Origin: Ptychodera flava
Taxonomy: Eukaryota > Hemichordata > Enteropneusta > Ptychoderidae
Assembly (NCBI RefSeq): GCF_041260155.1
Contig: NW_027248277.1
Location: 7,313,910 to 7,377,909, forward strand
Length of the DNA: 64,000 bases
Direction: 5' to 3'
The position numbers were made by a program, and so were the translations under genes. Shown here in pieces: positions 1-64,000 of this stretch. Every line of letters begins with the position of its first letter. Positions within the stretch are counted from its first letter, which is position 1. The notes under the pieces were generated by a model that had not been told where the DNA came from, searched no databases, and saw nothing but the letters and a program-made list of their open reading frames with translations.

Positions 1-231
1 CAGCATGCAGTAAACTCTAATCCACTCCTTGTGTACAGTATCACGAATTGGCATATAAATTTATATGTCGTCGACCATTATGTTTGGTAAAGATATTATT
101 GACGATGCTATGAATTCTTTTAAATGTGAACCACAGAACACACTTCTGAAGCCAATTACTTACTTACACGCTTTTCTTCATTCATTCTTTCTTTCTTTCT
201 TTCTTTCTTTTTTTTTCTTTCTTTCTCTTCT

Positions 232-294
<63 letters not shown>

Positions 295-352
295 GTTTCT
301 TCCTTTCTTTCTTTCTTTCTTCAACAGTAATTTAATCCACGAAAAGCAAAAT
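1..352. repeat. Dispersed repeat copy 1 with (CTTT)n tract
   Basis: This stretch aligns closely to 19328-19673: same start 'CAGCATGCAG', same central 'GTCGACCATTATGTTTGGTAA', same end 'ACAGTAATTTAATC'. Both copies contain a long CTTT microsatellite (about 183-323 here). It touches the window edge, so its left limit is unknown. It could be a transposon-like repeat or part of a segmental duplication. An open frame through it only reflects the microsatellite. Confidence 0.8.
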
Positions 353-2873
353 TGATTTCATTTGCAAATCATCGAAAAACTCAATGCTGAAAACGAGATC
401 TCTTTCCCTTCTACTCTATCTGTAACAAACGTCGGAGACAATTTTCTGGACCACCCTTTCAAAATGTGTAATGCGAGGTAAACCGTAGATAAAAAATTTC
501 ATTGCTATCTATTTACCAAGCACCTTGTTGGCTCTTAAGAGAGACGCAAGGCAACCGACCGGGTTAGCAAAGTATAAAATGTTTATAAAAAACGACGAAG
601 TATCATGTCCAATGAGCAAATCTTTTCTGCAATGAAAGTCTGCGTTTGTCAAAAATAATCTAAAACGTATAACATACCTAGAGAGTAAGACAGATATTTT
701 AATTTATTTTACATTTTTTGACGATATGCAAATAATATTTTGACGTACAAATGCCAAATACTAAATATTTTAGACAGTGTTCGATAGATTTTTTATGAAT
801 TGAAAGGGCTATGTTATGATTAACAAAATGCTCATTATACCGGATGAATTCGTCTACTTAAGATGTTACGCAATCAGTTACAAATTCTTTGCATTGATAT
901 TTGACGCTCTAGGCCATGTTCACGAGGATTCTGATTTTTCCATGCTGCAGTAAAATACTTTGTTCTCACATGAAAATTATTCACCCAACATAGAATTACA
1001 CTAACTAGCCTGCAAAATATTCAATTCGATTTTTCTGTGACCTTTAGGTAACCAGTGCAAACGCTATATCATTGAACATTTTCGCGATTATTTGTGATCC
1101 AACAACAAGGGATAACAAATACGATGGTGTAATAAATTAGCTTTTGTAAATTTCTGGAATTTGAAAGAATCCACAGTCGTTTGTGTCATCGTCGACACGA
1201 GCCAGCCGTTAAATGAAATTACATTGGTATCAGGTGGACTGGATACACAACAAATTCTAAAAGAGAACAGCTGTTCTCCCAATGGATATAGAATACTTAT
1301 GAATGGTGCGATTAGAGAAGACCTTTCCGTATCACAATTCGCCGTTCCGTTTGCGAATATTGAATAAGATAATGTGCTTCCCTGCATATCGTTTCACACT
1401 CATTAATTTTTTAGTGATTTTGCCTTAAATGGCATATCACTTTTGCCGCAAATAATTCAACTGCCAACGTCCACTATGTGCTTCATAGCTATAAGCAAGG
1501 TTGTAAGGGTCATAGTGGATATCGTGCGTACAGTAACTATGAAACGTTGTACACATTTTTTAATCTTAATACTGTGTTCTAAAGGTAGTTTGTCTGAAAA
1601 GGAAAGTCTTATGATAATTGCCAGCTCTTAAGCAAAGGAGCACTATGGTTTTACATTTTCCAGTATTTTCGCTATTTCCGTATAAACAATCGCTTCTCTT
1701 TAGGGATATTATGTATTTACCTTCTCAACGGGGCTTAGACTGGCACGTGCTTAAAGGCACGTGAGCTGCAACTGTTGACATTATTTTCATTAATTCATAT
1801 TTAGATTAAAATTAGTTCATATAAATTTTCCTGCTCAAAGATGTTTACTCAAGTATAATAATCGACTGACTAGGACTGCTTTGGAAGGTTTCTTAGTGAG
1901 TCAAATAATAAACGAGTGCCACACCCAAATATGGCCACCTCCATACAACTACATGATAAACAGCGTAAATGTTGCATGTAAACATTTGAATCTGTACAAA
2001 TACAACATGCTGCAACCAACTTAAAGAAGTGGAAAAGGAATCACTCCGCTTTGACAAAAAATTCTCTGTTTTCGCCTAATATACCAACATTTTGAACTTT
2101 TGAAATTCAAAATGAACAAAATTCTGTTGCCTTTTCTGGCCTATTCTGCCACAAACAAATGTTGTTGAGGTATAGTTAATGACTATATCGTTCAATTTGT
2201 AGATTACAATGAACATCTAATGGTTCGACAAATTTCGCAGAGTTGCAGCCTATGGGCCTTTAATATATTTTTATTTGTTCGAAAATAACTTTCGTTTTTG
2301 ATACACTAATATTTCGTTTCTCTAGCTATATTTAGTTTCTAACCTCTCCATAGTACAATCACTGTTTACCTAGTACTCGTCGAAGATGATTTTTGGACGC
2401 TTTGCTGAGTCGGGACCGAGGAAATGGAGTGTAGTTGAAGATAGAGTCCCTTCCCGGGATGAGATATTAACCACATCACTAAGGTGATCTTGTTCCGATG
2501 ACCCTGATTTGCCAGCTGGTATTCTCCACCTTTTGCATAAACATTCAATTCAATGCATTATATATTGCTATGCTGTGATTGGTCTTTGCTTTAATGTATT
2601 CATGTCAGGTGTCGTGCTATTGTTTTTTGTATGCCTTAAGTTTCTTTCCGTGACGTATTCCAGGTATTTTTGCACACCCTCTCCTCAGTTTTTTTAGTTG
2701 CTGACGAATGGCTGTTTTACTCTTTCGAATTATTTTTATCCACTCCTTGCTCGGCTTTCATATATTTACTATATCATTTTGTAAACACGACATTTCTGAT
2801 GCACTGCCATATGTTGCATTTAGGGTGGTCAGACGGGAATCATATCGATTGTGGGAATATTTAAAGTTAGAGG
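353..2873. other. Gene-free AT-rich stretch
   Basis: No recognisable gene or repeat array. At 1088-1387 both strands are open for 68-99 codons, but neither product resembles a known family. The right end is presumably the 5' flank and 5'UTR of the sulfotransferase that starts at 2874. Confidence 0.5.
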
Positions 2874-2964
2874 ATGGCTGCTGTTCTCAAGTACATTGCA
2901 CAACTGATCGTGTGTTTGTTGGTTTGTTTTATGATGTGGCAAGTGTATCAACGAGACTTTCAAG
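2874..2964 (+). CDS. Sulfotransferase exon 1: cytosolic tail and signal anchor
   Basis: Encodes 'MAAVLKYIAQLIVCLLVC' and on to 'FMMWQVYQRDFQ', a short basic tail plus one hydrophobic span, as expected for a type II Golgi enzyme. It ends in phase 1 at a GTAGGA donor, and the first base of the split codon plus GT from exon 2 gives Gly. A longer frame starting at 2708 overlaps in another register and does not fit the downstream exon. Confidence 0.8.
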
Positions 2965-3047
2965 GTAGGAAAACTGACAATGTCTGATTTTACAATTTAA
3001 ACCTTCTCACTTATATCAATTGCATCGAGTTGGAACATACTCTTGAC

Positions 3048-3104
<57 letters not shown>

Positions 3105-6100
3105 ACAACCATGCCTTCTGTTCTACCATGTGTGTTATCTTTAATGGGTTGTAAAATACTTTTGTTATTCGTCTCTGTTATCAAAATGCTGCTCAAGCGT
3201 TGCTCGAACACACACGTTCAACCATTTTCTTTCCAAATTAAGGGGAAAATATCGGGGTCACCGAGAAAATTTTACTAGAGAAACAACCAAATATTTAACA
3301 ACATTTTAAATACAAAACGGAGAAATAAATCCCAGATGTTCACAAAACTACGCCGGTGGAAAATTTATATGCCGCCGCAAAATGAGCCACCATAAATTCA
3401 GACAAAAAGAATAGTGTAAAAGTTTGAGAATTCAACAATCTATCCCGAGGCGCATCATATCTTATGGGAAGGAAGAAGTAAAATTTATTTTTTCCATGAA
3501 AAATGGCCATGAAGTTTCCTATCCCACTAACAGTAAAAAGGAAAGTGATGTACATGTTATATTGGACTTATCGTGTACATACTTTCATCCAAAGCTTAGA
3601 CATGAACGAGATGTACATTTTTCTTCGCGAAGCCATGTCATTTTGACTAAATTTCGAATAATGTCCAAAATTGACAGAATTCATTCATTATCGACGCAAC
3701 TATTCAGAATTCATCTTAAGTCTATGTGTATATTTTGGAATCTTGTCTCTCCTAGACCTAAAATGCGATACTATATGCCATAGCAAGCTCATAGTCAATA
3801 TAATTAAGCTCTATAAAACGTACGAACTGTACTTTTCAGGATTAGGATTATGTACGACATAGCACAGCAGCTGTAAGGCGGTGTTCAGTTACAACGGCCG
3901 ACGCGGGGCCGGCAAAATGAACTTATTTCACGTAAAATCTCACTGAACATTTATGAGTATCTATCCCGTCAAAAAGCAGTTACAGTGTTCAAAAATATTC
4001 TGCGAAATAAAAATGATTCGCGGCATGATTCTATTCTCTGAATTCATTGAACTTTAAATCGGAATAAAAGTATAATTAATTATCTGCCACATGAACATCT
4101 TGTCTTCTTGTAAATGGAGCTCACTGGTGGCAATGAACAATTCCTATTACTTACATATTAGAGATATAGCAATTTGTCATTGAAAATATTTACCAGTTAC
4201 GTGTAGACTACCATGAAAAATAAAATAATACTCTTAGGTGTAATACCGTCCACATCTGAACCTTCTAACAGCCATTTTAAATCGAGTACATTAATATCAA
4301 TCGCCAAAAACCTATAAAAGCACAGATTTAATTAGCTTAACATTGTAAAAAAAAATTATTCATAGTTTCTCATACACTCCAACGTATAGTGAATCAACAT
4401 TTTAATGAAGTTCCAAAATCAATTTTTTGCACACACACACTCACTTGTAACCACCCAAGTATAATCGATTAATTTAAAATGAATTATCAAACGTCTATAA
4501 ATACACGGATTCAACTGGTTTTGTATTGGAAAAGAAATTATTCATAGTTTCCTGATAGACTACCATATATAGTGAATTTACATTTCGGTGAAATTCCAAA
4601 ATCTACTTTCTTGCACGCACATCCCCTTTTAGCCACACTAGACTAGTCAAGGACATTGAAATGAATAATCAAACGTACAAATACACAGATTCAGCTAGTT
4701 TTGTATTGAAAAAATATTCATAGTTTCCATATATTTTACCATACATAGTGAGTCAACATTTTCGGTGAAATTCCAAAATCAAATTTTCTGCACACATATC
4801 CACTTGTAACCACCCTTGTCTAATTAAGTAAATGCATATCAGTAACGTACCATCCACAAATGCACAGATATTGTTATTTTTATATTAAAAACATGTTTAT
4901 AGATTTATCATAGACTACCTTGTATAGTGAATCAACAGTATCAGTGAAATTCCAAAATCAAATTTATTGAACGCATATACACTTGTAACCACCCTATTCT
5001 AATTAAGTACAAATATGTCCATTATCCAACTCCTTTATATGCACAAGTATAGCGAGCTTGGTATTAAAAAAATAACAAAAATTGAAATTACAAAACTAAA
5101 TATCTTGTACACAAAATATACATTTGTGACCATCATATTCTAATCAAGTACAATTATGTTGATTAGCCAACGTCGATATATGCACAAGTATAGCAAGTTT
5201 TTCACTTGAAAAAATATTCAGTTTTCTATCATACACTCCAATTAATGCATAGTGGCTGAACATTTTCGGTGAAACTCAAAAATCATTTTTACATATACAT
5301 CTATTCCAATCAAGCACATTTATGTCAATTATCAAACTTCTACAGATGCAAAGATATCGCTAGTTTTGTGTTGAAATAGTAGTACATAATATTCTCCTAG
5401 ACTACCATATATAGTGAATCAACATTATTAATATATAATAAACCCAAACACCAAATTGTTTTACTCACACGCACTCTTAGCTTAAACTGCAAGCAAATTA
5501 CATCTACAGAAATCATCAAATATATGTGAATGTACGGATATAGGTTTTGTGCCCAATAGACCCCCATATCTAATGACTTGATACATTAGGAAGATACACT
5601 ATATCAGTCACAGTTTACCTTCTAACATGGTGACCCTCAATCAAAGGCATGCATCAAATTTTATTGCCCTTCAAAAACGCTTGCGCAAAAAAATTGCGAC
5701 CCACCTGTAATTTATGTCGAATCCCTTTGAGGAGGATTCCAAAATTATAGCAAGTCAGAAGGGGACACTTGAACGTTAACATCTCGTGAGTTTCTTAGGA
5801 GACGGGTCATTTGAAAATATCTAAGATTTTTTAAAATATTCTATCGCCCCTCCATCGAATGGTGTTTGTGCGTTCAGCTTTACTCAAGCAATGGAGGGGT
5901 GTCACGAAATTTTGTCATTTTAAAAGGGGGGCCATCACTACTTTGGTGCAATGGATAGAGGGGTTTCACTTATTTTGACTGATGCACAGGAAGAATTTTC
6001 CGAGCCAAGGTGTGTGTCGGGGGTTACAACGTGTAACAGTGGCGCAATATCGTGGCAGTGGAGTGGCGTGGTCCTTTTGTTATCGTATCTTCACGGTGTA

Positions 6101-9100
6101 CCTTCACTCTAAGAGCTGCAAAACTAATGTCGTGAAACATTATTGTTGAAGCCCCTCTTTCACAAGTGCATATAGGGTAAATATATTCTCTGATTAGATC
6201 ACGGAAAAGTTCACTATTATCACCAGGAACTGGACAGATATGAGTCATGTTAATTCTTCTCTTTCGATCAGTGATACTTGCAGTTGCCCTTGCATCTACT
6301 ACTACCGATCTTATCTCTTTATACCGAACAATTTATTAAAATGATTTCGTCAATTACTGACACACCGTTCGCTGTAAGCAGCTAACATTACCAGAAGAGT
6401 TAATCTTGTCGAAAGGTTACGTGAATAATTCAACATAATTTGATATAATTATCCTGATCGAAGGGTAAAACGTCAATACTTCATCATAACATAAAGCGAG
6501 CGGTCTTGTGTTGCACTAGTTTGACATTTGCACGAAACATAAAATTTACAAAAGAAGTTTTAGGGTCATAAAACATTCAAGAAAAACCGTAATTGTATAG
6601 TTCCGAAATGACAATTAGTGTAGGCCTCATTTCTACGTGGATGGATAACAAGTGTGGACTTTGGGACTTAAATAGTCGAAAATATTATGTGTCGCAACGC
6701 AATATTTTCATTTTCGATCAAAAATGGCGAGCTGGGTGTTTTACCACATAACATGCAGTTTTAATAGTTTGCTAGTATCCGTTTCACTCAATTGACATCG
6801 TTGTGGACTGACCAGGAGGGAGTGCAGAGAAATACTTAGAAGAGCCAAGTGTAGAATTTGGGAGTAAGTGAGATAATTTGCTTGCCTTCCTGCCAGCCTG
6901 GTCCAACGTATTCTTTGAAGTTTTATCACCCTCGTTCACGCTGAAAATTCATACACGTAGTGGCTATCCGGTTCTCGGGGCCTCAACCGGATAGCTCTCA
7001 CGTCAAAATTTGTTTGGGCAAAAGTTGGAGTGACATGAGAAGAAATTGATATATGGAATGGTGCAATTTGACAGGTGATTCAAGTTATTTTGCACTCAGT
7101 AAAACTGTTTGAACATGGCACTGAGCACTGATATTTTATTACATTTTTTGGATGACCAGTGTTTGAGTCACAATATTCTACAACCAAACAATGATTGTAA
7201 TAAGACAGTTCCCAGTTTGCCAGAGATTGAAGACTAAAGAATATGCAGGAATGAATCATTGTGTCATTTGCAAAATATTTTATTTCTGTAAACGATGTCA
7301 GAGTACCAATGGTCATTTCAGTGTTTTTAAGCCATTCACTATCTGTTTGCAACCTCGCCAGCCGTGCACTTTTCCAGCTGCCCGCTTCAAACGAAAAGCC
7401 TGTATTAACTGTCAAATGTGTAATTTTTAAACTAAAGTCAGTTAAAATATATGTCTGTGATAATAAAGGATGAATTCACAATAGATAAGTTTTTTCCTAG
7501 ATCTTGTTAACAATTTTGAAATTTATGTGTGCAATGGTGTAGTCTAGTGAAGTCTGAGAAATGTTTTCAATTGAAGTAAAACTGTTAGAACACTCAAATG
7601 GGAGAGCACGAAAGGGGATTTCTCCTCTCGCATCGAAAAGTTTGAGAAATTGATGTGTGCAACTTGGCAAACTGAGAGGTGTTTTAATCTATTTAGCGCC
7701 AAAAATTTAGAAACCCTCTTCATTCTCTCCACATTTTGAGCAACCACCCTTGTAGCTTTTAACTTTTTGAGTGACCCCCAACAGATTTCCCCCGACCCCA
7801 GGCCATAGATAACGACGGCTCCCTGGGCCAGATAAGTATTTTCCTACTCCAAGAGCTTTAAAATGAATCCTAACGTATGGTATGTAAGAAAAGACACACC
7901 AAGAGCGCTGTGAAATGAGCCCAAAAAGTGGTAGATTGGAAAAGAATTGTATAAATTTGAGCGTCCAAATGTGTGTTCCCGAGGCTCATTCTACCCTAAT
8001 GTGTCGTCTGTACCTACATGGTCAAGAGCACACCCTACACATTAAGAACAAAGTCGCAGTACATCTACCCTTCCCCTTCCTCGGCTTTTAAAGAGCCAGT
8101 AGCTGTTACTTTGATGAATATTGCATCAGTTTCGTTTCAATGTCAGCGACAGTTTCGTCTTGCATTCTGTAAAGCACAGCTTGTCGAGATAGCGTCTATA
8201 CACGTAAAATGCATTGTTATTATTGTTGACATTTAAATTTCAGCCCGTCACCTTCTCAACCGACAATGCAACCTACACGTGTATAGGCCAAGCTCATAAG
8301 CTGAATAATGTGTATTTAAATATGCTTTAGAGAGTTTAACAAGAATCTATGGTTGTCATAACCAACAAAAAGTGATAGGAATCACTAATGGTTATCGCTG
8401 CCATGCCATCATAACATTTGTCTGTCTTAGAAAAATGGTTGAGAAATAAATAATGGAGGTTCTTTGAAACGTGCAGCAAATTATTAATATGGTATTAAGG
8501 CTCCTTTCATTGGATTTTTAGTTATAAACATGGAATGGGTGGAATTTATTTGTTTTAAAAATTACTGATAAAATTTTGACTCGCAGTAGCAGTCCATTGA
8601 TGTTGAATGAAACGCCATTCAACCGAGCTAAACTGAACGCAATATGGAACTTTGCTTATCGAGGTCGGGGAGGGTGATATCGTGAAAAATAAACAAAAGA
8701 AAAATAATTAATTAATCGATCGATCAATCAATAAATATACGAATAATTCAAAAGATCGTAGCCTGTAAAACTAAAAGCTTTACATCATTGTTGTTGTGCA
8801 GGTCAGTTCAAGCCATATGTCCCGCCATATAGGAAACATCAAGTCAAAGAGGAAGAAGTTCCTTCGAAGAGCAGACAACAAAATGATCATGAAGATATAA
8901 AACCAATCAAAAGAAAGGTATGTTCTCTTTAATTTTAATATAGAAATGTCATAGAAATGTTTGCGAAAACATACATAGGCTTACGCTTATTTGCCGCAAT
9001 TTTTCACATACAAAGTTTATTCCCCTCCTACTTCATTTCACGTCAACAATTTTCAGCCATGTTTAGCAATGAGTTCACTTATTAGATTGTGTTTGTGTAC

Positions 9101-12100
9101 GATATACTATAGCAAGTATGTATGCGGGAGGGCTTATTAAACGTTACAGCGTGTGGAGGGGTCGTGCACAAACGAAGTGCAACAACTTTTTCAACAACTC
9201 CTTTTAAGGGTGGAGATTCCTGACTGCTAATGTCTTCGCTACTTGAACAGGTGACGTATTTTGTCCGTTCAAACCAGATAGAGCATTTACTTATAATACG
9301 TAGGTTTCGAGTTACCGTAATACCATGCGGTATGGAAGTCAAAAATACGATATTTAATACAGTATTGGCATAACACTAGACGGATACCATAATTATTCAC
9401 ACAAGAAAATGAGCGTGGTCAATTCTAAAAGTTGTTCTGTTTTAAGGGATGGAGTTTTTGGATTGTTTTGAATTTAGGAAATCATATATAGTGCACTGTT
9501 GATTTTTAGGCACATAATTTGAGTATGATTATGTTGTACAATTTCATCGTGAAACAAAAGCAACACGTATCGTCTCCAACATGCGTGATGCTGGCGACAA
9601 CTTCGATTAAAACCCTTTATTGATTTACGGTATGGCATACGTACATGCCAAATAAAATTGTAGGAAATCCAGGAAATAATATGACAAAACCAGTTGCCGA
9701 GCATAGCGACATAATTATGATTCTATTCTTAACCAGCTACAAAATCATCAAGTTCTGAACTAATGAGACCAAGGTTTAAAAATATTCAGATTATGAACAA
9801 TCGTATCTATTCAACCTTATTTGCGTATCTTATAAATTATAGTTTTGCCCGGTCAGTAGGAACTGATAATGGAAAGGTTTCACTAGCATTCGCGTCATAT
9901 CATTATATCATTAACACACGTGCTCTGTAAAAATACCGATTAGTGGTGTCATCACTGGTTTGTTAGGGTATTAGGCATCTCTAGCATCATCGTGAGGTAG
10001 CAGCTTGTCCATATTACTGTGTATCAATTTAGGGTTAAAATAATTCTCGTTTTTGTCATATATGTAATTTCAAATTATATTCACACCCGTGCATTGTGTA
10101 ATTCGGAAGTTTAATTTTATTAATGAGGAAATTTAATTTTTATGACTGTCTCGTGCAATTTGTTTATGTCACCATAAGATGCTACGTTCTACAAAACATC
10201 AAATTAGTGAAACTGTAAGCGTAACATCGACAATATTCACCGTAATTCGGCATGTCTAACTGTGTTGTATGTATTTTGTTATATTCACTTAAAAGGTCAG
10301 TACACTACCTCCTGATAATTTATTTTCACATTTTTTTTTATTTTGTATGCCAATGTCAAGTGTTTTTTTTCTACTTTCCTAAATATGTTAAAAAATCCTG
10401 TATTTTTAGGCTGTCCATGCGGTAAACTGCACTGTTATTGTGTCCATTTGAATTCTAGTCGGGACAAGAATCCACATGTATACAACAACGAAGCAGTTTT
10501 ATTCTCATATGAGCATGCGCGAATAGGGCAGCTGGGTGGTAGTTTTTGTCTTAGCATGTAGAAATGTCAATCTTTAGAATGATCTCCAAATCGTTCAAAA
10601 CGCATATAATGCGGGCTGGGAATTGGAATTCATTTGGTTGTGAACTATTGCAGCAGTGTTAGTAGCATTTATATCGGACATTCGGGTACTTCTGTTAATT
10701 AATTACAGCCCGGAGAGAGTTTTCTTTGCTGGAATGGTGATAATAGGGGACACATACACGGGACATGTTTTTATTCTGTATGTAAAATTGTTTGAACATA
10801 ATGTTTTGGTTATGAATATCAACGAAAGTGTTAGTGTTGGTGTTTAGTCATGACAAGGTTTTTTTGTAAAACAATCTGTAAAGTAATCTTATATTTGAGA
10901 GGATCAAAGTTATGTCTACTAAGTGTAAAAGTCACGTGTGTGATTTTGGCTTGTTTTACTGCATATCCTTCTTCACCATGCGACGGATATACTGTCAAAC
11001 GTCTTCTTAGCTAGCATGCCTGTTTAAAGAAGAGTTAATATCGAGTCAAGGGTTGGTTTACTTACCTTGAACTTAATTTAAACATTTCTCTATATTAACA
11101 GTGGTCAGAGTGTCTTGTTAGCTAAATTGAGAATCCTCTAAGCCCACTGAAATTCTCATTTAGCTAAAACATGCCCGTAGCTTATATATTACATAAATTA
11201 AAAACGTTTTACAGAACCACGGTACTTGGACTAGTCCATATATGGCGCCTACGCATTAGCGATATACAGTGCTAATATGGCCTGAAGTGGTCATAACCAA
11301 GTTGTATGTCCTTCGCTATGGTGGTTTGTTGCTATCATTATCACACTGCCATCTTTGATGTGATTTAGACTGAAATGTCGAGTAGCACTTGTATATTACA
11401 ACCATGAAGTATCGTACTAACAGTTGACCGATATTCTTCAGAGCAAATTCGCTGCTGCAGATGACATCAAAAGTACCAAAAATTAGAACACGCCATTTGA
11501 AAAAAGTGAATGATATTTTTACTATAAATTTCAGTACATGGATCTGTAAGAACTCCTAAACGAGCTCACAAAATTTAATTGTAATAAAGTATAAACTTAA
11601 TACAAACTTAAGTATATTTAGGGTAATTTGGACAGGTTCCAACTCCCAGTTCTCACTCGGATACATCGAGAATAGAACAGAGTTGTTTTTTGCGTCTAGA
11701 CCTATTACAGTTCTATTTATTTTTGCAACCAATATACTGGTATAATATATTCTTCTTCTTTGTGTTTGTTATGTTTGTCAAGGGAACGTTTAGTAATCAC
11801 ACGCGGACTTGGACCAGGAAATTCAAGTCAAACATGCTCTTTAAAATGTAGCAAACCCTATCTTAATCTATAAAATGTTACTCTACCCATGTCACATTTT
11901 CTAGAACTTGCCATTATGTTCCGGGACCTTTTTCATCTAAATATACAGGTATACATTCTGCATAATATGCTACACATCAAAGGCCCTAGGGCAATGCATT
12001 CCCCAGCCCACCCCCTACGAAGTCTCCAAACCTAAAATTTCTTGTTCTTCTGCAAATCAAATTCAGTAGGTTTAAAATTGTCAACATCGCCTCAATACGT

Positions 12101-13922
12101 GTAATTCGAAATATCATTGTTAGCCATAGAATTTGGCCATGAATTCATTGTGAATAGCAAGATGACATAATAAATATATTGCGCTGTAGATACACAGTTT
12201 TGCCCTGTATAAAGGCATATTTGGGGGAGGGAGAAACAGTAAAAATATACCCATATAATTGACCAAAAGTAATAAAACATATCGACCATTAAAGCTGTTG
12301 TCCAATTAAAGCCACAAATACTATGAATCATTTTAGATTCCCCGCTATTCTAAAAATATAATCAAATGACAGAGGGGATAAAGATTACAATAACAAAATG
12401 TCAGCCATCGCGTGTTGTGGATTGAAGCAAATTGCATCATGCTTGTTTCTTGGAGGACAATGACGTGTTTGAGCACGAAGTACTGCATTTTTTTACTTTT
12501 CCTTTTGGGTGCCATTTTACGAGTGCAGCATCCGTTTATTATTTAACCTGTTAAAATGTGTAGGCATTGGCAAATCGGCGAGCAGTGATACTTTATTGCT
12601 TCGATAAAAGTTTCTGTGCGACGATTGATAGTGAGCGCACGAGCGTGAGTGCTTCTGAGCTCCACAATGTGTGGAGGTGTCACTGTAATAACTACTATAA
12701 GTTCGGTTATCGAACCACTCGCTTTGATTTGGCCGAGCGGTTCTATATGCTACCTCTCTGCTAGATGACCGGATGCCGTATGTCGTGAGTACGAGTCCGA
12801 TTGAAAACAGCGTATAATCTATACACGTCATTCAGTTAGCACATTTGCACGAACCAACTTTGGTTTGAAAATAAAATAATGAAAATACTGCATGGAATTC
12901 GCAGCAACTGTGGCTTTAAGAAAAAATGCTAGGGTCGCCTCGTTACCAATTACATTGTGTATGTGTACGTTAATAAAATCAGTTTTGGCTTTTTGTATGG
13001 TTTGTCTTTAACATAAACATGTCACACTTTCATTGACACATTGTATTGTGTTTACTTTTCCAACTATCCACTCTTTCCCAGATAATGCAAAATCACACTG
13101 CCAGGACACTGACACACTCGGAGATAAAACGGATCGAAGATGAGCAGGTTCGACGCAAGTCACTGTTAGCAAAGGTCTGTGACGAGGCCAAGCGGAATAG
13201 AACTGTATTCAGATGCACGGGTAAATTGATTAATGTTCGTGAAAACAGGTTTATGTACTGCAACACACCAAAAGTCGGTTCTACTTCCTGGATGAGAGTT
13301 ATATGTGTTCTGACAGGGAGGGCGAAATCTGTTGAGGAACTTCTAAAACCCAAGGGGCATATTGATGTTCACAAGGTTCCAGCGTTGAAGAGAGATGAGA
13401 AATATCATTATCCATCCTACTTCTCGTTCATGTTCGTACGTCATCCATTCGCAAGACTTCTGTCTGCTTACAGAAGTAAGTTTGAAAATGTAGACGCCAG
13501 CAATCTGTACCTCAAACAAAAAGAATAGACATTATCAAACGATATCGCAAAAATCCAACCAATCACAGTCTAGAAGCGGGTGATGACGTGACCTGGGAAG
13601 AATTTGTGCGATCTGTCATCGATGACAATCCAAAATCCTTCAACCCACACTACATTGCACAGCACCTATACTGCGGGCCATGCCTTTTCCCCTTCGATTT
13701 CATAGGAAAACTTGAAGATGTGGCCAAGGAGAGTAAGTACGTGTTAAACAGAGTCAATGCCCCCGACGACATTGTTTATCCTCTACAACCGAAGAAACAA
13801 ACAGCTCAAATCTAGAAAATCTTCATTCCTACTTCAGTCGACTGACCAAAGACCAGATGGAAAATCTCTACAACATTTATGAACTTGATTTTAAGCTTTT
13901 CGGTTACAAATATCCTTATTAG
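2874..13922 (+). CDS. Golgi carbohydrate sulfotransferase, three-exon gene model (Sulfotransfer_2, CHST8-14 type)
   Basis: Exons are 2874-2964, 8802-8917 and 13082-13922, joined in phases 1 and 0 with GT/AG borders throughout. The predicted protein is about 349 aa, usual for CHST8-14 enzymes. Order: seven-residue cytosolic tail, signal anchor (about residues 8-25), charged stem, then the catalytic domain with the 5'-phosphosulfate loop 'CNTPKVGSTSW' and the 3'-phosphate motif 'FVRHPFARLLSAYRSKF'. Members of this family move sulfate from PAPS to GalNAc or glucuronate on glycans in the Golgi lumen; the exact acceptor cannot be told here. Two single-base frame breaks lie in exon 3 (near 13518-13522 and 13795-13805). 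Each looks like one missing A in an A-run, and restoring both gives a continuous family-like C-terminus ending 'FKLFGYKYPY'. A recent pseudogene is the alternative. Confidence 0.88.
3051..3101. repeat. (AG)25 microsatellite
   Basis: Pure dinucleotide run in sulfotransferase intron 1, about 85 bp after the donor site. Confidence 0.98.
3110..4235. other. Intron 1 sequence, nothing recognised
   Basis: AT-rich intronic DNA. A 119-codon open frame at 3424-3783 has no family-like motif and no splice context, so it is not called. Confidence 0.5.
4240..5540. repeat. Degenerate tandem array, about 178-bp unit
   Basis: The landmark 'TATAGTGAATCAAC' and its variants recur near 4388, 4567, 4744, 4922, 5249 and 5412. 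The first spacings are 177-179 bp. Each is followed by 'GTGAAATTCCAAAATC'-like text and a 'CACTTGTAACCACC'-like segment. One internal unit (about 5040-5215) lacks the landmark. I see about seven diverged copies, satellite-like, in sulfotransferase intron 1. Confidence 0.85.
5545..8801. other. Intron 1, right part; scattered old repeats
   Basis: No gene seen. 5560-6000 is rich in G-runs and C-runs resembling degenerate interspersed repeats. 7020-7200 and 7500-7720 are related to each other and to 54640-54800 (shared 'GAGAAATTGAT', 'GCAATCTGAGAGGT', 'TAAAACTGTTTGAACA'-like text), so a low-copy dispersed repeat family is present. Confidence 0.5.
8802..8917 (+). CDS. Sulfotransferase exon 2: stem region
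   Basis: Follows a TTGTTGTGCAG acceptor and ends at AAG|GTATGT. It encodes a polar, charged, proline-containing segment starting '(G)QFKPYVPPYRKHQ' and ending 'KPIKRK', typical of the extended stem of Golgi sulfotransferases. It starts in phase 1 and ends in phase 0, matching both neighbours. Confidence 0.75.
8918..13081. other. Sulfotransferase intron 2
   Basis: About 4.2 kb of AT-rich intron. The one structure of note is a tRNA-like segment at 12724-12809. Several 60-100-codon open frames on both strands show no conserved motif. Confidence 0.6.
12724..12809 (+). repeat. tRNA-like segment, possible SINE head or tRNA pseudogene
   Basis: The A-box-like 'TTGGCCGAGCGGTT' is close to the Leu/Ser tRNA D-arm consensus. 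The B-box-like 'GAGTACGAGTCCG' lies about 50 bp later. A clean acceptor stem does not form, so it is probably a decayed tRNA copy or a tRNA-derived SINE, not a working gene. Confidence 0.4.
13082..13922 (+). CDS. Sulfotransferase exon 3: catalytic domain (two apparent frame breaks)
   Basis: The acceptor is CTCTTTCCCAG just before 13082, in phase 0. The reading frame runs 13082-13526, then a second frame to about 13795, then a third to the TAG at 13920-13922. Both changes are compatible with one missing A in an A-run. The exon is 841 nt, so two added bases give 281 codons including stop. Motifs in order: 'FRCTG', 'YCNTPKVGSTSW' (PAPS 5'-phosphosulfate), 'FMFVRHPFARLLSAYRSKF' (3'-phosphate), 'TWEEFVRSVID', 'HLYCGPCLFPFDFIGKLED', and a C-terminal 'YELDFKLFGYKYPY'. 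This is the canonical order of the Sulfotransfer_2 family. Confidence 0.92.
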
Positions 13923-14440
13923 ATGGGTAATATCTTAGTGACAATACTTCACATCTTAAAGACTTGAAAATTTCAAAACGATTTGAACTGTAAACCAACC
14001 CACTTCTCATGCAGATTTAGCCTCTTCATAACATTTTTCTGAAAGAAAGCGGAAAATTGGTTATTTTGAGGGATTGAAACACTTTGCGTTTAATGTATGA
14101 ATGGCGACGGTCGATATCAACTACACGCCTTGCTGACATCAATGTTGTGCAAGGCTTAAAGCTTAGCTAAAGTTATTCAGCACGTTGATAGTACAAATAA
14201 ATTTTTAGTTAAGTAATGCTACACTTTGCATAGTGTTTACACTTCATTACGCATGCGTCCCCCGCATTTTGGGACGTCAATAACTTCCTTCTTTGGCGTG
14301 ATCAAGGGACATTACGAAGCACCATTCCTTGGGTATATTTAAGCCCACATATGCTTTTGCCGTGAATATTAAAAAACAGAATAATTTGATTACATAAAGC
14401 AGGGCATCCTTCAAGTAAAAATTACAATAGTCTCGTTACA
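13923..14440 (+). other. Likely sulfotransferase 3'UTR and flank
   Basis: Non-coding sequence after the stop, with an AATAAA at 14196-14201. Confidence 0.55.
14196..14201 (+). terminator. Poly(A) signal AATAAA (sulfotransferase)
   Basis: Canonical AATAAA 274 bp after the sulfotransferase stop codon, on the sense strand. Confidence 0.55.
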
Positions 14441-14447
14441 AAAATGG

Positions 14448-14782
<335 letters not shown>

Positions 14783-15139
14783 CAAAAATACTTCAAGTAC
14801 AAAGAAATGGTATCTGTTACTCAATTTTCATGCATCCTGCAATCATTAGACAGATGAAGTCAAAGTAATACTAGCTCAACGCTCTTATATATGTATGATC
14901 GGGACGTACCATTCTATTTATAGGTGGTTTTACATAGATTTTTGATAGATGATAATTGTTTTTATGGCGACATTTGAAACCAACTCCGAGCGTTTGTTTA
15001 ACAGCGTGGATTTGTCAGCTTTGGTAATTTGCAGTTTTTCTGATATACAAAGATTACATCACTTGCTTATTAGAGTAACTTGATGCTGTGTCAATAAATG
15101 ACCACGAAATGTCAAAGACCTGGTTCCTTTGTGTCAATG

Positions 15140-15480
15140 TCCAGATGTACTTGGACAGCTCCGTTGACTGTTGATACCTTAAGTTACGGAACGATTGCAT
15201 GTGATCAGTGAATCGCGTCTCCGAGGTGTTATATGTGAGTCCGATGTAGACCTTCTCCGTGTTGTCCCCCGTTGATACCTTGGCCTTGTAAAGATCTTAT
15301 GAAGCTCAAACCCCTTTGCAAAGTGTTTGTCAACAAGTTGAAGGAATGTAAATCCGATATTAGTTTCCACGTTCTTGCTGAAAGGCAGATTGTATGACAA
15401 TATTTGTAACTATGCTCGTTGAAATACCAGAACACCATAAGAGTTGTCCCTCTAAGTCTGTTGAACAAAAGCATTTGTAT
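15140..15480 (-). mobile_element. Penelope-like retroelement remnant (end of RT region plus GIY-YIG domain)
   Basis: Minus-strand translation gives '[16 protein letters not shown]' and '[14 protein letters not shown]', typical of the region before the endonuclease in Penelope-like elements. The GIY-YIG-type '[19 protein letters not shown]' follows. Only a short, broken 3' part of the element is present, so it is an old insertion. Confidence 0.75.
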
Positions 15481-15484
15481 GTCA

Positions 15485-17190
15485 TTCATCTTATGATCCA
15501 TCCCGACATTTTCATATTCACATATTCACAGTCTCAATTCAAAGTCAGTTGTATAGAGGGGACGGGTTCTGTAATATTTTAGGCCTTTAAATAGAAAAAA
15601 TATACTCATAAGTTTATATTTACTTTCATAGCCCATTTCAGATTTTTCTAAAATGGGGGACTGAGCACAAAAACCACTCTTAAAACGTACGTTTTAAAAC
15701 CCCTATCAGCATTTCAAACACGTTTAAAAAACATCAACGTTTATTTTTGTAAGTTTGGCTTGCTCGTTTAAATAATGCCTGACTGTACTTAAGTACACTG
15801 TAAATTAATAGGCTTCACACTCGTCGCCTGATAAGTGGAGAACATTTTATAGTGTTTCGACATTGGGAAATCAAAGAATAGAGACTCGGAGACCGGACTT
15901 TCCCCGACAGAACTGTTATGAAATACCTCGAAACTGTGTTTAAATATATTGTACCGGTGTCTGTAAACATGTCAACAAAAGAACCTTGGAACGCATATGC
16001 CTTATGTAAAAACGTCACATGATGCCATAAATTTTAGGTATTTGTAAACAAAACGGCAACAGCTAGTGATACGCAGTTAACAACGCATTTACGCAAAGTC
16101 AAGTAAAAACGAAAGGAATGTGTTTCTCACCGTGTCATACATTTCGGCCACTTTTTACTACCACTGTCGTTTCACATGTGTTGAAATTAGCAGTAGCTAC
16201 GGATCTAGGAATGTAAATTGGATTTCCAAATGATTGTGATACTTTTGAAAGCTTGCCAAGATGTACTAGCAGCTTTGCTGTACAACTTATTAGTCCCTGA
16301 GATTAGTTTTGATGCTTGAAATAGTAGACAACCTTACAGTGATTATGAATGACAGCAGGGTTTGCAATGGCATTGCACAAAGGATGAAGTCCTAGAATTA
16401 TCTTACTATCTAAGTAACGCGTACTGAAACCATTAATGGTAGGTAGTAGCCACATTAGTCGGATAAATTTATGTTGGTAGTGGCCGTAGCAATCAAAATC
16501 AAACGGGAGAGCGTGACTAACATGCCGTCATGGAGGTCATGGCAAAAAAGAGGCTACCGTAGCATTTCGGCCGACACAACAAATTGTAAAATACCTGATA
16601 ACATATTCAACATGTTAAACATGGGACAAAGGCCTCATTTTCTGAATGGAGACTAGATGTGAGGGTAGCCGACAGGCTTATGGTGGACTACATGGCTCCA
16701 TTTGATTCACTGCTGTTGCTTTTTGTGCCGCATGCATGTCGTCTCTCCGAATATGGTACTTTGGAGTTCTATCACTTTAGAAGAATGACAGTGTGGGCTC
16801 TACGGATGTTCATCTCTGCTGTTGTATTGTGGCCTTGGAACTGGGTCATTAGTTATCCATATTTATATATTATCTTTCTTAATTCTACATAGAACGTCCT
16901 CCACAAAATCAAAAGTTTCTCAACATGTCTAGTACAATAGGTAAACAAACATAAATTAATAGCTAAAATCTTGATTAAATTTATTGATCGTAAAGCACTT
17001 ATTCATCAAGACAAGCGAGCGCAGACAGACATAGAGTTACTTGGCAACTTCTCAGTAATTCAGACGGAGAATAATTGCGTTGAAGTCAATAAATTTGACG
17101 TTTTTTTCTTCAATTTAGTCTCCCTCATTCTCTGTAAGCATTAACATCATTTTCTGTTTATTGCGCCCGTTGTGCCGTTACTGCTTTGAA
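15485..17190. other. Intergenic stretch
   Basis: No supported gene. Open frames at 16471-16656 and 16659-16892 have no recognisable motif. Confidence 0.5.
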
Positions 17191-17197
17191 AGAAACG

Positions 17198-17205
17198 CCG
17201 GAAGT
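17198..17205 (+). promoter_or_regulatory. ETS-type site CCGGAAGT upstream of the cysteine-rich domain gene
   Basis: Exact CCGGAAGT core 64 bp upstream of the proposed ATG at 17269. ETS sites are common in TATA-less promoters. This is motif evidence only. Confidence 0.35.
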
Positions 17206-17268
17206 AAAGGCTGTTTGAAATCTAAGATTCCACATTTGCTACTTGAAGAAATTTGTATATCCCAGAAA

Positions 17269-17282
17269 ATGGATATTGAAAG
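17269..17282 (+). CDS. Domain gene exon 1: start codon
   Basis: ATG GAT ATT GAA AG then GTACGT. A tiny first coding exon in phase 2 whose split Arg codon is completed by exon 2. The start is chosen because it puts two residues of charge just ahead of the hydrophobic core of exon 2. Confidence 0.55.
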
Positions 17283-19542
17283 GTACGTGATTTTTATCTT
17301 GCTACAAAGGTTTTGAACGTGATAGTATTTAGAAATCACAGATTTAACCAAAATTCGAGCGATGATAAAATTAATCTTAAATATCTTTTTAATGATTAAC
17401 CCGTATAGTGCGTTTAAGCAAGCAGATGTTCGATGCTACCTTTTTACGACGTGCGTATAAACATTCTGTAGTGATTATAGAGATGTCGATAGCAGTTTTT
17501 AGAGCTGTAAATCCTCCGTTTTTTAAATAGCTGCAACTTTTTTTTTAATTTTTAACCTATTGTAATTTGTAAATGTATTAGCGAACGTTGTGGCTTTGTT
17601 ACAGTCGAAGCCAAGTCTTGTAAATGGCTTGGGATAAATTCTCGGGATCAAGTGTGTTCAAATTTGTAAGAGGGTTGTCGAAGGACAACAGCCTTTTGTT
17701 TTGTTTGTAATCTAGCAAGTGTTTTTTCCTTGCGAGACAGTCCGCCTTGGTTAATTATATCTATCAAAGAGCGCCACAAACCATTATTCTGAAAGAGTAA
17801 ACATTTCCCTGAAAAGTTAAAAATCGAGCATCATGATGGCAAGTAACCTCAAATATTATGTTTTTGAGTAGTACAAGGCAAGAGCACTTAAGTTGAACTC
17901 AGTCAAAATATTCACCAAGTTTTGAATGGAGATCCGCAGACTTAAAAGATGACCGCAGGAAGTAAATCAGACTTTATGAATAAAACCTGAACATTGCGAT
18001 GTAATTTCATCTTGCGCTTTCGAGATCTTAGTGAACGTAATTATTCACTATTGCCTCTACTTTTATTAACAGGAGCTTTTTTGCATTGGTCGTGATCTGC
18101 TGTTGCACAGCACAATTCAGTGTCCAAGGTAGGTATCTGCATTTACAACCATGTAATTTCCATTTTGTTTTGGGAGCTTTTAAACTATTGACGTTGGTCT
18201 TGAGGATGACGATAAAGACATCGAAATTTAATCATAGTGTTGATTGCGATAAAAATGCAGTATCTCTGATTCTATGAACAATGAAATTACATTACAGTTA
18301 TATTTACTTATATACTGTTGTTGTTTTCTTTTGGTTCTTAATATTATAATGGCGTACATATGCTTTACTTTACAGGATGGAACGTAGACGTCACAAATTT
18401 TGTTATCAGAGATGTACATAACATCAAATATCAACCAAACCGTTCTACCAAAATAACATTCGATGTTGATGTAGCTGTACACGGCACGTCCTGTGGCGAC
18501 CCCTACTTTGAAGGACTGATCGTATACTTCAAAGGAAACGAGATCTCAAATGGGTTCGTCGCCAGCCAGACTCGTCTGTTGTTTGGAGACATAATCCCTA
18601 TAGACAAAACAACTACTATAAGCGATGCCGTAGCTGACATAAAACCTGACGTCGACCACTGTGATAATTACCATTACCTTTGTGTTAGACTCCTCATTGA
18701 AGATCACGGTTGCTGTGGAGACCATTACTGTTACAACCTTGAAACTTGTTTGTCCTTCCATGATTCATCCCCTGGTGAATTAGATTGCTCAGGTAAATAA
18801 TACATAGAACGACGATGATGATAATGATAATAATGATGATGATGATGATGATCATCATCATCATCATCTTATTTGTGGTGATGGTGTAGTTGTCGCTGCT
18901 GTTCTTGTTATTGCGTGTGTAAAATATTACTGGTTTCTTTATTGTTGTTGTTGTTGTAGTCGTTGTCGTTGCTTTGTAAATATCTTCTATGGTGACCGTT
19001 ATTGTTCATGTGGCTGTTGATATTGATGCTTTATGTCACTGAATATTGCAACAGATGCATACAAGATGCAGATATTTTGTGTCGCTCATAAAACAAAGCA
19101 ATAATATAAAGTGATCACTTTTCCTGAACTTATTTATTTATCCCTAGGATTCCTAAATGAGCCGAAGAAGTCAGGTACAGAACAATGTAAGTATTTCATC
19201 CTTAAATATCTTATAGACTTCTCCGCTTGGTCTTTTGATATTACTCTGAGTGTACAATTAGAAACGGGTTTGATGTTAAACATTTTGAACAATGGTTTTA
19301 TTTTTACACAAACTATTGACAATTCTCCAGCATGCAGTGAACTCCAATCCTCTCCTCGTCTACAGTATTGCGGATTGGCATATACATATATATTTCGTCG
19401 ACCATTATGTTTGGTAAAGATATTTTTTACGATGCTATGAATTCTTTTGAATGTGAAGCACAGAACATACCTCTGAAGTCAATTACTTACTTACACTCTT
19501 TTCTTCATTCATTCATTCATTCATTCATTCATTCATTCTTTT

Positions 19543-19626
<84 letters not shown>

Positions 19627-22600
19627 TCCTCTCCTGTTTACTTCCTCCTTTCATTGACAGTAATTTAATCAACCGGAAGCAACCTACGGACATGTCGCTA
19701 TTTTCGAAAACATTTCCTGACATTATTGAATGAGAAACAAAGGACTTTCCTTCCCACCATGATTGACGCTTTTTACGATTAACAGTTTATTCAGATCATC
19801 ATTGAACATGTAAGCAGTATCCAGAATTTACGTGCTATCATGAGTTTATTCTAGAAAATATGTAATCAACGCAACTGAACCTAATGCCTTTATCATATAA
19901 GAATCTGTTTAATTGAGAATGTACGCATAATTTCTTTGCCAAGTGAAACAAGATTGTTTAGGGGTTATTATAGTCCCAAGGGAGAAACAAACCTTTGTTG
20001 TTACCCATTCATTTCCATAACTGAAAAAAAAATAAGAAATTTATCTGCACCACCTTTCGAGCTCGAAGATGGCACGGTAACGACTCAAAACATTTTCACT
20101 AATGACTGAGTCTTATTGGCACGTGCATGCCACATGACCTATATTCATGAAACTAGACGGCGACAAAAGACGAAGGCAGATATTTCTGTATACACAAACT
20201 TACGCACTCGAAAACGTGGATTTTACGTTAAAAAGATAATTTTGGTTTTTCGGCGTTTCTATATCACTTTCAAGTAAACGCATTTCTTTGGTGTAGAGTA
20301 CATTCATTTGGTGTTGTATAATATGATAATACAAATGTTTAAATAAACAGCATGTAAAAGAATATTAGAGGACGACTTTAATTATATCATCAAGTACCAT
20401 TTTTATAAATATTATCCACACTTGTTAACAGATACATTCATGAGGTTTGGAAAAGAAACCTTGTAAAATAATGTATATTGATACATATAGACATTGGTGT
20501 GTATCTATAATTATTGCCAAACGTGTTCTAATATTTAAATTATGGTATGTATCCTTCTATTGATTTAACGAAATAAATATGAAAAAACAACTCCGTATAA
20601 CAACATAATGGGTATTAAAAGTAAACTGTAGAACACAAAGTATTATTCGTGTTTCCCTCAATTTTTCTGTGAAGGCCGATGAGTGGTGCCTTTTAGTCAT
20701 GACAACACTGATTCTGTGCGTGTGTGCTTAATTTGAATCCGGCCTTATAATAGAGAGGTCAAAACTGGTCATTAAACCGGTGTCTATTGGAGGTAGAAAT
20801 ACTTTAACAGGTGAACGGGTTGTGAGGTGGGGGCAAATGTACTGAATAGGTCAACATGTTTAAGTCATGATAACTCTTATTTTTATCGCTGCTTACATAC
20901 AAATCAGAGATAAGTAATTAAAAGGCATCGAAATGTGTTTTGTACAGATGACTGACAAACAATGCAATGACTCAAAGTCTCATCAGAAGAAATTGAGATA
21001 GATATACCCCTTTTAGAAAAAAGGGGGATTAAAAAGCAAGAAAAAGCGAAAAACTCATTCCTATAATTCCTTACATAAAGCGTAAGCGCAATGTCTAGTA
21101 AACGTGACTTGATGACTGTATTTTCCCAATATGATCATTGTCCAGAGGAATTGAGCTAGTCATGTAATATCAGTTAATATCTTCACATTTTAATAAGCGT
21201 TCTTTCGTTGGCATCTTGTCGTTGACGACGATAAACATTACAAATGGTGCATAAATACAGACCACTAAATTTCTGTATTCGTAAGAACATCAAGTGCCAC
21301 ACTCTTTATACAAACACAAGTGAATAAAAATATTAACACGTAATTTAATTTAAGCAAATGTTAATGATGTACAATACAGCGAGATATTTGATTTTAAGTC
21401 AGTGTTTATAGGCCGGAAGTTAATATGGTATATCCGTTGCCGTAAGGAATGCCAAAATTGGTTTCTTACCAAATGTTTTTTACACGTACAAAGCGGATAT
21501 TTATAGCACGGGCAGGGTATATCGCACTACCAGTTAATTGCGTCATGCGTTATTTCGTTGCACTACGGACATTACCTGAAACTAATCTTGCTTATTACAC
21601 TCTTTGTCTGGTTCACCGTTCCCTCTTAAAGATGATTGGTGCTAGGTAGGTACAAGCAACATAATTTGAAAGAGAAAATACATTATTGTTGTAAATAATT
21701 ATGTTTATTTCAGTGATAATATAAACAGCATCGTATAAGCATGTTTACGGCTTGAAAACTGTGGCTGAATTGTGTAGAAATGTGTCTTTGTGTTTGATAA
21801 TCAGGTCTTTCTGCTTACAGATAGCAGCAAATGACTTGTCGGTTTAGTTTTTGAAGTTTTTCCAATATTCTTGAATTGCTCCAAGTCTGTGGGCGTATAA
21901 GTATCAAAACATAATATAAATTGAAGGACTAAGCACCAGTAAACCGTCATGCTAAGTTGCAGGCTGTCGCCTGTAGCGTTGGGTGAATGCCATGGCCCAC
22001 AGGCAGTAACTCAGCTGCCGAGAAAAGCCAGGCGACTGAGGGCCAGTCTATAATGATCCTTCTCTGCGTTATCTTACAGGAAAGCCGTGTTAGTTGCTCT
22101 CTTTACTCCACACTGTACCTGTACAAAGTTAATGGTATGTAACATACTTACACTGCATGAAAACCCAATAATTCAGATAAATTCACTCCAGTTGCCTGTA
22201 TTGTAGTATAATACACGTGAATGTATTCATCTGTATATGCACTCTTCAGCTAAAATACAGGCAATAATCCATGTTAATACAGTAAGTATTATAGGGTTTT
22301 ATGCAGTGTTACTTTTACACTAAATTTTGCTTCTGCTTTAATTCTGGTCTTGCATTGCCAATTATATAATTCCAGTAACTTGCTGGGTGACGGATACACT
22401 CTTCTAAATGTCAAAGGTTAGGATGTCAGATTCGCTTTCTCAGAGGTTTGAGTTCGAAACCTATGAAGTCTACATTAGCCAACTCACAACCAATGATTTA
22501 AGGAATGGCATGATCTGTGGTCTATGGGCAAGATTCGTTATTCCTTATTACTTCTTTGGTAATGGGCAATGCATAATCGATCCTTTGTTGCGAATTGGCT

Positions 22601-22731
22601 CAATTTTGATGAACGAAATTAAAAAAGATGTTATATAACGGTGCTTTTGACTTAAGAAATTGCCTTATAATCTTGGATATTAATATTCATGCAAGTACTA
22701 TTTCATGAACATATCGCTATTGAAATCTCTC

Positions 22732-22822
<91 letters not shown>

Positions 22823-23246
22823 GCTTCAGAAGTACATATCAAAAATTTCGTTATACACGATGCTGGTGCTGTTAGATACAATCCTTTGTACCCAACCCAG
22901 ATAACGATCGACATTGACATTGACACCGATATCGACATGGAAGATCTACACTGTAGCCATTACTTCGGAGGGTTTATCATTTATTTCAAAGGCAATGGTA
23001 TTTCAAATGGGTTTGTTGCTAGGCAACACTGTCTGCGTTATAGTGACCGCATTCCCTTACGTTCTAGAATTGACATCAAGGATGTGGTTGCAATCGTCCA
23101 GCCAGACACTGAGAACTGTCGAAATTACAACCAACTCTGTATCAGACTTCTGACTGGCAGTCATTGCTGTGGGAGGGAGAAATGCGACACTGTTGAAACG
23201 TGTCTGGCCCTTGATACTTCGTCTACGGGTTCATTGGAATGTACAG
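17269..23246 (+). CDS. Secreted or membrane protein with tandem eight-cysteine domains (5' part, exons 1-5)
   Basis: Exons are 17269-17282, 18073-18128, 18376-18792, 19148-19186 and 22824-23246. All borders are GT/AG and all phases match (2, 1, 1, 1). Residues 1-24 'MDIERSFFALVVICCCTAQF...' form a signal peptide. Two homologous ~140-residue domains (D1 and D2) follow, separated by a 13-residue linker. I do not recognise the domain family. Shared features: 'NFVI', 'ITFDV'-like beta strand, 'G[LF]I[VI]YFKGN', 'PDxxxC', 'LC[VI]RLL', 'CC', 'C(x)nETC', and a final '[DE]CxG'. The pattern suggests an extracellular beta-sandwich with four disulfides (inference). Exon 5 ends in phase 1, so more exons follow. 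Candidates lie at 57714-60814, or the transcript may end by reading into the intron, which encodes a hydrophobic tail and stop at 23318-23320. Confidence 0.7.
18073..18128 (+). CDS. Domain gene exon 2: signal-peptide core
   Basis: Bounded by TTATTAACAG and GTAGGT. Encodes 'SFFALVVICCCTAQFSVQ', a hydrophobic core with small residues at a plausible cleavage site (CTA-QF). It is followed by the split Gly that begins domain 1. Confidence 0.7.
18376..18792 (+). CDS. Domain gene exon 3: eight-cysteine domain D1
   Basis: A 417-nt exon (139 codons), phase 1 at both ends, between TTTACAG and GTAAAT. Key stretches are 'VTNFVIRDVHNIKYQP', 'KITFDVDVAVHG', 'GLIVYFKGNEISNGFVA', 'IKPDVDHC', 'LCVRLL', 'HGCCGDHYC', 'LETC' and 'LDCSG'. 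The eight shared cysteines all have counterparts in D2 and D3. Symmetric phases make it a shuffling-ready module. Confidence 0.8.
18835..18868. repeat. Perfect (GAT)/(ATC) palindrome
   Basis: (GAT)n runs directly into (CAT)nC, giving a 34-bp perfect inverted repeat centred on GATC. It lies in the intron after D1. Confidence 0.9.
19148..19186 (+). CDS. Domain gene exon 4: 13-residue linker
   Basis: After TTATCCCTAG, encodes '(G)FLNEPKKSGTEQ(C/S)' and ends at GTAAGT, phase 1-1. An earlier GTACAG donor at 19175 would also keep phase 1 and shorten it to nine residues. Short, so less certain than the domain exons. Confidence 0.5.
19328..19673. repeat. Dispersed repeat copy 2 with (ATTC)n and (CTTT)n tracts
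   Basis: Counterpart of 1-352. The ATTC tract (about 19503-19538) runs into CTTT (about 19540-19628). It lies in the intron between the linker and D2. Confidence 0.85.
19700..22130. other. Intron before D2
   Basis: AT-rich, no gene supported. A GC-richer patch with short inverted repeats lies near 21955-22035. Confidence 0.5.
22141..22318. mobile_element. Foldback (MITE-like) palindrome
   Basis: The left arm contains 'ACACTGCATGAAAACCC' and 'TTGCCTGTATT'. The right arm holds their reverse complements, 'GGGTTTTATGCAGTGT' and 'AATACAGGCAA', in mirrored order. Arms are about 65-75 bp with indels. No target duplication is evident. Confidence 0.7.
22400..22480 (+). repeat. Weak tRNA-like segment
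   Basis: The text 'GAGGTTTGAGTTCGAAACC' resembles a tRNA T-arm/B-box, with 'GGTTAGGATGTCAGA' upstream as a loose A-box. It may be a SINE head in the intron just before D2. Confidence 0.25.
22738..22820 (+). repeat. (CT)n microsatellite acting as polypyrimidine tract of the D2 acceptor
   Basis: About 80 bp of almost pure CT runs straight into TAG|C at 22821-22824, where exon 5 (D2) begins. The microsatellite therefore is the polypyrimidine tract of this splice acceptor. Confidence 0.8.
22824..23246 (+). CDS. Domain gene exon 5: eight-cysteine domain D2
   Basis: A 423-nt exon (141 codons), phase 1-1, ending at GTACCT. It reads 'SEVHIKNFVIHDAGAVRY', 'QITIDIDIDTDI', 'GFIIYFKGNGISNGFVA', 'VQPDTENC', 'LCIRLL', 'SHCCGREKC', 'VETC' and 'LECTG'. 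Alignment with D1 is nearly gapless across all eight conserved cysteines, and one extra Cys ('QHCLRY') is present. If the intron is retained the frame continues into a hydrophobic stretch ('FCLYAYPIAFMSFVTLLG') and stops at 23318-23320. This could be a membrane or GPI-type tail, or chance. Confidence 0.8.
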
Positions 23247-23305
23247 GTACCTTTTGTCTATATGCCTATCCAATTGCATTCATGTCTTTTGTCACTCTAC
23301 TGGGA

Positions 23306-23480
23306 ATGAATGAATGAATGAATGAATGAATGAATGAATGAATGATGTATGTATGTATGTATGTATGTATGTATGTATGTATGTATGTATGTATGTATGT
23401 ATGTATGTATGTATGTATGTATGTATGTATGTATGTATGTATGTATGTATGTATGTATGTATGTATGTATGTATGCATGC
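23306..23480. repeat. (AATG)n and (TATG)n microsatellites
   Basis: AATG repeats to about 23344 are followed by a long TATG run to about 23475, with a degenerating 3' end. All open frames across it are microsatellite translations. Confidence 0.97.
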
Positions 23481-23484
23481 ATGC

Positions 23485-24070
23485 GTGCATGTGTGCAGGG
23501 AGGGAGGGAGGTACAATGGCATATAGATAGGAGAGCGCACAAAAAGTAGCACGTTTTATTTCACAAAAGTGCAGCGCTACAGACTTAGTCTACATTCTTC
23601 ACCTCGTTTCACTTTTTATTCAAAATATGAAACAGGGTGTAATAACAGCTAATTCAGCAATGACACTAATTTTGTGTTCCTTTATCACCGAGAATATGAA
23701 AACCATACAAAACGCCAAGGCACTTTAGTAACGCATTATCTTTACTGCACCAAACTTGTTTTTTAACTTTATCAACCTATTGTGAGATGACAATATTCCT
23801 TCGTTTTGCACACAGTGTAATTTTATGCACTGAATCAAGGCCATCTCATCATGAAGGATATACGGACGGACAACAACTGAAGGCTGGGAATTGTTGGAGA
23901 ACAATCAGTCGATCACCGAGTACAAGTTTGCTTGATGCTGCTCTTTGATTTTATACGACGTTCTGATTTCACTTTCATATGTGTTAAGTAATAATATGTA
24001 TTGGATAATCTGTTTCATGAATATAACTTCCTACATTTACTGTCTGTATTTTACGTCATCGAAATCACGA
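23485..24070. other. No gene seen
   Basis: AT-rich sequence with no clear repeat or coding signal. Confidence 0.5.
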
Positions 24071-24071
24071 A

Positions 24072-24223
24072 TGGGTGACCATGTATGTATTCGGCCCCGG
24101 TTGTAGACAAATTAAGTGAAACCATCGTGAAAATGAATTAGTGGTCATGACCATTCATTCATTTTCGCCATAGTTTCATGTATCATGTCTAAAATCGGGG
24201 TCGAATGTATGCATGGTCACCCA
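24072..24223. mobile_element. Foldback element, 152 bp, near-complete palindrome
   Basis: The ends are perfect inverted repeats 'TGGGTGACCATG' and 'CATGGTCACCCA'. Homology continues inwards ('ATTCGGCCCCGG' against 'AATCGGGGTCGAAT', 'GTGAAACCAT' against 'ATAGTTTCAT') to a centre at 'GGTCATGACC'. There is almost no loop. No clear target duplication beyond AA is seen. It looks like a MITE or solo foldback. Confidence 0.8.
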
Positions 24224-24224
24224 A

Positions 24225-24925
24225 ATATCAGTATCTTTCAACATGTCAAACAATATAAATAGTATCTTGCAACAAACAAAATTCATGAAAAATGGACCGC
24301 AACCTTAAAGATCTGGCCAAGCTCAACTTACATGCTAACACATGAAATCAGTCAATCATTCCGTATCATTCACAAATGAAAAATTAATTTTAAGCGACTG
24401 ATGACGAAAACTCTGTTTGAGAAACGTAGCGTTGAAGGATCGCAGAGTAATCTTGTTCGGGGTCTATACAAGCACAGTGACTGCCTCAACGGAATCATAC
24501 ACAAAACGCAAACAACAAAGATATGAAAGATGTGTGGAGATTTTTTCTATTATTACACATATTGGTTCAAATTGGTAAGGTTTGATTTCAGTCGGGGCGA
24601 AAGTAATACTTGATGTCAGAAATATCGCCGTCCAAACTCTCCGTGACATCTTACGAACGCGTTGAACTGTTCACAGTACTCCTCCAGCTGCAAGCGACAA
24701 TCGTCTGTATCGCCGATGACGTCACGCACGCCTCTCCCATGAGCCCTTTCGCGCTCATGGAATTCCATGCTAATTATCACAAATGTCGTCTACTTCAACT
24801 TCTCTTTTCGTCGCGCCCTAGTCGTCAGCGTGTACAATTATGTTGCAAATTGGAGCTGCATTTTATTCAAGGTTGATTTAAAAAGAAAAGATGAATTTCG
24901 CTGGATTTAGGTTTCCCTTTAATGC
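24225..24925. other. No gene seen
   Basis: An 88-codon open frame at 24610-24876 has no recognisable motif and no convincing splice context. Confidence 0.5.
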
Positions 24926-24929
24926 TACC

Positions 24930-25216
24930 ACTCCCGCATATTTGCAGGATTTCCCCTTTTCTTACCTCATTTGCATATTTTTGACACTGACATGTTCATT
25001 TGAACGTCATATCTCAACCCCTTGGTCTACCTGTACACCAAATACTGTGATTGTAGGTGGGGCAGTTTGGGAGTTTTTGCGTGTGGCGGACATATACATC
25101 TGCATATACGTACATACATACATACATACATACATACACACATACATACAACAGACGCTAATGACTCACCATATAAGCTCTTTTTGGTATTTATATACAT
25201 ACCTAATATGAGCTAA
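24930..25216 (+). mobile_element. Family A element 3' part (CATA microsatellite plus terminal hairpin)
   Basis: A conserved block, 'TGCATATTTTTGACACTGAC' and 'CTGTACACCAAATACT', is followed by (CATA)n (about 25107-25150) and then a hairpin-forming end 'AAGCTCTTTTTGGTAT...ATGAGCT'. The same succession recurs near 35040-35300, 35560-35815, 41000-41352 and 43430-43550. Confidence 0.75.
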
Positions 25217-25219
25217 AAG

Positions 25220-26035
25220 CAGCTTTAGCTTCATGAATCTTTTTAATAACAATAATGGTGGAACGTATGCGACATATGAAATGCAAAAAAGCGACCCCCA
25301 ACCTTCAAATTATATTGTAAAATTTGACTCCCCCATTCATCAATCGTAAAACGTTATCCCCCATAAAAAAACAAACATTTTGCTTTGATCCATTAACCCT
25401 TTGCAAGGCCTGTAAATTAGTAAGTTTGCCTCCCTTTGTTTGCACATACCACCATATCAGAACTCTCAAACTCTCTTTTTTAGAATGGCAATACCAGTGC
25501 AACTGTTATTATACCTATAAAACCAGTCTTTCGTCCAGCATTGAAGTTCCCGAATTTAGATTCTCTTGCTGGTAGTATTTGCTGCCACAAATGACAGTCT
25601 GGCGTGGGGGGGGGGGGGGGTGTTACTAAAACTTTGCACTGCCAACCTACATTTGTGTTCTGAAAAAAAGATAAAACTGACGAGCACGCAAAAAGACATC
25701 ACTAGTGCTACTAATTTCTGGAACGTTCTCAGAAGAAAATTATAATTTCTTTTCAAACTGCTCTATTTTGCACCAAGCTTTTCTTTACACACTCCTATTA
25801 GGGTTTTGTGATTGAAACTTGTCAAAGATTTAACTTTGTAGCCAGTAGAATAAAAAAAATAACAAAAAACAAGTCATTAACAATGACATAGTCCCCACTT
25901 GTAATAGGAGTATTAGTCTTGATGGGGAAAGGGAAATGTGGTCATCAAGAAGTATCACTGGAGAGTATATGTTGAGATCTATGGGCACATGGGTCTCTGT
26001 CGTTGTTCCTAATTTGAAACACATGAGGCATGTCT
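25220..26035. other. Repeat-derived sequence, no gene
   Basis: 25250-25480 carries the 'GACCCCCAACCTTCAAAT' type of C-run-rich text seen in old interspersed repeats. G14 homopolymer near 25607-25620. Open frames on both strands look non-coding. Confidence 0.45.
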
Positions 26036-26039
26036 AAGT

Positions 26040-26806
26040 TATGGTTCTAAATCGGGAAAAAAGATCAGACCTGTAGCTGTATTGGCCAGCCAAGAAATAC
26101 ATATGCGCATAATAAATGAGGTACAAGATGTGACATCTTAAGGTCTAATATCCTATCAAAATTGAAGGGTATAGAACTTGTGGTTACTGAGTTATGCATA
26201 TATATGTATAATCAGGGTCAAAGGTCATCGAGGTCACGTGACATTTTGAAAAAAAATGTATTGCCAATTAATCCCTATATGCCAAAAATCAGACCTCTAA
26301 CTCTATTCGCTTGCCCAGAATTAGATATGTGCATAATTAATGAGGTAAAGCGTGTGTTGTCATAAGGTCTCCCATCCTACTAAATATAAAGGACATAGCA
26401 CTTGTGGTTACTTATTTATTGACATAAACGTATATTTTAGGTAAAAGGTCATTGAGGTCACATGACATTTTGTCAAAAAATTTCTATCCTATAGTTATCC
26501 CTATATACCAAAAATCAGACATCCAGCTCTATTGGCTTGCTTAGAATTAGATATGCACATAATTAATGAGGTAAAGTATATGGCGTCATATTGTCTTCCA
26601 TCACACCAAATATGAAGGGTTGTAGCACTTGTGGTTACTGAGTTATGGACAAATATGTATATTTGAGGTCAAAGGTCACCGAGGTCACGTGACATTTTGT
26701 CAAAATGTCTGAGATATCTGTGTGAATGGATGGACTCACGGATGGACGAACGGACGGACATGACCTAATCTATAAGCCCCCTGGACTTCATCCGTGGGGA
26801 CTAAAA
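26040..26806 (+). mobile_element. Family B element: ~226-bp tandem core, ACGG tail, terminal hairpin
   Basis: Three successive units share 'CCTATATGCCAAAAATCAGA', 'ATGTGCATAATTAATGAGGT' and 'GGTCAAAGGTCA...GAGGTCAC'. The last landmark recurs at 26215, 26441 and 26666, about 226 bp apart. The array ends in GGAC/ACGG repeats (26731-26760) and 'GCCCCCTGGACTTCATCC' plus 'GTGGGGACT', which can form a terminal stem. The build matches pearl/Helentron-like non-autonomous elements (inference). Confidence 0.7.
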
Positions 26807-26872
26807 ACTGTGTCACTGCATCCTTTCTGCAATATGAACACGATGAGAGACTAAATTTTTATTTTTCGTGGC

Positions 26873-27155
26873 CTTATACATGGGAGTCTATGGAGAACTG
26901 ACTTATACATGGGAGTCTATGGAGAACTGCCTTATACATGGGAGTCTATGGAGGTGTAAACTAAAAAGTCCTCTTACACGGCCAAATTTGAGTGCATTGT
27001 GAAACAAATCAACGTGCATATGTATGACATTAGGAGTAATCCTTGTACCAAGTTTGAATGAAATCGCTCCAGGCATCTCTGAGATACCTGCGTGAACGGA
27101 CGGACATGACCAAACCTATAAGTCCCCCCCTCCCCGGACGGTGTCCATGGGGACT
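26873..27155 (+). mobile_element. Second family B end with 29-bp minisatellite
   Basis: 'CTTATACATGGGAGTCTATG' plus nine more bases recurs three times with an exact 29-bp period (26873, 26902, 26931). A family B 3' end follows: 'GGACGGACATGACC' and a hairpin with perfect 7-bp stem AGTCCCC/GGGGACT near 27120-27154. Confidence 0.75.
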
Positions 27156-27164
27156 AATAAAGCA

Positions 27165-28440
27165 TTTGTTTACACATGGATAAAGGTAAATGTGAGACAT
27201 GAGTGAATAGTAAAATAAATATATTATGTATAAAACTGACATGCTCAGGATGGAACACATCACACTGCAGTTGAATGACTACACACACTCAAATGTGCTG
27301 CATTTACCCTGCACCACCAAGTGCAATACTTTCTTTTTTCTTCTTTTTTGCTATGTGATTCCAAAACACATGCATGCGAAGTTGTCTTTATATCAAAATT
27401 TTTTCCGTATGGTGCAGAAGGACGTATGACAAAACACAGATAAATCACCTGAAGGTTCTAAAAAGCTTGAATTCAAAACACAAGACTTGATAGATCCACA
27501 AAACTTATTTCATTGATGTTCAGTGTCCTCTCTATATGGATATAACATAAATCTAGATAATGGTCACATGGAACAAGTAACTTGCATAATACAGATACAC
27601 ATGCAGTAGTCTTGGTTACCCAGACTACACTTGGGGGCTGGGTAACCAAGACTACACATACAGGCAACTGCATCATGATGGCTATAATACAACAAGGAAA
27701 GGGTAATGCATGCAATCCATAAACTCCATTACAAACAAATAAGTCAAACCATACATTTCCCAGAGATCACAGTTTCATATATCCTTTGTGTTAGGCAGTT
27801 GGCAAAGATACACCACAAGTGCATTAATGTATTCATCAGTAATGGTAAAATGTAATTATACATCATAACAACCTACTCTGACTTATAGATGTCAAATGCA
27901 AATTGAAAAAAACAACATTAAAAATTTACAAAACTTGCCACATGCAACATTAAAATTGAAGAAAACAATCAACATGCTTTAAGCTATTCACCACATTTAG
28001 TTGCTTGCTTAATTTTAAATACAGCACAAAATGTTGGACTTTCTGAACTCAATAAAACAAATCATTCTTAGGCTAACTTTAGGCTCTGTATAAAATGCAG
28101 CAAAGACATAGCTGCATAAAGCAACACTATTATAAGTTATGATATTGCTTGTTCCAGTAGAAAAATATAAATCATTCTTACATGAAAGTAACATCTTTGG
28201 AAGTACAATATTGTATGTACAAAAATGAGAGGTAGGTGTTAGGAAAATGTTTCATTTGCTTGTTTGCAATCTGCAGTTCATCTATGTACCCATGAGTTGA
28301 TATACTCTCATCTTGGACAATATAAAACATGATCATATTGCGTCTGTATTACAATTATCAGTCAAAAAAACTCATCATCACCTTACTTGTTTGCTCACCT
28401 GAAGCAACCATAATTTCTCACTGGGTGCTCTAGCTAAACT
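27165..28440. other. Gene-free AT-rich stretch
   Basis: No coding signal recognised. The one structure of note is the perfect hairpin at 27606-27655. Confidence 0.5.
27606..27655. repeat. Perfect 18-bp stem-loop
   Basis: 'GTAGTCTTGGTTACCCAG' at 27606-27623 and its exact reverse complement at 27638-27655, with a 14-nt loop. If transcribed it would form a stable hairpin. Confidence 0.85.
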
Positions 28441-28444
28441 TGAA

Positions 28445-29000
28445 TGCCTATTTGCATAAGTATTTACAGCTGGTATATTTGGCACACCAAAGTGGTAATT
28501 ACCCACAAACTCAGCTGAGCAGTTTGCTACATGCCCAGGCATTTACCTAAACTAGGGTCTGTTTTATTGTCTGAAGACTGATAAGGAATCACCAAACCCA
28601 GCAGGCAGCTCCTCCACTGTGGAAACTGACATGCCTATACTGGAAAATTTTGAAAGGGGCAACAAAATATTGTACAGAGTCAAACATGATCTGTTGTAGT
28701 CATTCTGTGTCCTGTCTTTCCTTTTGTATTTGAAGTATAACTAAAACAAAGCGTGTTTTACACTCTTCAATATTTTATTGCCCCTTTCAAAACTCTCCCA
28801 TTAAGGGGTAATAGTCGAAATTGGTTTGTTCCAGTATAGGTATTATATTAGTTTCGCAGATTCATTATCAGTCTTCAGACAATATAACCAACTTCTCCTG
28901 ATTCCGATAAATGCCAGGGCATACAGCAAACTGCTCAGCTATGGTAATTACCTAATTGGTGTGATAAATATATACCTGCATCAGTTGTAGCAAATTATGC
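28445..29000. mobile_element. Long foldback element, about 550 bp
   Basis: Long mirrored arms. Left-arm landmarks are 'GTGGTAATTACC', 'TGAGCAGTTTGCT', 'TTGTCTGAAGACTGATAA', 'CTATACTGGAAAA' and 'TTTTGAAAGGGGCAA'. Each reappears in reverse complement and reverse order between 28760 and 28965. The arms are about 240 bp with indels around a centre near 28700-28740. Confidence 0.85.
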
Positions 29001-29029
29001 ATAGCAAATACCAGTTACAGTAATGGCTG

Positions 29030-29800
29030 ACTCAGCCTCTCAACCTGAATGGGGCATGATAATATTTTTTCTCCATAATAATAATGATTCAAAATTACCC
29101 ATTAAAATTTATAATAAATTTGTAGTTCAAATGATTTTTTCCCTTTCATTTTGATTTTAATATCATTTTACAATGCCCATTAGTACCATGTACATATATT
29201 TTTAACATCAGGACTAAACTTTTTAATACTATTGTTTGTTTTCTTGCATAGTTTGAAAGATGTCACTGTAGATAGCAAACTTGAAACAAATACCAGTTAT
29301 GGCCGAAACAGCCTCTCGAATTGAAATTGGTATGATGATATTTTTTATCCCAAAGATGACAATTCACAATTACCTAGTCCATTACGGGAAAGCTCCATTA
29401 ACTTAGGAATACCCCACTTCCCTACTAGGTCAAAGGAGGATTTATTTCACAGACCTGCCTTTCCTACAATGGCACCAGCTGGATAAGGTAAACATAACAA
29501 TGGAGAATTCACACCTTGGGGGTCTTCTGTTTGTCACCCGAGTTAGTCAGGCAAGGACCCGGGTTTCATGTACCATGCAAGTTAATGCAGTCTTTCCCTA
29601 ATGCAAATTTTAAGTACCGGTATATCATGACTTTGCAGTTCAAATTATTTTTGACAGGTACATTTTGATTTCAATATCAGTTTTCAAATGCCCATTAGTA
29701 CTTTGTATACGGATAGTTAGTTTTGAAACACCAAAATTGAACTTTAATACCATCGTTCATTGTCATAGTTTTAAAGATGTCAATGTCAATAAAACAATTT
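29030..29800. repeat. Two diverged direct repeats
   Basis: 'AAATACCAGTTA...CAGCCTCTC', 'TTCAAATGATTTTT'-type text, 'CATTTTGATTT', 'CAATGCCCATTAGTAC' and 'GTTT(A/G)AAAGATGTCA' occur in the same order in 29000-29270 and 29285-29780. They are old duplicates next to the foldback element and may be part of the same repeat unit. Confidence 0.65.
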
Positions 29801-30173
29801 AATCAAAATTAATTTGGTAAAAAAAGGAGTTTGAATTCTATCAGTTGTTCACATCTCTGACCCGCTGAATTAGCAGTTTGAAGTATGTACATAGTGGTCT
29901 TAAATTTTGCAAAAGACAGCATAAGTAAATATTATCAATGACTTGTCATTTGTCCATTTCTTTTCAAAACCTGATTTACAAGTAAATACAAAGATATATA
30001 TTATGATATCACACACTGAAATTTACACATGATAATTTCATCTCAATGTTTTAGATTTTACAGAATAGAACTTTTTGATGTATAAAAACATTCAAAGTAC
30101 ATCTTTTCATAATCATTAAGAATAAAAATTAGAAATGTTTTACAAATTATTAGTAAAAATATCATTACACACA

Positions 30174-30178
<5 letters not shown>
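29801..30178. other. No gene seen
   Basis: AT-rich, no repeat or coding feature recognised. Confidence 0.5.
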
Positions 30179-30256
<78 letters not shown>

Positions 30257-30306
30257 GTGTGTGTAATAGTGTGAAATGTAATGAATATTCATATATATAT
30301 ATACAT

Positions 30307-30389
<83 letters not shown>

Positions 30390-30390
30390 C
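30179..30390. repeat. (TA)n and (GA)n microsatellites
   Basis: TA tracts at 30179-30217, 30227-30248 and 30291-30339, then GA from 30339 to about 30390. Confidence 0.97.
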
Positions 30391-30641
30391 GAGAGATCAC
30401 CGTTTATCTAGAAATCATCCTTACTTTGGTGTTACTTGGACATGGATTAAGTTTTTACATACAGAAACCATGACATGTGGCAATATAAGAAACTGTACGC
30501 CCTAAAACAGTAAACTATTATGAACAATTTGAATTTACACATTGCTGACACTGTACCCATTTCATGAAAAAATAATCCTGATATTAGTAAAAATGGAATA
30601 TACACAATAACAATCCAGTTGGGATACTGGAGTGTGATGGA

Positions 30642-30691
30642 TTTATTAATAACAAAAGAAATGTACGTTGAACCTTTAAAAGGGATTTATT
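30642..30691 (-). terminator. Candidate poly(A) signals for the NACHT-LRR gene
   Basis: AATAAA on the minus strand at 30642-30647 and at 30686-30691, about 620-670 bp after the receptor stop codon. Either would give an ordinary 3'UTR. Confidence 0.45.
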
Positions 30692-31311
30692 GACCTGACA
30701 CATTTCTGAAAATTTTCCCTCCCATCAAACCAGCAATGCTATAAAAGTTAGACTTTGAAACAGAATACACACAAGCTATTACGGTGGCTTTCAAAATGCC
30801 AAAGGCCCATTTAAGATCAATGTGTTTTCTCCATGTACTGGTCGCTATATGCCACAGTTGTTTACAGAAAGAGAACATACAAAGGTGTCCCTTGAAAAAA
30901 TTTCAGTCAAAACTACGTCACTAAAAAAATGTTGCAAACAATTGCACTTGGAAGTATGGAACCCTTTGGGCAAACAAATTTCAAATAAAAAATGAATGGG
31001 ACAGGCGTAATGTAAAGAATGCATGACTATTAGCTGTTTGTTTTGTGAGACAGTGATCAACTGTTGAGCTCCCACAAAACACAAACCATGCCACCAGATT
31101 TTTAATTATTTACAAGCAAATTGCTGGTGCCGCAGTCATGGGTCACAAATGAAGGCTTTCAATTGGTAAACGTTTGTGCAAAGCCTGTCCTTGCCAATCC
31201 CGGTGACTGGTATATAAGTGTGCTGTTCAAATGACTATCCAAACTTGATTGGTAAGGGCTATGTCCTCCAGACATCTAAGCACGTATCCCAAGTACAATC
31301 ATTATCCATTA
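30692..31311 (-). other. Likely 3'UTR of the NACHT-LRR gene
   Basis: Non-coding sequence between the receptor stop and the nearest AATAAA. No repeat recognised. Confidence 0.45.
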
Positions 31312-34277
31312 CTATGAGTTGTGGCTGGATGCAGTACATTGTGATTCTATTGTTACATTCCTACAACTGGGCTCACACGATTGCAACCTTTCAGTGACCT
31401 GTTCCGTTGTCTCATCATTTTCATACAATTCAGATTCTTTGCAAGGTTTTCCATAAGGTGGTGCCTTCACAATTTCCCCTTCTAACCTGAGACTAAGACT
31501 TTCCCCTCTGTCTGTCCAAGTTTCAATCTCATCAACAAACTCAGAAATGAACTCAACCTGGAATGGGTTACCGTGGAGAATTACTCTTTCAATTTGTGGA
31601 TTACCTTTGATCCCTTTCAACAGAGTTCTTGTTGCACCTGACCTGAACTCTCCTTTCAGCTTCAAGAAGACTCTTTTTTTGACTCAGGGGCTGGATACTC
31701 AGCAAATGCCTCACCTAACCTTTTCAGGAAGCTGGGATAGAATGTCTTCCAGATTAATTTTACAGAATTCAGTTGGCTACACTTGATAAAATCAACAATG
31801 AGCAACTGATGAGCAACTGACAAGCAGATGAATGTGAACTTGAGTTTCTGCAATGACGAACTGTCAGAGAGGGCATCCAGGAGAGTTTCAACTTGACTGT
31901 TGGACTGAGAATACTCAGCTGCACTTGGTGATAAAGTTGTTAAGGACAGGGTAAACTTGGATAGTTTGCGCAATCTGACGATATCAGACAGTATTTTCAT
32001 TCCATCTGCACTGATTTGACCTGACCCGTTGAAGAGACCAGACACAGACAGAGAAACCAGCTCAGGATGGTTCAAAATGGCTAATTTCAGTTCATCAGAG
32101 TTAGGACAATCATTGAAGAAACAATCTGTCAAGATAAGAGACTTCAATGTTCTGTTTTGCTTCAGAGCTTCTGCAAAGGCTTTTACAAAGTTTCCAACTG
32201 CCTGCCTCTTCGGACAGATTTCCTGCCCATGATCACCTGCAGCTTTGCTCTGCCGAGCTACTTTGCAGCTTTGGGGGCACTGCTTCACAAAGACTGCAAA
32301 TAATCTCAGAGCTTCAAGTTTTTTAGTTTCCAGTACTTTAGGAATGGTCAATATAGCTTCCTCTTCCATGCTGTCAAGATAGACTTCAATACTCAAATTC
32401 TTCACACTTCTATTCAGAGCTACAGCTTTCATTATCCGGCTACACCTATCAAAAGACAGTGAGGTCAAGCAGAGATCTAGTTCCTCCAGCCATTTGCAGT
32501 TCTGCAGTGCTTCACTGAATCTTTGCAGCCCACAGCCCTCAACTTCTTCAAAATTTGAAAGCAGTAGGGACTGAATAACTCCATGGCATTTATTCTTTCT
32601 ACAATGATCAGATTTAAGCATGTAGGACAGCGCCACCAAAGTGTGGTCGGCTAGATCCTGCCGGAAGACATTCAAAAATACTCGCTTTTGTTCAGACAGA
32701 CTACTTACGATAGAATGTGTGTAGTTGTGAGGAGATTTACTCTGTGCAAGACATCTGCACACTAGCAGGATGCATCTGTAGGCACATTCTCTCGGAGCAT
32801 TTTCATTCTCCATCAATGCTTTGTATTGCCGACCAAATGCATCAAAGAATGGGGCTGCTTGATCTCCAAGAAACCTGCAAGGAAAACGCAGACATTTTCC
32901 ATGCTTTGTCGGCTTTCCTGTGATTTCCCGCAAGACCAACACTCATCATATGTACTATTCTTGTTGACTTCCTTGACATACATGGCGGCCAACAGTTGCT
33001 GAAACATGCTATTAGTGAAGGAATAAATGAGGCCTTCTTTGGAATGTCTAACAATTGTCACCAAAAACCCAAGACCAACTACATCACAAACAGTAACATT
33101 GTCCTCAATTTTCTCTTCATCTACCTCACATGTAATTTCCTTCTCCGTAAAAGTCAGCTTGCCTTCTCTTATACCTTTCCAAGCAAGGGAATAGTTGACA
33201 AAACATCTCTGTTTGAGTTGTGTTTTAGAGATGGTGTGAGTTTTACTGTATTTTGTTAACGATGAATGAAAGATTTTCTCGAAAATTCAGTTTCGGAAGC
33301 AAGCTTAAATTTGTCTTCATCATATTTCCAATGCACACACATAAGAAGGCAAAATAGGGGACTGGACATGATGCAACGCAACTTGCAGTTTGACTGCAGC
33401 AGCTCTTGTAGCCTTTTACCTTGCCCTTGATCTTTTTGGAAGAATAATCTAATGTACTCACTCACATCTTCTCCAACAAAGGTACACACTCCATAATATT
33501 TCCGACATTTTATGACTGGAAGATTTTGGGCTGTGAATATGGCATGTGTTTTGACAAGGTACTCAAGGTTGATGAACTTACTGAGACCATGGTTTGTGCT
33601 TGGCACCTCATCTAAAGCATCAACTATGAAACAAACCTTCTCCTGGTTTTCCTGAATCCAATGCTCTAAATCTACTCTTCCGATACCAATGATTTCAGCC
33701 CATGGAAGCAACTGATCAAACACAGCATCTATAATTGACATCCCACTACTAATTCGTTTACCCTCTAAATAGAACAAAAGGTCAAATTTACTCAACTTAT
33801 TACACTTACTTTCTGTTTCTGTCTGCTTGTCAAACTTTTTACTCCAGGTGTACACAATATGCTGACAGAAAATTGTTTTTCCCTGACCAGACCCACCATA
33901 AATGACAATTCTCTGATCTGTACTGAGATCTAACTGATCCTGTGGGATGTCAACCTGTTTGTGTAAGGCTTTGTTTACATCTCTAAATCTCAACGGAACA
34001 TAGACATTCATCTCTAACTCAAACTTCTGGTACAATGTCACTGCGGTGTATTTCTCAAACCGTATACTGTACACTTCTTCAAGATGTCGTCTACAAACTT
34101 TTGAAATGCATGATGGTATGCCATCTTCTCGTGAAGTTGAAGAGTGGACAGTCTTTGATGATCTAGTGATACCAGGCCCAGGTTCTAACTCCTGGATACT
34201 TGTCACTGTTCTCTCCTTTAAAGTGACTGGTTGCTGGGACTCCGGATCTCCTACTTTTGATGGTGAATATGTATGAA
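31312..34277 (-). CDS. NACHT-LRR (NLR-type) innate immune receptor, main exon
   Basis: Starts in phase 1 after ATCCAACAG and runs to the stop at 31312. Order on the minus strand: a Ser/Thr/Glu-rich lead; 'YQKFELEMNVYVPLRF' just before the NACHT; Walker A 'GGSGQGKT' (about codon 127); Walker B 'VCFIVDALDEVP' (about 212); 'CRKYYGVCTFVGEDVSEYI'; winged-helix end 'IYSFTNSMFQQLLAAMYV'; then about 450 residues of degenerate LRRs such as 'LEELDLCLTSLSF', 'LKSLILTDCFF' and 'LVSLSVSGLF'. NLRs sense microbial or damage signals in the cytosol and oligomerise through NACHT. No death-fold domain is in this exon; effector parts may be upstream. Three single-base frame breaks (near 33274-33277, 32871-32873 and 31674-31680) each look like one missing base at a homopolymer. 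With three bases restored the exon is one open frame, so I read it as an intact gene. Confidence 0.93.
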
Positions 34278-34385
34278 CTGTTGGATGAAATGAAGCACAT
34301 CCTGTATTGACTTTAATTGTGACAATTACATCAAGGGTCAAAGTGAGGGGCATTTACTACAAATAGTAAAATAAATATTCAAAAT

Positions 34386-35819
34386 ACCATCAATGACACC
34401 GAGCTCACGTTTATTTCGATGTGGCAGAACAGAGAGAGTATATTTAACTAAGTTTACCCCTTGAAAAATGCATACCAAGTTTCAAAGCAATCAGCCGAGC
34501 GATTTCAGAGAAAATGATATTTGACCAAAAATGGGAAAATTTCCCGTAAAATACAAATATGAAAATTTCGCCACAATTCGAAGAGGCTCCACTAAGTACC
34601 GCGGGTATGCCTCTAGGTACATGCACACCAAGTTTCAATGCAATCAGAAAAGTTAATAGAGAGAAAATGATTTTTGGACCAAAAATGGGAAAAATACCAT
34701 CAAGGGACAGTGTGCTCATATTATTGGTTTGAATTGGTCCATCAAGAAATGTTTCAACCAGAAAAACAAGAACGACAAAAGTAAATAAGGTCTGAAACTT
34801 TAGGTGCTGGAGGTCAACTTTAGGAACAGACTTAGCAGAGGAATGTTTCAACACAGTCCTTAATGGTTTCAGCAGGTTCTGCCAATATGTATCAGTTCAT
34901 GAACAATGACAGGAGGACTCAAGGTCAGTGGAGTAGCCTGTTTCAGTCACTGCCACCACTCCTACACATAATAGGTACACTACATAGGTTAAAGGTCATA
35001 AACCTCTGACTCAGATGTGTAGGCTGTTTCAGTTAATACCATAACTCCCGCACATTTGCAGGATCCCCTTTTTCTTACCTCATTTGCATATTTTTGATAC
35101 TGACATGTTCATTTGAACAACGTCACATCTAAACCCCTGGGTCGACCTGTACACCAAATACTAAGATTGTTGGTGCGGCTGTTTTGGAGCTTTTGCGTGA
35201 GACGGACCTACATCCACACATACATACATACATACATACAGACGCCACCATTTGAGCTCTTTTTCTGTATTTTACACATACCAATATGAGATAAAAATTG
35301 CTCCAAAAATGCAAATATGAAAATTTCACCACAACTTGAACAAATTTGACAGAGGCCAACTCCATTATCATGTGTACCAAATTTCAAGGCAATGGGACGA
35401 GTGCTTCAGAGGAGATGATTTTTTTACCAAAACCGGGAAAAATTGCCCAAAAATACAGCTGTCATAATTACACCACAATTTGAACAAATGTAACTTAAGT
35501 CATCATAAACAACTTGCATACCAAGTTTCAACCCAATATGGTCTGTGATTACAGAGTTTTAGCAATTTGAAAGACTTTCCCCTTTTTTACTTCTTTTGCA
35601 TTAATTATGACACTGACATGTTCTTGAACAAATACATATCTCCACCCCTGGGTACACCTGTACACCAAATACTAAGGGTAGGTGCTACGGTTTAGGAGTT
35701 TTTGATGTGGACAGATATACATCTGCATATACTTACATACAGACATACAGAAGCTGCCGTCCTACCATATGAGCTCTCTTTGGTATATATACATATACCA
35801 AAGTGAGCTAAAAATCTAC
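34386..35819 (+). mobile_element. Family A element array (three degenerate sub-units with CATA tracts)
   Basis: Monomers of roughly 105-135 bp with 'CATACCAAGTTTCAAAGCAA', 'GATTTCAGAGAAAATGA' and 'TACAAATATGAAAATTTC'. They are followed twice by the conserved 3' block, CATA repeats and the hairpin end 'GAGCTCTTTTTCTG' or 'GAGCTCTCTTTGGTAT'. Comparison with the paralogous unit at 37231-38070 shows this array interrupts an older duplicated host segment. Confidence 0.75.
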
Positions 35820-36535
35820 GATACAACATAATTTTGCAACATTTTTAGGAAATCTGAATGACATTCTCCATTGAGACCTATAAACTTTACGTAAAAGCAC
35901 AACGATCAGTGTCTGAGAAGGAGCAATATTACTGAACGATGTTTGCATGATGGACAACATCAGTCACTGGAGATGAAGCAAAAACCAACTTTAATAGAAA
36001 ACTGAAGATATTATTATATGAACAAAGCTACATAAATTATACCTGGGGTATCCATAGCAAAATTCAAGCAAGCAGACTGGTAATTCCTGAGGTTTCGTTT
36101 TTTACTGTTTTTTGTTTAGCATATTTTTTCCACTTCAACAAGATCATATTTCAACCTGTTATAAATCCAAAAAATACTTTGGTGATACACAAGTTGTCCT
36201 CGTTAAATTATTGGACTCTGTATGAATATTTCCTGACAAATTTTGCATTTGAGAAAGAAACAAAGAATAGACACTCAGCACTTGCACAGTTATGATCAAT
36301 TTATGAATACATAAACAAAAGAAATAGATACTTGCAGCATTGCATAAAGAATACTTACCATACTGGCTGGCAGATTGACTTCCTTCAAAAGTAAACTCAA
36401 GACCTTTGGGATAGGATGAATAAAAGTATTTGTGAAACTGAATGTTTACATTCTGAAAACAGTACATGTATGTCAAAGTACATTTGTTGCATGTGGTACA
36501 ATGTAGCAACACTTGCATACTATACACTGATGTTA
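35820..36535 (-). repeat. Segmental duplication, copy 1 (right part)
   Basis: Matches 37353-38070 almost throughout, including the 140-bp run beginning 'ACTGGTAATTCCTGAGG'. It contains the small exon 36359-36403. Confidence 0.9.
36359..36403 (-). CDS. Linker exon candidate, copy 1
   Basis: 45 nt, phase 1-1, between CCCAAAG and GTAAGTAT on the minus strand. Encodes '(G)LEFTFEGSQSASQYG'. Phase matches the NACHT exon at 34277. The acceptor is weaker than in copy 2. It is likely part of the region upstream of the NACHT. Confidence 0.5.
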
Positions 36536-37230
36536 CGTTATCTTTCTATTTCAAGAAATACTTCTATTTAAACAACATATTCACACCATACCAAGCTAAA
36601 ATTTAAAGACAAAGTGCTGTGAGACTTTTCAGTATTTTTGTTTGCTGTGTAAGGTTACAATCTAACAGCTTCTATGTGTGAACTCAGGGTGCAGTTACTG
36701 TATTGTTATTGAAACCGGAATTTCTGTTCCTCATTTATATAAAAAACATGCCAGTATGTAAGTTGTGTTGCAATGCATAAGACTTAGTACTTACATATAA
36801 AAATGCTTGTATCTTTGTATAGAAGGATGCTTTTCAAGGGCAAAAAACAACTTGAAACAATTGCAAATTACATATTTAGTAAATGCAAAAACTACACTAA
36901 CCTCCATCATCATCTTGCTCAAGAAATGATGATGAGGTTTGTTCTGAAACTGAGTTGTTCCCTACATGAACAGCGTTGTGATCCCAAACTGCCATACCAC
37001 CCACAGATCCATGGATAATGATTGGTCTTACCATTTGTATGGTATGTCTAGGAGATTGTCTCGGATCAAAAATGCTCTCTGTAACAATATCACAAAAATT
37101 TTATTCAGTTATGCGCATGTATGTGTAAACCTATTCCTTCTTAATGAGGCTAGACCAAAATAATGAACACTGGATAAACAATTAATATTCTCTGCCCTGA
37201 AAATATGATCCATAAGTTATTTCTCTTGTG

Positions 37231-38070
37231 GAATAACTGTGGATGAAATCAAGCAAATCCTTTATTGTGTGTAATGTTACAAAAACATCAAGGGTGAAAA
37301 TGAGAGCGGCCCGGCTTTTACTACAAATAACAAATGTTAAATATCTACAATACACATGGTTTTGCAACATTTTCAGGAAATCTGAATGACATTATTCATT
37401 GAGATCTATAAACTTTATGTGAAAGCACAATAAGCAGTGTCTGAGAAGGAGCAATTTCCTGAATGATGTTGGCATGATGGACAACATCAGTCACTGAAGA
37501 TGAAGCAGAAACCAACTTAGAAAACTGAAGATATTACTATATGAACAAAGAAAGCCACATAAATTATACTTAGGGTATCCATAGCAAAATTCAAGCAAGC
37601 AGACTGGTAATTCCTGAGGTTTCGTTTTTTACTGTTTTTTGTTTAGCATATTTTTTCCACTTCAACAAGATCATATTTCAACCTGTTATAAATCCAAAAA
37701 ATACTTTGGTGATACACAAGTTGTCCTCGTTAAATTATTGGACTCTGTATCAGCATTTCATGACAAATTTTGCATTTGACTGTGTGAGAAAGAAACAAAG
37801 ATTAGACACACAGCACTTGCACAGTTATAATCAATTTATGAATAAACACAGAAAAGAAGTAGATACTTGATTAAGAAGAGTTTTACCTGCAGCATTGCAT
37901 AAAGAATACTTACCATACTGGCTGGCAGATGGATTTCCTTCAAAATTAAACACAAGACCTGTGGGATAGGATGAATAAAGTATTTGTTAAACTGAATGTT
38001 TTACATTCTAAAAACGTGTATGTCAATGTGTACAATTGATGCATGTGGTGGCAACACTTTCATAATATAC
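37231..38070 (-). repeat. Segmental duplication, copy 2
   Basis: 37231-37345 matches 34271-34385, the intron and acceptor just before the NACHT exon. 37353-38070 matches 35820-36535. In copy 1 the two parts are separated by a family A insertion. Copy 2 stops matching at the NACHT acceptor and holds no NACHT coding sequence. Confidence 0.85.
37914..37958 (-). CDS. Linker exon candidate, copy 2
   Basis: 45 nt, phase 1-1, between TATCCCACAG and GTAAGTAT. Encodes '(G)LVFNFEGNPSASQYG', 11 of 16 residues identical to copy 1 by eye. Both exon edges are conserved between the copies, which supports real splicing, perhaps as alternatives. Confidence 0.5.
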
Positions 38071-38074
38071 ACTG

Positions 38075-39440
38075 ACAGGGCTCAGAATTAACATTTTTCC
38101 CTGGTAGTCCACTTGGGCTACCATTTTCTGAAGTTGGTAGCCTAGTGGCAATGGCTGGTAGCCCATGCATACTTTAATTTAGAGATATTTTTTCATTAAC
38201 CAGACAAGAAAAAGCTATTTTTTCAGATTCTGCACATGAAGTGAATTCTTAGTCATTTGATGTGACTACTTGCACACCCAATACCCAAAGAAAACAGGTA
38301 TAACGGAATATTTTCAGTTTGGTGAGCTATGACAACCTGTTTCATTCTCAGAGTCGTGTGCAAATTTTGATAGTCATCATGACAATGACCAGCACCTTCT
38401 AAGCATGTGAGACCAGCTAGTTTTGTATATCCATGGTGAGACATATTGTAGCAGGGCTAAAATACTGTAGACCATGGGCTTTCTATAGGGAGGAGGCATA
38501 ATGTCTATCATTGATACATTATGATCAAATACAATGAAAATGCTTTTCTCATTGGTCACCATTTCCTGTGCCAGTAATTCAAGTACCGGTACATCAGTTG
38601 AGATATTGAAACTTTCCTGCAAAGTTCCACGTGTAACCTCCATAAATGTAATAATCTCCATGAATGTAATAAAATGCACCCATAAATGTAATATCGTAAT
38701 GTAATAAAAACACCAACCACAATTGTAATAAATTGTAACCATAAATGTAATAAAAAAAATCACCCATAATGTAACACTTGTCAACCATAAATGTAATATG
38801 TCTATTTTGTCGTTGCAATTGAGGAATTGACCCCTATGTAATCAGAAAAGCAACTCCACCATTATTCATATCTTAATTATTTGCATTTAGTGTGTTTTGT
38901 GTATTTGAAAGTGTATTTTACATTTCGTTGTTTGTGTATAGAACTGATCGGCCACGGCAAGACACAGCTGTAATCTCCGTGTCAGTGCATTCTGCACTAG
39001 TACAGTTGATCAGCGAAACGGCCTCTGAGAAATTGGGTTCGCCAGTTTGGCGAAGAGGGGCTCAAAACAATTCGCCAATCCGACGTTTTATTCGCCATTT
39101 GACTGTCTAGCAAGCGGCAGCGGAAACACTGACATGGTATTGAGCTAATTCCTTTCAGCACTTGAAGACGAAAGGAGGGTCTCCTTTGCCTCCGTTGGAA
39201 CTTCAACTGACAATCTTGCTATCATAAACAAAAAAATTAGTTTTTTTGCAGTTTATCAAAGATAGGATGGTTTAACACCCATCTAAGTTCGCATTGCTTT
39301 CAACAAAACCCTGTTGTTACAGGTTATATTATTTTTAAATATGGTTTATATCATAGTATGGTCAAATATTCCTTCAGCTGAGTGACATAAATTTGGTAGG
39401 ACAATGAGATAATGTAAAAAATACCGCAATTATACGGTGT
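38075..39440. other. Intron or intergenic; old repeats
   Basis: 38090-38170 carries a 'GGCTACCATTTTCTGAAGTT' type dispersed repeat. No exon recognised. Confidence 0.45.
38638..38805. repeat. Minisatellite of 'CATAAATGTAATA' units
   Basis: About seven copies of (C)CATAAATGTAATA with variable 5-20 bp spacers. The minus strand reads TATTACATTTATGG. Open frames here (YYI/YG-rich) reflect the repeat. Confidence 0.8.
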
Positions 39441-39469
39441 CGCTCACATTTTATCAGAATTGGTACATA

Positions 39470-41355
39470 TTACCAGTATGGGTACCAAAGATCAACCAGA
39501 AAAACAAGAATGACAAAAGCAAATAAGGTCTGCAACTTAGGTACTGGAGGTCATCTTTAGGAACATGCATATCAACTTCTATGGCAATGGGACAAGCAGA
39601 TCCTACATACATAAGCAAATGTCAACAAAAAATTAGCCAGAGAAGCTTGACAAAAAGAAAAGGTGGGAGAGTGGGGAAAAAAGAGTACCGGTACATGTAG
39701 GAAAAAATATAAAAGGGATCTTTTAAAAAGGAATGCTACCTCATCAATCTTCTATCCCCTACCCCCTCCTGAATATCAAATGTTCCACCCCTTGATCATG
39801 TTTACATAAGACCAGCTGGCAGTATATTTACAACTTTGCGGATGTTTTAATTAATACTATGAGTGCTATCATTCAAATGTAAACAGCACTTAAATCAGTT
39901 ACAGATAGTGAAATTCCTTCCACTGTGGGGGGGGGGGGGAATTATGACATCTGGAATTATCCTGGATCCAAATTGCTCATCAGTTCTTGTGTGTCTTACA
40001 TGCGAAAGTTGCAAAAATTGATTCGCAATGAAAAAATTTACCTCAGCTCTGTTTTCAGGATCAAATTTTACGACAAATTGATATTAAACAAGACAAAATT
40101 ATGTTCACAGCCTTCGAAACTGTCTCACAACAAATCCTTGGTTGGGTGTACCGGTAGGTCATTTAAGGTCACAAAAGAAAATTACCTAAAATATAAATAT
40201 TTGGGGGTTTCACAACACTTTGAGCAGAAAATTTATCTAATAACATCCCTCGGGACTTTTGTACCAAATTACAAAGCTATCAGACAAGTAATTTTGAGAA
40301 CAAGTTTTCTTGACCATATGACAAAATTGTCTTAAAAATACAAATTTGTATATTTCACGACAATTTCCACATATCTAACTATTGTCATCCCTGGACATTT
40401 GTACACCAGATGTAAAAGCCATCTGTCAAGGGGCTTAAAAATGAAAATATTTTTTACGATTTTTTGACCAAAAATAACAAAATTGCCCCAAAACAGTTAT
40501 ATTTCCAATTTTGTCGTAATTTCAACAATTAGAAGGGTAACACCCTTGCAAACATCCAATCCAAATTTGAGAGCAATTGGGCTAGCGGTTTCAGAGAAGA
40601 AGAAATTTTACTTAAAATGAGAAAAATAACCAAAAAATTCAGCAAAAATATAAAATTCAAGATATCTTCACGATATTCATCAAACTGATTTGGATCAACC
40701 TTAGTAACCTGTATACCAAATATCAGAGCTTTCAGATTAGTTATTCTTGAATAAAAAAAATTTTGACCAAAAATTCGGAAAATTGCCCAAAATTACAAAT
40801 ATAAATATTTCAATTCAATTTGTATACACTTGACTGATGTCATCCTGAGGAACATGTATACCAACTTTCAGAGCAATCAGATGAATGGTTTCAGAATTAA
40901 ACATTTTTTTACTAAAAACTGAAAAAATTACCTGAAAAATAGGAACATGCAAATTTCATCCTAAATTTTACACACCTGCATTAGAATATCTAAAGGAACC
41001 TGCACACCAAGTTTCAACCCTATCTGACCAACGGTTACAGAGTTTTAGCAATTTGCACGGTTTTTCCTTTTTTCCCCCTCATTTGCATATTTTTGACACT
41101 GACAAGTTCATTTGAACAAATTCACATCTCCACCTTAGGTGCACCTGTACACCAAATACTAAGACAGTAGGTTCTGCCGTTTAGCTGTTTTTGATGTGGA
41201 CGGACATAATACATACATACATACATACATACATACATACATACATACATACATACATACATACATACATACAGACATGCAAATGGGATGCAAATGAACT
41301 GATTCAGCTTATACGATTACCTCACATTGGTATACCAAATGTGAGCTAAAAAGGA
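39470..41355 (+). mobile_element. Long family A array
   Basis: At least ten diverged monomers ('CATGTATACCAACTTTCAGA', 'AGCAATCAGATGAATGG', 'GACCAAAAAT...AAATTGCCC'). These are followed by the conserved 3' block (41040-41200), a long (CATA) run (41207-41272) and the hairpin end 'TTGGTATACCAAATGTGAGC'. A 136-codon frame at 39925-40335 is repeat-derived. Confidence 0.75.
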
Positions 41356-41503
41356 AACACATCCCAAATATGAAGTTTATCCCAGTAAGTATCTTTGTTG
41401 TCTTAACGTAATATAGTGACTGAATCCTGGAAGTAATAGCATATTACAGTTTGAATGAAAATTACACAATTGACATAAAAAGAATTTTGTAAAGATGTTA
41501 GAC

Positions 41504-41641
41504 CTGATGTTGGGGACTCTAACAACGTTTCTGGGTCCAAATCCACTGTCTCTGTTGGGATTTGTGGCCTCACTGCTTCAACATCTGTACATTCACGCAT
41601 TTCAGGCATAGATTGCGTTGCAATTTCCATAACTTCTGAAC
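41504..41641 (-). CDS. Linker exon candidate, 46 codons
   Basis: Minus strand, between TTTCCATAG and GTCTAACATC, phase 1-1. Encodes an acidic, Pro/Thr-rich segment, '(G)SEVMEIATQSMPEMREC' through 'LDPETLLESPTSG'. It looks like a disordered interdomain linker. The donor GTCTAA is weak. Phase fits joining to the exons nearer the NACHT. Confidence 0.45.
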
Positions 41642-41759
41642 CTATGGAAAGAAAGACGATGGATACTAACAACAATAACTTGCTGATTCTTGGAAGATAC
41701 ACACTTCTAATGTACTGGTACATAAGATATTGTGAGTTTTTTAGGAGGATTATTTGAGA

Positions 41760-42715
41760 AAGAAGTCATCGGGAATATCATAGCCCCTGAAAGAACAAAA
41801 CACATACGAATCCACATACCGGTAGAGACAGACTGACAGATGGACAGACAGACAGAGAAACAGTGAACACTGAACAGCTTCTACCTTTATTGCTTCTGTT
41901 GCAACAGCAACTGGAAGCTGCACATGGGAAAACTAACCTAAAAGCTTTATTTACTCATCATTTTAAATGGATCTAATTTGTGTGATCCCTAGTTATTATG
42001 CATACCGGTATGAATGCATTCAGTTCTGATTGTTTTTCAACAAAGCCATGTTGTTTTGGTATTATCATGTTCGAGTATTGACAATATAAAAGCATGTTAA
42101 AATTATATTTTCTAACTGACTGACATAATACATTCAAGATAAATGTGAGAGGCAGATAGACAAACACACACACATACATACATAACATCTTGAAACTGTA
42201 ATGTCTTCCAGTGAGTTGTAATTTTTAGACAAGCCTTTGCAAACATTCTACCATTCACACTGCACTGTCTACAAGTAAACAAGAACAGGTTGTAACTGTC
42301 TGGCATAATAGTTGTGTCTTGCGCACAACATCTGTTGTCTCTCAGTGTACACAAAAACTGGCTGCCGCTCTTCATTCCGTCAACATTCCAGAGCAATCGA
42401 AATTGGGAAAGATTGAAAGCAGAGGAGAGATTTTAATTCTTTACGACTGCAATAATGTATCGCACCATTAAAAGTTCTTGATGTGCAAATACATTTGAAA
42501 GCTAGCATCTTTTCTCACAGTGTTCACTGAGATATTGAGGATTTGTTGAATGTTTTGACAACTTATTCATATAGTTTATGAATAAAGCCAGTTTACACAA
42601 ATATATCAATACTTATGCGTATGGCGAAATGGCAGTAAAGCCTGACAATGTAATGTTTTTCCTATCATTCATAAAGTGCTGGGCATGGGTATATGATAAA
42701 TTAGTTATTACCCAA
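41760..42715. other. No gene seen
   Basis: Short AGAC/CACA repeats near 41830 and 42160-42182. Open frames at 41973-42188 and 42112-42396 show no family motif. Confidence 0.45.
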
Positions 42716-42721
42716 GGAACT

Positions 42722-42952
42722 TTAAATAAAATTCTTTGTTTGCCATCCGCGTTCTGGTAGATTTTCAGGGAAAATTAAGAAAACAAACACAATGATAACA
42801 CTGTTACAAATAAAATATTATTTAAAAGAAACCAAACTGAAAATGAGCTTATCGTAATAAATCTGTGTTTCTGTTTGTGTGTGTTTTTTTTTGCCTGGCT
42901 GGCTGGTAGGTTTACAAAAATTCAAAGACGGCAAACAAAGAAATTTCTTTAA
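42722..42952. mobile_element. MITE copy 1, TTAA-flanked
   Basis: The interior 42726-42948 has TIRs of about 22 bp (start 'ATAAAATTCTTTGTTTGCC', end 'GGCAAACAAAGAAATTTCT'). TTAA lies at both sides (42722-42725 and 42949-42952). A second copy is at 51143-51372. TTAA targets suggest piggyBac- or Kolobok-type mobilisation. Confidence 0.8.
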
Positions 42953-43019
42953 ATGGCCCAATATCGCCTGTTCCTTGCTTGTGTCAGCATTTGTGCCGTT
43001 TGTGCTGCATCAGACACTT

Positions 43020-43555
43020 GACTTAGTCATGTGTCTGACATGGCATAATTGACTCTCATGCCAATATGGCAATGATCCTAGGATCATGCATACCAAATCT
43101 GAAGACACCCAACTAGAGTTGCCTCTGAGTACATGCATACCAAATGTCAAAGTGATTAAAATAGTTAATTCAGAGAATGAAAAATAATGCCCACAAACAC
43201 AAATACTAAATTCTCTAATTTATTTTTACAAGTCATGGTTGATGACTCATTCCCCCTTGTTTACTGGGTACTTTGATTATTGGTCCTTTGAGAGGATAGA
43301 GTCCTGTTGGTTAATTGGGTCTGTGATTAAAGATGAGTTCCATGCTGGTGACAATGAAAAACCAATATGGACTGCCACGAAAACGTTAAAATGATGTGGG
43401 CTACCACCCTACCGTATTTACAAAAGGTCATTAAAACATACATACATACGGTACATACATACATACATGCTGACATACAGATGCCACCGACTCACCATAT
43501 AAGCTCTTTTTGGTATTTATATACCGGTACATACCAAATGTGAGCTAATAAGTCG
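43020..43555 (+). mobile_element. Family A remnant
   Basis: Two partial monomers ('CATGCATACCAAATCTGAA', 'ACATGCATACCAAATGTCAA'), then CATA repeats (about 43437-43470) and the hairpin end with 'TTTTTGGTAT...ATACCAAATGTGAGCT'. 43190-43430 between them is unrelated or decayed. Confidence 0.6.
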
Positions 43556-43559
43556 ACGT

Positions 43560-45555
43560 ACGGTATAATAAATCGACTGGATTTTGCAAACATTTTACGT
43601 TCTATTATGACACTGACAGATTATCACGTGTACCACATTTCATAATAATACCGCAATGTGTAAATGAGTTGTATTGCAGCACTGTGAGATCAATATCTGT
43701 ACAAAGTTTCATAAAATTTGATGAGGTGTTTCTGAACATATCACTCTAATGAGGATTAACGTGCAGTAAATATGTAAATTAACAATTAATGAACATGACT
43801 ATGCATTTGAGTCATTCCACAGTAAAGTGTAAACCACTTTGTGACAATAAGGTCAAAAAATTAAATTATTAAATCTGAATCTAAAAGTTGAGTGGGTGGA
43901 CAGTACTACAGGTGTGTCATCTAAAAATATATTTTTAAGATAAATAATTTCTTTGTTTACGGAGGAGGGCAAATTGTCGCCACAACAGTAACGTGTGTAA
44001 CATGGACAGACATGACATTGTATTGTATTGATCATATGTATGCCATTATCATCCCTGTGCCAAGTTTGAAAGAAGCCCATTAGTCTACAAGAAATACAAT
44101 TAAGCCTCTAGGGGTATTAAGATAGTAAAGAAGTACAAAGCAGGGTGGCACACATGTTGTCTCTAGATTTTGTGACCCTAAATATCAAATCTAAGAATCA
44201 TAATTTCAAGAACAAAAATGTTTCATCATTTCCTGAAAGCACTGATGTCCTACTTGACAAGGTTTGTTATGTTGTCAGGAGAGATATGGTTGGGTCATTT
44301 TCCTTCTTCATCAACATTTCAATAAAGCACCCTGGTACATTTTTGTCAACCAATTAACTATAACATACTGTCTGAAAATCAAAATTAGTCTCATTTGGTT
44401 TTTCAGTTTTTGTTTTGTTTTGTTTTGTTTTGTTTGTTTTTTTGTTTCATCTTGTTAATTGAGTTGAAGTCTATTTATATGGAAAGTCTTTTGTCAGAAG
44501 TGTGTAACAACAAAAACTACTTTATACAACTCTGAGGGCGCACTTTGCAACAGTTCAAATCATCCTTGAGTAAAGCAAATTAGTGATATCACAATTCCAA
44601 TAGGAGAGGAACGGTTGAACAAAGGTGTTGAAAACTGTCCATTTAGCACCCCTTAAAATTTTTCACTTTGAAATTCACCACCTCAAACATAAATACATAT
44701 AAACTAAACCATGCACAATGGTCTTATGGCTGAATAGCTTACTTGGCATAAATGGCCACTTCCTTGGTATTACTGGTGCACTTTGGGGTGGTTTTGTTGA
44801 AGCCTCGTGTGAAAGACAAGGTGCCTCAGGACTCACTGCAAAAGAAATAGACCAAATAATTGACTTTTTGAAGTGTTACACCAAACAACAACGTTCAATA
44901 TAAAAAAGTTTTTCACCACAAGTTAATAAAACTGTGTCTATGACACTTGGCTCACATTCAATGTGGCAGGCCAGAGTTAGTGTATATTGAACATTTAATA
45001 GCTTTTTCTAGGCTTTAGCTTGTGGTAATCGAAATACCAAGTGTATCTGAAGACATTTTAATGCATAGTCCATCAGATACAAAGGCGAATTATGTAATTG
45101 TTGGTAACTATTGCAGTGGACACACACATACACAAGCCTGGTACATTAAAATTAGGAGTACCAAACCTAAATACTAATATCCTCTTGTGATATTGTACTA
45201 CCGATATGGAATTAATGTGAACAATATTTGTAAATTCATCAAGCAGGAATGTTTAGAAAACAACTTCTTATTGACTTTGAATTCTTTGGTTGTATTTCTG
45301 TAAATATATCACCAATATGGGTTATTCCGACTCACAGTTACTGACATTTTCCCAATGTGTACATTTTTGTTGCTCATTGTTTTTAATCCGCGTACTTCTT
45401 ACTAATGATTACTACATTAGAACTAGTCCAATTTAGTTTAGGCACCTACACATCAGTTACAAAGGCATGAAATACAGCAGTTCTAAAGTTCATGCAATTC
45501 AACTAGAGAAATTGAAGAATAAGATACTGTATGTGGCATTTTTGACTTAAAACAG
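43560..45555. other. Mostly non-coding
   Basis: No supported gene apart from a weak terminal-exon candidate at 44741-44903 (+). TTTTG repeats near 44411-44440. Confidence 0.45.
44741..44903 (+). CDS. Possible terminal coding exon, unrecognised
   Basis: After 'GCTGAATAG', a frame of about 54 codons encodes 'GHFLGITGALWGGFVEAS' and later 'LTAKEIDQIIDFLKCY', ending at a stop. AATAAA follows at 44925-44930. The composition looks protein-like and amphipathic. No family is recognised and no upstream exon was found. It could be a retrocopy fragment or chance. Confidence 0.2.
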
Positions 45556-45559
45556 TGAA

Positions 45560-45905
45560 AATTGTCTCAAAAATACAACTTGCATCTTTTATCACTATTT
45601 GAACATACTGTACTAAGTTTACCCCTTGGAACATGCATACCAAGTTTAAATTAATCAGATAAGCGAGCTAATTAATTTCTGAAAATATGGGCTTTTTTGA
45701 CAAAAAATAGTAAAATTGCCAAAAAATACAAATATAAAAAATTCACCACAATTTAAAGCAATCAGAATAATAATTCAGAGAAAATGAATTTTGACCTTAA
45801 ATGTGAAAATTGTCCCAAAAATAGAAATATGAAAATTTCACCACAATGTTAACAAATCTTAACAAATCTTAGAAAAGTCCATATACATATACCAAATGTG
45901 AGCAA
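45560..45905 (+). mobile_element. Family A remnant
   Basis: Three short monomers with 'ACATGCATACCAAGTTT', 'TACAAATATAAAAAATTC' and 'AGAAAATGAATTTTGACC', ending 'CATATACCAAATGTGAGC'. Confidence 0.65.
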
Positions 45906-46670
45906 ATAATGAAAAAAAAATATACTGAATCCGTATTATATTTTTCACCTTCACAGCAAAAGAAAAGTGATAATGATAACCCTCAAGATTCTTAACTCCC
46001 ACCCACCAATCAACATTGCCACTATGTTTAAAAGTTAAATTAAAACATTCTTTATTCCACTTTAGACAATTTGATATGGACATGAGTGGGCCGAGAATAA
46101 AAAAGTGATACCTTAGCCTGTCATTCAAAATGTTCTTTTTAAACGGAATCTCCCCTATCATGTAAAAATGTTAATAATTACTCCGCACAGATGCAATGCG
46201 CAAATATTGACCTGTAATACTACGTCAACAAATCAATGTGTGTCCTGGCCTGACAAAAAATATTGATTAATACTCTGGTTGTTGAATGTTCTATGTCATG
46301 ACAACCCCATCTAAGTCATGATTTTTTTTTTTTTTTGAAAACATTGTTTACAGTGGGTGGCGGGACTGTGTTTTACGGCAATCTTTGATGAGAACTTGAC
46401 AATGTAAACAAACAACATAACAGTTTAAATTTAACTGCCATGATCGAATGTTCAGTTTGATGTGAAAATCATCTGTTATGAAATGACTATAGAATCCACT
46501 CATATAGTATAAGTCTATTCAAGATTAATTATGCGGACTTGGTTTGGCCGTACTGACACTTGTGACAATGACAATCGCATCACACCTGTCACTAACTTGT
46601 AAGATGTGATCAGCATTTATAGCATGCATTCAAATTGAAATATCAATAGAGTTATAGCTGTTGTGCTTAC
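45906..46670. other. No gene seen
   Basis: AT-rich. A 100-codon minus-strand frame at 45859-46161 has no recognised motif and overlaps a repeat end. Confidence 0.45.
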
Positions 46671-46763
46671 CTGGCTGAGGAGAGAGTGATTGTTGAGAAA
46701 ATGTGTCTTCAATAGAACCTATACCATCATCAGTTGATTGTCGAGGTGAAAGAGCTTTAGCAA
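46671..46763 (-). CDS. Linker exon candidate, 31 codons
   Basis: Minus strand, between TGGTTTCTTGCAG and GTAAGC, both strong sites, phase 1-1. Encodes '(V)AKALSPRQSTDDGIGSIE' and 'DTFSQQSLSPQPG', a Ser/Pro/Gln-rich linker. The other frames contain stops. It lies between the glycosyltransferase-like exon and the NACHT exon on the same strand. Confidence 0.55.
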
Positions 46764-46979
46764 CTGCAAGAAACCAGATATGAACTATAAATGCTCATTA
46801 TACGGTATATTGCTGTCTGTGAAAATTTGAACCTTTGCCACATGTTTGCAACTTTATTGAAAGTTTTATGATCAACATAATAAACAATATTCACATTAGA
46901 TTAATTCTAAAGATCATTAAGTATCACAAATATGTAATCAGCTAAAATAAAAATAATAACGTTCTTTGACTTCTGTCAA

Positions 46980-47878
46980 TGTATCACCACTTTTTGTAGC
47001 AAATGTAATATCCTTTGGTCAAGTTGTGGAGGCTATATATGCCAAACTGTAAAAGCTCATTAGATATGCAAATTACAAATTAGCTTACACAAAAATGCTA
47101 AATGACTTTCAATTGTTTTAACCTGGTATAATCATCAATGTACACAGCATGTTTTTCTAAATTTTATCAAGTAAATGCTAGGATATATCCCTATTAAGGA
47201 AAGTTCATAAAATATGCAGATTAGGAATTGGCTGAAGTAAAACTGTTTAATGACTTTCAAAAATGTTGTATCATAGTATCTTTAATGTACATAGGAAGTT
47301 TCGTCAACTTTGGTCAAGTCAATTAAGATAAATATCCCTTATTAGGAAAGTTCTTTAATATGCAAATTTGGAATTGGCTAATGTGAAAATGCTTTATGAC
47401 TTTCAAAAATGTTTTATAACATAGTATCCTCAAGATATGTAGCATGTTTCATCAACTTTGGTCAGGTCAATTCAGATATATATCCTAATCAGGAAAGTTC
47501 ATTAAATATGCAAATTAGCAATAATCTTTCATGTCACCCCTTAATACCTTTCACAGCTGAAATGTGTTGGTCTGATCAACATTTGTAGCGAATCTCATCA
47601 AATTTTGTGCAGTCGTTCTTAAAGTATATCCAGTGTTTTCTAAAATCATTAACTATGCAAATGAGCAAAAGGTAAGCAATCCACACCCACCTAAACCTTA
47701 TCAGTTCTTGCCATTGAGAAACTGAATCTATGTACCAGATTTAATTATGATCTGATGAGCCGATTTTGAGATATCGGATGCATAGCCAGACAGACACACA
47801 GACAGACACAGACAGACACAGACAGACAGACATCGCTATGACATTAGCCTATGTGTGTGAACATGTGCTTTAAAAATA
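46980..47878 (+). mobile_element. Family C element: ~150-bp tandem core plus (ACAG)n
   Basis: 'GGAAAGTTC(A/T)T(A/T)AA' with 'ATATGCAAATT' recurs near 47060, 47205, 47350 and 47500. Between these lie 'AATGACTTTCAAAAATGTT' and 'CATCAACTTTGGTCA' segments. The array ends in ACAG/ACAC repeats (47787-47831) and 'CATTAGCCTATGTGTGTGAA'. The layout resembles bivalve 'pearl' elements, as in families A and B. Confidence 0.75.
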
Positions 47879-48013
47879 GAGTGATTAACAATACGGGTCT
47901 GCTTTTTATCAGCATTTTTATGTAAATGGCATATGTTTTCAAGCTCAATTTCTTTTGTAATCTTGTTACACTTTGTGCGATTTGAATACAGCTACATTGG
48001 GAGAAACATGTTT

Positions 48014-49249
48014 TTAAGTCACCATCCCTATTCTTGTTACAGGCACTGCAAATCCTACCTGTTCCAGCGTTATGACAGGGGGCTTTAGTAAATAGACTTT
48101 AAAGTCTTCAGAGCTTCCATTGATTTCAGGGTGACTTTGGAATGCAACCTTCAACTTCCTGGTTACGCTAACAGTCTCAGTTCTGTTCAGCATCTTACTT
48201 ATCTCGGCTGACAAGTCAGCAACATTAGGTTCATAAAGAAAGTACTTTGCTCTCTCATCAAAGTACTTTTCAAGAAACACTGCCATGGCAGTTCTCCTTG
48301 GAACCAACACAGGAAGTGCAGCAGCTATGGCCCACAATGCCTCCATTCTAAACGGCTCATCAGGTGGTATTACAAGTACATTGCTTTGTTGAAGGTCCCC
48401 GTAAATTTCATCTTGAGAGCCGTAAGGGGGATAAGTGTTTGGTTCTATGTATGTACAGTTTAAATTGTCAGTAAGATAGGTTTTAGTACTTTTGAGATCA
48501 GCTGCTGAGGGTGCACGAACAAACCACTTTGGAATCTTTGTACACATAAATTGAAACCTGTCAGCTGTTTGACCCACTGCAGCAGAGAGAACTTTGAACC
48601 TTGTGGACTCAATCTTTTTGTCTGTTATCAATGTCAGCATTTGCTTTAAGCTGCTCGTTCTGGCTATTTGGTCAACATTTAGACCAAAGTAGGCCATCTC
48701 TGGTTTTGGAAGATATACTGCATGCTTCATTTGCATTTTGGTCGGTTGGTAAAGTTTTTTGTATTCTTCAAAGACTGTTGGTCCAACTGAGAAAACAGTG
48801 TCTGCTGCTTCAGCAAATTTCAAGTGTTTGTCTCTCAAATCAGCTGATGGAGATCCATGGTTTATCAAGACAACGTCTGCATCTTTGAAACAACGTTTTC
48901 TCAGTGCGGAGGCAAAGAGGTATGAGGTTGATGACTTTACGTGCTCAATGATATATTCAACATTTTCTAGTGTTGTGAGAGTTAAGAAGTAGCTTTCTGG
49001 TAACAAAAGCCATTTGCAACAAGGCTCATCATTGCCAAATGCGTCTTTGATGTCCTCATTCAAACATGGTGGTATGAGTTCAACTCCACAGTCAGCAGCA
49101 TCTTTCATTTCTTCCTCAGTTGCCTTCAAAACAACACAGCAGATCTTCTTTTGTCTGTTTTGTGCTGCAAGGCTTGCAAGTTGACAGTTGAGAGCTGACA
49201 CTGTGTCTCCAACACGGGACCATCTTTCAGCCAGGAATATGGAAGTCAT
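48014..49249 (-). CDS. GT-B glycosyltransferase-like (GT4/Glyco_trans_1-type) domain exon, probably non-catalytic
   Basis: The 411 codons open with 'SIFLAERWSRVGDTVSALNC', matching the first strand/loop/helix of GT4-type domains. They end with 'DEPFRMEALWAIAAALPVLV', matching the nucleotide-sugar site. In active GT4 enzymes this site carries an E-x7-E pair. Here the first Glu is E298, but the second position is Trp306, and the N-terminal Gly-Gly loop is also altered, so activity is doubtful (inference). Glyco_trans_1-type domains joined to NACHT receptors have been reported in Acropora coral NLRs, and this exon is on the same strand upstream of the NACHT-LRR exon. A donor CAG|GTAGGA at 48047/48046 would end it in phase 0, which does not match the phase-1 linkers. 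Either an exon is missing or it is a separate gene that stops at 48014. Confidence 0.78.
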   Translation of the reverse strand: MTSIFLAERWSRVGDTVSALNCQLASLAAQNRQKKICCVVLKATEEEMKDAADCGVELIPPCLNEDIKDAFGNDEPCCKWLLLPESYFLTLTTLENVEYIIEHVKSSTSYLFASALRKRCFKDADVVLINHGSPSADLRDKHLKFAEAADTVFSVGPTVFEEYKKLYQPTKMQMKHAVYLPKPEMAYFGLNVDQIARTSSLKQMLTLITDKKIESTRFKVLSAAVGQTADRFQFMCTKIPKWFVRAPSAADLKSTKTYLTDNLNCTYIEPNTYPPYGSQDEIYGDLQQSNVLVIPPDEPFRMEALWAIAAALPVLVPRRTAMAVFLEKYFDERAKYFLYEPNVADLSAEISKMLNRTETVSVTRKLKVAFQSHPEINGSSEDFKVYLLKPPVITLEQVGFAVPVTRIGMVT

Positions 49250-49260
49250 TTTGCTGTCAT
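49246..49260 (-). promoter_or_regulatory. Minimal uORF overlapping the start codon
   Basis: ATG ACA GCA AAA TGA: the uORF stop overlaps the main ATG as ATGA. It lies just after a TCATACAG acceptor (exon begins at 49263). Such an arrangement can set translation by termination-reinitiation, if the transcript is as modelled. Confidence 0.4.
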
Positions 49261-49263
49261 TAC

Positions 49264-50811
49264 CTGTATGAACAAAAGTTTAGATATGAAAAAGAGTTAC
49301 ATCCTAATACTTTTTAGATGGTATTATAATTTTGTTTTCTACAGTGCAGGCAATAGTTTTTTTATCATCAACAGGAAGAAGTACTCAATCTGAAGACACA
49401 CAGTGCATACACACAAACATAAAGGTAGCAAATAATTTTGGGATTGAGATAGTGAAATATACCGTACAATCAGAACCAGCAGTCTTCTATGGTGTAGAAT
49501 TTCTGATAGCATTTTATGATGGCACATTCAATGGTATATAAATTTACATGTAAGGTAATTAACTCCGAAAATCTGTCACATGTGTGCAGTGTAATACTCA
49601 GCAGTAGTGCCAACCTGATGAAAAGAGCATGGATGCATGGCAGTTTTGTGGTTCACATTGACTAGCACAACTTGCCACAAGGTAGGGTAGAGTAACCACG
49701 CCGGTAATTGTTCTGCCAAAACATGGATAGACAACTAGAGTTTACAAAATCACGTAGGTCTCACAGAAAAAAAAAAATTATACTGTAACTAAGTCAAAAA
49801 TATACTTAAAACAGTGATACCATGACGGAAGTTAAATGCTGTCATAGCTGTGGAAATGCAGCTATCTGTTGCGGGGTAGCTTGCATCTATGCAGGTCATC
49901 AAAAGGTCAACCCTGCCATGGGTAGCTTCGGGCCACGTCGTAGCGAAAATGGGTCAATCTCGATGACCTGGCTTTGGTCGGGACTTTCAATGGTAAAATG
50001 AACCAAAGTGAGCGTAATTCAATAAAATGACCTGTAAGCTTACCTGTCTGAACTCTGATTTATATGCTCATTCCATATCCTTTTGTTAACAAAATGTCTG
50101 GTTCGCTTACATATTTCGGCTGATTTTCCAAGGTCTACTCCACAGTTTCACTCTGACCTGCCCTCTCTCTATTCATGTCCTCATGCATGTCGTTCTTATT
50201 AGCATATCAATGGAAGTCAGAGTCTGCTGCCAGAATGAAAATCTTGGGTAGTCCTTGGAAAATCAAACGAAATATGTAAATGAACCAGAGATTTCGTTCA
50301 CAAAAGGATAGAAGGAATGAGCAATAATCAGAGTTCCTTTCGACCTACATAGACGCACTACCCCGCCACACTAGCTGCGTTTCCACAGCAAATGCTGTCA
50401 TAATTTGTTCGGGGTGTGTGGGGGTGGGGGGGGGGCAGCATTCTAAAGGTTGCAAGTAGCCATCAGAAATGCATTGATCGAGTAAAAACCTAACAAATTA
50501 CTGAACTGAAGGTCAACACAGCGAGACACCGGTTTTATCGGTCATTCTGCGGTATGACCCCGAATGACCCCATTTGAACTACGCTGCGTATACTGCTTCT
50601 ACTCCATCGCACTGAACTCGAAATATTCAACAGAGGACGATATTCGTACTTAATGGCTTGAAGATTACCTTGGCAGTAACCGGAGGAAAATAATTATACT
50701 AGTATGCAATTTTATTGGCCAGACAAGCAATAATACGGTCAAAAAAACCCAATGCCAAATACACGGAAGTATACGCTCCTGCTGATATCAGTGAGAAATT
50801 TACGTTCTTAC
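49264..50811 (-). other. 5'UTR intron of the glycosyltransferase-like gene
   Basis: Bounded by CCAG|GTAAGA at 50812/50811 and TCATACAG at 49264. It contains the foldback element 49847-50389 and no coding sequence. Confidence 0.5.
49834..50402. mobile_element. Foldback element with exact 13-bp flanking direct repeat
   Basis: The element 49847-50389 begins 'GCTGTGGAAATGCAGCTA' and ends 'TAGCTGCGTTTCCACAGC'. Arms of about 150-300 bp share, in mirrored order, 'GCGGGGTAG', 'AACTCTGATT', 'TGCTCATTCC', 'TATCCTTTTGT', 'ACATATTTCG' and 'GATTTTCCAAGG'. Both sides carry AAATGCTGTCATA (49834-49846 and 50390-50402). Confidence 0.88.
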
Positions 50812-51000
50812 CTGGCCGAGAGGTATGATCCGCGTATTTGAAGTCTGTTTCTTTTTGTAATCCGGTTCCCTCAACGCATTCAAAGGTACCTCAGCTTTTT
50901 GAGTTGCACAGTCTTCACAAAGAATGCCTCGACAAAAACCTCTTTTTCGTCAAAATCAGAGTAAAATCGCGTAGATCGCACGTCATACACACAGATCCGC
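50812..51000 (-). other. 5'UTR exon (non-coding) of the glycosyltransferase-like gene
   Basis: GC-richer block ending at a good donor, CCAG|GTAAGA. It lacks a long frame and starts just after an AAAATGGCGG motif, typical of transcription starts. The exact start is uncertain. Confidence 0.45.
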
Positions 51001-51063
51001 CATTTTAATTGTAGGTCAAACCAGGTCAAACACCCTGCGGCCAGGCAGGCGCCCTCTAGCGAC
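50996..51063 (-). promoter_or_regulatory. Promoter with YY1-, DR4- and CTCF-like sites
   Basis: Minus-strand AAAATGGCGG (YY1-like, in the sense direction used near start sites) at 50998-51007. AGGTCA-AACC-AGGTCA, a perfect DR4 nuclear-receptor element, at 51013-51028 (+). 'GGCGCCCTCTAGCGAC', close to the CTCF core, at 51048-51063 (+). Motif evidence only. Confidence 0.45.
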
Positions 51064-51142
51064 CGTTCCGAATAAAAATGAAAGAGCTACAGCTGGATAG
51101 AAACTGCGTTCGACGGCTTGTAGTGTGTTTTGATAAGGCGCT

Positions 51143-51372
51143 TTAAATAAAATTCTTTGTTTGCCGTCCGCGTGCTGGTAAGTTTTTAGATAAAATTAAG
51201 AAAACAAACACAATGTTAACACTATCACAAATAAAAACAATATTTTCCCAAAAAGAATCCTAATAAAAATTGAGCTTATGTTAATACACTTGTGTTTTTT
51301 GTCTTTTTTTCCCCTGGCTGGCTGGTAGGTTTTTCAAAAATCTAAGGACGGCAAACGAAAAATGTTCTTTAA
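51143..51372. mobile_element. MITE copy 2, TTAA-flanked
   Basis: The same element as 42722-42952, interior 51147-51368. TIR start 'ATAAAATTCTTTGTTTGCC', end 'GGCAAACGAAAAATGTTCT'. It lies just upstream of the minus-strand promoter. Confidence 0.8.
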
Positions 51373-51379
51373 ATGGCCT

Positions 51380-52286
51380 AACATTGAAATCACCTTGACT
51401 GAATTCATCTTGTCAGCTACATTCTCCAGCAGCACAAACAGAACAGACGTTGTGTCTGTCAACATACATATTTCCTTCTCTGTGCTTTCGAAGCTACCAG
51501 TCCATAAGCTTAGCTCATTTAGAGAGCCATTCGTCTTTCATGTGAACCACGTCCTATAAAGTGGACAGTCACTAAACTGAGTGCAATGCATAACAATAAA
51601 AAGTTATCTAGCTCAAGTATTGGCATGTATACAAGTTTTGATATGCTCAGAAAGCAAATACAAATTCATCTTACGACAACAACATAATTTACATAAGCTT
51701 AGGCTATAGGGCCTATTGCCCTTTTATAATCGTCTAGGCTATTTTCTCATGTTGACGAGTAGACTTTTCAGTTGTTGGAGCCTGGGATGTCGTCACTGTA
51801 GAATAATGGTCTCAAATGCGACATGAACTTCACAAAGTAGAGACTAACAGCTACATTATAAACAATATAAATGATATGAAAACGTCGTGGTATTATCAAG
51901 TCTAAGTCCTCAAAGTATACTTGTCGTGCAAAATTACATCACTCTGCTCTGTTCAATATCAGACCTCAATGTTAATATAATGCAAGCTTTTGTATGTTCG
52001 AATGTCATCACTCAGACTGCATTTTTGCTAATATTCAATAAACGTATTGTAACTTCACACTTGATTTTTGAAATGTAACTAAAAACGCCATATTAAATAC
52101 ATAACATTGTGCTGATGTCAAATTGTAGTGAGGAGTTAGAGGACAACAAATTAATCATACCTGTGCAGTTAATAACATCATAATTATGCACTATTAAGTG
52201 ACATGCAATGATTCATTATTATAGCGGCGATGGGAGTCATAGCTACAATGTTGGCTCTTCTCCGTTAAGACCCGTGTGTGTAAGAA
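51380..52286. other. Intergenic, no gene seen
   Basis: AT-rich; small open frames lack motifs. Confidence 0.5.
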
Positions 52287-52458
52287 ATGACAGTTTTTGC
52301 ATTTTTCTCGGTCTCATCGTTGTTCACCGGATGCTGGAGTGACTGCCAAGTTCTCTCGACGCAAGATGGGATGTCCTCGTTCAAATGTACGCTGATGGGC
52401 GGCAAACGCTGTAGATACAGCTTACCCCAGATTCGAGTACACAACAACACAAGTAAAG
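52287..52458 (+). CDS. Possible signal-peptide exon, phase-1 end
   Basis: The ATG opens 'MTVFAFFSVSSLFTGCWS', a plausible secretion signal. A Cys-containing stretch follows ('DCQVLSTQDGMSSFKC', 'GGKRCRYSL') and the exon can end at AAAG|GTACAC in phase 1, as do all exons of the eight-cysteine family. It could be the first exon of the 57.7-60.8 kb gene or of something else. The frame can also run on to 105 codons unspliced. Confidence 0.3.
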
Positions 52459-52459
52459 G

Positions 52460-54095
52460 TACACGTACAGTCCTCGGAACGCAGGTTCACATAAATGGTT
52501 GTATCTTGCTTGTGATAGGGCGAGGGTTAACTTTTGAGTTGGTTATCAAGAAAACGACAATACGTAACCCTGCAAGATATCGCATGGGTGTTTGTGTATT
52601 ATAGAGCTATAAGCACAATAATATATCATAAAAATGTAAGGAAGGTATTATAACAATATATAATACATGACAAATGTACATGTTGGCGATAAAATATACA
52701 ACCGTATATTATTTCTAAGTTACGCTTGTAAATGTTTGAAAATGGATGACAGTGTTCGAAAAGATTGCACTCTATGTTCTGTATCAGCTGCATGACACAG
52801 TCCATATTCGGTCTTGTTGGGAAAAAAAACATTTTACGAGACGATTTGCTATCATAATCTTGTCTTGCAAAATTTGGTTACAAGAATATATCGAAGAGTT
52901 GTCAAATTTAGCGTTGTAAGTTGATGCAAAAGTTAACAAAATACGCAAAATACTTTTGGATGTATTCATCTATCCTGAATATTTCCATAATATCTATCCT
53001 AAAATTTATCATAATAATTTTCGCTCTACTATAAATGGGCGTAAATAGTAAGCCCCAATTATATACACTTGCATGAAGAGGTGTCAAGAAAAGTTGATAA
53101 CATTAATTGAAAGAGGGCGATGCTTATAATGCTGAAATATCCGGTCAACGTCGTTTTGGCTCCTTCTGTGACATCCAGATTCATAATATAGAGCGGTGAT
53201 GAACGACTCTGGGTACACAGGCGAATCACCTACGTGTTTAGCCACTTTAATAATTGATTCTTTCGGTAAACGTATCAAATGAATGTACAATGTTTCTTAT
53301 CAAAATTTAAAGAAACATTGAAGGTCCGTTCATCAGCAGGTGCACCGATATCCTTTCAACAGAGGATGATGGCAGAACTGGAGGAGATTTTCAAAGATAA
53401 GAGACAACTGGACTATAAACATTTATTTTGAAATAGCGAATTGAAAATGGCAAGAATTAGCAAATCCATCTCACGATGTCAAGTTATATCTCTCTCCTGA
53501 CGTCAATCTTCGTTATTTAGCGAAAGAGAGTGCCCAAGGTTAAGAGTCTGCTGCCATGTTTACTTAAGTAAGCGACAATGTCAACGACAGAATAGAGACC
53601 CATAATGTAAAAGGTGAGTCAACACTCTGCAAAATAAAAAATATTGTTTCTCTTAATGTAATATACACCATTCCAGATTATGCAAAAGAAAACAAATGTA
53701 TACAGTTTAGGGTACACATCATTACGTTTTACAAATGGCTAGATAGTATTGATCAAACACGCTGTAGTACAAATGATTATTCTTTATTCCATGCCTGACT
53801 CCCAAACTTTAAACATTCTCAGAAAAGCGACTTCATAATCTTAGAATGCTGCTTGGCTTGAAAGTCGCTGCAACGTGTACGCCTATACCATCTTATTTCA
53901 GAACTGAACGTTTCAAATATCAAAAGCCGGAACTTTGCAGGTTGCCACTAGAGTTCTGACATATTTGGATCTAGTTATTTCTATAAAAGAAAAGAGTTGA
54001 GTTCAGATTAGACTCACTCACTGCACCTCATTTGCTACTCAGGTCTTTCCACAACCGAATTGTGATGCGCCCTCAACGGTCTGTCTGAGCAACCG
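52460..54095. other. No gene seen
   Basis: Open frames on the minus strand (52626-52969, 53084-53290) show no recognisable family. Confidence 0.5.
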
Positions 54096-54104
54096 TGACT
54101 CACC

Positions 54105-54281
54105 AAGCCAGCCAAACTACTAGTATATCGTAGCAGACTGAAACGATGAAAGCCTCGAAACACTCATAGCAATCTGGTGTGTCCAGGTATAAGTCGAATG
54201 TGATAAGTGTTTTGTAGGCCGGACTGTATGATAAACTATTTGCATCAGGGATAATAAAACCCCGAACACAAATTTCCGTAT
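54105..54281 (-). pseudogene. Partial eight-cysteine domain copy (D4), opposite strand
   Basis: After 'TTGTTAAAG' (phase 1) the minus strand encodes 'TEICVRGFIIPDANSLSY' then 'LITFDLYLDTPDC' and 'FEAFIVSVCY'. These match the first half of D1-D3 ('NFVI', 'ITFDV', 'GLIVYF'). The 'LCVRLL...CC...ETC' half is absent. A GTGAGT donor follows the last hydrophobic residues, in a different phase. It is probably a relic or a very diverged split copy, and it is host-derived. Confidence 0.6.
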
Positions 54282-54490
54282 CTTTAACAACATTTGCAAG
54301 AGTTTTTAAACTGTAAAACGAAAGCAGTTTTGAATTCTCCATATCAGATAGAACCAAACTTAGGAGGCGTCTTGTACGAAGCACCATCGTTATACCTCGC
54401 CAAACAAGTCCATTAGGGAGCCGTTATTACTTACGGAATCTCCGAAATTTCGGATGATAAGTGTGATCTTGTGAACCGCGGCTTTCAGTA

Positions 54491-54491
<1 letters not shown>

Positions 54492-54556
<65 letters not shown>
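54492..54556. repeat. (CT)n/(CA)n microsatellite
   Basis: CT run to about 54543, then CACACA. Confidence 0.97.
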
Positions 54557-54557
<1 letters not shown>

Positions 54558-54639
54558 GAAAGCTTGAATGACCCACCTCCACAGTCTGAGGGATCTTTTC
54601 AAATTGTTTTTTTTTTACAAAGTAAAATGTTTAGAAAAT

Positions 54640-54800
54640 GACGTGGGACACGAGAGAGTGGGTTATCCCCCTCTCACATGAAACTTTATGAGAAATTGAT
54701 ATGAGCAATAGTGCAATCTGAGAGGTATTTCAATTTATTTTTGTACTAGGTAATAATGTTTGAAATGATATTGAACACACATTTTTAATACATTTTTGCA
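54640..54800. repeat. Dispersed repeat copy related to 7020-7200 and 7500-7720
   Basis: Shares 'GAGAAATTGATATG', 'GTGCAATCTGAGAGGT' and 'ACATTTTTGCATGATCAGTG'-like text with the two copies in sulfotransferase intron 1. Confidence 0.55.
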
Positions 54801-55355
54801 TGATCAGTGTAATAAAGCCACGTACATGTATATACATTTAAGGTGATGCTATTAGATAAAAAATATTTAAGGCATACTCATTGTTACAACATGGTTGCAT
54901 ATTTATCAATCACAATATGTTGTTATCTTCCTGAATATACATTGAACGACATTGCGACCTGTAGGTCAGCAATCTTTGAAATAACCTAAACGATAGAAAT
55001 TATTCGAAAACGAATTTATTTGAGATCATTCGTTTACCAATGGAAAATTCAAAATGGATTGCTTCACGTAAACAAAATGAACTGTCTCATGGCATTGTAC
55101 AAATCTATAATTTGCCACGATTGAAGACCTGTCTGATCTGTTGGTGACGTGGTGTATTATTATACATCATTCTAAAAATGTTTGGCAAAAGTGATCGCAC
55201 TGTTGTTGGGGTAAAGTAAACATTTTTTTAATTTTGTCGACATTCACAGCGGTGTTCGGAGTCACTTGAGTAACGTTTTAATGAATATTCATTAGGTAGA
55301 CACATAAGGTTGTATCATAGGGTTTGCGGGGTATGTACACAGGAGACAATGGCGT
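54801..55355. other. No gene seen
   Basis: AT-rich sequence without recognised features. Confidence 0.5.
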
Positions 55356-55365
55356 TATTGTTAAA

Positions 55366-56735
55366 ACATTGGATTTCAATTACATCGAAATACCAAATAT
55401 GTTGAAGATTTCGTTTGAGTCCAAGCCGTTAATTAAAGTTTTAATAACTGGTACAGCTAATAGTTTCGCGAGAAATACCCGATAACTCACTGAGTAAAAA
55501 ATCCTTCTTAATCAATACATCATAGAATTTCCACGACACAAAGGTATAACGAACTCAGACTTGCTCGAAATAACATACGAGTAAACACTCCATGTATTTT
55601 CTACTGTAGTATAGACATTTGCATCTTATATATTTTTGTCCAATTGAAAATACAGCGGCCGTTTCAAGTATGACAAGACAAGACAGGTGATGCAATTTCA
55701 GGAGGGATATTTTAGTATTATTTTGAAGCATGGAATGGACCTTATAATATCGTAAATCAAAGTAAGATATAATTACATAACAACATAGAAAATGACTTGA
55801 ATAACTATAGTGGTTTTATATGATTTCACTAGCCTCAGTATTTGTAAGCACTGGCAACGAACGAATGGAGAAACGGACTATTTTACAATTAATTTTGGTC
55901 GCCAGTTTAAATTAAAACTCACCATTTAATTTATATTTATCTTGTGATAAAGTTATAAAGGACGAAACATTAATGGCCCTTTTGTGTACACCACTAAAGT
56001 TACTATTAAAGTGCATGGAAGTTATTTCATGAATGTAGGTCTGGATCTCAATTACATCGAAATACCAAATGTGTTGAAGATTTGTTCGATACCAAGCCGT
56101 TAATTAAAGTTTTAATAACTGCTACAGCTAATAGTTTCGTGAGAAACACCCGAACCTCACTGGGTAAAATAAATCCGTCTTAACCCGCTCAGGTTTCCCA
56201 TCATATAATTTTCACGACACAAAGATAAACTGAACTCAGACTTTGTTCAAAATGATATAAAGTAAACAATGCATGTTTTTTTACTCCAGTATAGACATTT
56301 GCATGTTATATTTTTTTTTCTAATTGAAAATACAGCGGCCATGCCGAATATGACAAGAGAAGACAGGTGATGCGTTTTCTGCAGGAATATTTTAGTATTA
56401 TTTTGAAGCATGGAAAGGCGGACCTAATAATATCGTAAACCAAAGTAAAATGTAATTTGATAACCATATAGAAAAAGACTTGAATAACCATAGTGGTTTC
56501 ACATGTTTCACTAGCATCAGTATTGGATAGCATTGGCAACGAACGAATGGTCCAGGAGAAATGAACTATTTGAAAATTTATTTTGGTCGCCAGTTTAAAT
56601 TAAAAATCACCATTTAATTTAATGTCACCCCGTTATAAAGTTATAATGGACAAAACATTAATGCCCCCTTTGTGTACAACACTTAGTTTACTAATAAAGT
56701 GCAGGGAAGTTATTTCATGAATGGAAGTCTGCTGC
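55366..56735. repeat. Two-copy tandem duplication, about 685 bp each
   Basis: Copy 1 is about 55366-56043 and copy 2 about 56044-56735. Shared landmarks in order: 'AATTACATCGAAATACCAAA', 'AGCCGTTAATTAAAGTTTTA', 'TATAGACATTTGCAT', 'AATACAGCGGCC', 'GTCGCCAGTTTAAATTAAAA', 'GTTATTTCATGAATG'. Divergence is moderate and neither copy is coding. Confidence 0.9.
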
Positions 56736-56879
56736 GGCCGATCACGATCCAAATGTATACATTAATGAAACAGCCAATACGATCACTTTTACATCGCATG
56801 TTTGCTTATCAATCATATATATAGCAAACGTTCTCCTAAATTATACTCATTCGGAAACGTTAGAGGTCCTCATTATATT

Positions 56880-56919
56880 ATGAAGGAAGTGCCAGTAGAT
56901 TACAAAGAATGGCAAATCG
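56880..56919 (+). CDS. Possible 5' exon before D3
   Basis: ATG-led short frame 'MKEVPVDYKEWQI' ending at G|GTAGGT in phase 1. This would join D3 with the codon GAC. It has no signal peptide, so it is only a weak candidate start for a separate D3 gene. Confidence 0.22.
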
Positions 56920-57713
56920 GTAGGTTTTATGTACTTTCATAGATCTTTTATCGATAGCAGTTGGCTGAAAAAAATGTGCTTAAAATATGCCTGATTCCTG
57001 TTGGATATCTAGACTTGAAAACTCTTGTTCTCATATCACTAGCTAGAGTTATTTGTTCTATATTTCGAGTGAGGAACAACATTTACTATATAACCATGCA
57101 CGTTCTTCTGGAAGACGAGACCGGACGTCAATTTATTTAGTTGATCATTTGCCTCGTATTCTCACAAATCATGTACAACTTTAAAAGACTAAGACACCGT
57201 CATGAGCCACATATGTTTTCACCATTAATATGTATACGAACAAGAAGTTTCATCTTATAAGCGCTTTTTATGTCTCAATAAGTTAAAGCCTTCGTTCTCT
57301 TGTGTACCTTGCAGATTTTTGGCTGCTCGTCTCTTTATTATGTCAATCTTTGTGCTGAACAGCAATTGTAATGGTCTGTACAATTTCCTAATTATTTGAG
57401 TCGTTAGTGTTTTCTTTGTTGTTTTGTGATCTAGACTTACTGCGTTCTCGACGGATTAATCAGAAATAGGAGGCGAACGTGTGTGACAATCATTTGTCTG
57501 AAGAATTTTGGCGATGCTTGAAATTAAGCCATAGATTCAGCAAGTTTCCATTTGGTTCAAACTTGCACTATACGATACCGATAATCAAGTTCTCATGCCA
57601 TTGTATGTATGTGTGTATGTACTTATTTATGTATGAGTGGATAGATTGATGTAAACTACCTTTATTATGCATTTTAAGTTTTTCATGCTTTCTTCGTAAT
57701 TTTGTTTCAACAG
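56920..57713. other. Sequence before D3
   Basis: Intron or flank; short TATG repeats near 57601-57640. The acceptor is TTTGTTTCAACAG. Confidence 0.5.
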
Positions 57714-58132
57714 ACTTATGGATTTCTAACTTCGTCATTACCAGTCCGAGCCCTTTGAATATCACTTATTCACCGACTGTGCCGATAAAGATAACATTTG
57801 ATGTGGAAGTTGAAAACCACGGCAGCTGCTGTCCACAGGAAATCATGGGTTTGATCGTGTACTTCAGGGGCCGTGATAGGATAGATGACCCTGTTGCTGT
57901 GAGAGATACCCCTTCATATCCATGGCCTACTCCTTGCGGCGATCACTGGTACCATGGCTTAACTGCAGCTTTACAACCTGACGTCCAATACTGTAACAGC
58001 AGCCACTACGATAGTCTCTGTGTGAGAATCCTGGAGGACAAGGACTGCTGTCAAAGTACTGGTTGTAAAGCAGAGGAAAACTGTCCCCCCCCCCCCTGGA
58101 TGAAAATGGCGCAGGAAAAATCAACTGTAAAG
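57714..58132 (+). CDS. Eight-cysteine domain D3 (one apparent frame break)
   Basis: After TTTCAACAG it encodes '(D)LWISNFVITSPSPLNITY', 'KITFDVEVENHGSCC', 'GLIVYFRGRD', 'LQPDVQYC', 'LCVRIL', 'KDCCQSTGC' and 'EENC', then a C12 run at 58085-58096. In the literal frame the conserved end is lost. One added C gives 'LDENGAGKINCKG', which restores the final Cys-x-Gly of D1/D2 and the phase-1 end at G|GTAATC. The exon is 419 nt, against 417 and 423 for D1 and D2. A single homopolymer error is the simplest reading. Confidence 0.8.
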
Positions 58133-60814
58133 GTAATCGAATTTTAACCACGAGTATCAAGTATTTAAGAGTGTAGTTTTTACTTTCTTTGATTTAATTC
58201 TTCATTTGAAGAATGATGGTTTGATGTACCAGTCACTTTGCTGACATGTTACTCGACTTTTTTGCGATTGTCCTTATGATCAAAAATCATAGCTGATATA
58301 AATCTGCTTCAGGCTCTGTTTGGGAAACAAATCTTTTGATTGACAGTGTAGCGTGACTGCCACACATATACCTGTTACCAGTTTATTGAAAAGCCATAAT
58401 CTGGCCAAAGCTTTGGCTACCTTGGAAGGTCTTTATTGGGTTTACATAGAACTAATGAAATGTATTTGTGTACTTATACACCTTAATTACGTTGATGTAA
58501 TTCTTTACAGGATACGCTGAGGGCTCAACACCAACTACCATGACAGATGCCTCACCGACGGAGGAATTTCAAGGTAGATTACTGTATAAAGATCGTGTTC
58601 TGCATTGAATTTACATTAAATAATAACAGTTAATAACGTCGTACAAAGGCAACCAAATTATTTTGCGGTTAGCTATTTTTAGTGCGAGCATTTTGTTGAT
58701 AGCAACAATGGGCTGGACTGTCGATATTTGAAATCACTTCATATGCGCTCTTTTGGCGGTCTGTTCGTGGACAATTCGATAAAAATATTTGCTCTCAAGG
58801 TTTCGTATTCGAGTTGCATCTGTCTCTTTTTAAAAAAAGTTTCTAGTTATTAACAGCCGGAAAGCTGAATCGAGGTTTCACATAAAATGTGGTCCTTGTC
58901 AAATACATCGCCAGTACATCTTAATTTTGATCCGTGACGGAAAAGCTGGAGACCTCAATATCGCACGTTGTCGTGCTGTTGTGGGATATTTGCCCTTTCG
59001 ACAATTTAAGGACTTTTTAAGATCAAAAAAAGATATTCACTAGAAAGATTCTCTCTTCGTTTGATCAATAGCCATAAATATTACGACTGTAAGATCTGTA
59101 GGTTCAGCATGTTTAAATTTATTCGGAGGCTGCGAGGAAATACTTTCTAATAGCGATAAATGTCTTACAATTGTTTCCAATAGCATATTTATCATTTTAG
59201 TCTACTCTTTACATTATAATATGGGAAATACCGGGATTTTAAACTGGCCATTCTGCGTCACTACAACCAGCGTCGATATCATCAATTTTTGAGCTTCGGA
59301 CCTCTGCGTCGATCGTCGATGTGCTCGTCATTTTAGACAAGCGACATACAGTTTCCACTGCAAAGTTGAAGGGGTCAAAAGCTACCTCCACCCGCACGCT
59401 GAGCCTCAAAAAAGTCGTGTAATGAAATCAATAATTATCATAGACTACGACTACAGTAACCTCAACAACGAAATCACAAGAGTGTAAGCTTGTATATTGA
59501 TTTTAAGGAATGACCGGGAAGATTTTTCGGAAACAACAAACATAACCGTCGATTCCGTTAGCATCATTGCAACATGGTCGGGCACGAAGTTACAAAGTGT
59601 TCGCGTCGTTGAGTTTCATTATATTTTTGTTCTCGAATAACAGCATAACTTTTTCTACGTTAAATTTCTTGGCCTATGCTATCTTTCAAATTGTGTAGAA
59701 GTTAGAGAAAGGTTCGTATAGTATGAAGTCTTCCGGTAATTGTTCGACAAGACTTAAGCTATGGTTTATTTATATTATTCCAAAAGTAGTTCAAAAGTTT
59801 AAACGCAGAATTGTTAAAATTTATAACGCCTTTAATTTTACAAAAACTAATTAAGTCAATGCTTGTGCATGTAATCAGTGTATTATTCACCAATGTTTTT
59901 CATCGTTCACATCGGGAAATACTCGTAACGTTATAACCGTTTCACAGTTCGTGTTCTACTCGTGGTGATTAGGTCATTGCGTCCCTCGTATTTTCCTTCG
60001 CCGAAGAAAAATAATGTTGGGGAATAATATCTTTACCCAAAAGTTTGAAACATTCTGATATTGCGTGTCTGTGTCCATGTAATCATTTGTTGAATTGACT
60101 GTGTTACACTGTTGTGAACTTACTTTATGACTCTACGTGCACCATCATTGATTATTACATGCCTCATATATGGAACGTCACGAGCCCCATAGGATTCAAT
60201 TGTAACTGGTTTGTGACGTAGCCGGCCGCACGTGAACCGGAACTATTTTTAGCACAGACGACAAGCGAGGGATTGAAATGATCAAAGCACACAATTTTTC
60301 ATGAAAGATTAAATCAATTCTTTAATAAATACGCAAGTTTCAAATATTTACACAACGCGTAATACTGAAAAAATGAAATATACTGTGAAAATGCGAATAA
60401 CACTTAACGTTCATGTGCACGTACGTGTGACGTCGGGCAAATGGTCACTTACCCTCGGGCATATAGTCCCATTTTGGGGCTATAATATATAATGTACGAT
60501 TACCCAAATAACATTTTTCGAATCTACTATTATTACAAGAATGTAAATAATGGGTCGTTATCTTGGACTTCAGTTTGGAAGTCACATCGGTGTGAACTGC
60601 AGTCAAACGTGTTGGATTAGTGATCCACTTGATAGAACTATAGCACTGGTTTCTTGTTCGAACCAGATCAAATACAAAAGCACATGCAGTGTATTTGAAA
60701 CAGTATCTTTTCGCTTTTCTTGCAGAATCTGGCGTGCAACACGAAGTTGGTAACATCCTGATGGTGATGGCCGGTATCAGTATTGTTGTTATTATCGTCG
60801 AAGCGAGGGTTTAA
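57714..60814 (+). CDS. Eight-cysteine domain gene, 3' part (D3, linker, hydrophobic tail)
   Basis: Exons are 57714-58132, 58511-58573 and 60726-60814, all joined in phase 1. The product is one eight-cysteine domain, a Thr/Pro/Glu-rich linker, and a C-terminus with about 16 hydrophobic residues followed by 'EARV' and stop. This could be a single-pass membrane anchor with a tiny tail or a GPI-anchor signal. It may be the end of the gene that starts at 17269 (phase fits; 34.5-kb intron holding the minus-strand receptor locus), or a tandem paralogue with its own start at 52287 or 56880. Function unknown; likely extracellular and surface-linked. Confidence 0.65.
58511..58573 (+). CDS. Linker exon, 21 codons
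   Basis: Between TTCTTTACAG and GTAGAT, phase 1-1. Encodes '(G)YAEGSTPTTMTDASPTEE' and 'FQ(G)', likely O-glycosylated stalk (inference). It parallels the 13-residue linker at 19148. Confidence 0.6.
58574..60725 (+). other. Last intron of the domain gene
   Basis: About 2.15 kb with no recognised repeat. Open frames near 60445-60756 overlap the last exon in other registers. Confidence 0.5.
60726..60814 (+). CDS. Terminal exon: hydrophobic C-terminus
   Basis: After TTTTCTTGCAG, phase 1, it encodes '(E)SGVQHEVG' and 'NILMVMAGISIVVIIVEARV' then TAA. The hydrophobic span right at the C-terminus suits a GPI signal or a tail-less membrane anchor. Confidence 0.6.
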
Positions 60815-61015
60815 GAAATTGAGTGATATTCTTGTATTGTTCCAAGTATTGAGAATCAATCAAAAAGAAATTTGCAAAATTACCAGGTTTCTTTAGCTAT
60901 TCCGTCCTTTCATCTTCCTTTGCTGAAATCGCTTCACAAAATATTCTCTTTAATTGTTTATCGATAATTTTTAAAGAAATGTGTTATGACAATCAGTTGA
61001 TTGTTTATCAGTTTC

Positions 61016-61021
61016 AATAAA
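61016..61021 (+). terminator. Poly(A) signal AATAAA (domain gene)
   Basis: AATAAA about 200 bp after the TAA at 60812-60814. Confidence 0.5.
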
Positions 61022-61808
61022 TAATGCTTGCAATATAACTTCGCTCGTTAGCTCGAACTTTAGTTTAAGAAGAACGGTTCACTGGGTTTCCTTATCAACC
61101 CACTTCTGATATCCGTTTAAAGTAAAGAAATACGCTTGGAACGTTCTTCTTCTGGTGGTTTAACGACGTTTAGTCGGCAGCGTTATCGCCTTGATGAAAA
61201 TAGAATAGGTTACGAAGATTTTTGCTAAATTAGTTAACCAGAAAGATATAGTGAAAATGTACGTATATTGATAACGATGAGAGTGGCAGTTTCCCTGTTT
61301 CGCAATTTCGTAAGAAACGAAAGCTTTCACTTTCTTGAGCTACCATATAGAAATTCATGTACCAGCTTGTCGACCGAGTCGTAACTCGCCGAGTCACCCA
61401 ACGAAAATGACAAATTTATCACTGAAGAGTAAGAATCAAATATGCTAAAATCCACAGTTTATGCTGTCAATCAGCCAATGAAAAAATCAGCATCGACTAA
61501 TAATTTAATTGACGATGAACTTAAGAATGAGGCGTTATCAAGGAGGTACGGGAATGGAGTTGAGTTTACCGGTGTTACGTACAGTGACACGGCTCTGTAG
61601 CGTCGACTCCTCGACCTGAGCTGCGGCCTCAACGTGGGTTGAGACGAAGCATCCAAATAATATGTATGACACAAGCGATAGGTAGCTGTATCGAATGAAA
61701 AAGGCACGTTAAATTGCAAATATTAAATATTTCTTTTTCTGCTTTGTTTAATGTTACAGTTTATTGTTTTTGTTCAATTCATAATAACGTCGAAGTTCAA
61801 GGCATGAG
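61022..61808. other. No gene seen
   Basis: Downstream flank of the domain gene; no recognised feature. Confidence 0.5.
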
Positions 61809-61981
61809 GAAAATTCACTGTCGGGCAATTCACCATATTTCCCGTTGCTAGTCCGCCATTGCCACTGCACTGGGGATCCTTCAAGTACAAAAGATTATGA
61901 GAGTGAAAATACACATCTCAATGCAGTGCAATGGCGGACTGGCAACGGAATATACGGAGAATTGCCCGACAGTGAATTTTC
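61809..61981. mobile_element. Foldback MITE, about 172 bp
   Basis: Terminal inverted repeats begin 'AAAATTCACTGTCGGGCAAT' and end 'ATTGCCCGACAGTGAATTTT'. Homology continues through 'TTGCTAGTCCGCCATTGC' against 'GCAATGGCGGACTGGCAA' to arms of about 60 bp and a loop of about 50 bp. No clear target duplication. Confidence 0.85.
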
Positions 61982-63625
61982 GCCTGAATTTGGCATGTGT
62001 CAGTTAAATGGAGTTACCAGAGTAAAGATTTGAACTTTGTTTTTTTGACCGTCCGATGTTACCTTTTTTGAGGGCAGATGTTTTATTGTGTTGGTTTTAG
62101 AGGGGTTTTGGGCTTCTTGCCTGTTTATAATGTCATACCGAGGTTTCGGCTTTCTGCCTCACAGTGTAACGCCCTCTTTTCCTCCCTCCTTTTCCATTTC
62201 CCAGGATTTTAGACGTTTAACTTTAACATTGTAGTAATTAACTTGACCGATAGTAAGCTCACAGTGACCTCCAAGACTACACTGAGTTCCTATGCTTATT
62301 CTTTTGAAGATTGTAGTTTCCTTTTACTCACTAAGACTGTTTACGTTCTCAACCTTGAAGTAACCGTCACTGTCTTGTGTTGAGTGGTGTATTGTTTTAA
62401 CAGATGCTAAACTCATTAGAAATGACCGGAGATTGACGTGACTCAAGCTTCATGATGAAAGAACACTTCATCCTGTTTTGACAATATTTCCTGTCCTTTA
62501 ATATTTTCCGACATATCTGTATTTAATTAAAGTTGTAGGATAAGTCATTCATTGATTATAATATGTAGATTTGGAAACTATTTAAGTTGTACACTTTCTA
62601 GAAATAGATCAGAACGGAGATGAGTTCGGAGAATGGAGCTGCGCTTGTGAAGACTTTGTCGTCTTCGTTGCTGTTTAGTAATAAAGATTGAAGTTGTGCT
62701 TACAACCGACAACTTTGGTGTCAGCTTCAGTTACTGAAAGCATTACGATCCCAGACCGGTACCTCAACCCAGAGATAGTGAAGGTCGAGACGTGACAAAT
62801 GTACTATCCTGGATCGGATTTTCTTTAGGCCTATATGCCTTTCTTTTTTGTTATTCAATATTTAAGGAGTTAGACTAAGGTGCTTTTCAAGGAACTGTTT
62901 ATGTTGTGCCTCCTAAGTTGAATGTAGACTCAGAGAAAAATCGCAGAAACGGCTTTGAAGGCCATTGTTAAGGCCTGTCAATGCATTAATTTCAACTCGT
63001 GCAGCGTGTTTGCTAAAGATAATAAAACAGATTTTTGGAAGGTTCAGCAAAACGGTTGTCATGTGACTATTATGCAAATAACAAATGTTCACTGTACACA
63101 GTCGGATTGCCCAATATCAGGGTTTTCAGAAAATATATACTGTATTGTGGTTTGAAACTTCTACAACTGAGAAAAATAAATATATGAAAGTGTCTCTAAT
63201 GTATGTAGCTACCTTAAGGTAGCTTTCTTTCGACTTTACGACAATTGTATGAAAACTTAAAACCGCATTACCACAACCGAGGGAATAAGATATTGATGCA
63301 GGGCGAGTACGAGGACTTATCCAACATTATCCTTATCCTACATTATCGTTATCCTTCATTCAGGATGAATATAATCTTACATCATTTATCTTTTGTAAAC
63401 ATTGATTGTGTTGGATTTAATGATGAATAGCTCACTCAATAAAACGGAAGAAACAAATGTTGTCAACATCATAAATCGTAAACAAAATTACGATTATCTG
63501 TATTCAGGGGACATCTGAACAAATGAGTGGTCGTGTAAGTGATGTATCACATTACGATCAATGCGTTTTCTCATTTTACTTAATTTCTTTCAAACTTGAT
63601 GAATGAAGCGAATCATTGTATTTAG
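61982..63625. other. No firm gene
   Basis: AT-rich with small frames only; a Cys-containing frame at 62955-63155 lacks a recognisable motif or good splice context. Confidence 0.45.
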
Positions 63626-63806
63626 GGAGGAAATGAGAAGTCTCCGAACAGGCCGACGCGCCGCTGGTAAAGTGGAGACAGAAGGAGCAAAGGAAAAAGC
63701 AGATTTAATATCGGAAGAACTACATAAGAAGGGCATTGTTGGGACGGATGAAATGAGCATAGACTTTCCGATGAAATGTACAAATGGTACAGATTTACAT
63801 TATTAG
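63626..63806 (+). CDS. Possible terminal exon, charged unrecognised tail
   Basis: After 'TGTATTTAG', in phase 2, it encodes 'EEMRSLRTGRRAAGKVETEG' and on to 'MSIDFPMKCTNGTDLHY', then stop. Lys/Glu/Arg-rich, it looks like a cytoplasmic tail or coiled segment. No upstream exon was identified. It could be the 3' end of another gene or of an alternative transcript of the domain gene. Confidence 0.3.
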
Positions 63807-64000
63807 CTTTCATGCGCTTTATGCTTATTCAGGAGTAAAGCCGGCATACTATTTCCACATTTGAAAACGTGAAGAAAGATTTCAATCAGTGTGACTTATG
63901 AAGATATGATGAGTATGGTTCGCAGTTCGCTTCAGTGTTTGATATGGTAAAGGTTACAAATTACAGCGAGATAGATAACTTATATTTAAATAATGGAACA

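Follow-up and report, generated by a model that had tools for sequence, protein, structure and literature searches.

A 64,000-nucleotide stretch of the Ptychodera flava genome (hereafter the window) was reported in an earlier note to encode several cysteine-rich segments of shared pattern, which raises the question of whether these are copies of one domain, whether the domain already has a name, what genes carry it, and what its proteins might do. Three full copies (D1, D2 and D3) had been claimed, and this was borne out: the three align with one another over about 120–140 residues, with identities of 46% (D1/D2), 39% (D1/D3) and 30% (D2/D3), D3 being used in these comparisons only up to its run of C nucleotides. 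Smith-Waterman scores of 309 (D1/D2), 166 (D1/D3) and 133 (D2/D3) lie far above those of 500 shuffles (means 31, 29 and 29; maxima 57, 57 and 47), ruling out a chance likeness. Recent copying at the DNA level was also rejected, as blastn between copies returned short matches only, the best being 65 nt at 74%. Silent change is near-saturated among the three (pS 0.71–0.82 versus pN 0.33–0.49), and none of them is interrupted by a stop in its domain frame. Judged from their sequences, D1, D2 and D3 are real copies of one domain and are under constraint.

The description of this domain by eight conserved cysteines holds in part. Seven are invariant across the D1–D3 alignment; the eighth is present in D1 and D2, but in D3 it occurs only past the C run, outside the domain frame. 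Since D2 and D3 carry nine cysteines each in the stretches counted (D1 carries eight), the figure of eight describes the common set only. The common cysteines lie mostly in the last third of the domain. The glycine of the motif [DEN]CxG proposed earlier comes from reading into the splice donor (G/GT). N-glycosylation sequons number one in D1 and two in D3, with none in D2; those of D1 and D3 weigh in favour of the secreted-protein explanation put forward below, and their lack in D2 weighs against it.

Searches of Pfam, NCBIfam, PHROGs and PDB sequences returned no named relative of the domain. No Pfam model reached its cut-off with D1, D2 or D3 (best E 0.042), and profile searches against PDB sequences gave best E-values of 0.73 and 0.58. 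The Pfam profiles for Ig, V-set and I-set, as well as those for FN3, CARDB and ML (NPC2-like), gave no match to D1, D2 or D3 at E up to 1, and the CFEM profile did not match any of the three. Collections of viral contigs (A1, D1, D3), genome contigs (A1) and phages (D1) held no relatives either, although these virus, phage and prokaryote collections have no bearing on animals. Among the papers listed, titles and abstract openings named no such domain. The suggestion of a family without a known name stands for the libraries covered, as queried with profiles built from few sequences. The analysis supports a repeated domain that is nameless in the libraries searched and probably resides in secreted or surface proteins.

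AlphaFold models of D1 (pLDDT 63.5, pTM 0.60) and D2 (pLDDT 73.3, pTM 0.68), built on 3 and 4 sequences, are nearly all beta, with seven long predicted strands in identical order and an additional 3-residue strand in D2; four of the five D2 models had pLDDT below 63. In Foldseek searches against the PDB, the top TM-score in both lists, among the matches listed (50 per search), was to 8b5l_q (0.57 for D1; 0.56 for D2), which we take to be a TRAP subunit, a beta-sandwich within a ribosome-Sec61-TRAP structure. This chain is similar in size to the domain, but with 16 and 8% identity and no sequence match, the likeness does not go beyond that of a shared fold. The best matches by E-value were other chains that superposed poorly (9n9j_5, rmsd 23.6; 7adi_B, TM-score 0.31). 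As modelled, D1 and D2 appear to match beta-sandwiches in a generic fashion only.

Such a fold fits many unrelated sandwiches, and only 3–4 sequences were usable for profiles. It is possible, if rather doubtful, that the domain belongs to a known animal family (e.g. Ig, FN3, CARDB, ML or another E-set-type sandwich) but has diverged so far that few-sequence profiles miss the link, a reading that would be compatible with the explanation we favour below. In animal surface proteins, Ig superfamily and FN3 domains occupy one phase 1-1 exon each, in tandem, behind a signal peptide, and the present domain shares with them the phase 1-1 single exon (in D1 and D2), the tandem copies after a putative signal peptide and the predicted beta strands. 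Against a known family, the E-values from Pfam and PDB profiles given above fall short, and the clustering of cysteines towards the domain end also differs from the Ig and FN3 pattern. Moreover, strand 24–35 of the low-confidence D1 model holds no cysteine (Cys102 lies within strand 98–110), so the classical B–F disulfide of Ig domains would be absent if this strand corresponds to B. CFEM domains, which are secreted or anchored, likewise have eight conserved cysteines; the present domain differs in its lack of a Pfam match and its nearly all-beta prediction. CFEM is reported to be restricted to fungi (PMC9684206).

Each copy had been proposed to occupy a single exon with phase 1 at both ends. 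This is so for D1 and D2, two of the four copies as assembled, whose exons have AG/GT borders and phase 1 on both sides (Table 1), the D2 acceptor being preceded by a (TC)n run. The domain frame of D3, however, comprises 2 nucleotides plus 139 codons in 419 nt and exits in phase 0, and past the 12-C run a different frame holds the last cysteine and a phase 1 end; because the frame changes inside this run, D3 is not phase 1-1 as assembled, and D4, the partial copy, is broken. A run of 12 C is a likely spot for an assembly error. D1 and D2 show the phase 1-1 pattern of a shuffling module, whereas D3 does so only when its frame change is discounted.

A signal-peptide-like exon lies 247 nt upstream of D1, and the exon preceding it is the sole ATG exon in the candidate listing for this locus. 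D1 and D2, together with this two-exon putative signal peptide, are probably one gene with tandem domains (gene A). Terminal-exon scans past D2 gave just weak or distant candidates (29212, 29615, 29639 and 33773); those between D1 and D2 (19420, 19459 and 22250) were set aside as low-complexity or weak.

Upstream of D3, a scan for a one-exon signal peptide found none, and an ORF running from 57650 into D3 was rejected as such because it has no Met and is a pyrimidine-rich intron end. A signal-peptide-like exon was instead spotted by eye 340 nt upstream of D3, with phases matching those of its gene A counterpart. It is absent from the first, stricter two-exon scan, and the donor threshold was relaxed from 7 to 6 of 9 after it had been seen. 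At the relaxed setting, the plus strand of the window gave 6 rows at 3 places, two of which precede D1 and D3, and the minus strand gave 7 signal-like rows. An upstream phase 2 ATG exon with a donor of at least 7 accompanied 2 of the 3 plus-strand places versus 3 of the 7 minus-strand rows. In the case of D3, the exons concerned start at 56341 and 56350 and do not include the preferred one at 56909.

Past D3, the exon at 60726 was the only phase 1 hydrophobic terminal exon in the first scan, whose cut-offs were set before this exon was known, though with the end coordinate of the earlier note in hand. It was the most hydrophobic of five rows in a looser scan, again in phase 1, and its remaining frames run into stops. 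A window-wide scan, with cut-offs chosen when this exon was already known, returned 3 plus rows and 0 minus rows. A GPI signal calls for a cleavage site of small residues, a spacer and a hydrophobic stretch at the C-terminus. The encoded tail has SG, then a spacer of polar residues and a stretch of 15 hydrophobic ones, but its last residues are EARV; it is a possible membrane or GPI-type anchor, as predicted from sequence. D3 is thus preceded by its own signal-peptide-like exon, of matching phases, and followed by a hydrophobic terminal exon that is in phase, and seems to belong to a second gene (gene B). The earlier picture of a signal peptide ahead and a hydrophobic tail behind fits the signal-like exons before D1 and D3 and the tail of gene B, but nothing convincing was found past D2.

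Table 1. Features of the two candidate genes and the partial domain copy, in window coordinates.
Feature	Position	Strand	Description
Gene A exon 1	17269..17282	+	Start codon, MDIE and part of R; phase 2 donor, 8/9
Gene A exon 2	18073..18128	+	Signal-peptide-like core SFFALVVICCCTAQFSVQ; phase 2 to phase 1; donor 8/9
Gene A exon 3 (D1)	18376..18792	+	Phase 1-1, 417 nt, 8 Cys
Gene A exon 4 (D2)	22824..23246	+	Phase 1-1, 423 nt, 9 Cys; donor 7/9
Possible hydrophobic read-through tail of D2	23247..23317	+	Stop at 23317; would apply if the D2 donor is not used
D4 relic	52161..54281	-	N-half 54279-54142; tentative C-half 52457-52209; family-like donor after 52161
Gene B exon 1, other two candidates	Start 56341 or 56350, end 56366	+	Donor 7/9
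Gene B exon 1, preferred of three candidates	56909..56919	+	MAN and part of R; phase 2 donor, 6/9; picked by eye, uncertain
Gene B exon 2	57315..57373	+	Signal-peptide-like core FLAARLFIMSIFVLNSNCN; phase 2 to phase 1; weak donor, 6/9
Gene B exon 3 (D3)	57714..58132	+	Frame change within 12-C run 58085-58096
Gene B terminal exon	60726..60814	+	SGVQHEVGNILMVMAGISIVVIIVEARV and stop; possible membrane or GPI-type anchor

These gene structures bear on whether D1, D2 and D3 could be exons of larger multidomain proteins, with further domains in unrecognised exons. Phase 1-1 exons are readily shuffled, and the D2 donor may join distant exons; we nevertheless consider this unlikely, since D1 and D3 each have a signal-like exon a short way upstream and gene B has an in-phase terminal exon.

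The interval between genes A and B contains a NACHT gene as well as a GT4-conflict ORF, both of types tied to counter-invader systems. The partial fourth copy, D4, does match the domain as reported, but it is a broken minus-strand relic. Its N-terminal half matches with an E-value of 5.7e-6 and its tentative C-terminal half, which has two in-frame stops, with 0.002; about 1.7 kb of unmatched sequence separates them, for which we found neither a second copy within the window nor an inverted or direct repeat acceptable as element ends. As D4 ends in a family-like donor, retrocopy origin was set aside, yet this end motif is in another frame again than the C-terminal half, and the acceptor has only 7/14 pyrimidines. 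A further candidate copy at 60313-60489 was rejected (E 0.15).

With gene B frame-broken, D4 a relic with in-frame stops, and gene A having no clear last exon, the genes could be dying duplicates in a cluster that may now be without function. We give this only a small chance, as pN is well under pS among D1–D3, their domain frames are stop-free, and the gene B frame change sits in a run prone to assembly error.

The explanation we favour, with moderate confidence, is that two paralogous genes encode small secretory-pathway proteins with a disulfide-held beta-sandwich domain and an extracellular binding role. The domain would be an exon-borne, seven-stranded beta-sandwich of about 140 residues with about four disulfides. 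The gene A product would comprise a predicted signal peptide, D1, D2 and an uncertain last exon, and that of gene B a predicted signal peptide, D3 and a short hydrophobic C-terminal anchor, with no cytoplasmic domain. The family may have grown by exon duplication and whole-gene duplication, D4 being a dead copy left over. Loops of the sandwich would most likely bind an extracellular ligand or partner, in recognition, adhesion or attachment to matrix, and the protein would have no signalling of its own. A receptor, adhesion or defence role for the domain, as earlier guessed, is likewise an inference.

Cysteine-rich secreted families of this sort are common, and the present one is probably a new family of ordinary kind, one of many that are lineage-specific. 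We think it improbable that these are lineage-specific surface or secreted recognition proteins, with their own disulfide-rich sandwich, in an invertebrate immune gene neighbourhood. If they were, the duplication, the dead copy and the strong divergence of the domain would reflect an arms race, and the domain, acting in recognition within a cluster of immune genes, would define a new class of invertebrate receptor. Should animal-wide searches confirm that the domain has no name, it would represent a new disulfide-rich extracellular exon module, and would supply a seed profile for invertebrate proteins now listed as 'uncharacterised'.

The window is 36% G+C, and within it D1, D2 and D3, the three full copies of a cysteine-rich domain of about 140 residues, each hold one frame open across their full length. 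Their alignment has 32 invariant columns in common, with invariant motifs NFVI, Y-x-P, ITxD, G-x-I-x-Y-F-x-G, PD, LC-x-R-x-L and CC and three more invariant cysteine columns near CC; the final invariant column, S130, is to be disregarded, as it lies downstream of a frame change in D3. Because a profile made from D1-D3 does not score these same copies independently, pairwise comparisons served as the tests. With D1 alone as query, phmmer recovered D2 at 3.6e-34 and D3 at 2.9e-15, and pairwise scores were 309, 166 and 133 against top shuffle scores of 57, 57 and 47 (500 shuffles), which bears out the earlier note's claim of three related copies. With D3 cut before its 12-C run (58085-58096), pS among the copies was 0.71-0.82 and pN 0.33-0.49. 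Silent change has reached or nearly reached saturation, indicating copies of long standing whose protein has been maintained.

The HMMER profile built from D1-D3 found no additional full copy among the 2477 six-frame ORFs of the window, and matched a minus-strand half copy (E 1.7e-5) and, weakly, a second half (E 0.0095). This copy, D4, starts at 54281 at the same phase 1 place as the family, with a poor pyrimidine tract. Its N-half (minus, 54279-54142) matches D2 (E 5.7e-6); its C-half (minus, 52457-52209) tentatively matches D1 (E 0.002) and carries two in-frame stops, and an end motif, AACTGCACAG|GTATGA at 52161, tentatively resembles the ends of D1-D3. We take D4 to be a copy in the genome that has been broken; it is probably the one partial copy reported before.

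Features of the two gene models and their neighbours
Feature	Position	Strand	Details
Gene A exon 1	ATG at 17269	+	phase 2 donor after 14 nt
Gene A exon 2	18073-18128	+	strong hydrophobic core, phase 1 donor
Gene A D1 exon	18376-18792	+	
Gene A D2 exon	22824-23246	+	
Gene B exon 2	57315-57373	+	hydrophobic core, phases as in gene A exon 2
Gene B D3 exon	start 57714	+	
Gene B terminal exon	60726-60814	+	15-residue hydrophobic stretch
NACHT ORF (PF05729)	34353-33256	-	E 5.4e-12
GT4-conflict ORF (PF20706)	49279-48014	-	421 codons, E 2.1e-21
Sulfotransferase (PF03567)	13037-13815	+	profile match, upstream of both genes

The predicted signal peptides held up as signal-peptide-like exons with hydrophobic cores in matching phases before D1 and D3, with the first exon of gene B uncertain (56909-56919, or either of two candidates that overlap and both end at 56366). 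A scan of the D1-D2 interval found no signal-peptide-like exon, which favours D1 and D2 as two domains of a single gene A. The polypyrimidine tract of the D2 acceptor may be provided by a near-pure (TC)n microsatellite (22726-22821) directly upstream of it. The D2 donor, CAG|GTACCT, matches at 7 of 9 positions; past D2, gene A either splices to some further exon or reads through into a hydrophobic tail with a stop at 23317. The claimed hydrophobic tail is in phase for gene B, but for gene A is only a possible read-through.

In D3, the domain frame passes through the 12-C run and then reads CPPPPWMKMAQEKSTVK; past the run, another frame reads LDENGAGKINCK ahead of a phase 1 donor, paralleling the ends of D1 (LDCS) and D2 (LECT). 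The terminal exon of gene B is open only from a phase 1 entry, with stops in both other frames. The frame change is either an assembly error or a lesion. ARAGORN called a possibly spurious tRNA-Tyr (anticodon ata, 59896-59973, plus strand) within what is presumed to be gene B's last intron.

The earlier claim that no known family has this layout stands as far as the libraries searched: D1, D2 and D3 had no Pfam match above cut-off (best E 0.042), no named relative in NCBIfam (best E 0.075) and no PHROGs match for any of the three, and the best PDB sequence matches were at E 0.73 and 0.58 with profile queries A1 and A2. The family is absent from these libraries, yet of a familiar kind. AlphaFold models of D1 (pLDDT 63.5, pTM 0.60; 3 sequences) and D2 (pLDDT 73.3, pTM 0.68; 4 sequences; the other four D2 models, pLDDT 57.8-62.8) both have seven long strands in identical order and a final hairpin with CC near the turn. 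As for the proposed disulfides, Cys102 and Cys124 of the D1 model flank residue 113 at a distance of 11 residues each and so, judging from the strand limits, may face each other. Against the PDB, Foldseek gave 887 matches for D1 and 1083 for D2 at E 10 or lower, with a single one below 0.001 in each case; among the matches listed (50 per query) were TRAP entries, ApaG, UNC119, Kir channels, ASF1 and glycosidases. Against the viral library, the D2 model had 690 matches, the one below 0.001 being an uncharacterised phage protein. So wide a spread is as expected of a common sandwich and names no family.

Both the NACHT and GT4-conflict ORFs lie between genes A and B. The ORFs after NACHT, down to 31312, gave a NOD2_WH winged-helix hint below cut-off (E 0.015) and, over a long part, no LRR match in Pfam; the minus-strand ORFs at 31312-34353 look NLR-like, those beside NACHT resembling the rest of an NLR. 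According to PMC8195603, GT4 domains, a glycosyltransferase type, are predicted effectors of conflict systems, are expanded in the coral Acropora digitifera, and occur in a GT4-TRADD-N fusion in cnidarians, cephalochordates and hemichordates. On these grounds the host is probably a marine invertebrate. This neighbourhood is the sole, weak hint of an immune setting for the two genes. The sulfotransferase match runs on across two overlapping ORFs, 13037-13528 (profile positions 7-107) and 13486-13815 (positions 101-202), split by either an intron or a frame change. Elsewhere, 1-349 and about 19328-19682 carry copies of a 355-bp repeat that contains a TTTC array (86% identity), and plus-strand ORFs at 35951-36292 and 37574-37867 share 94% identity over 69 residues, perhaps a recent repeat.

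The earlier observation was largely right, once corrected for the D3 frame change and the broken D4. We favour a small family of disulfide-rich proteins, secreted or anchored and with a predicted sandwich fold, that would be built from an exon module that duplicates; from the layout alone, we infer a role in recognition or adhesion.
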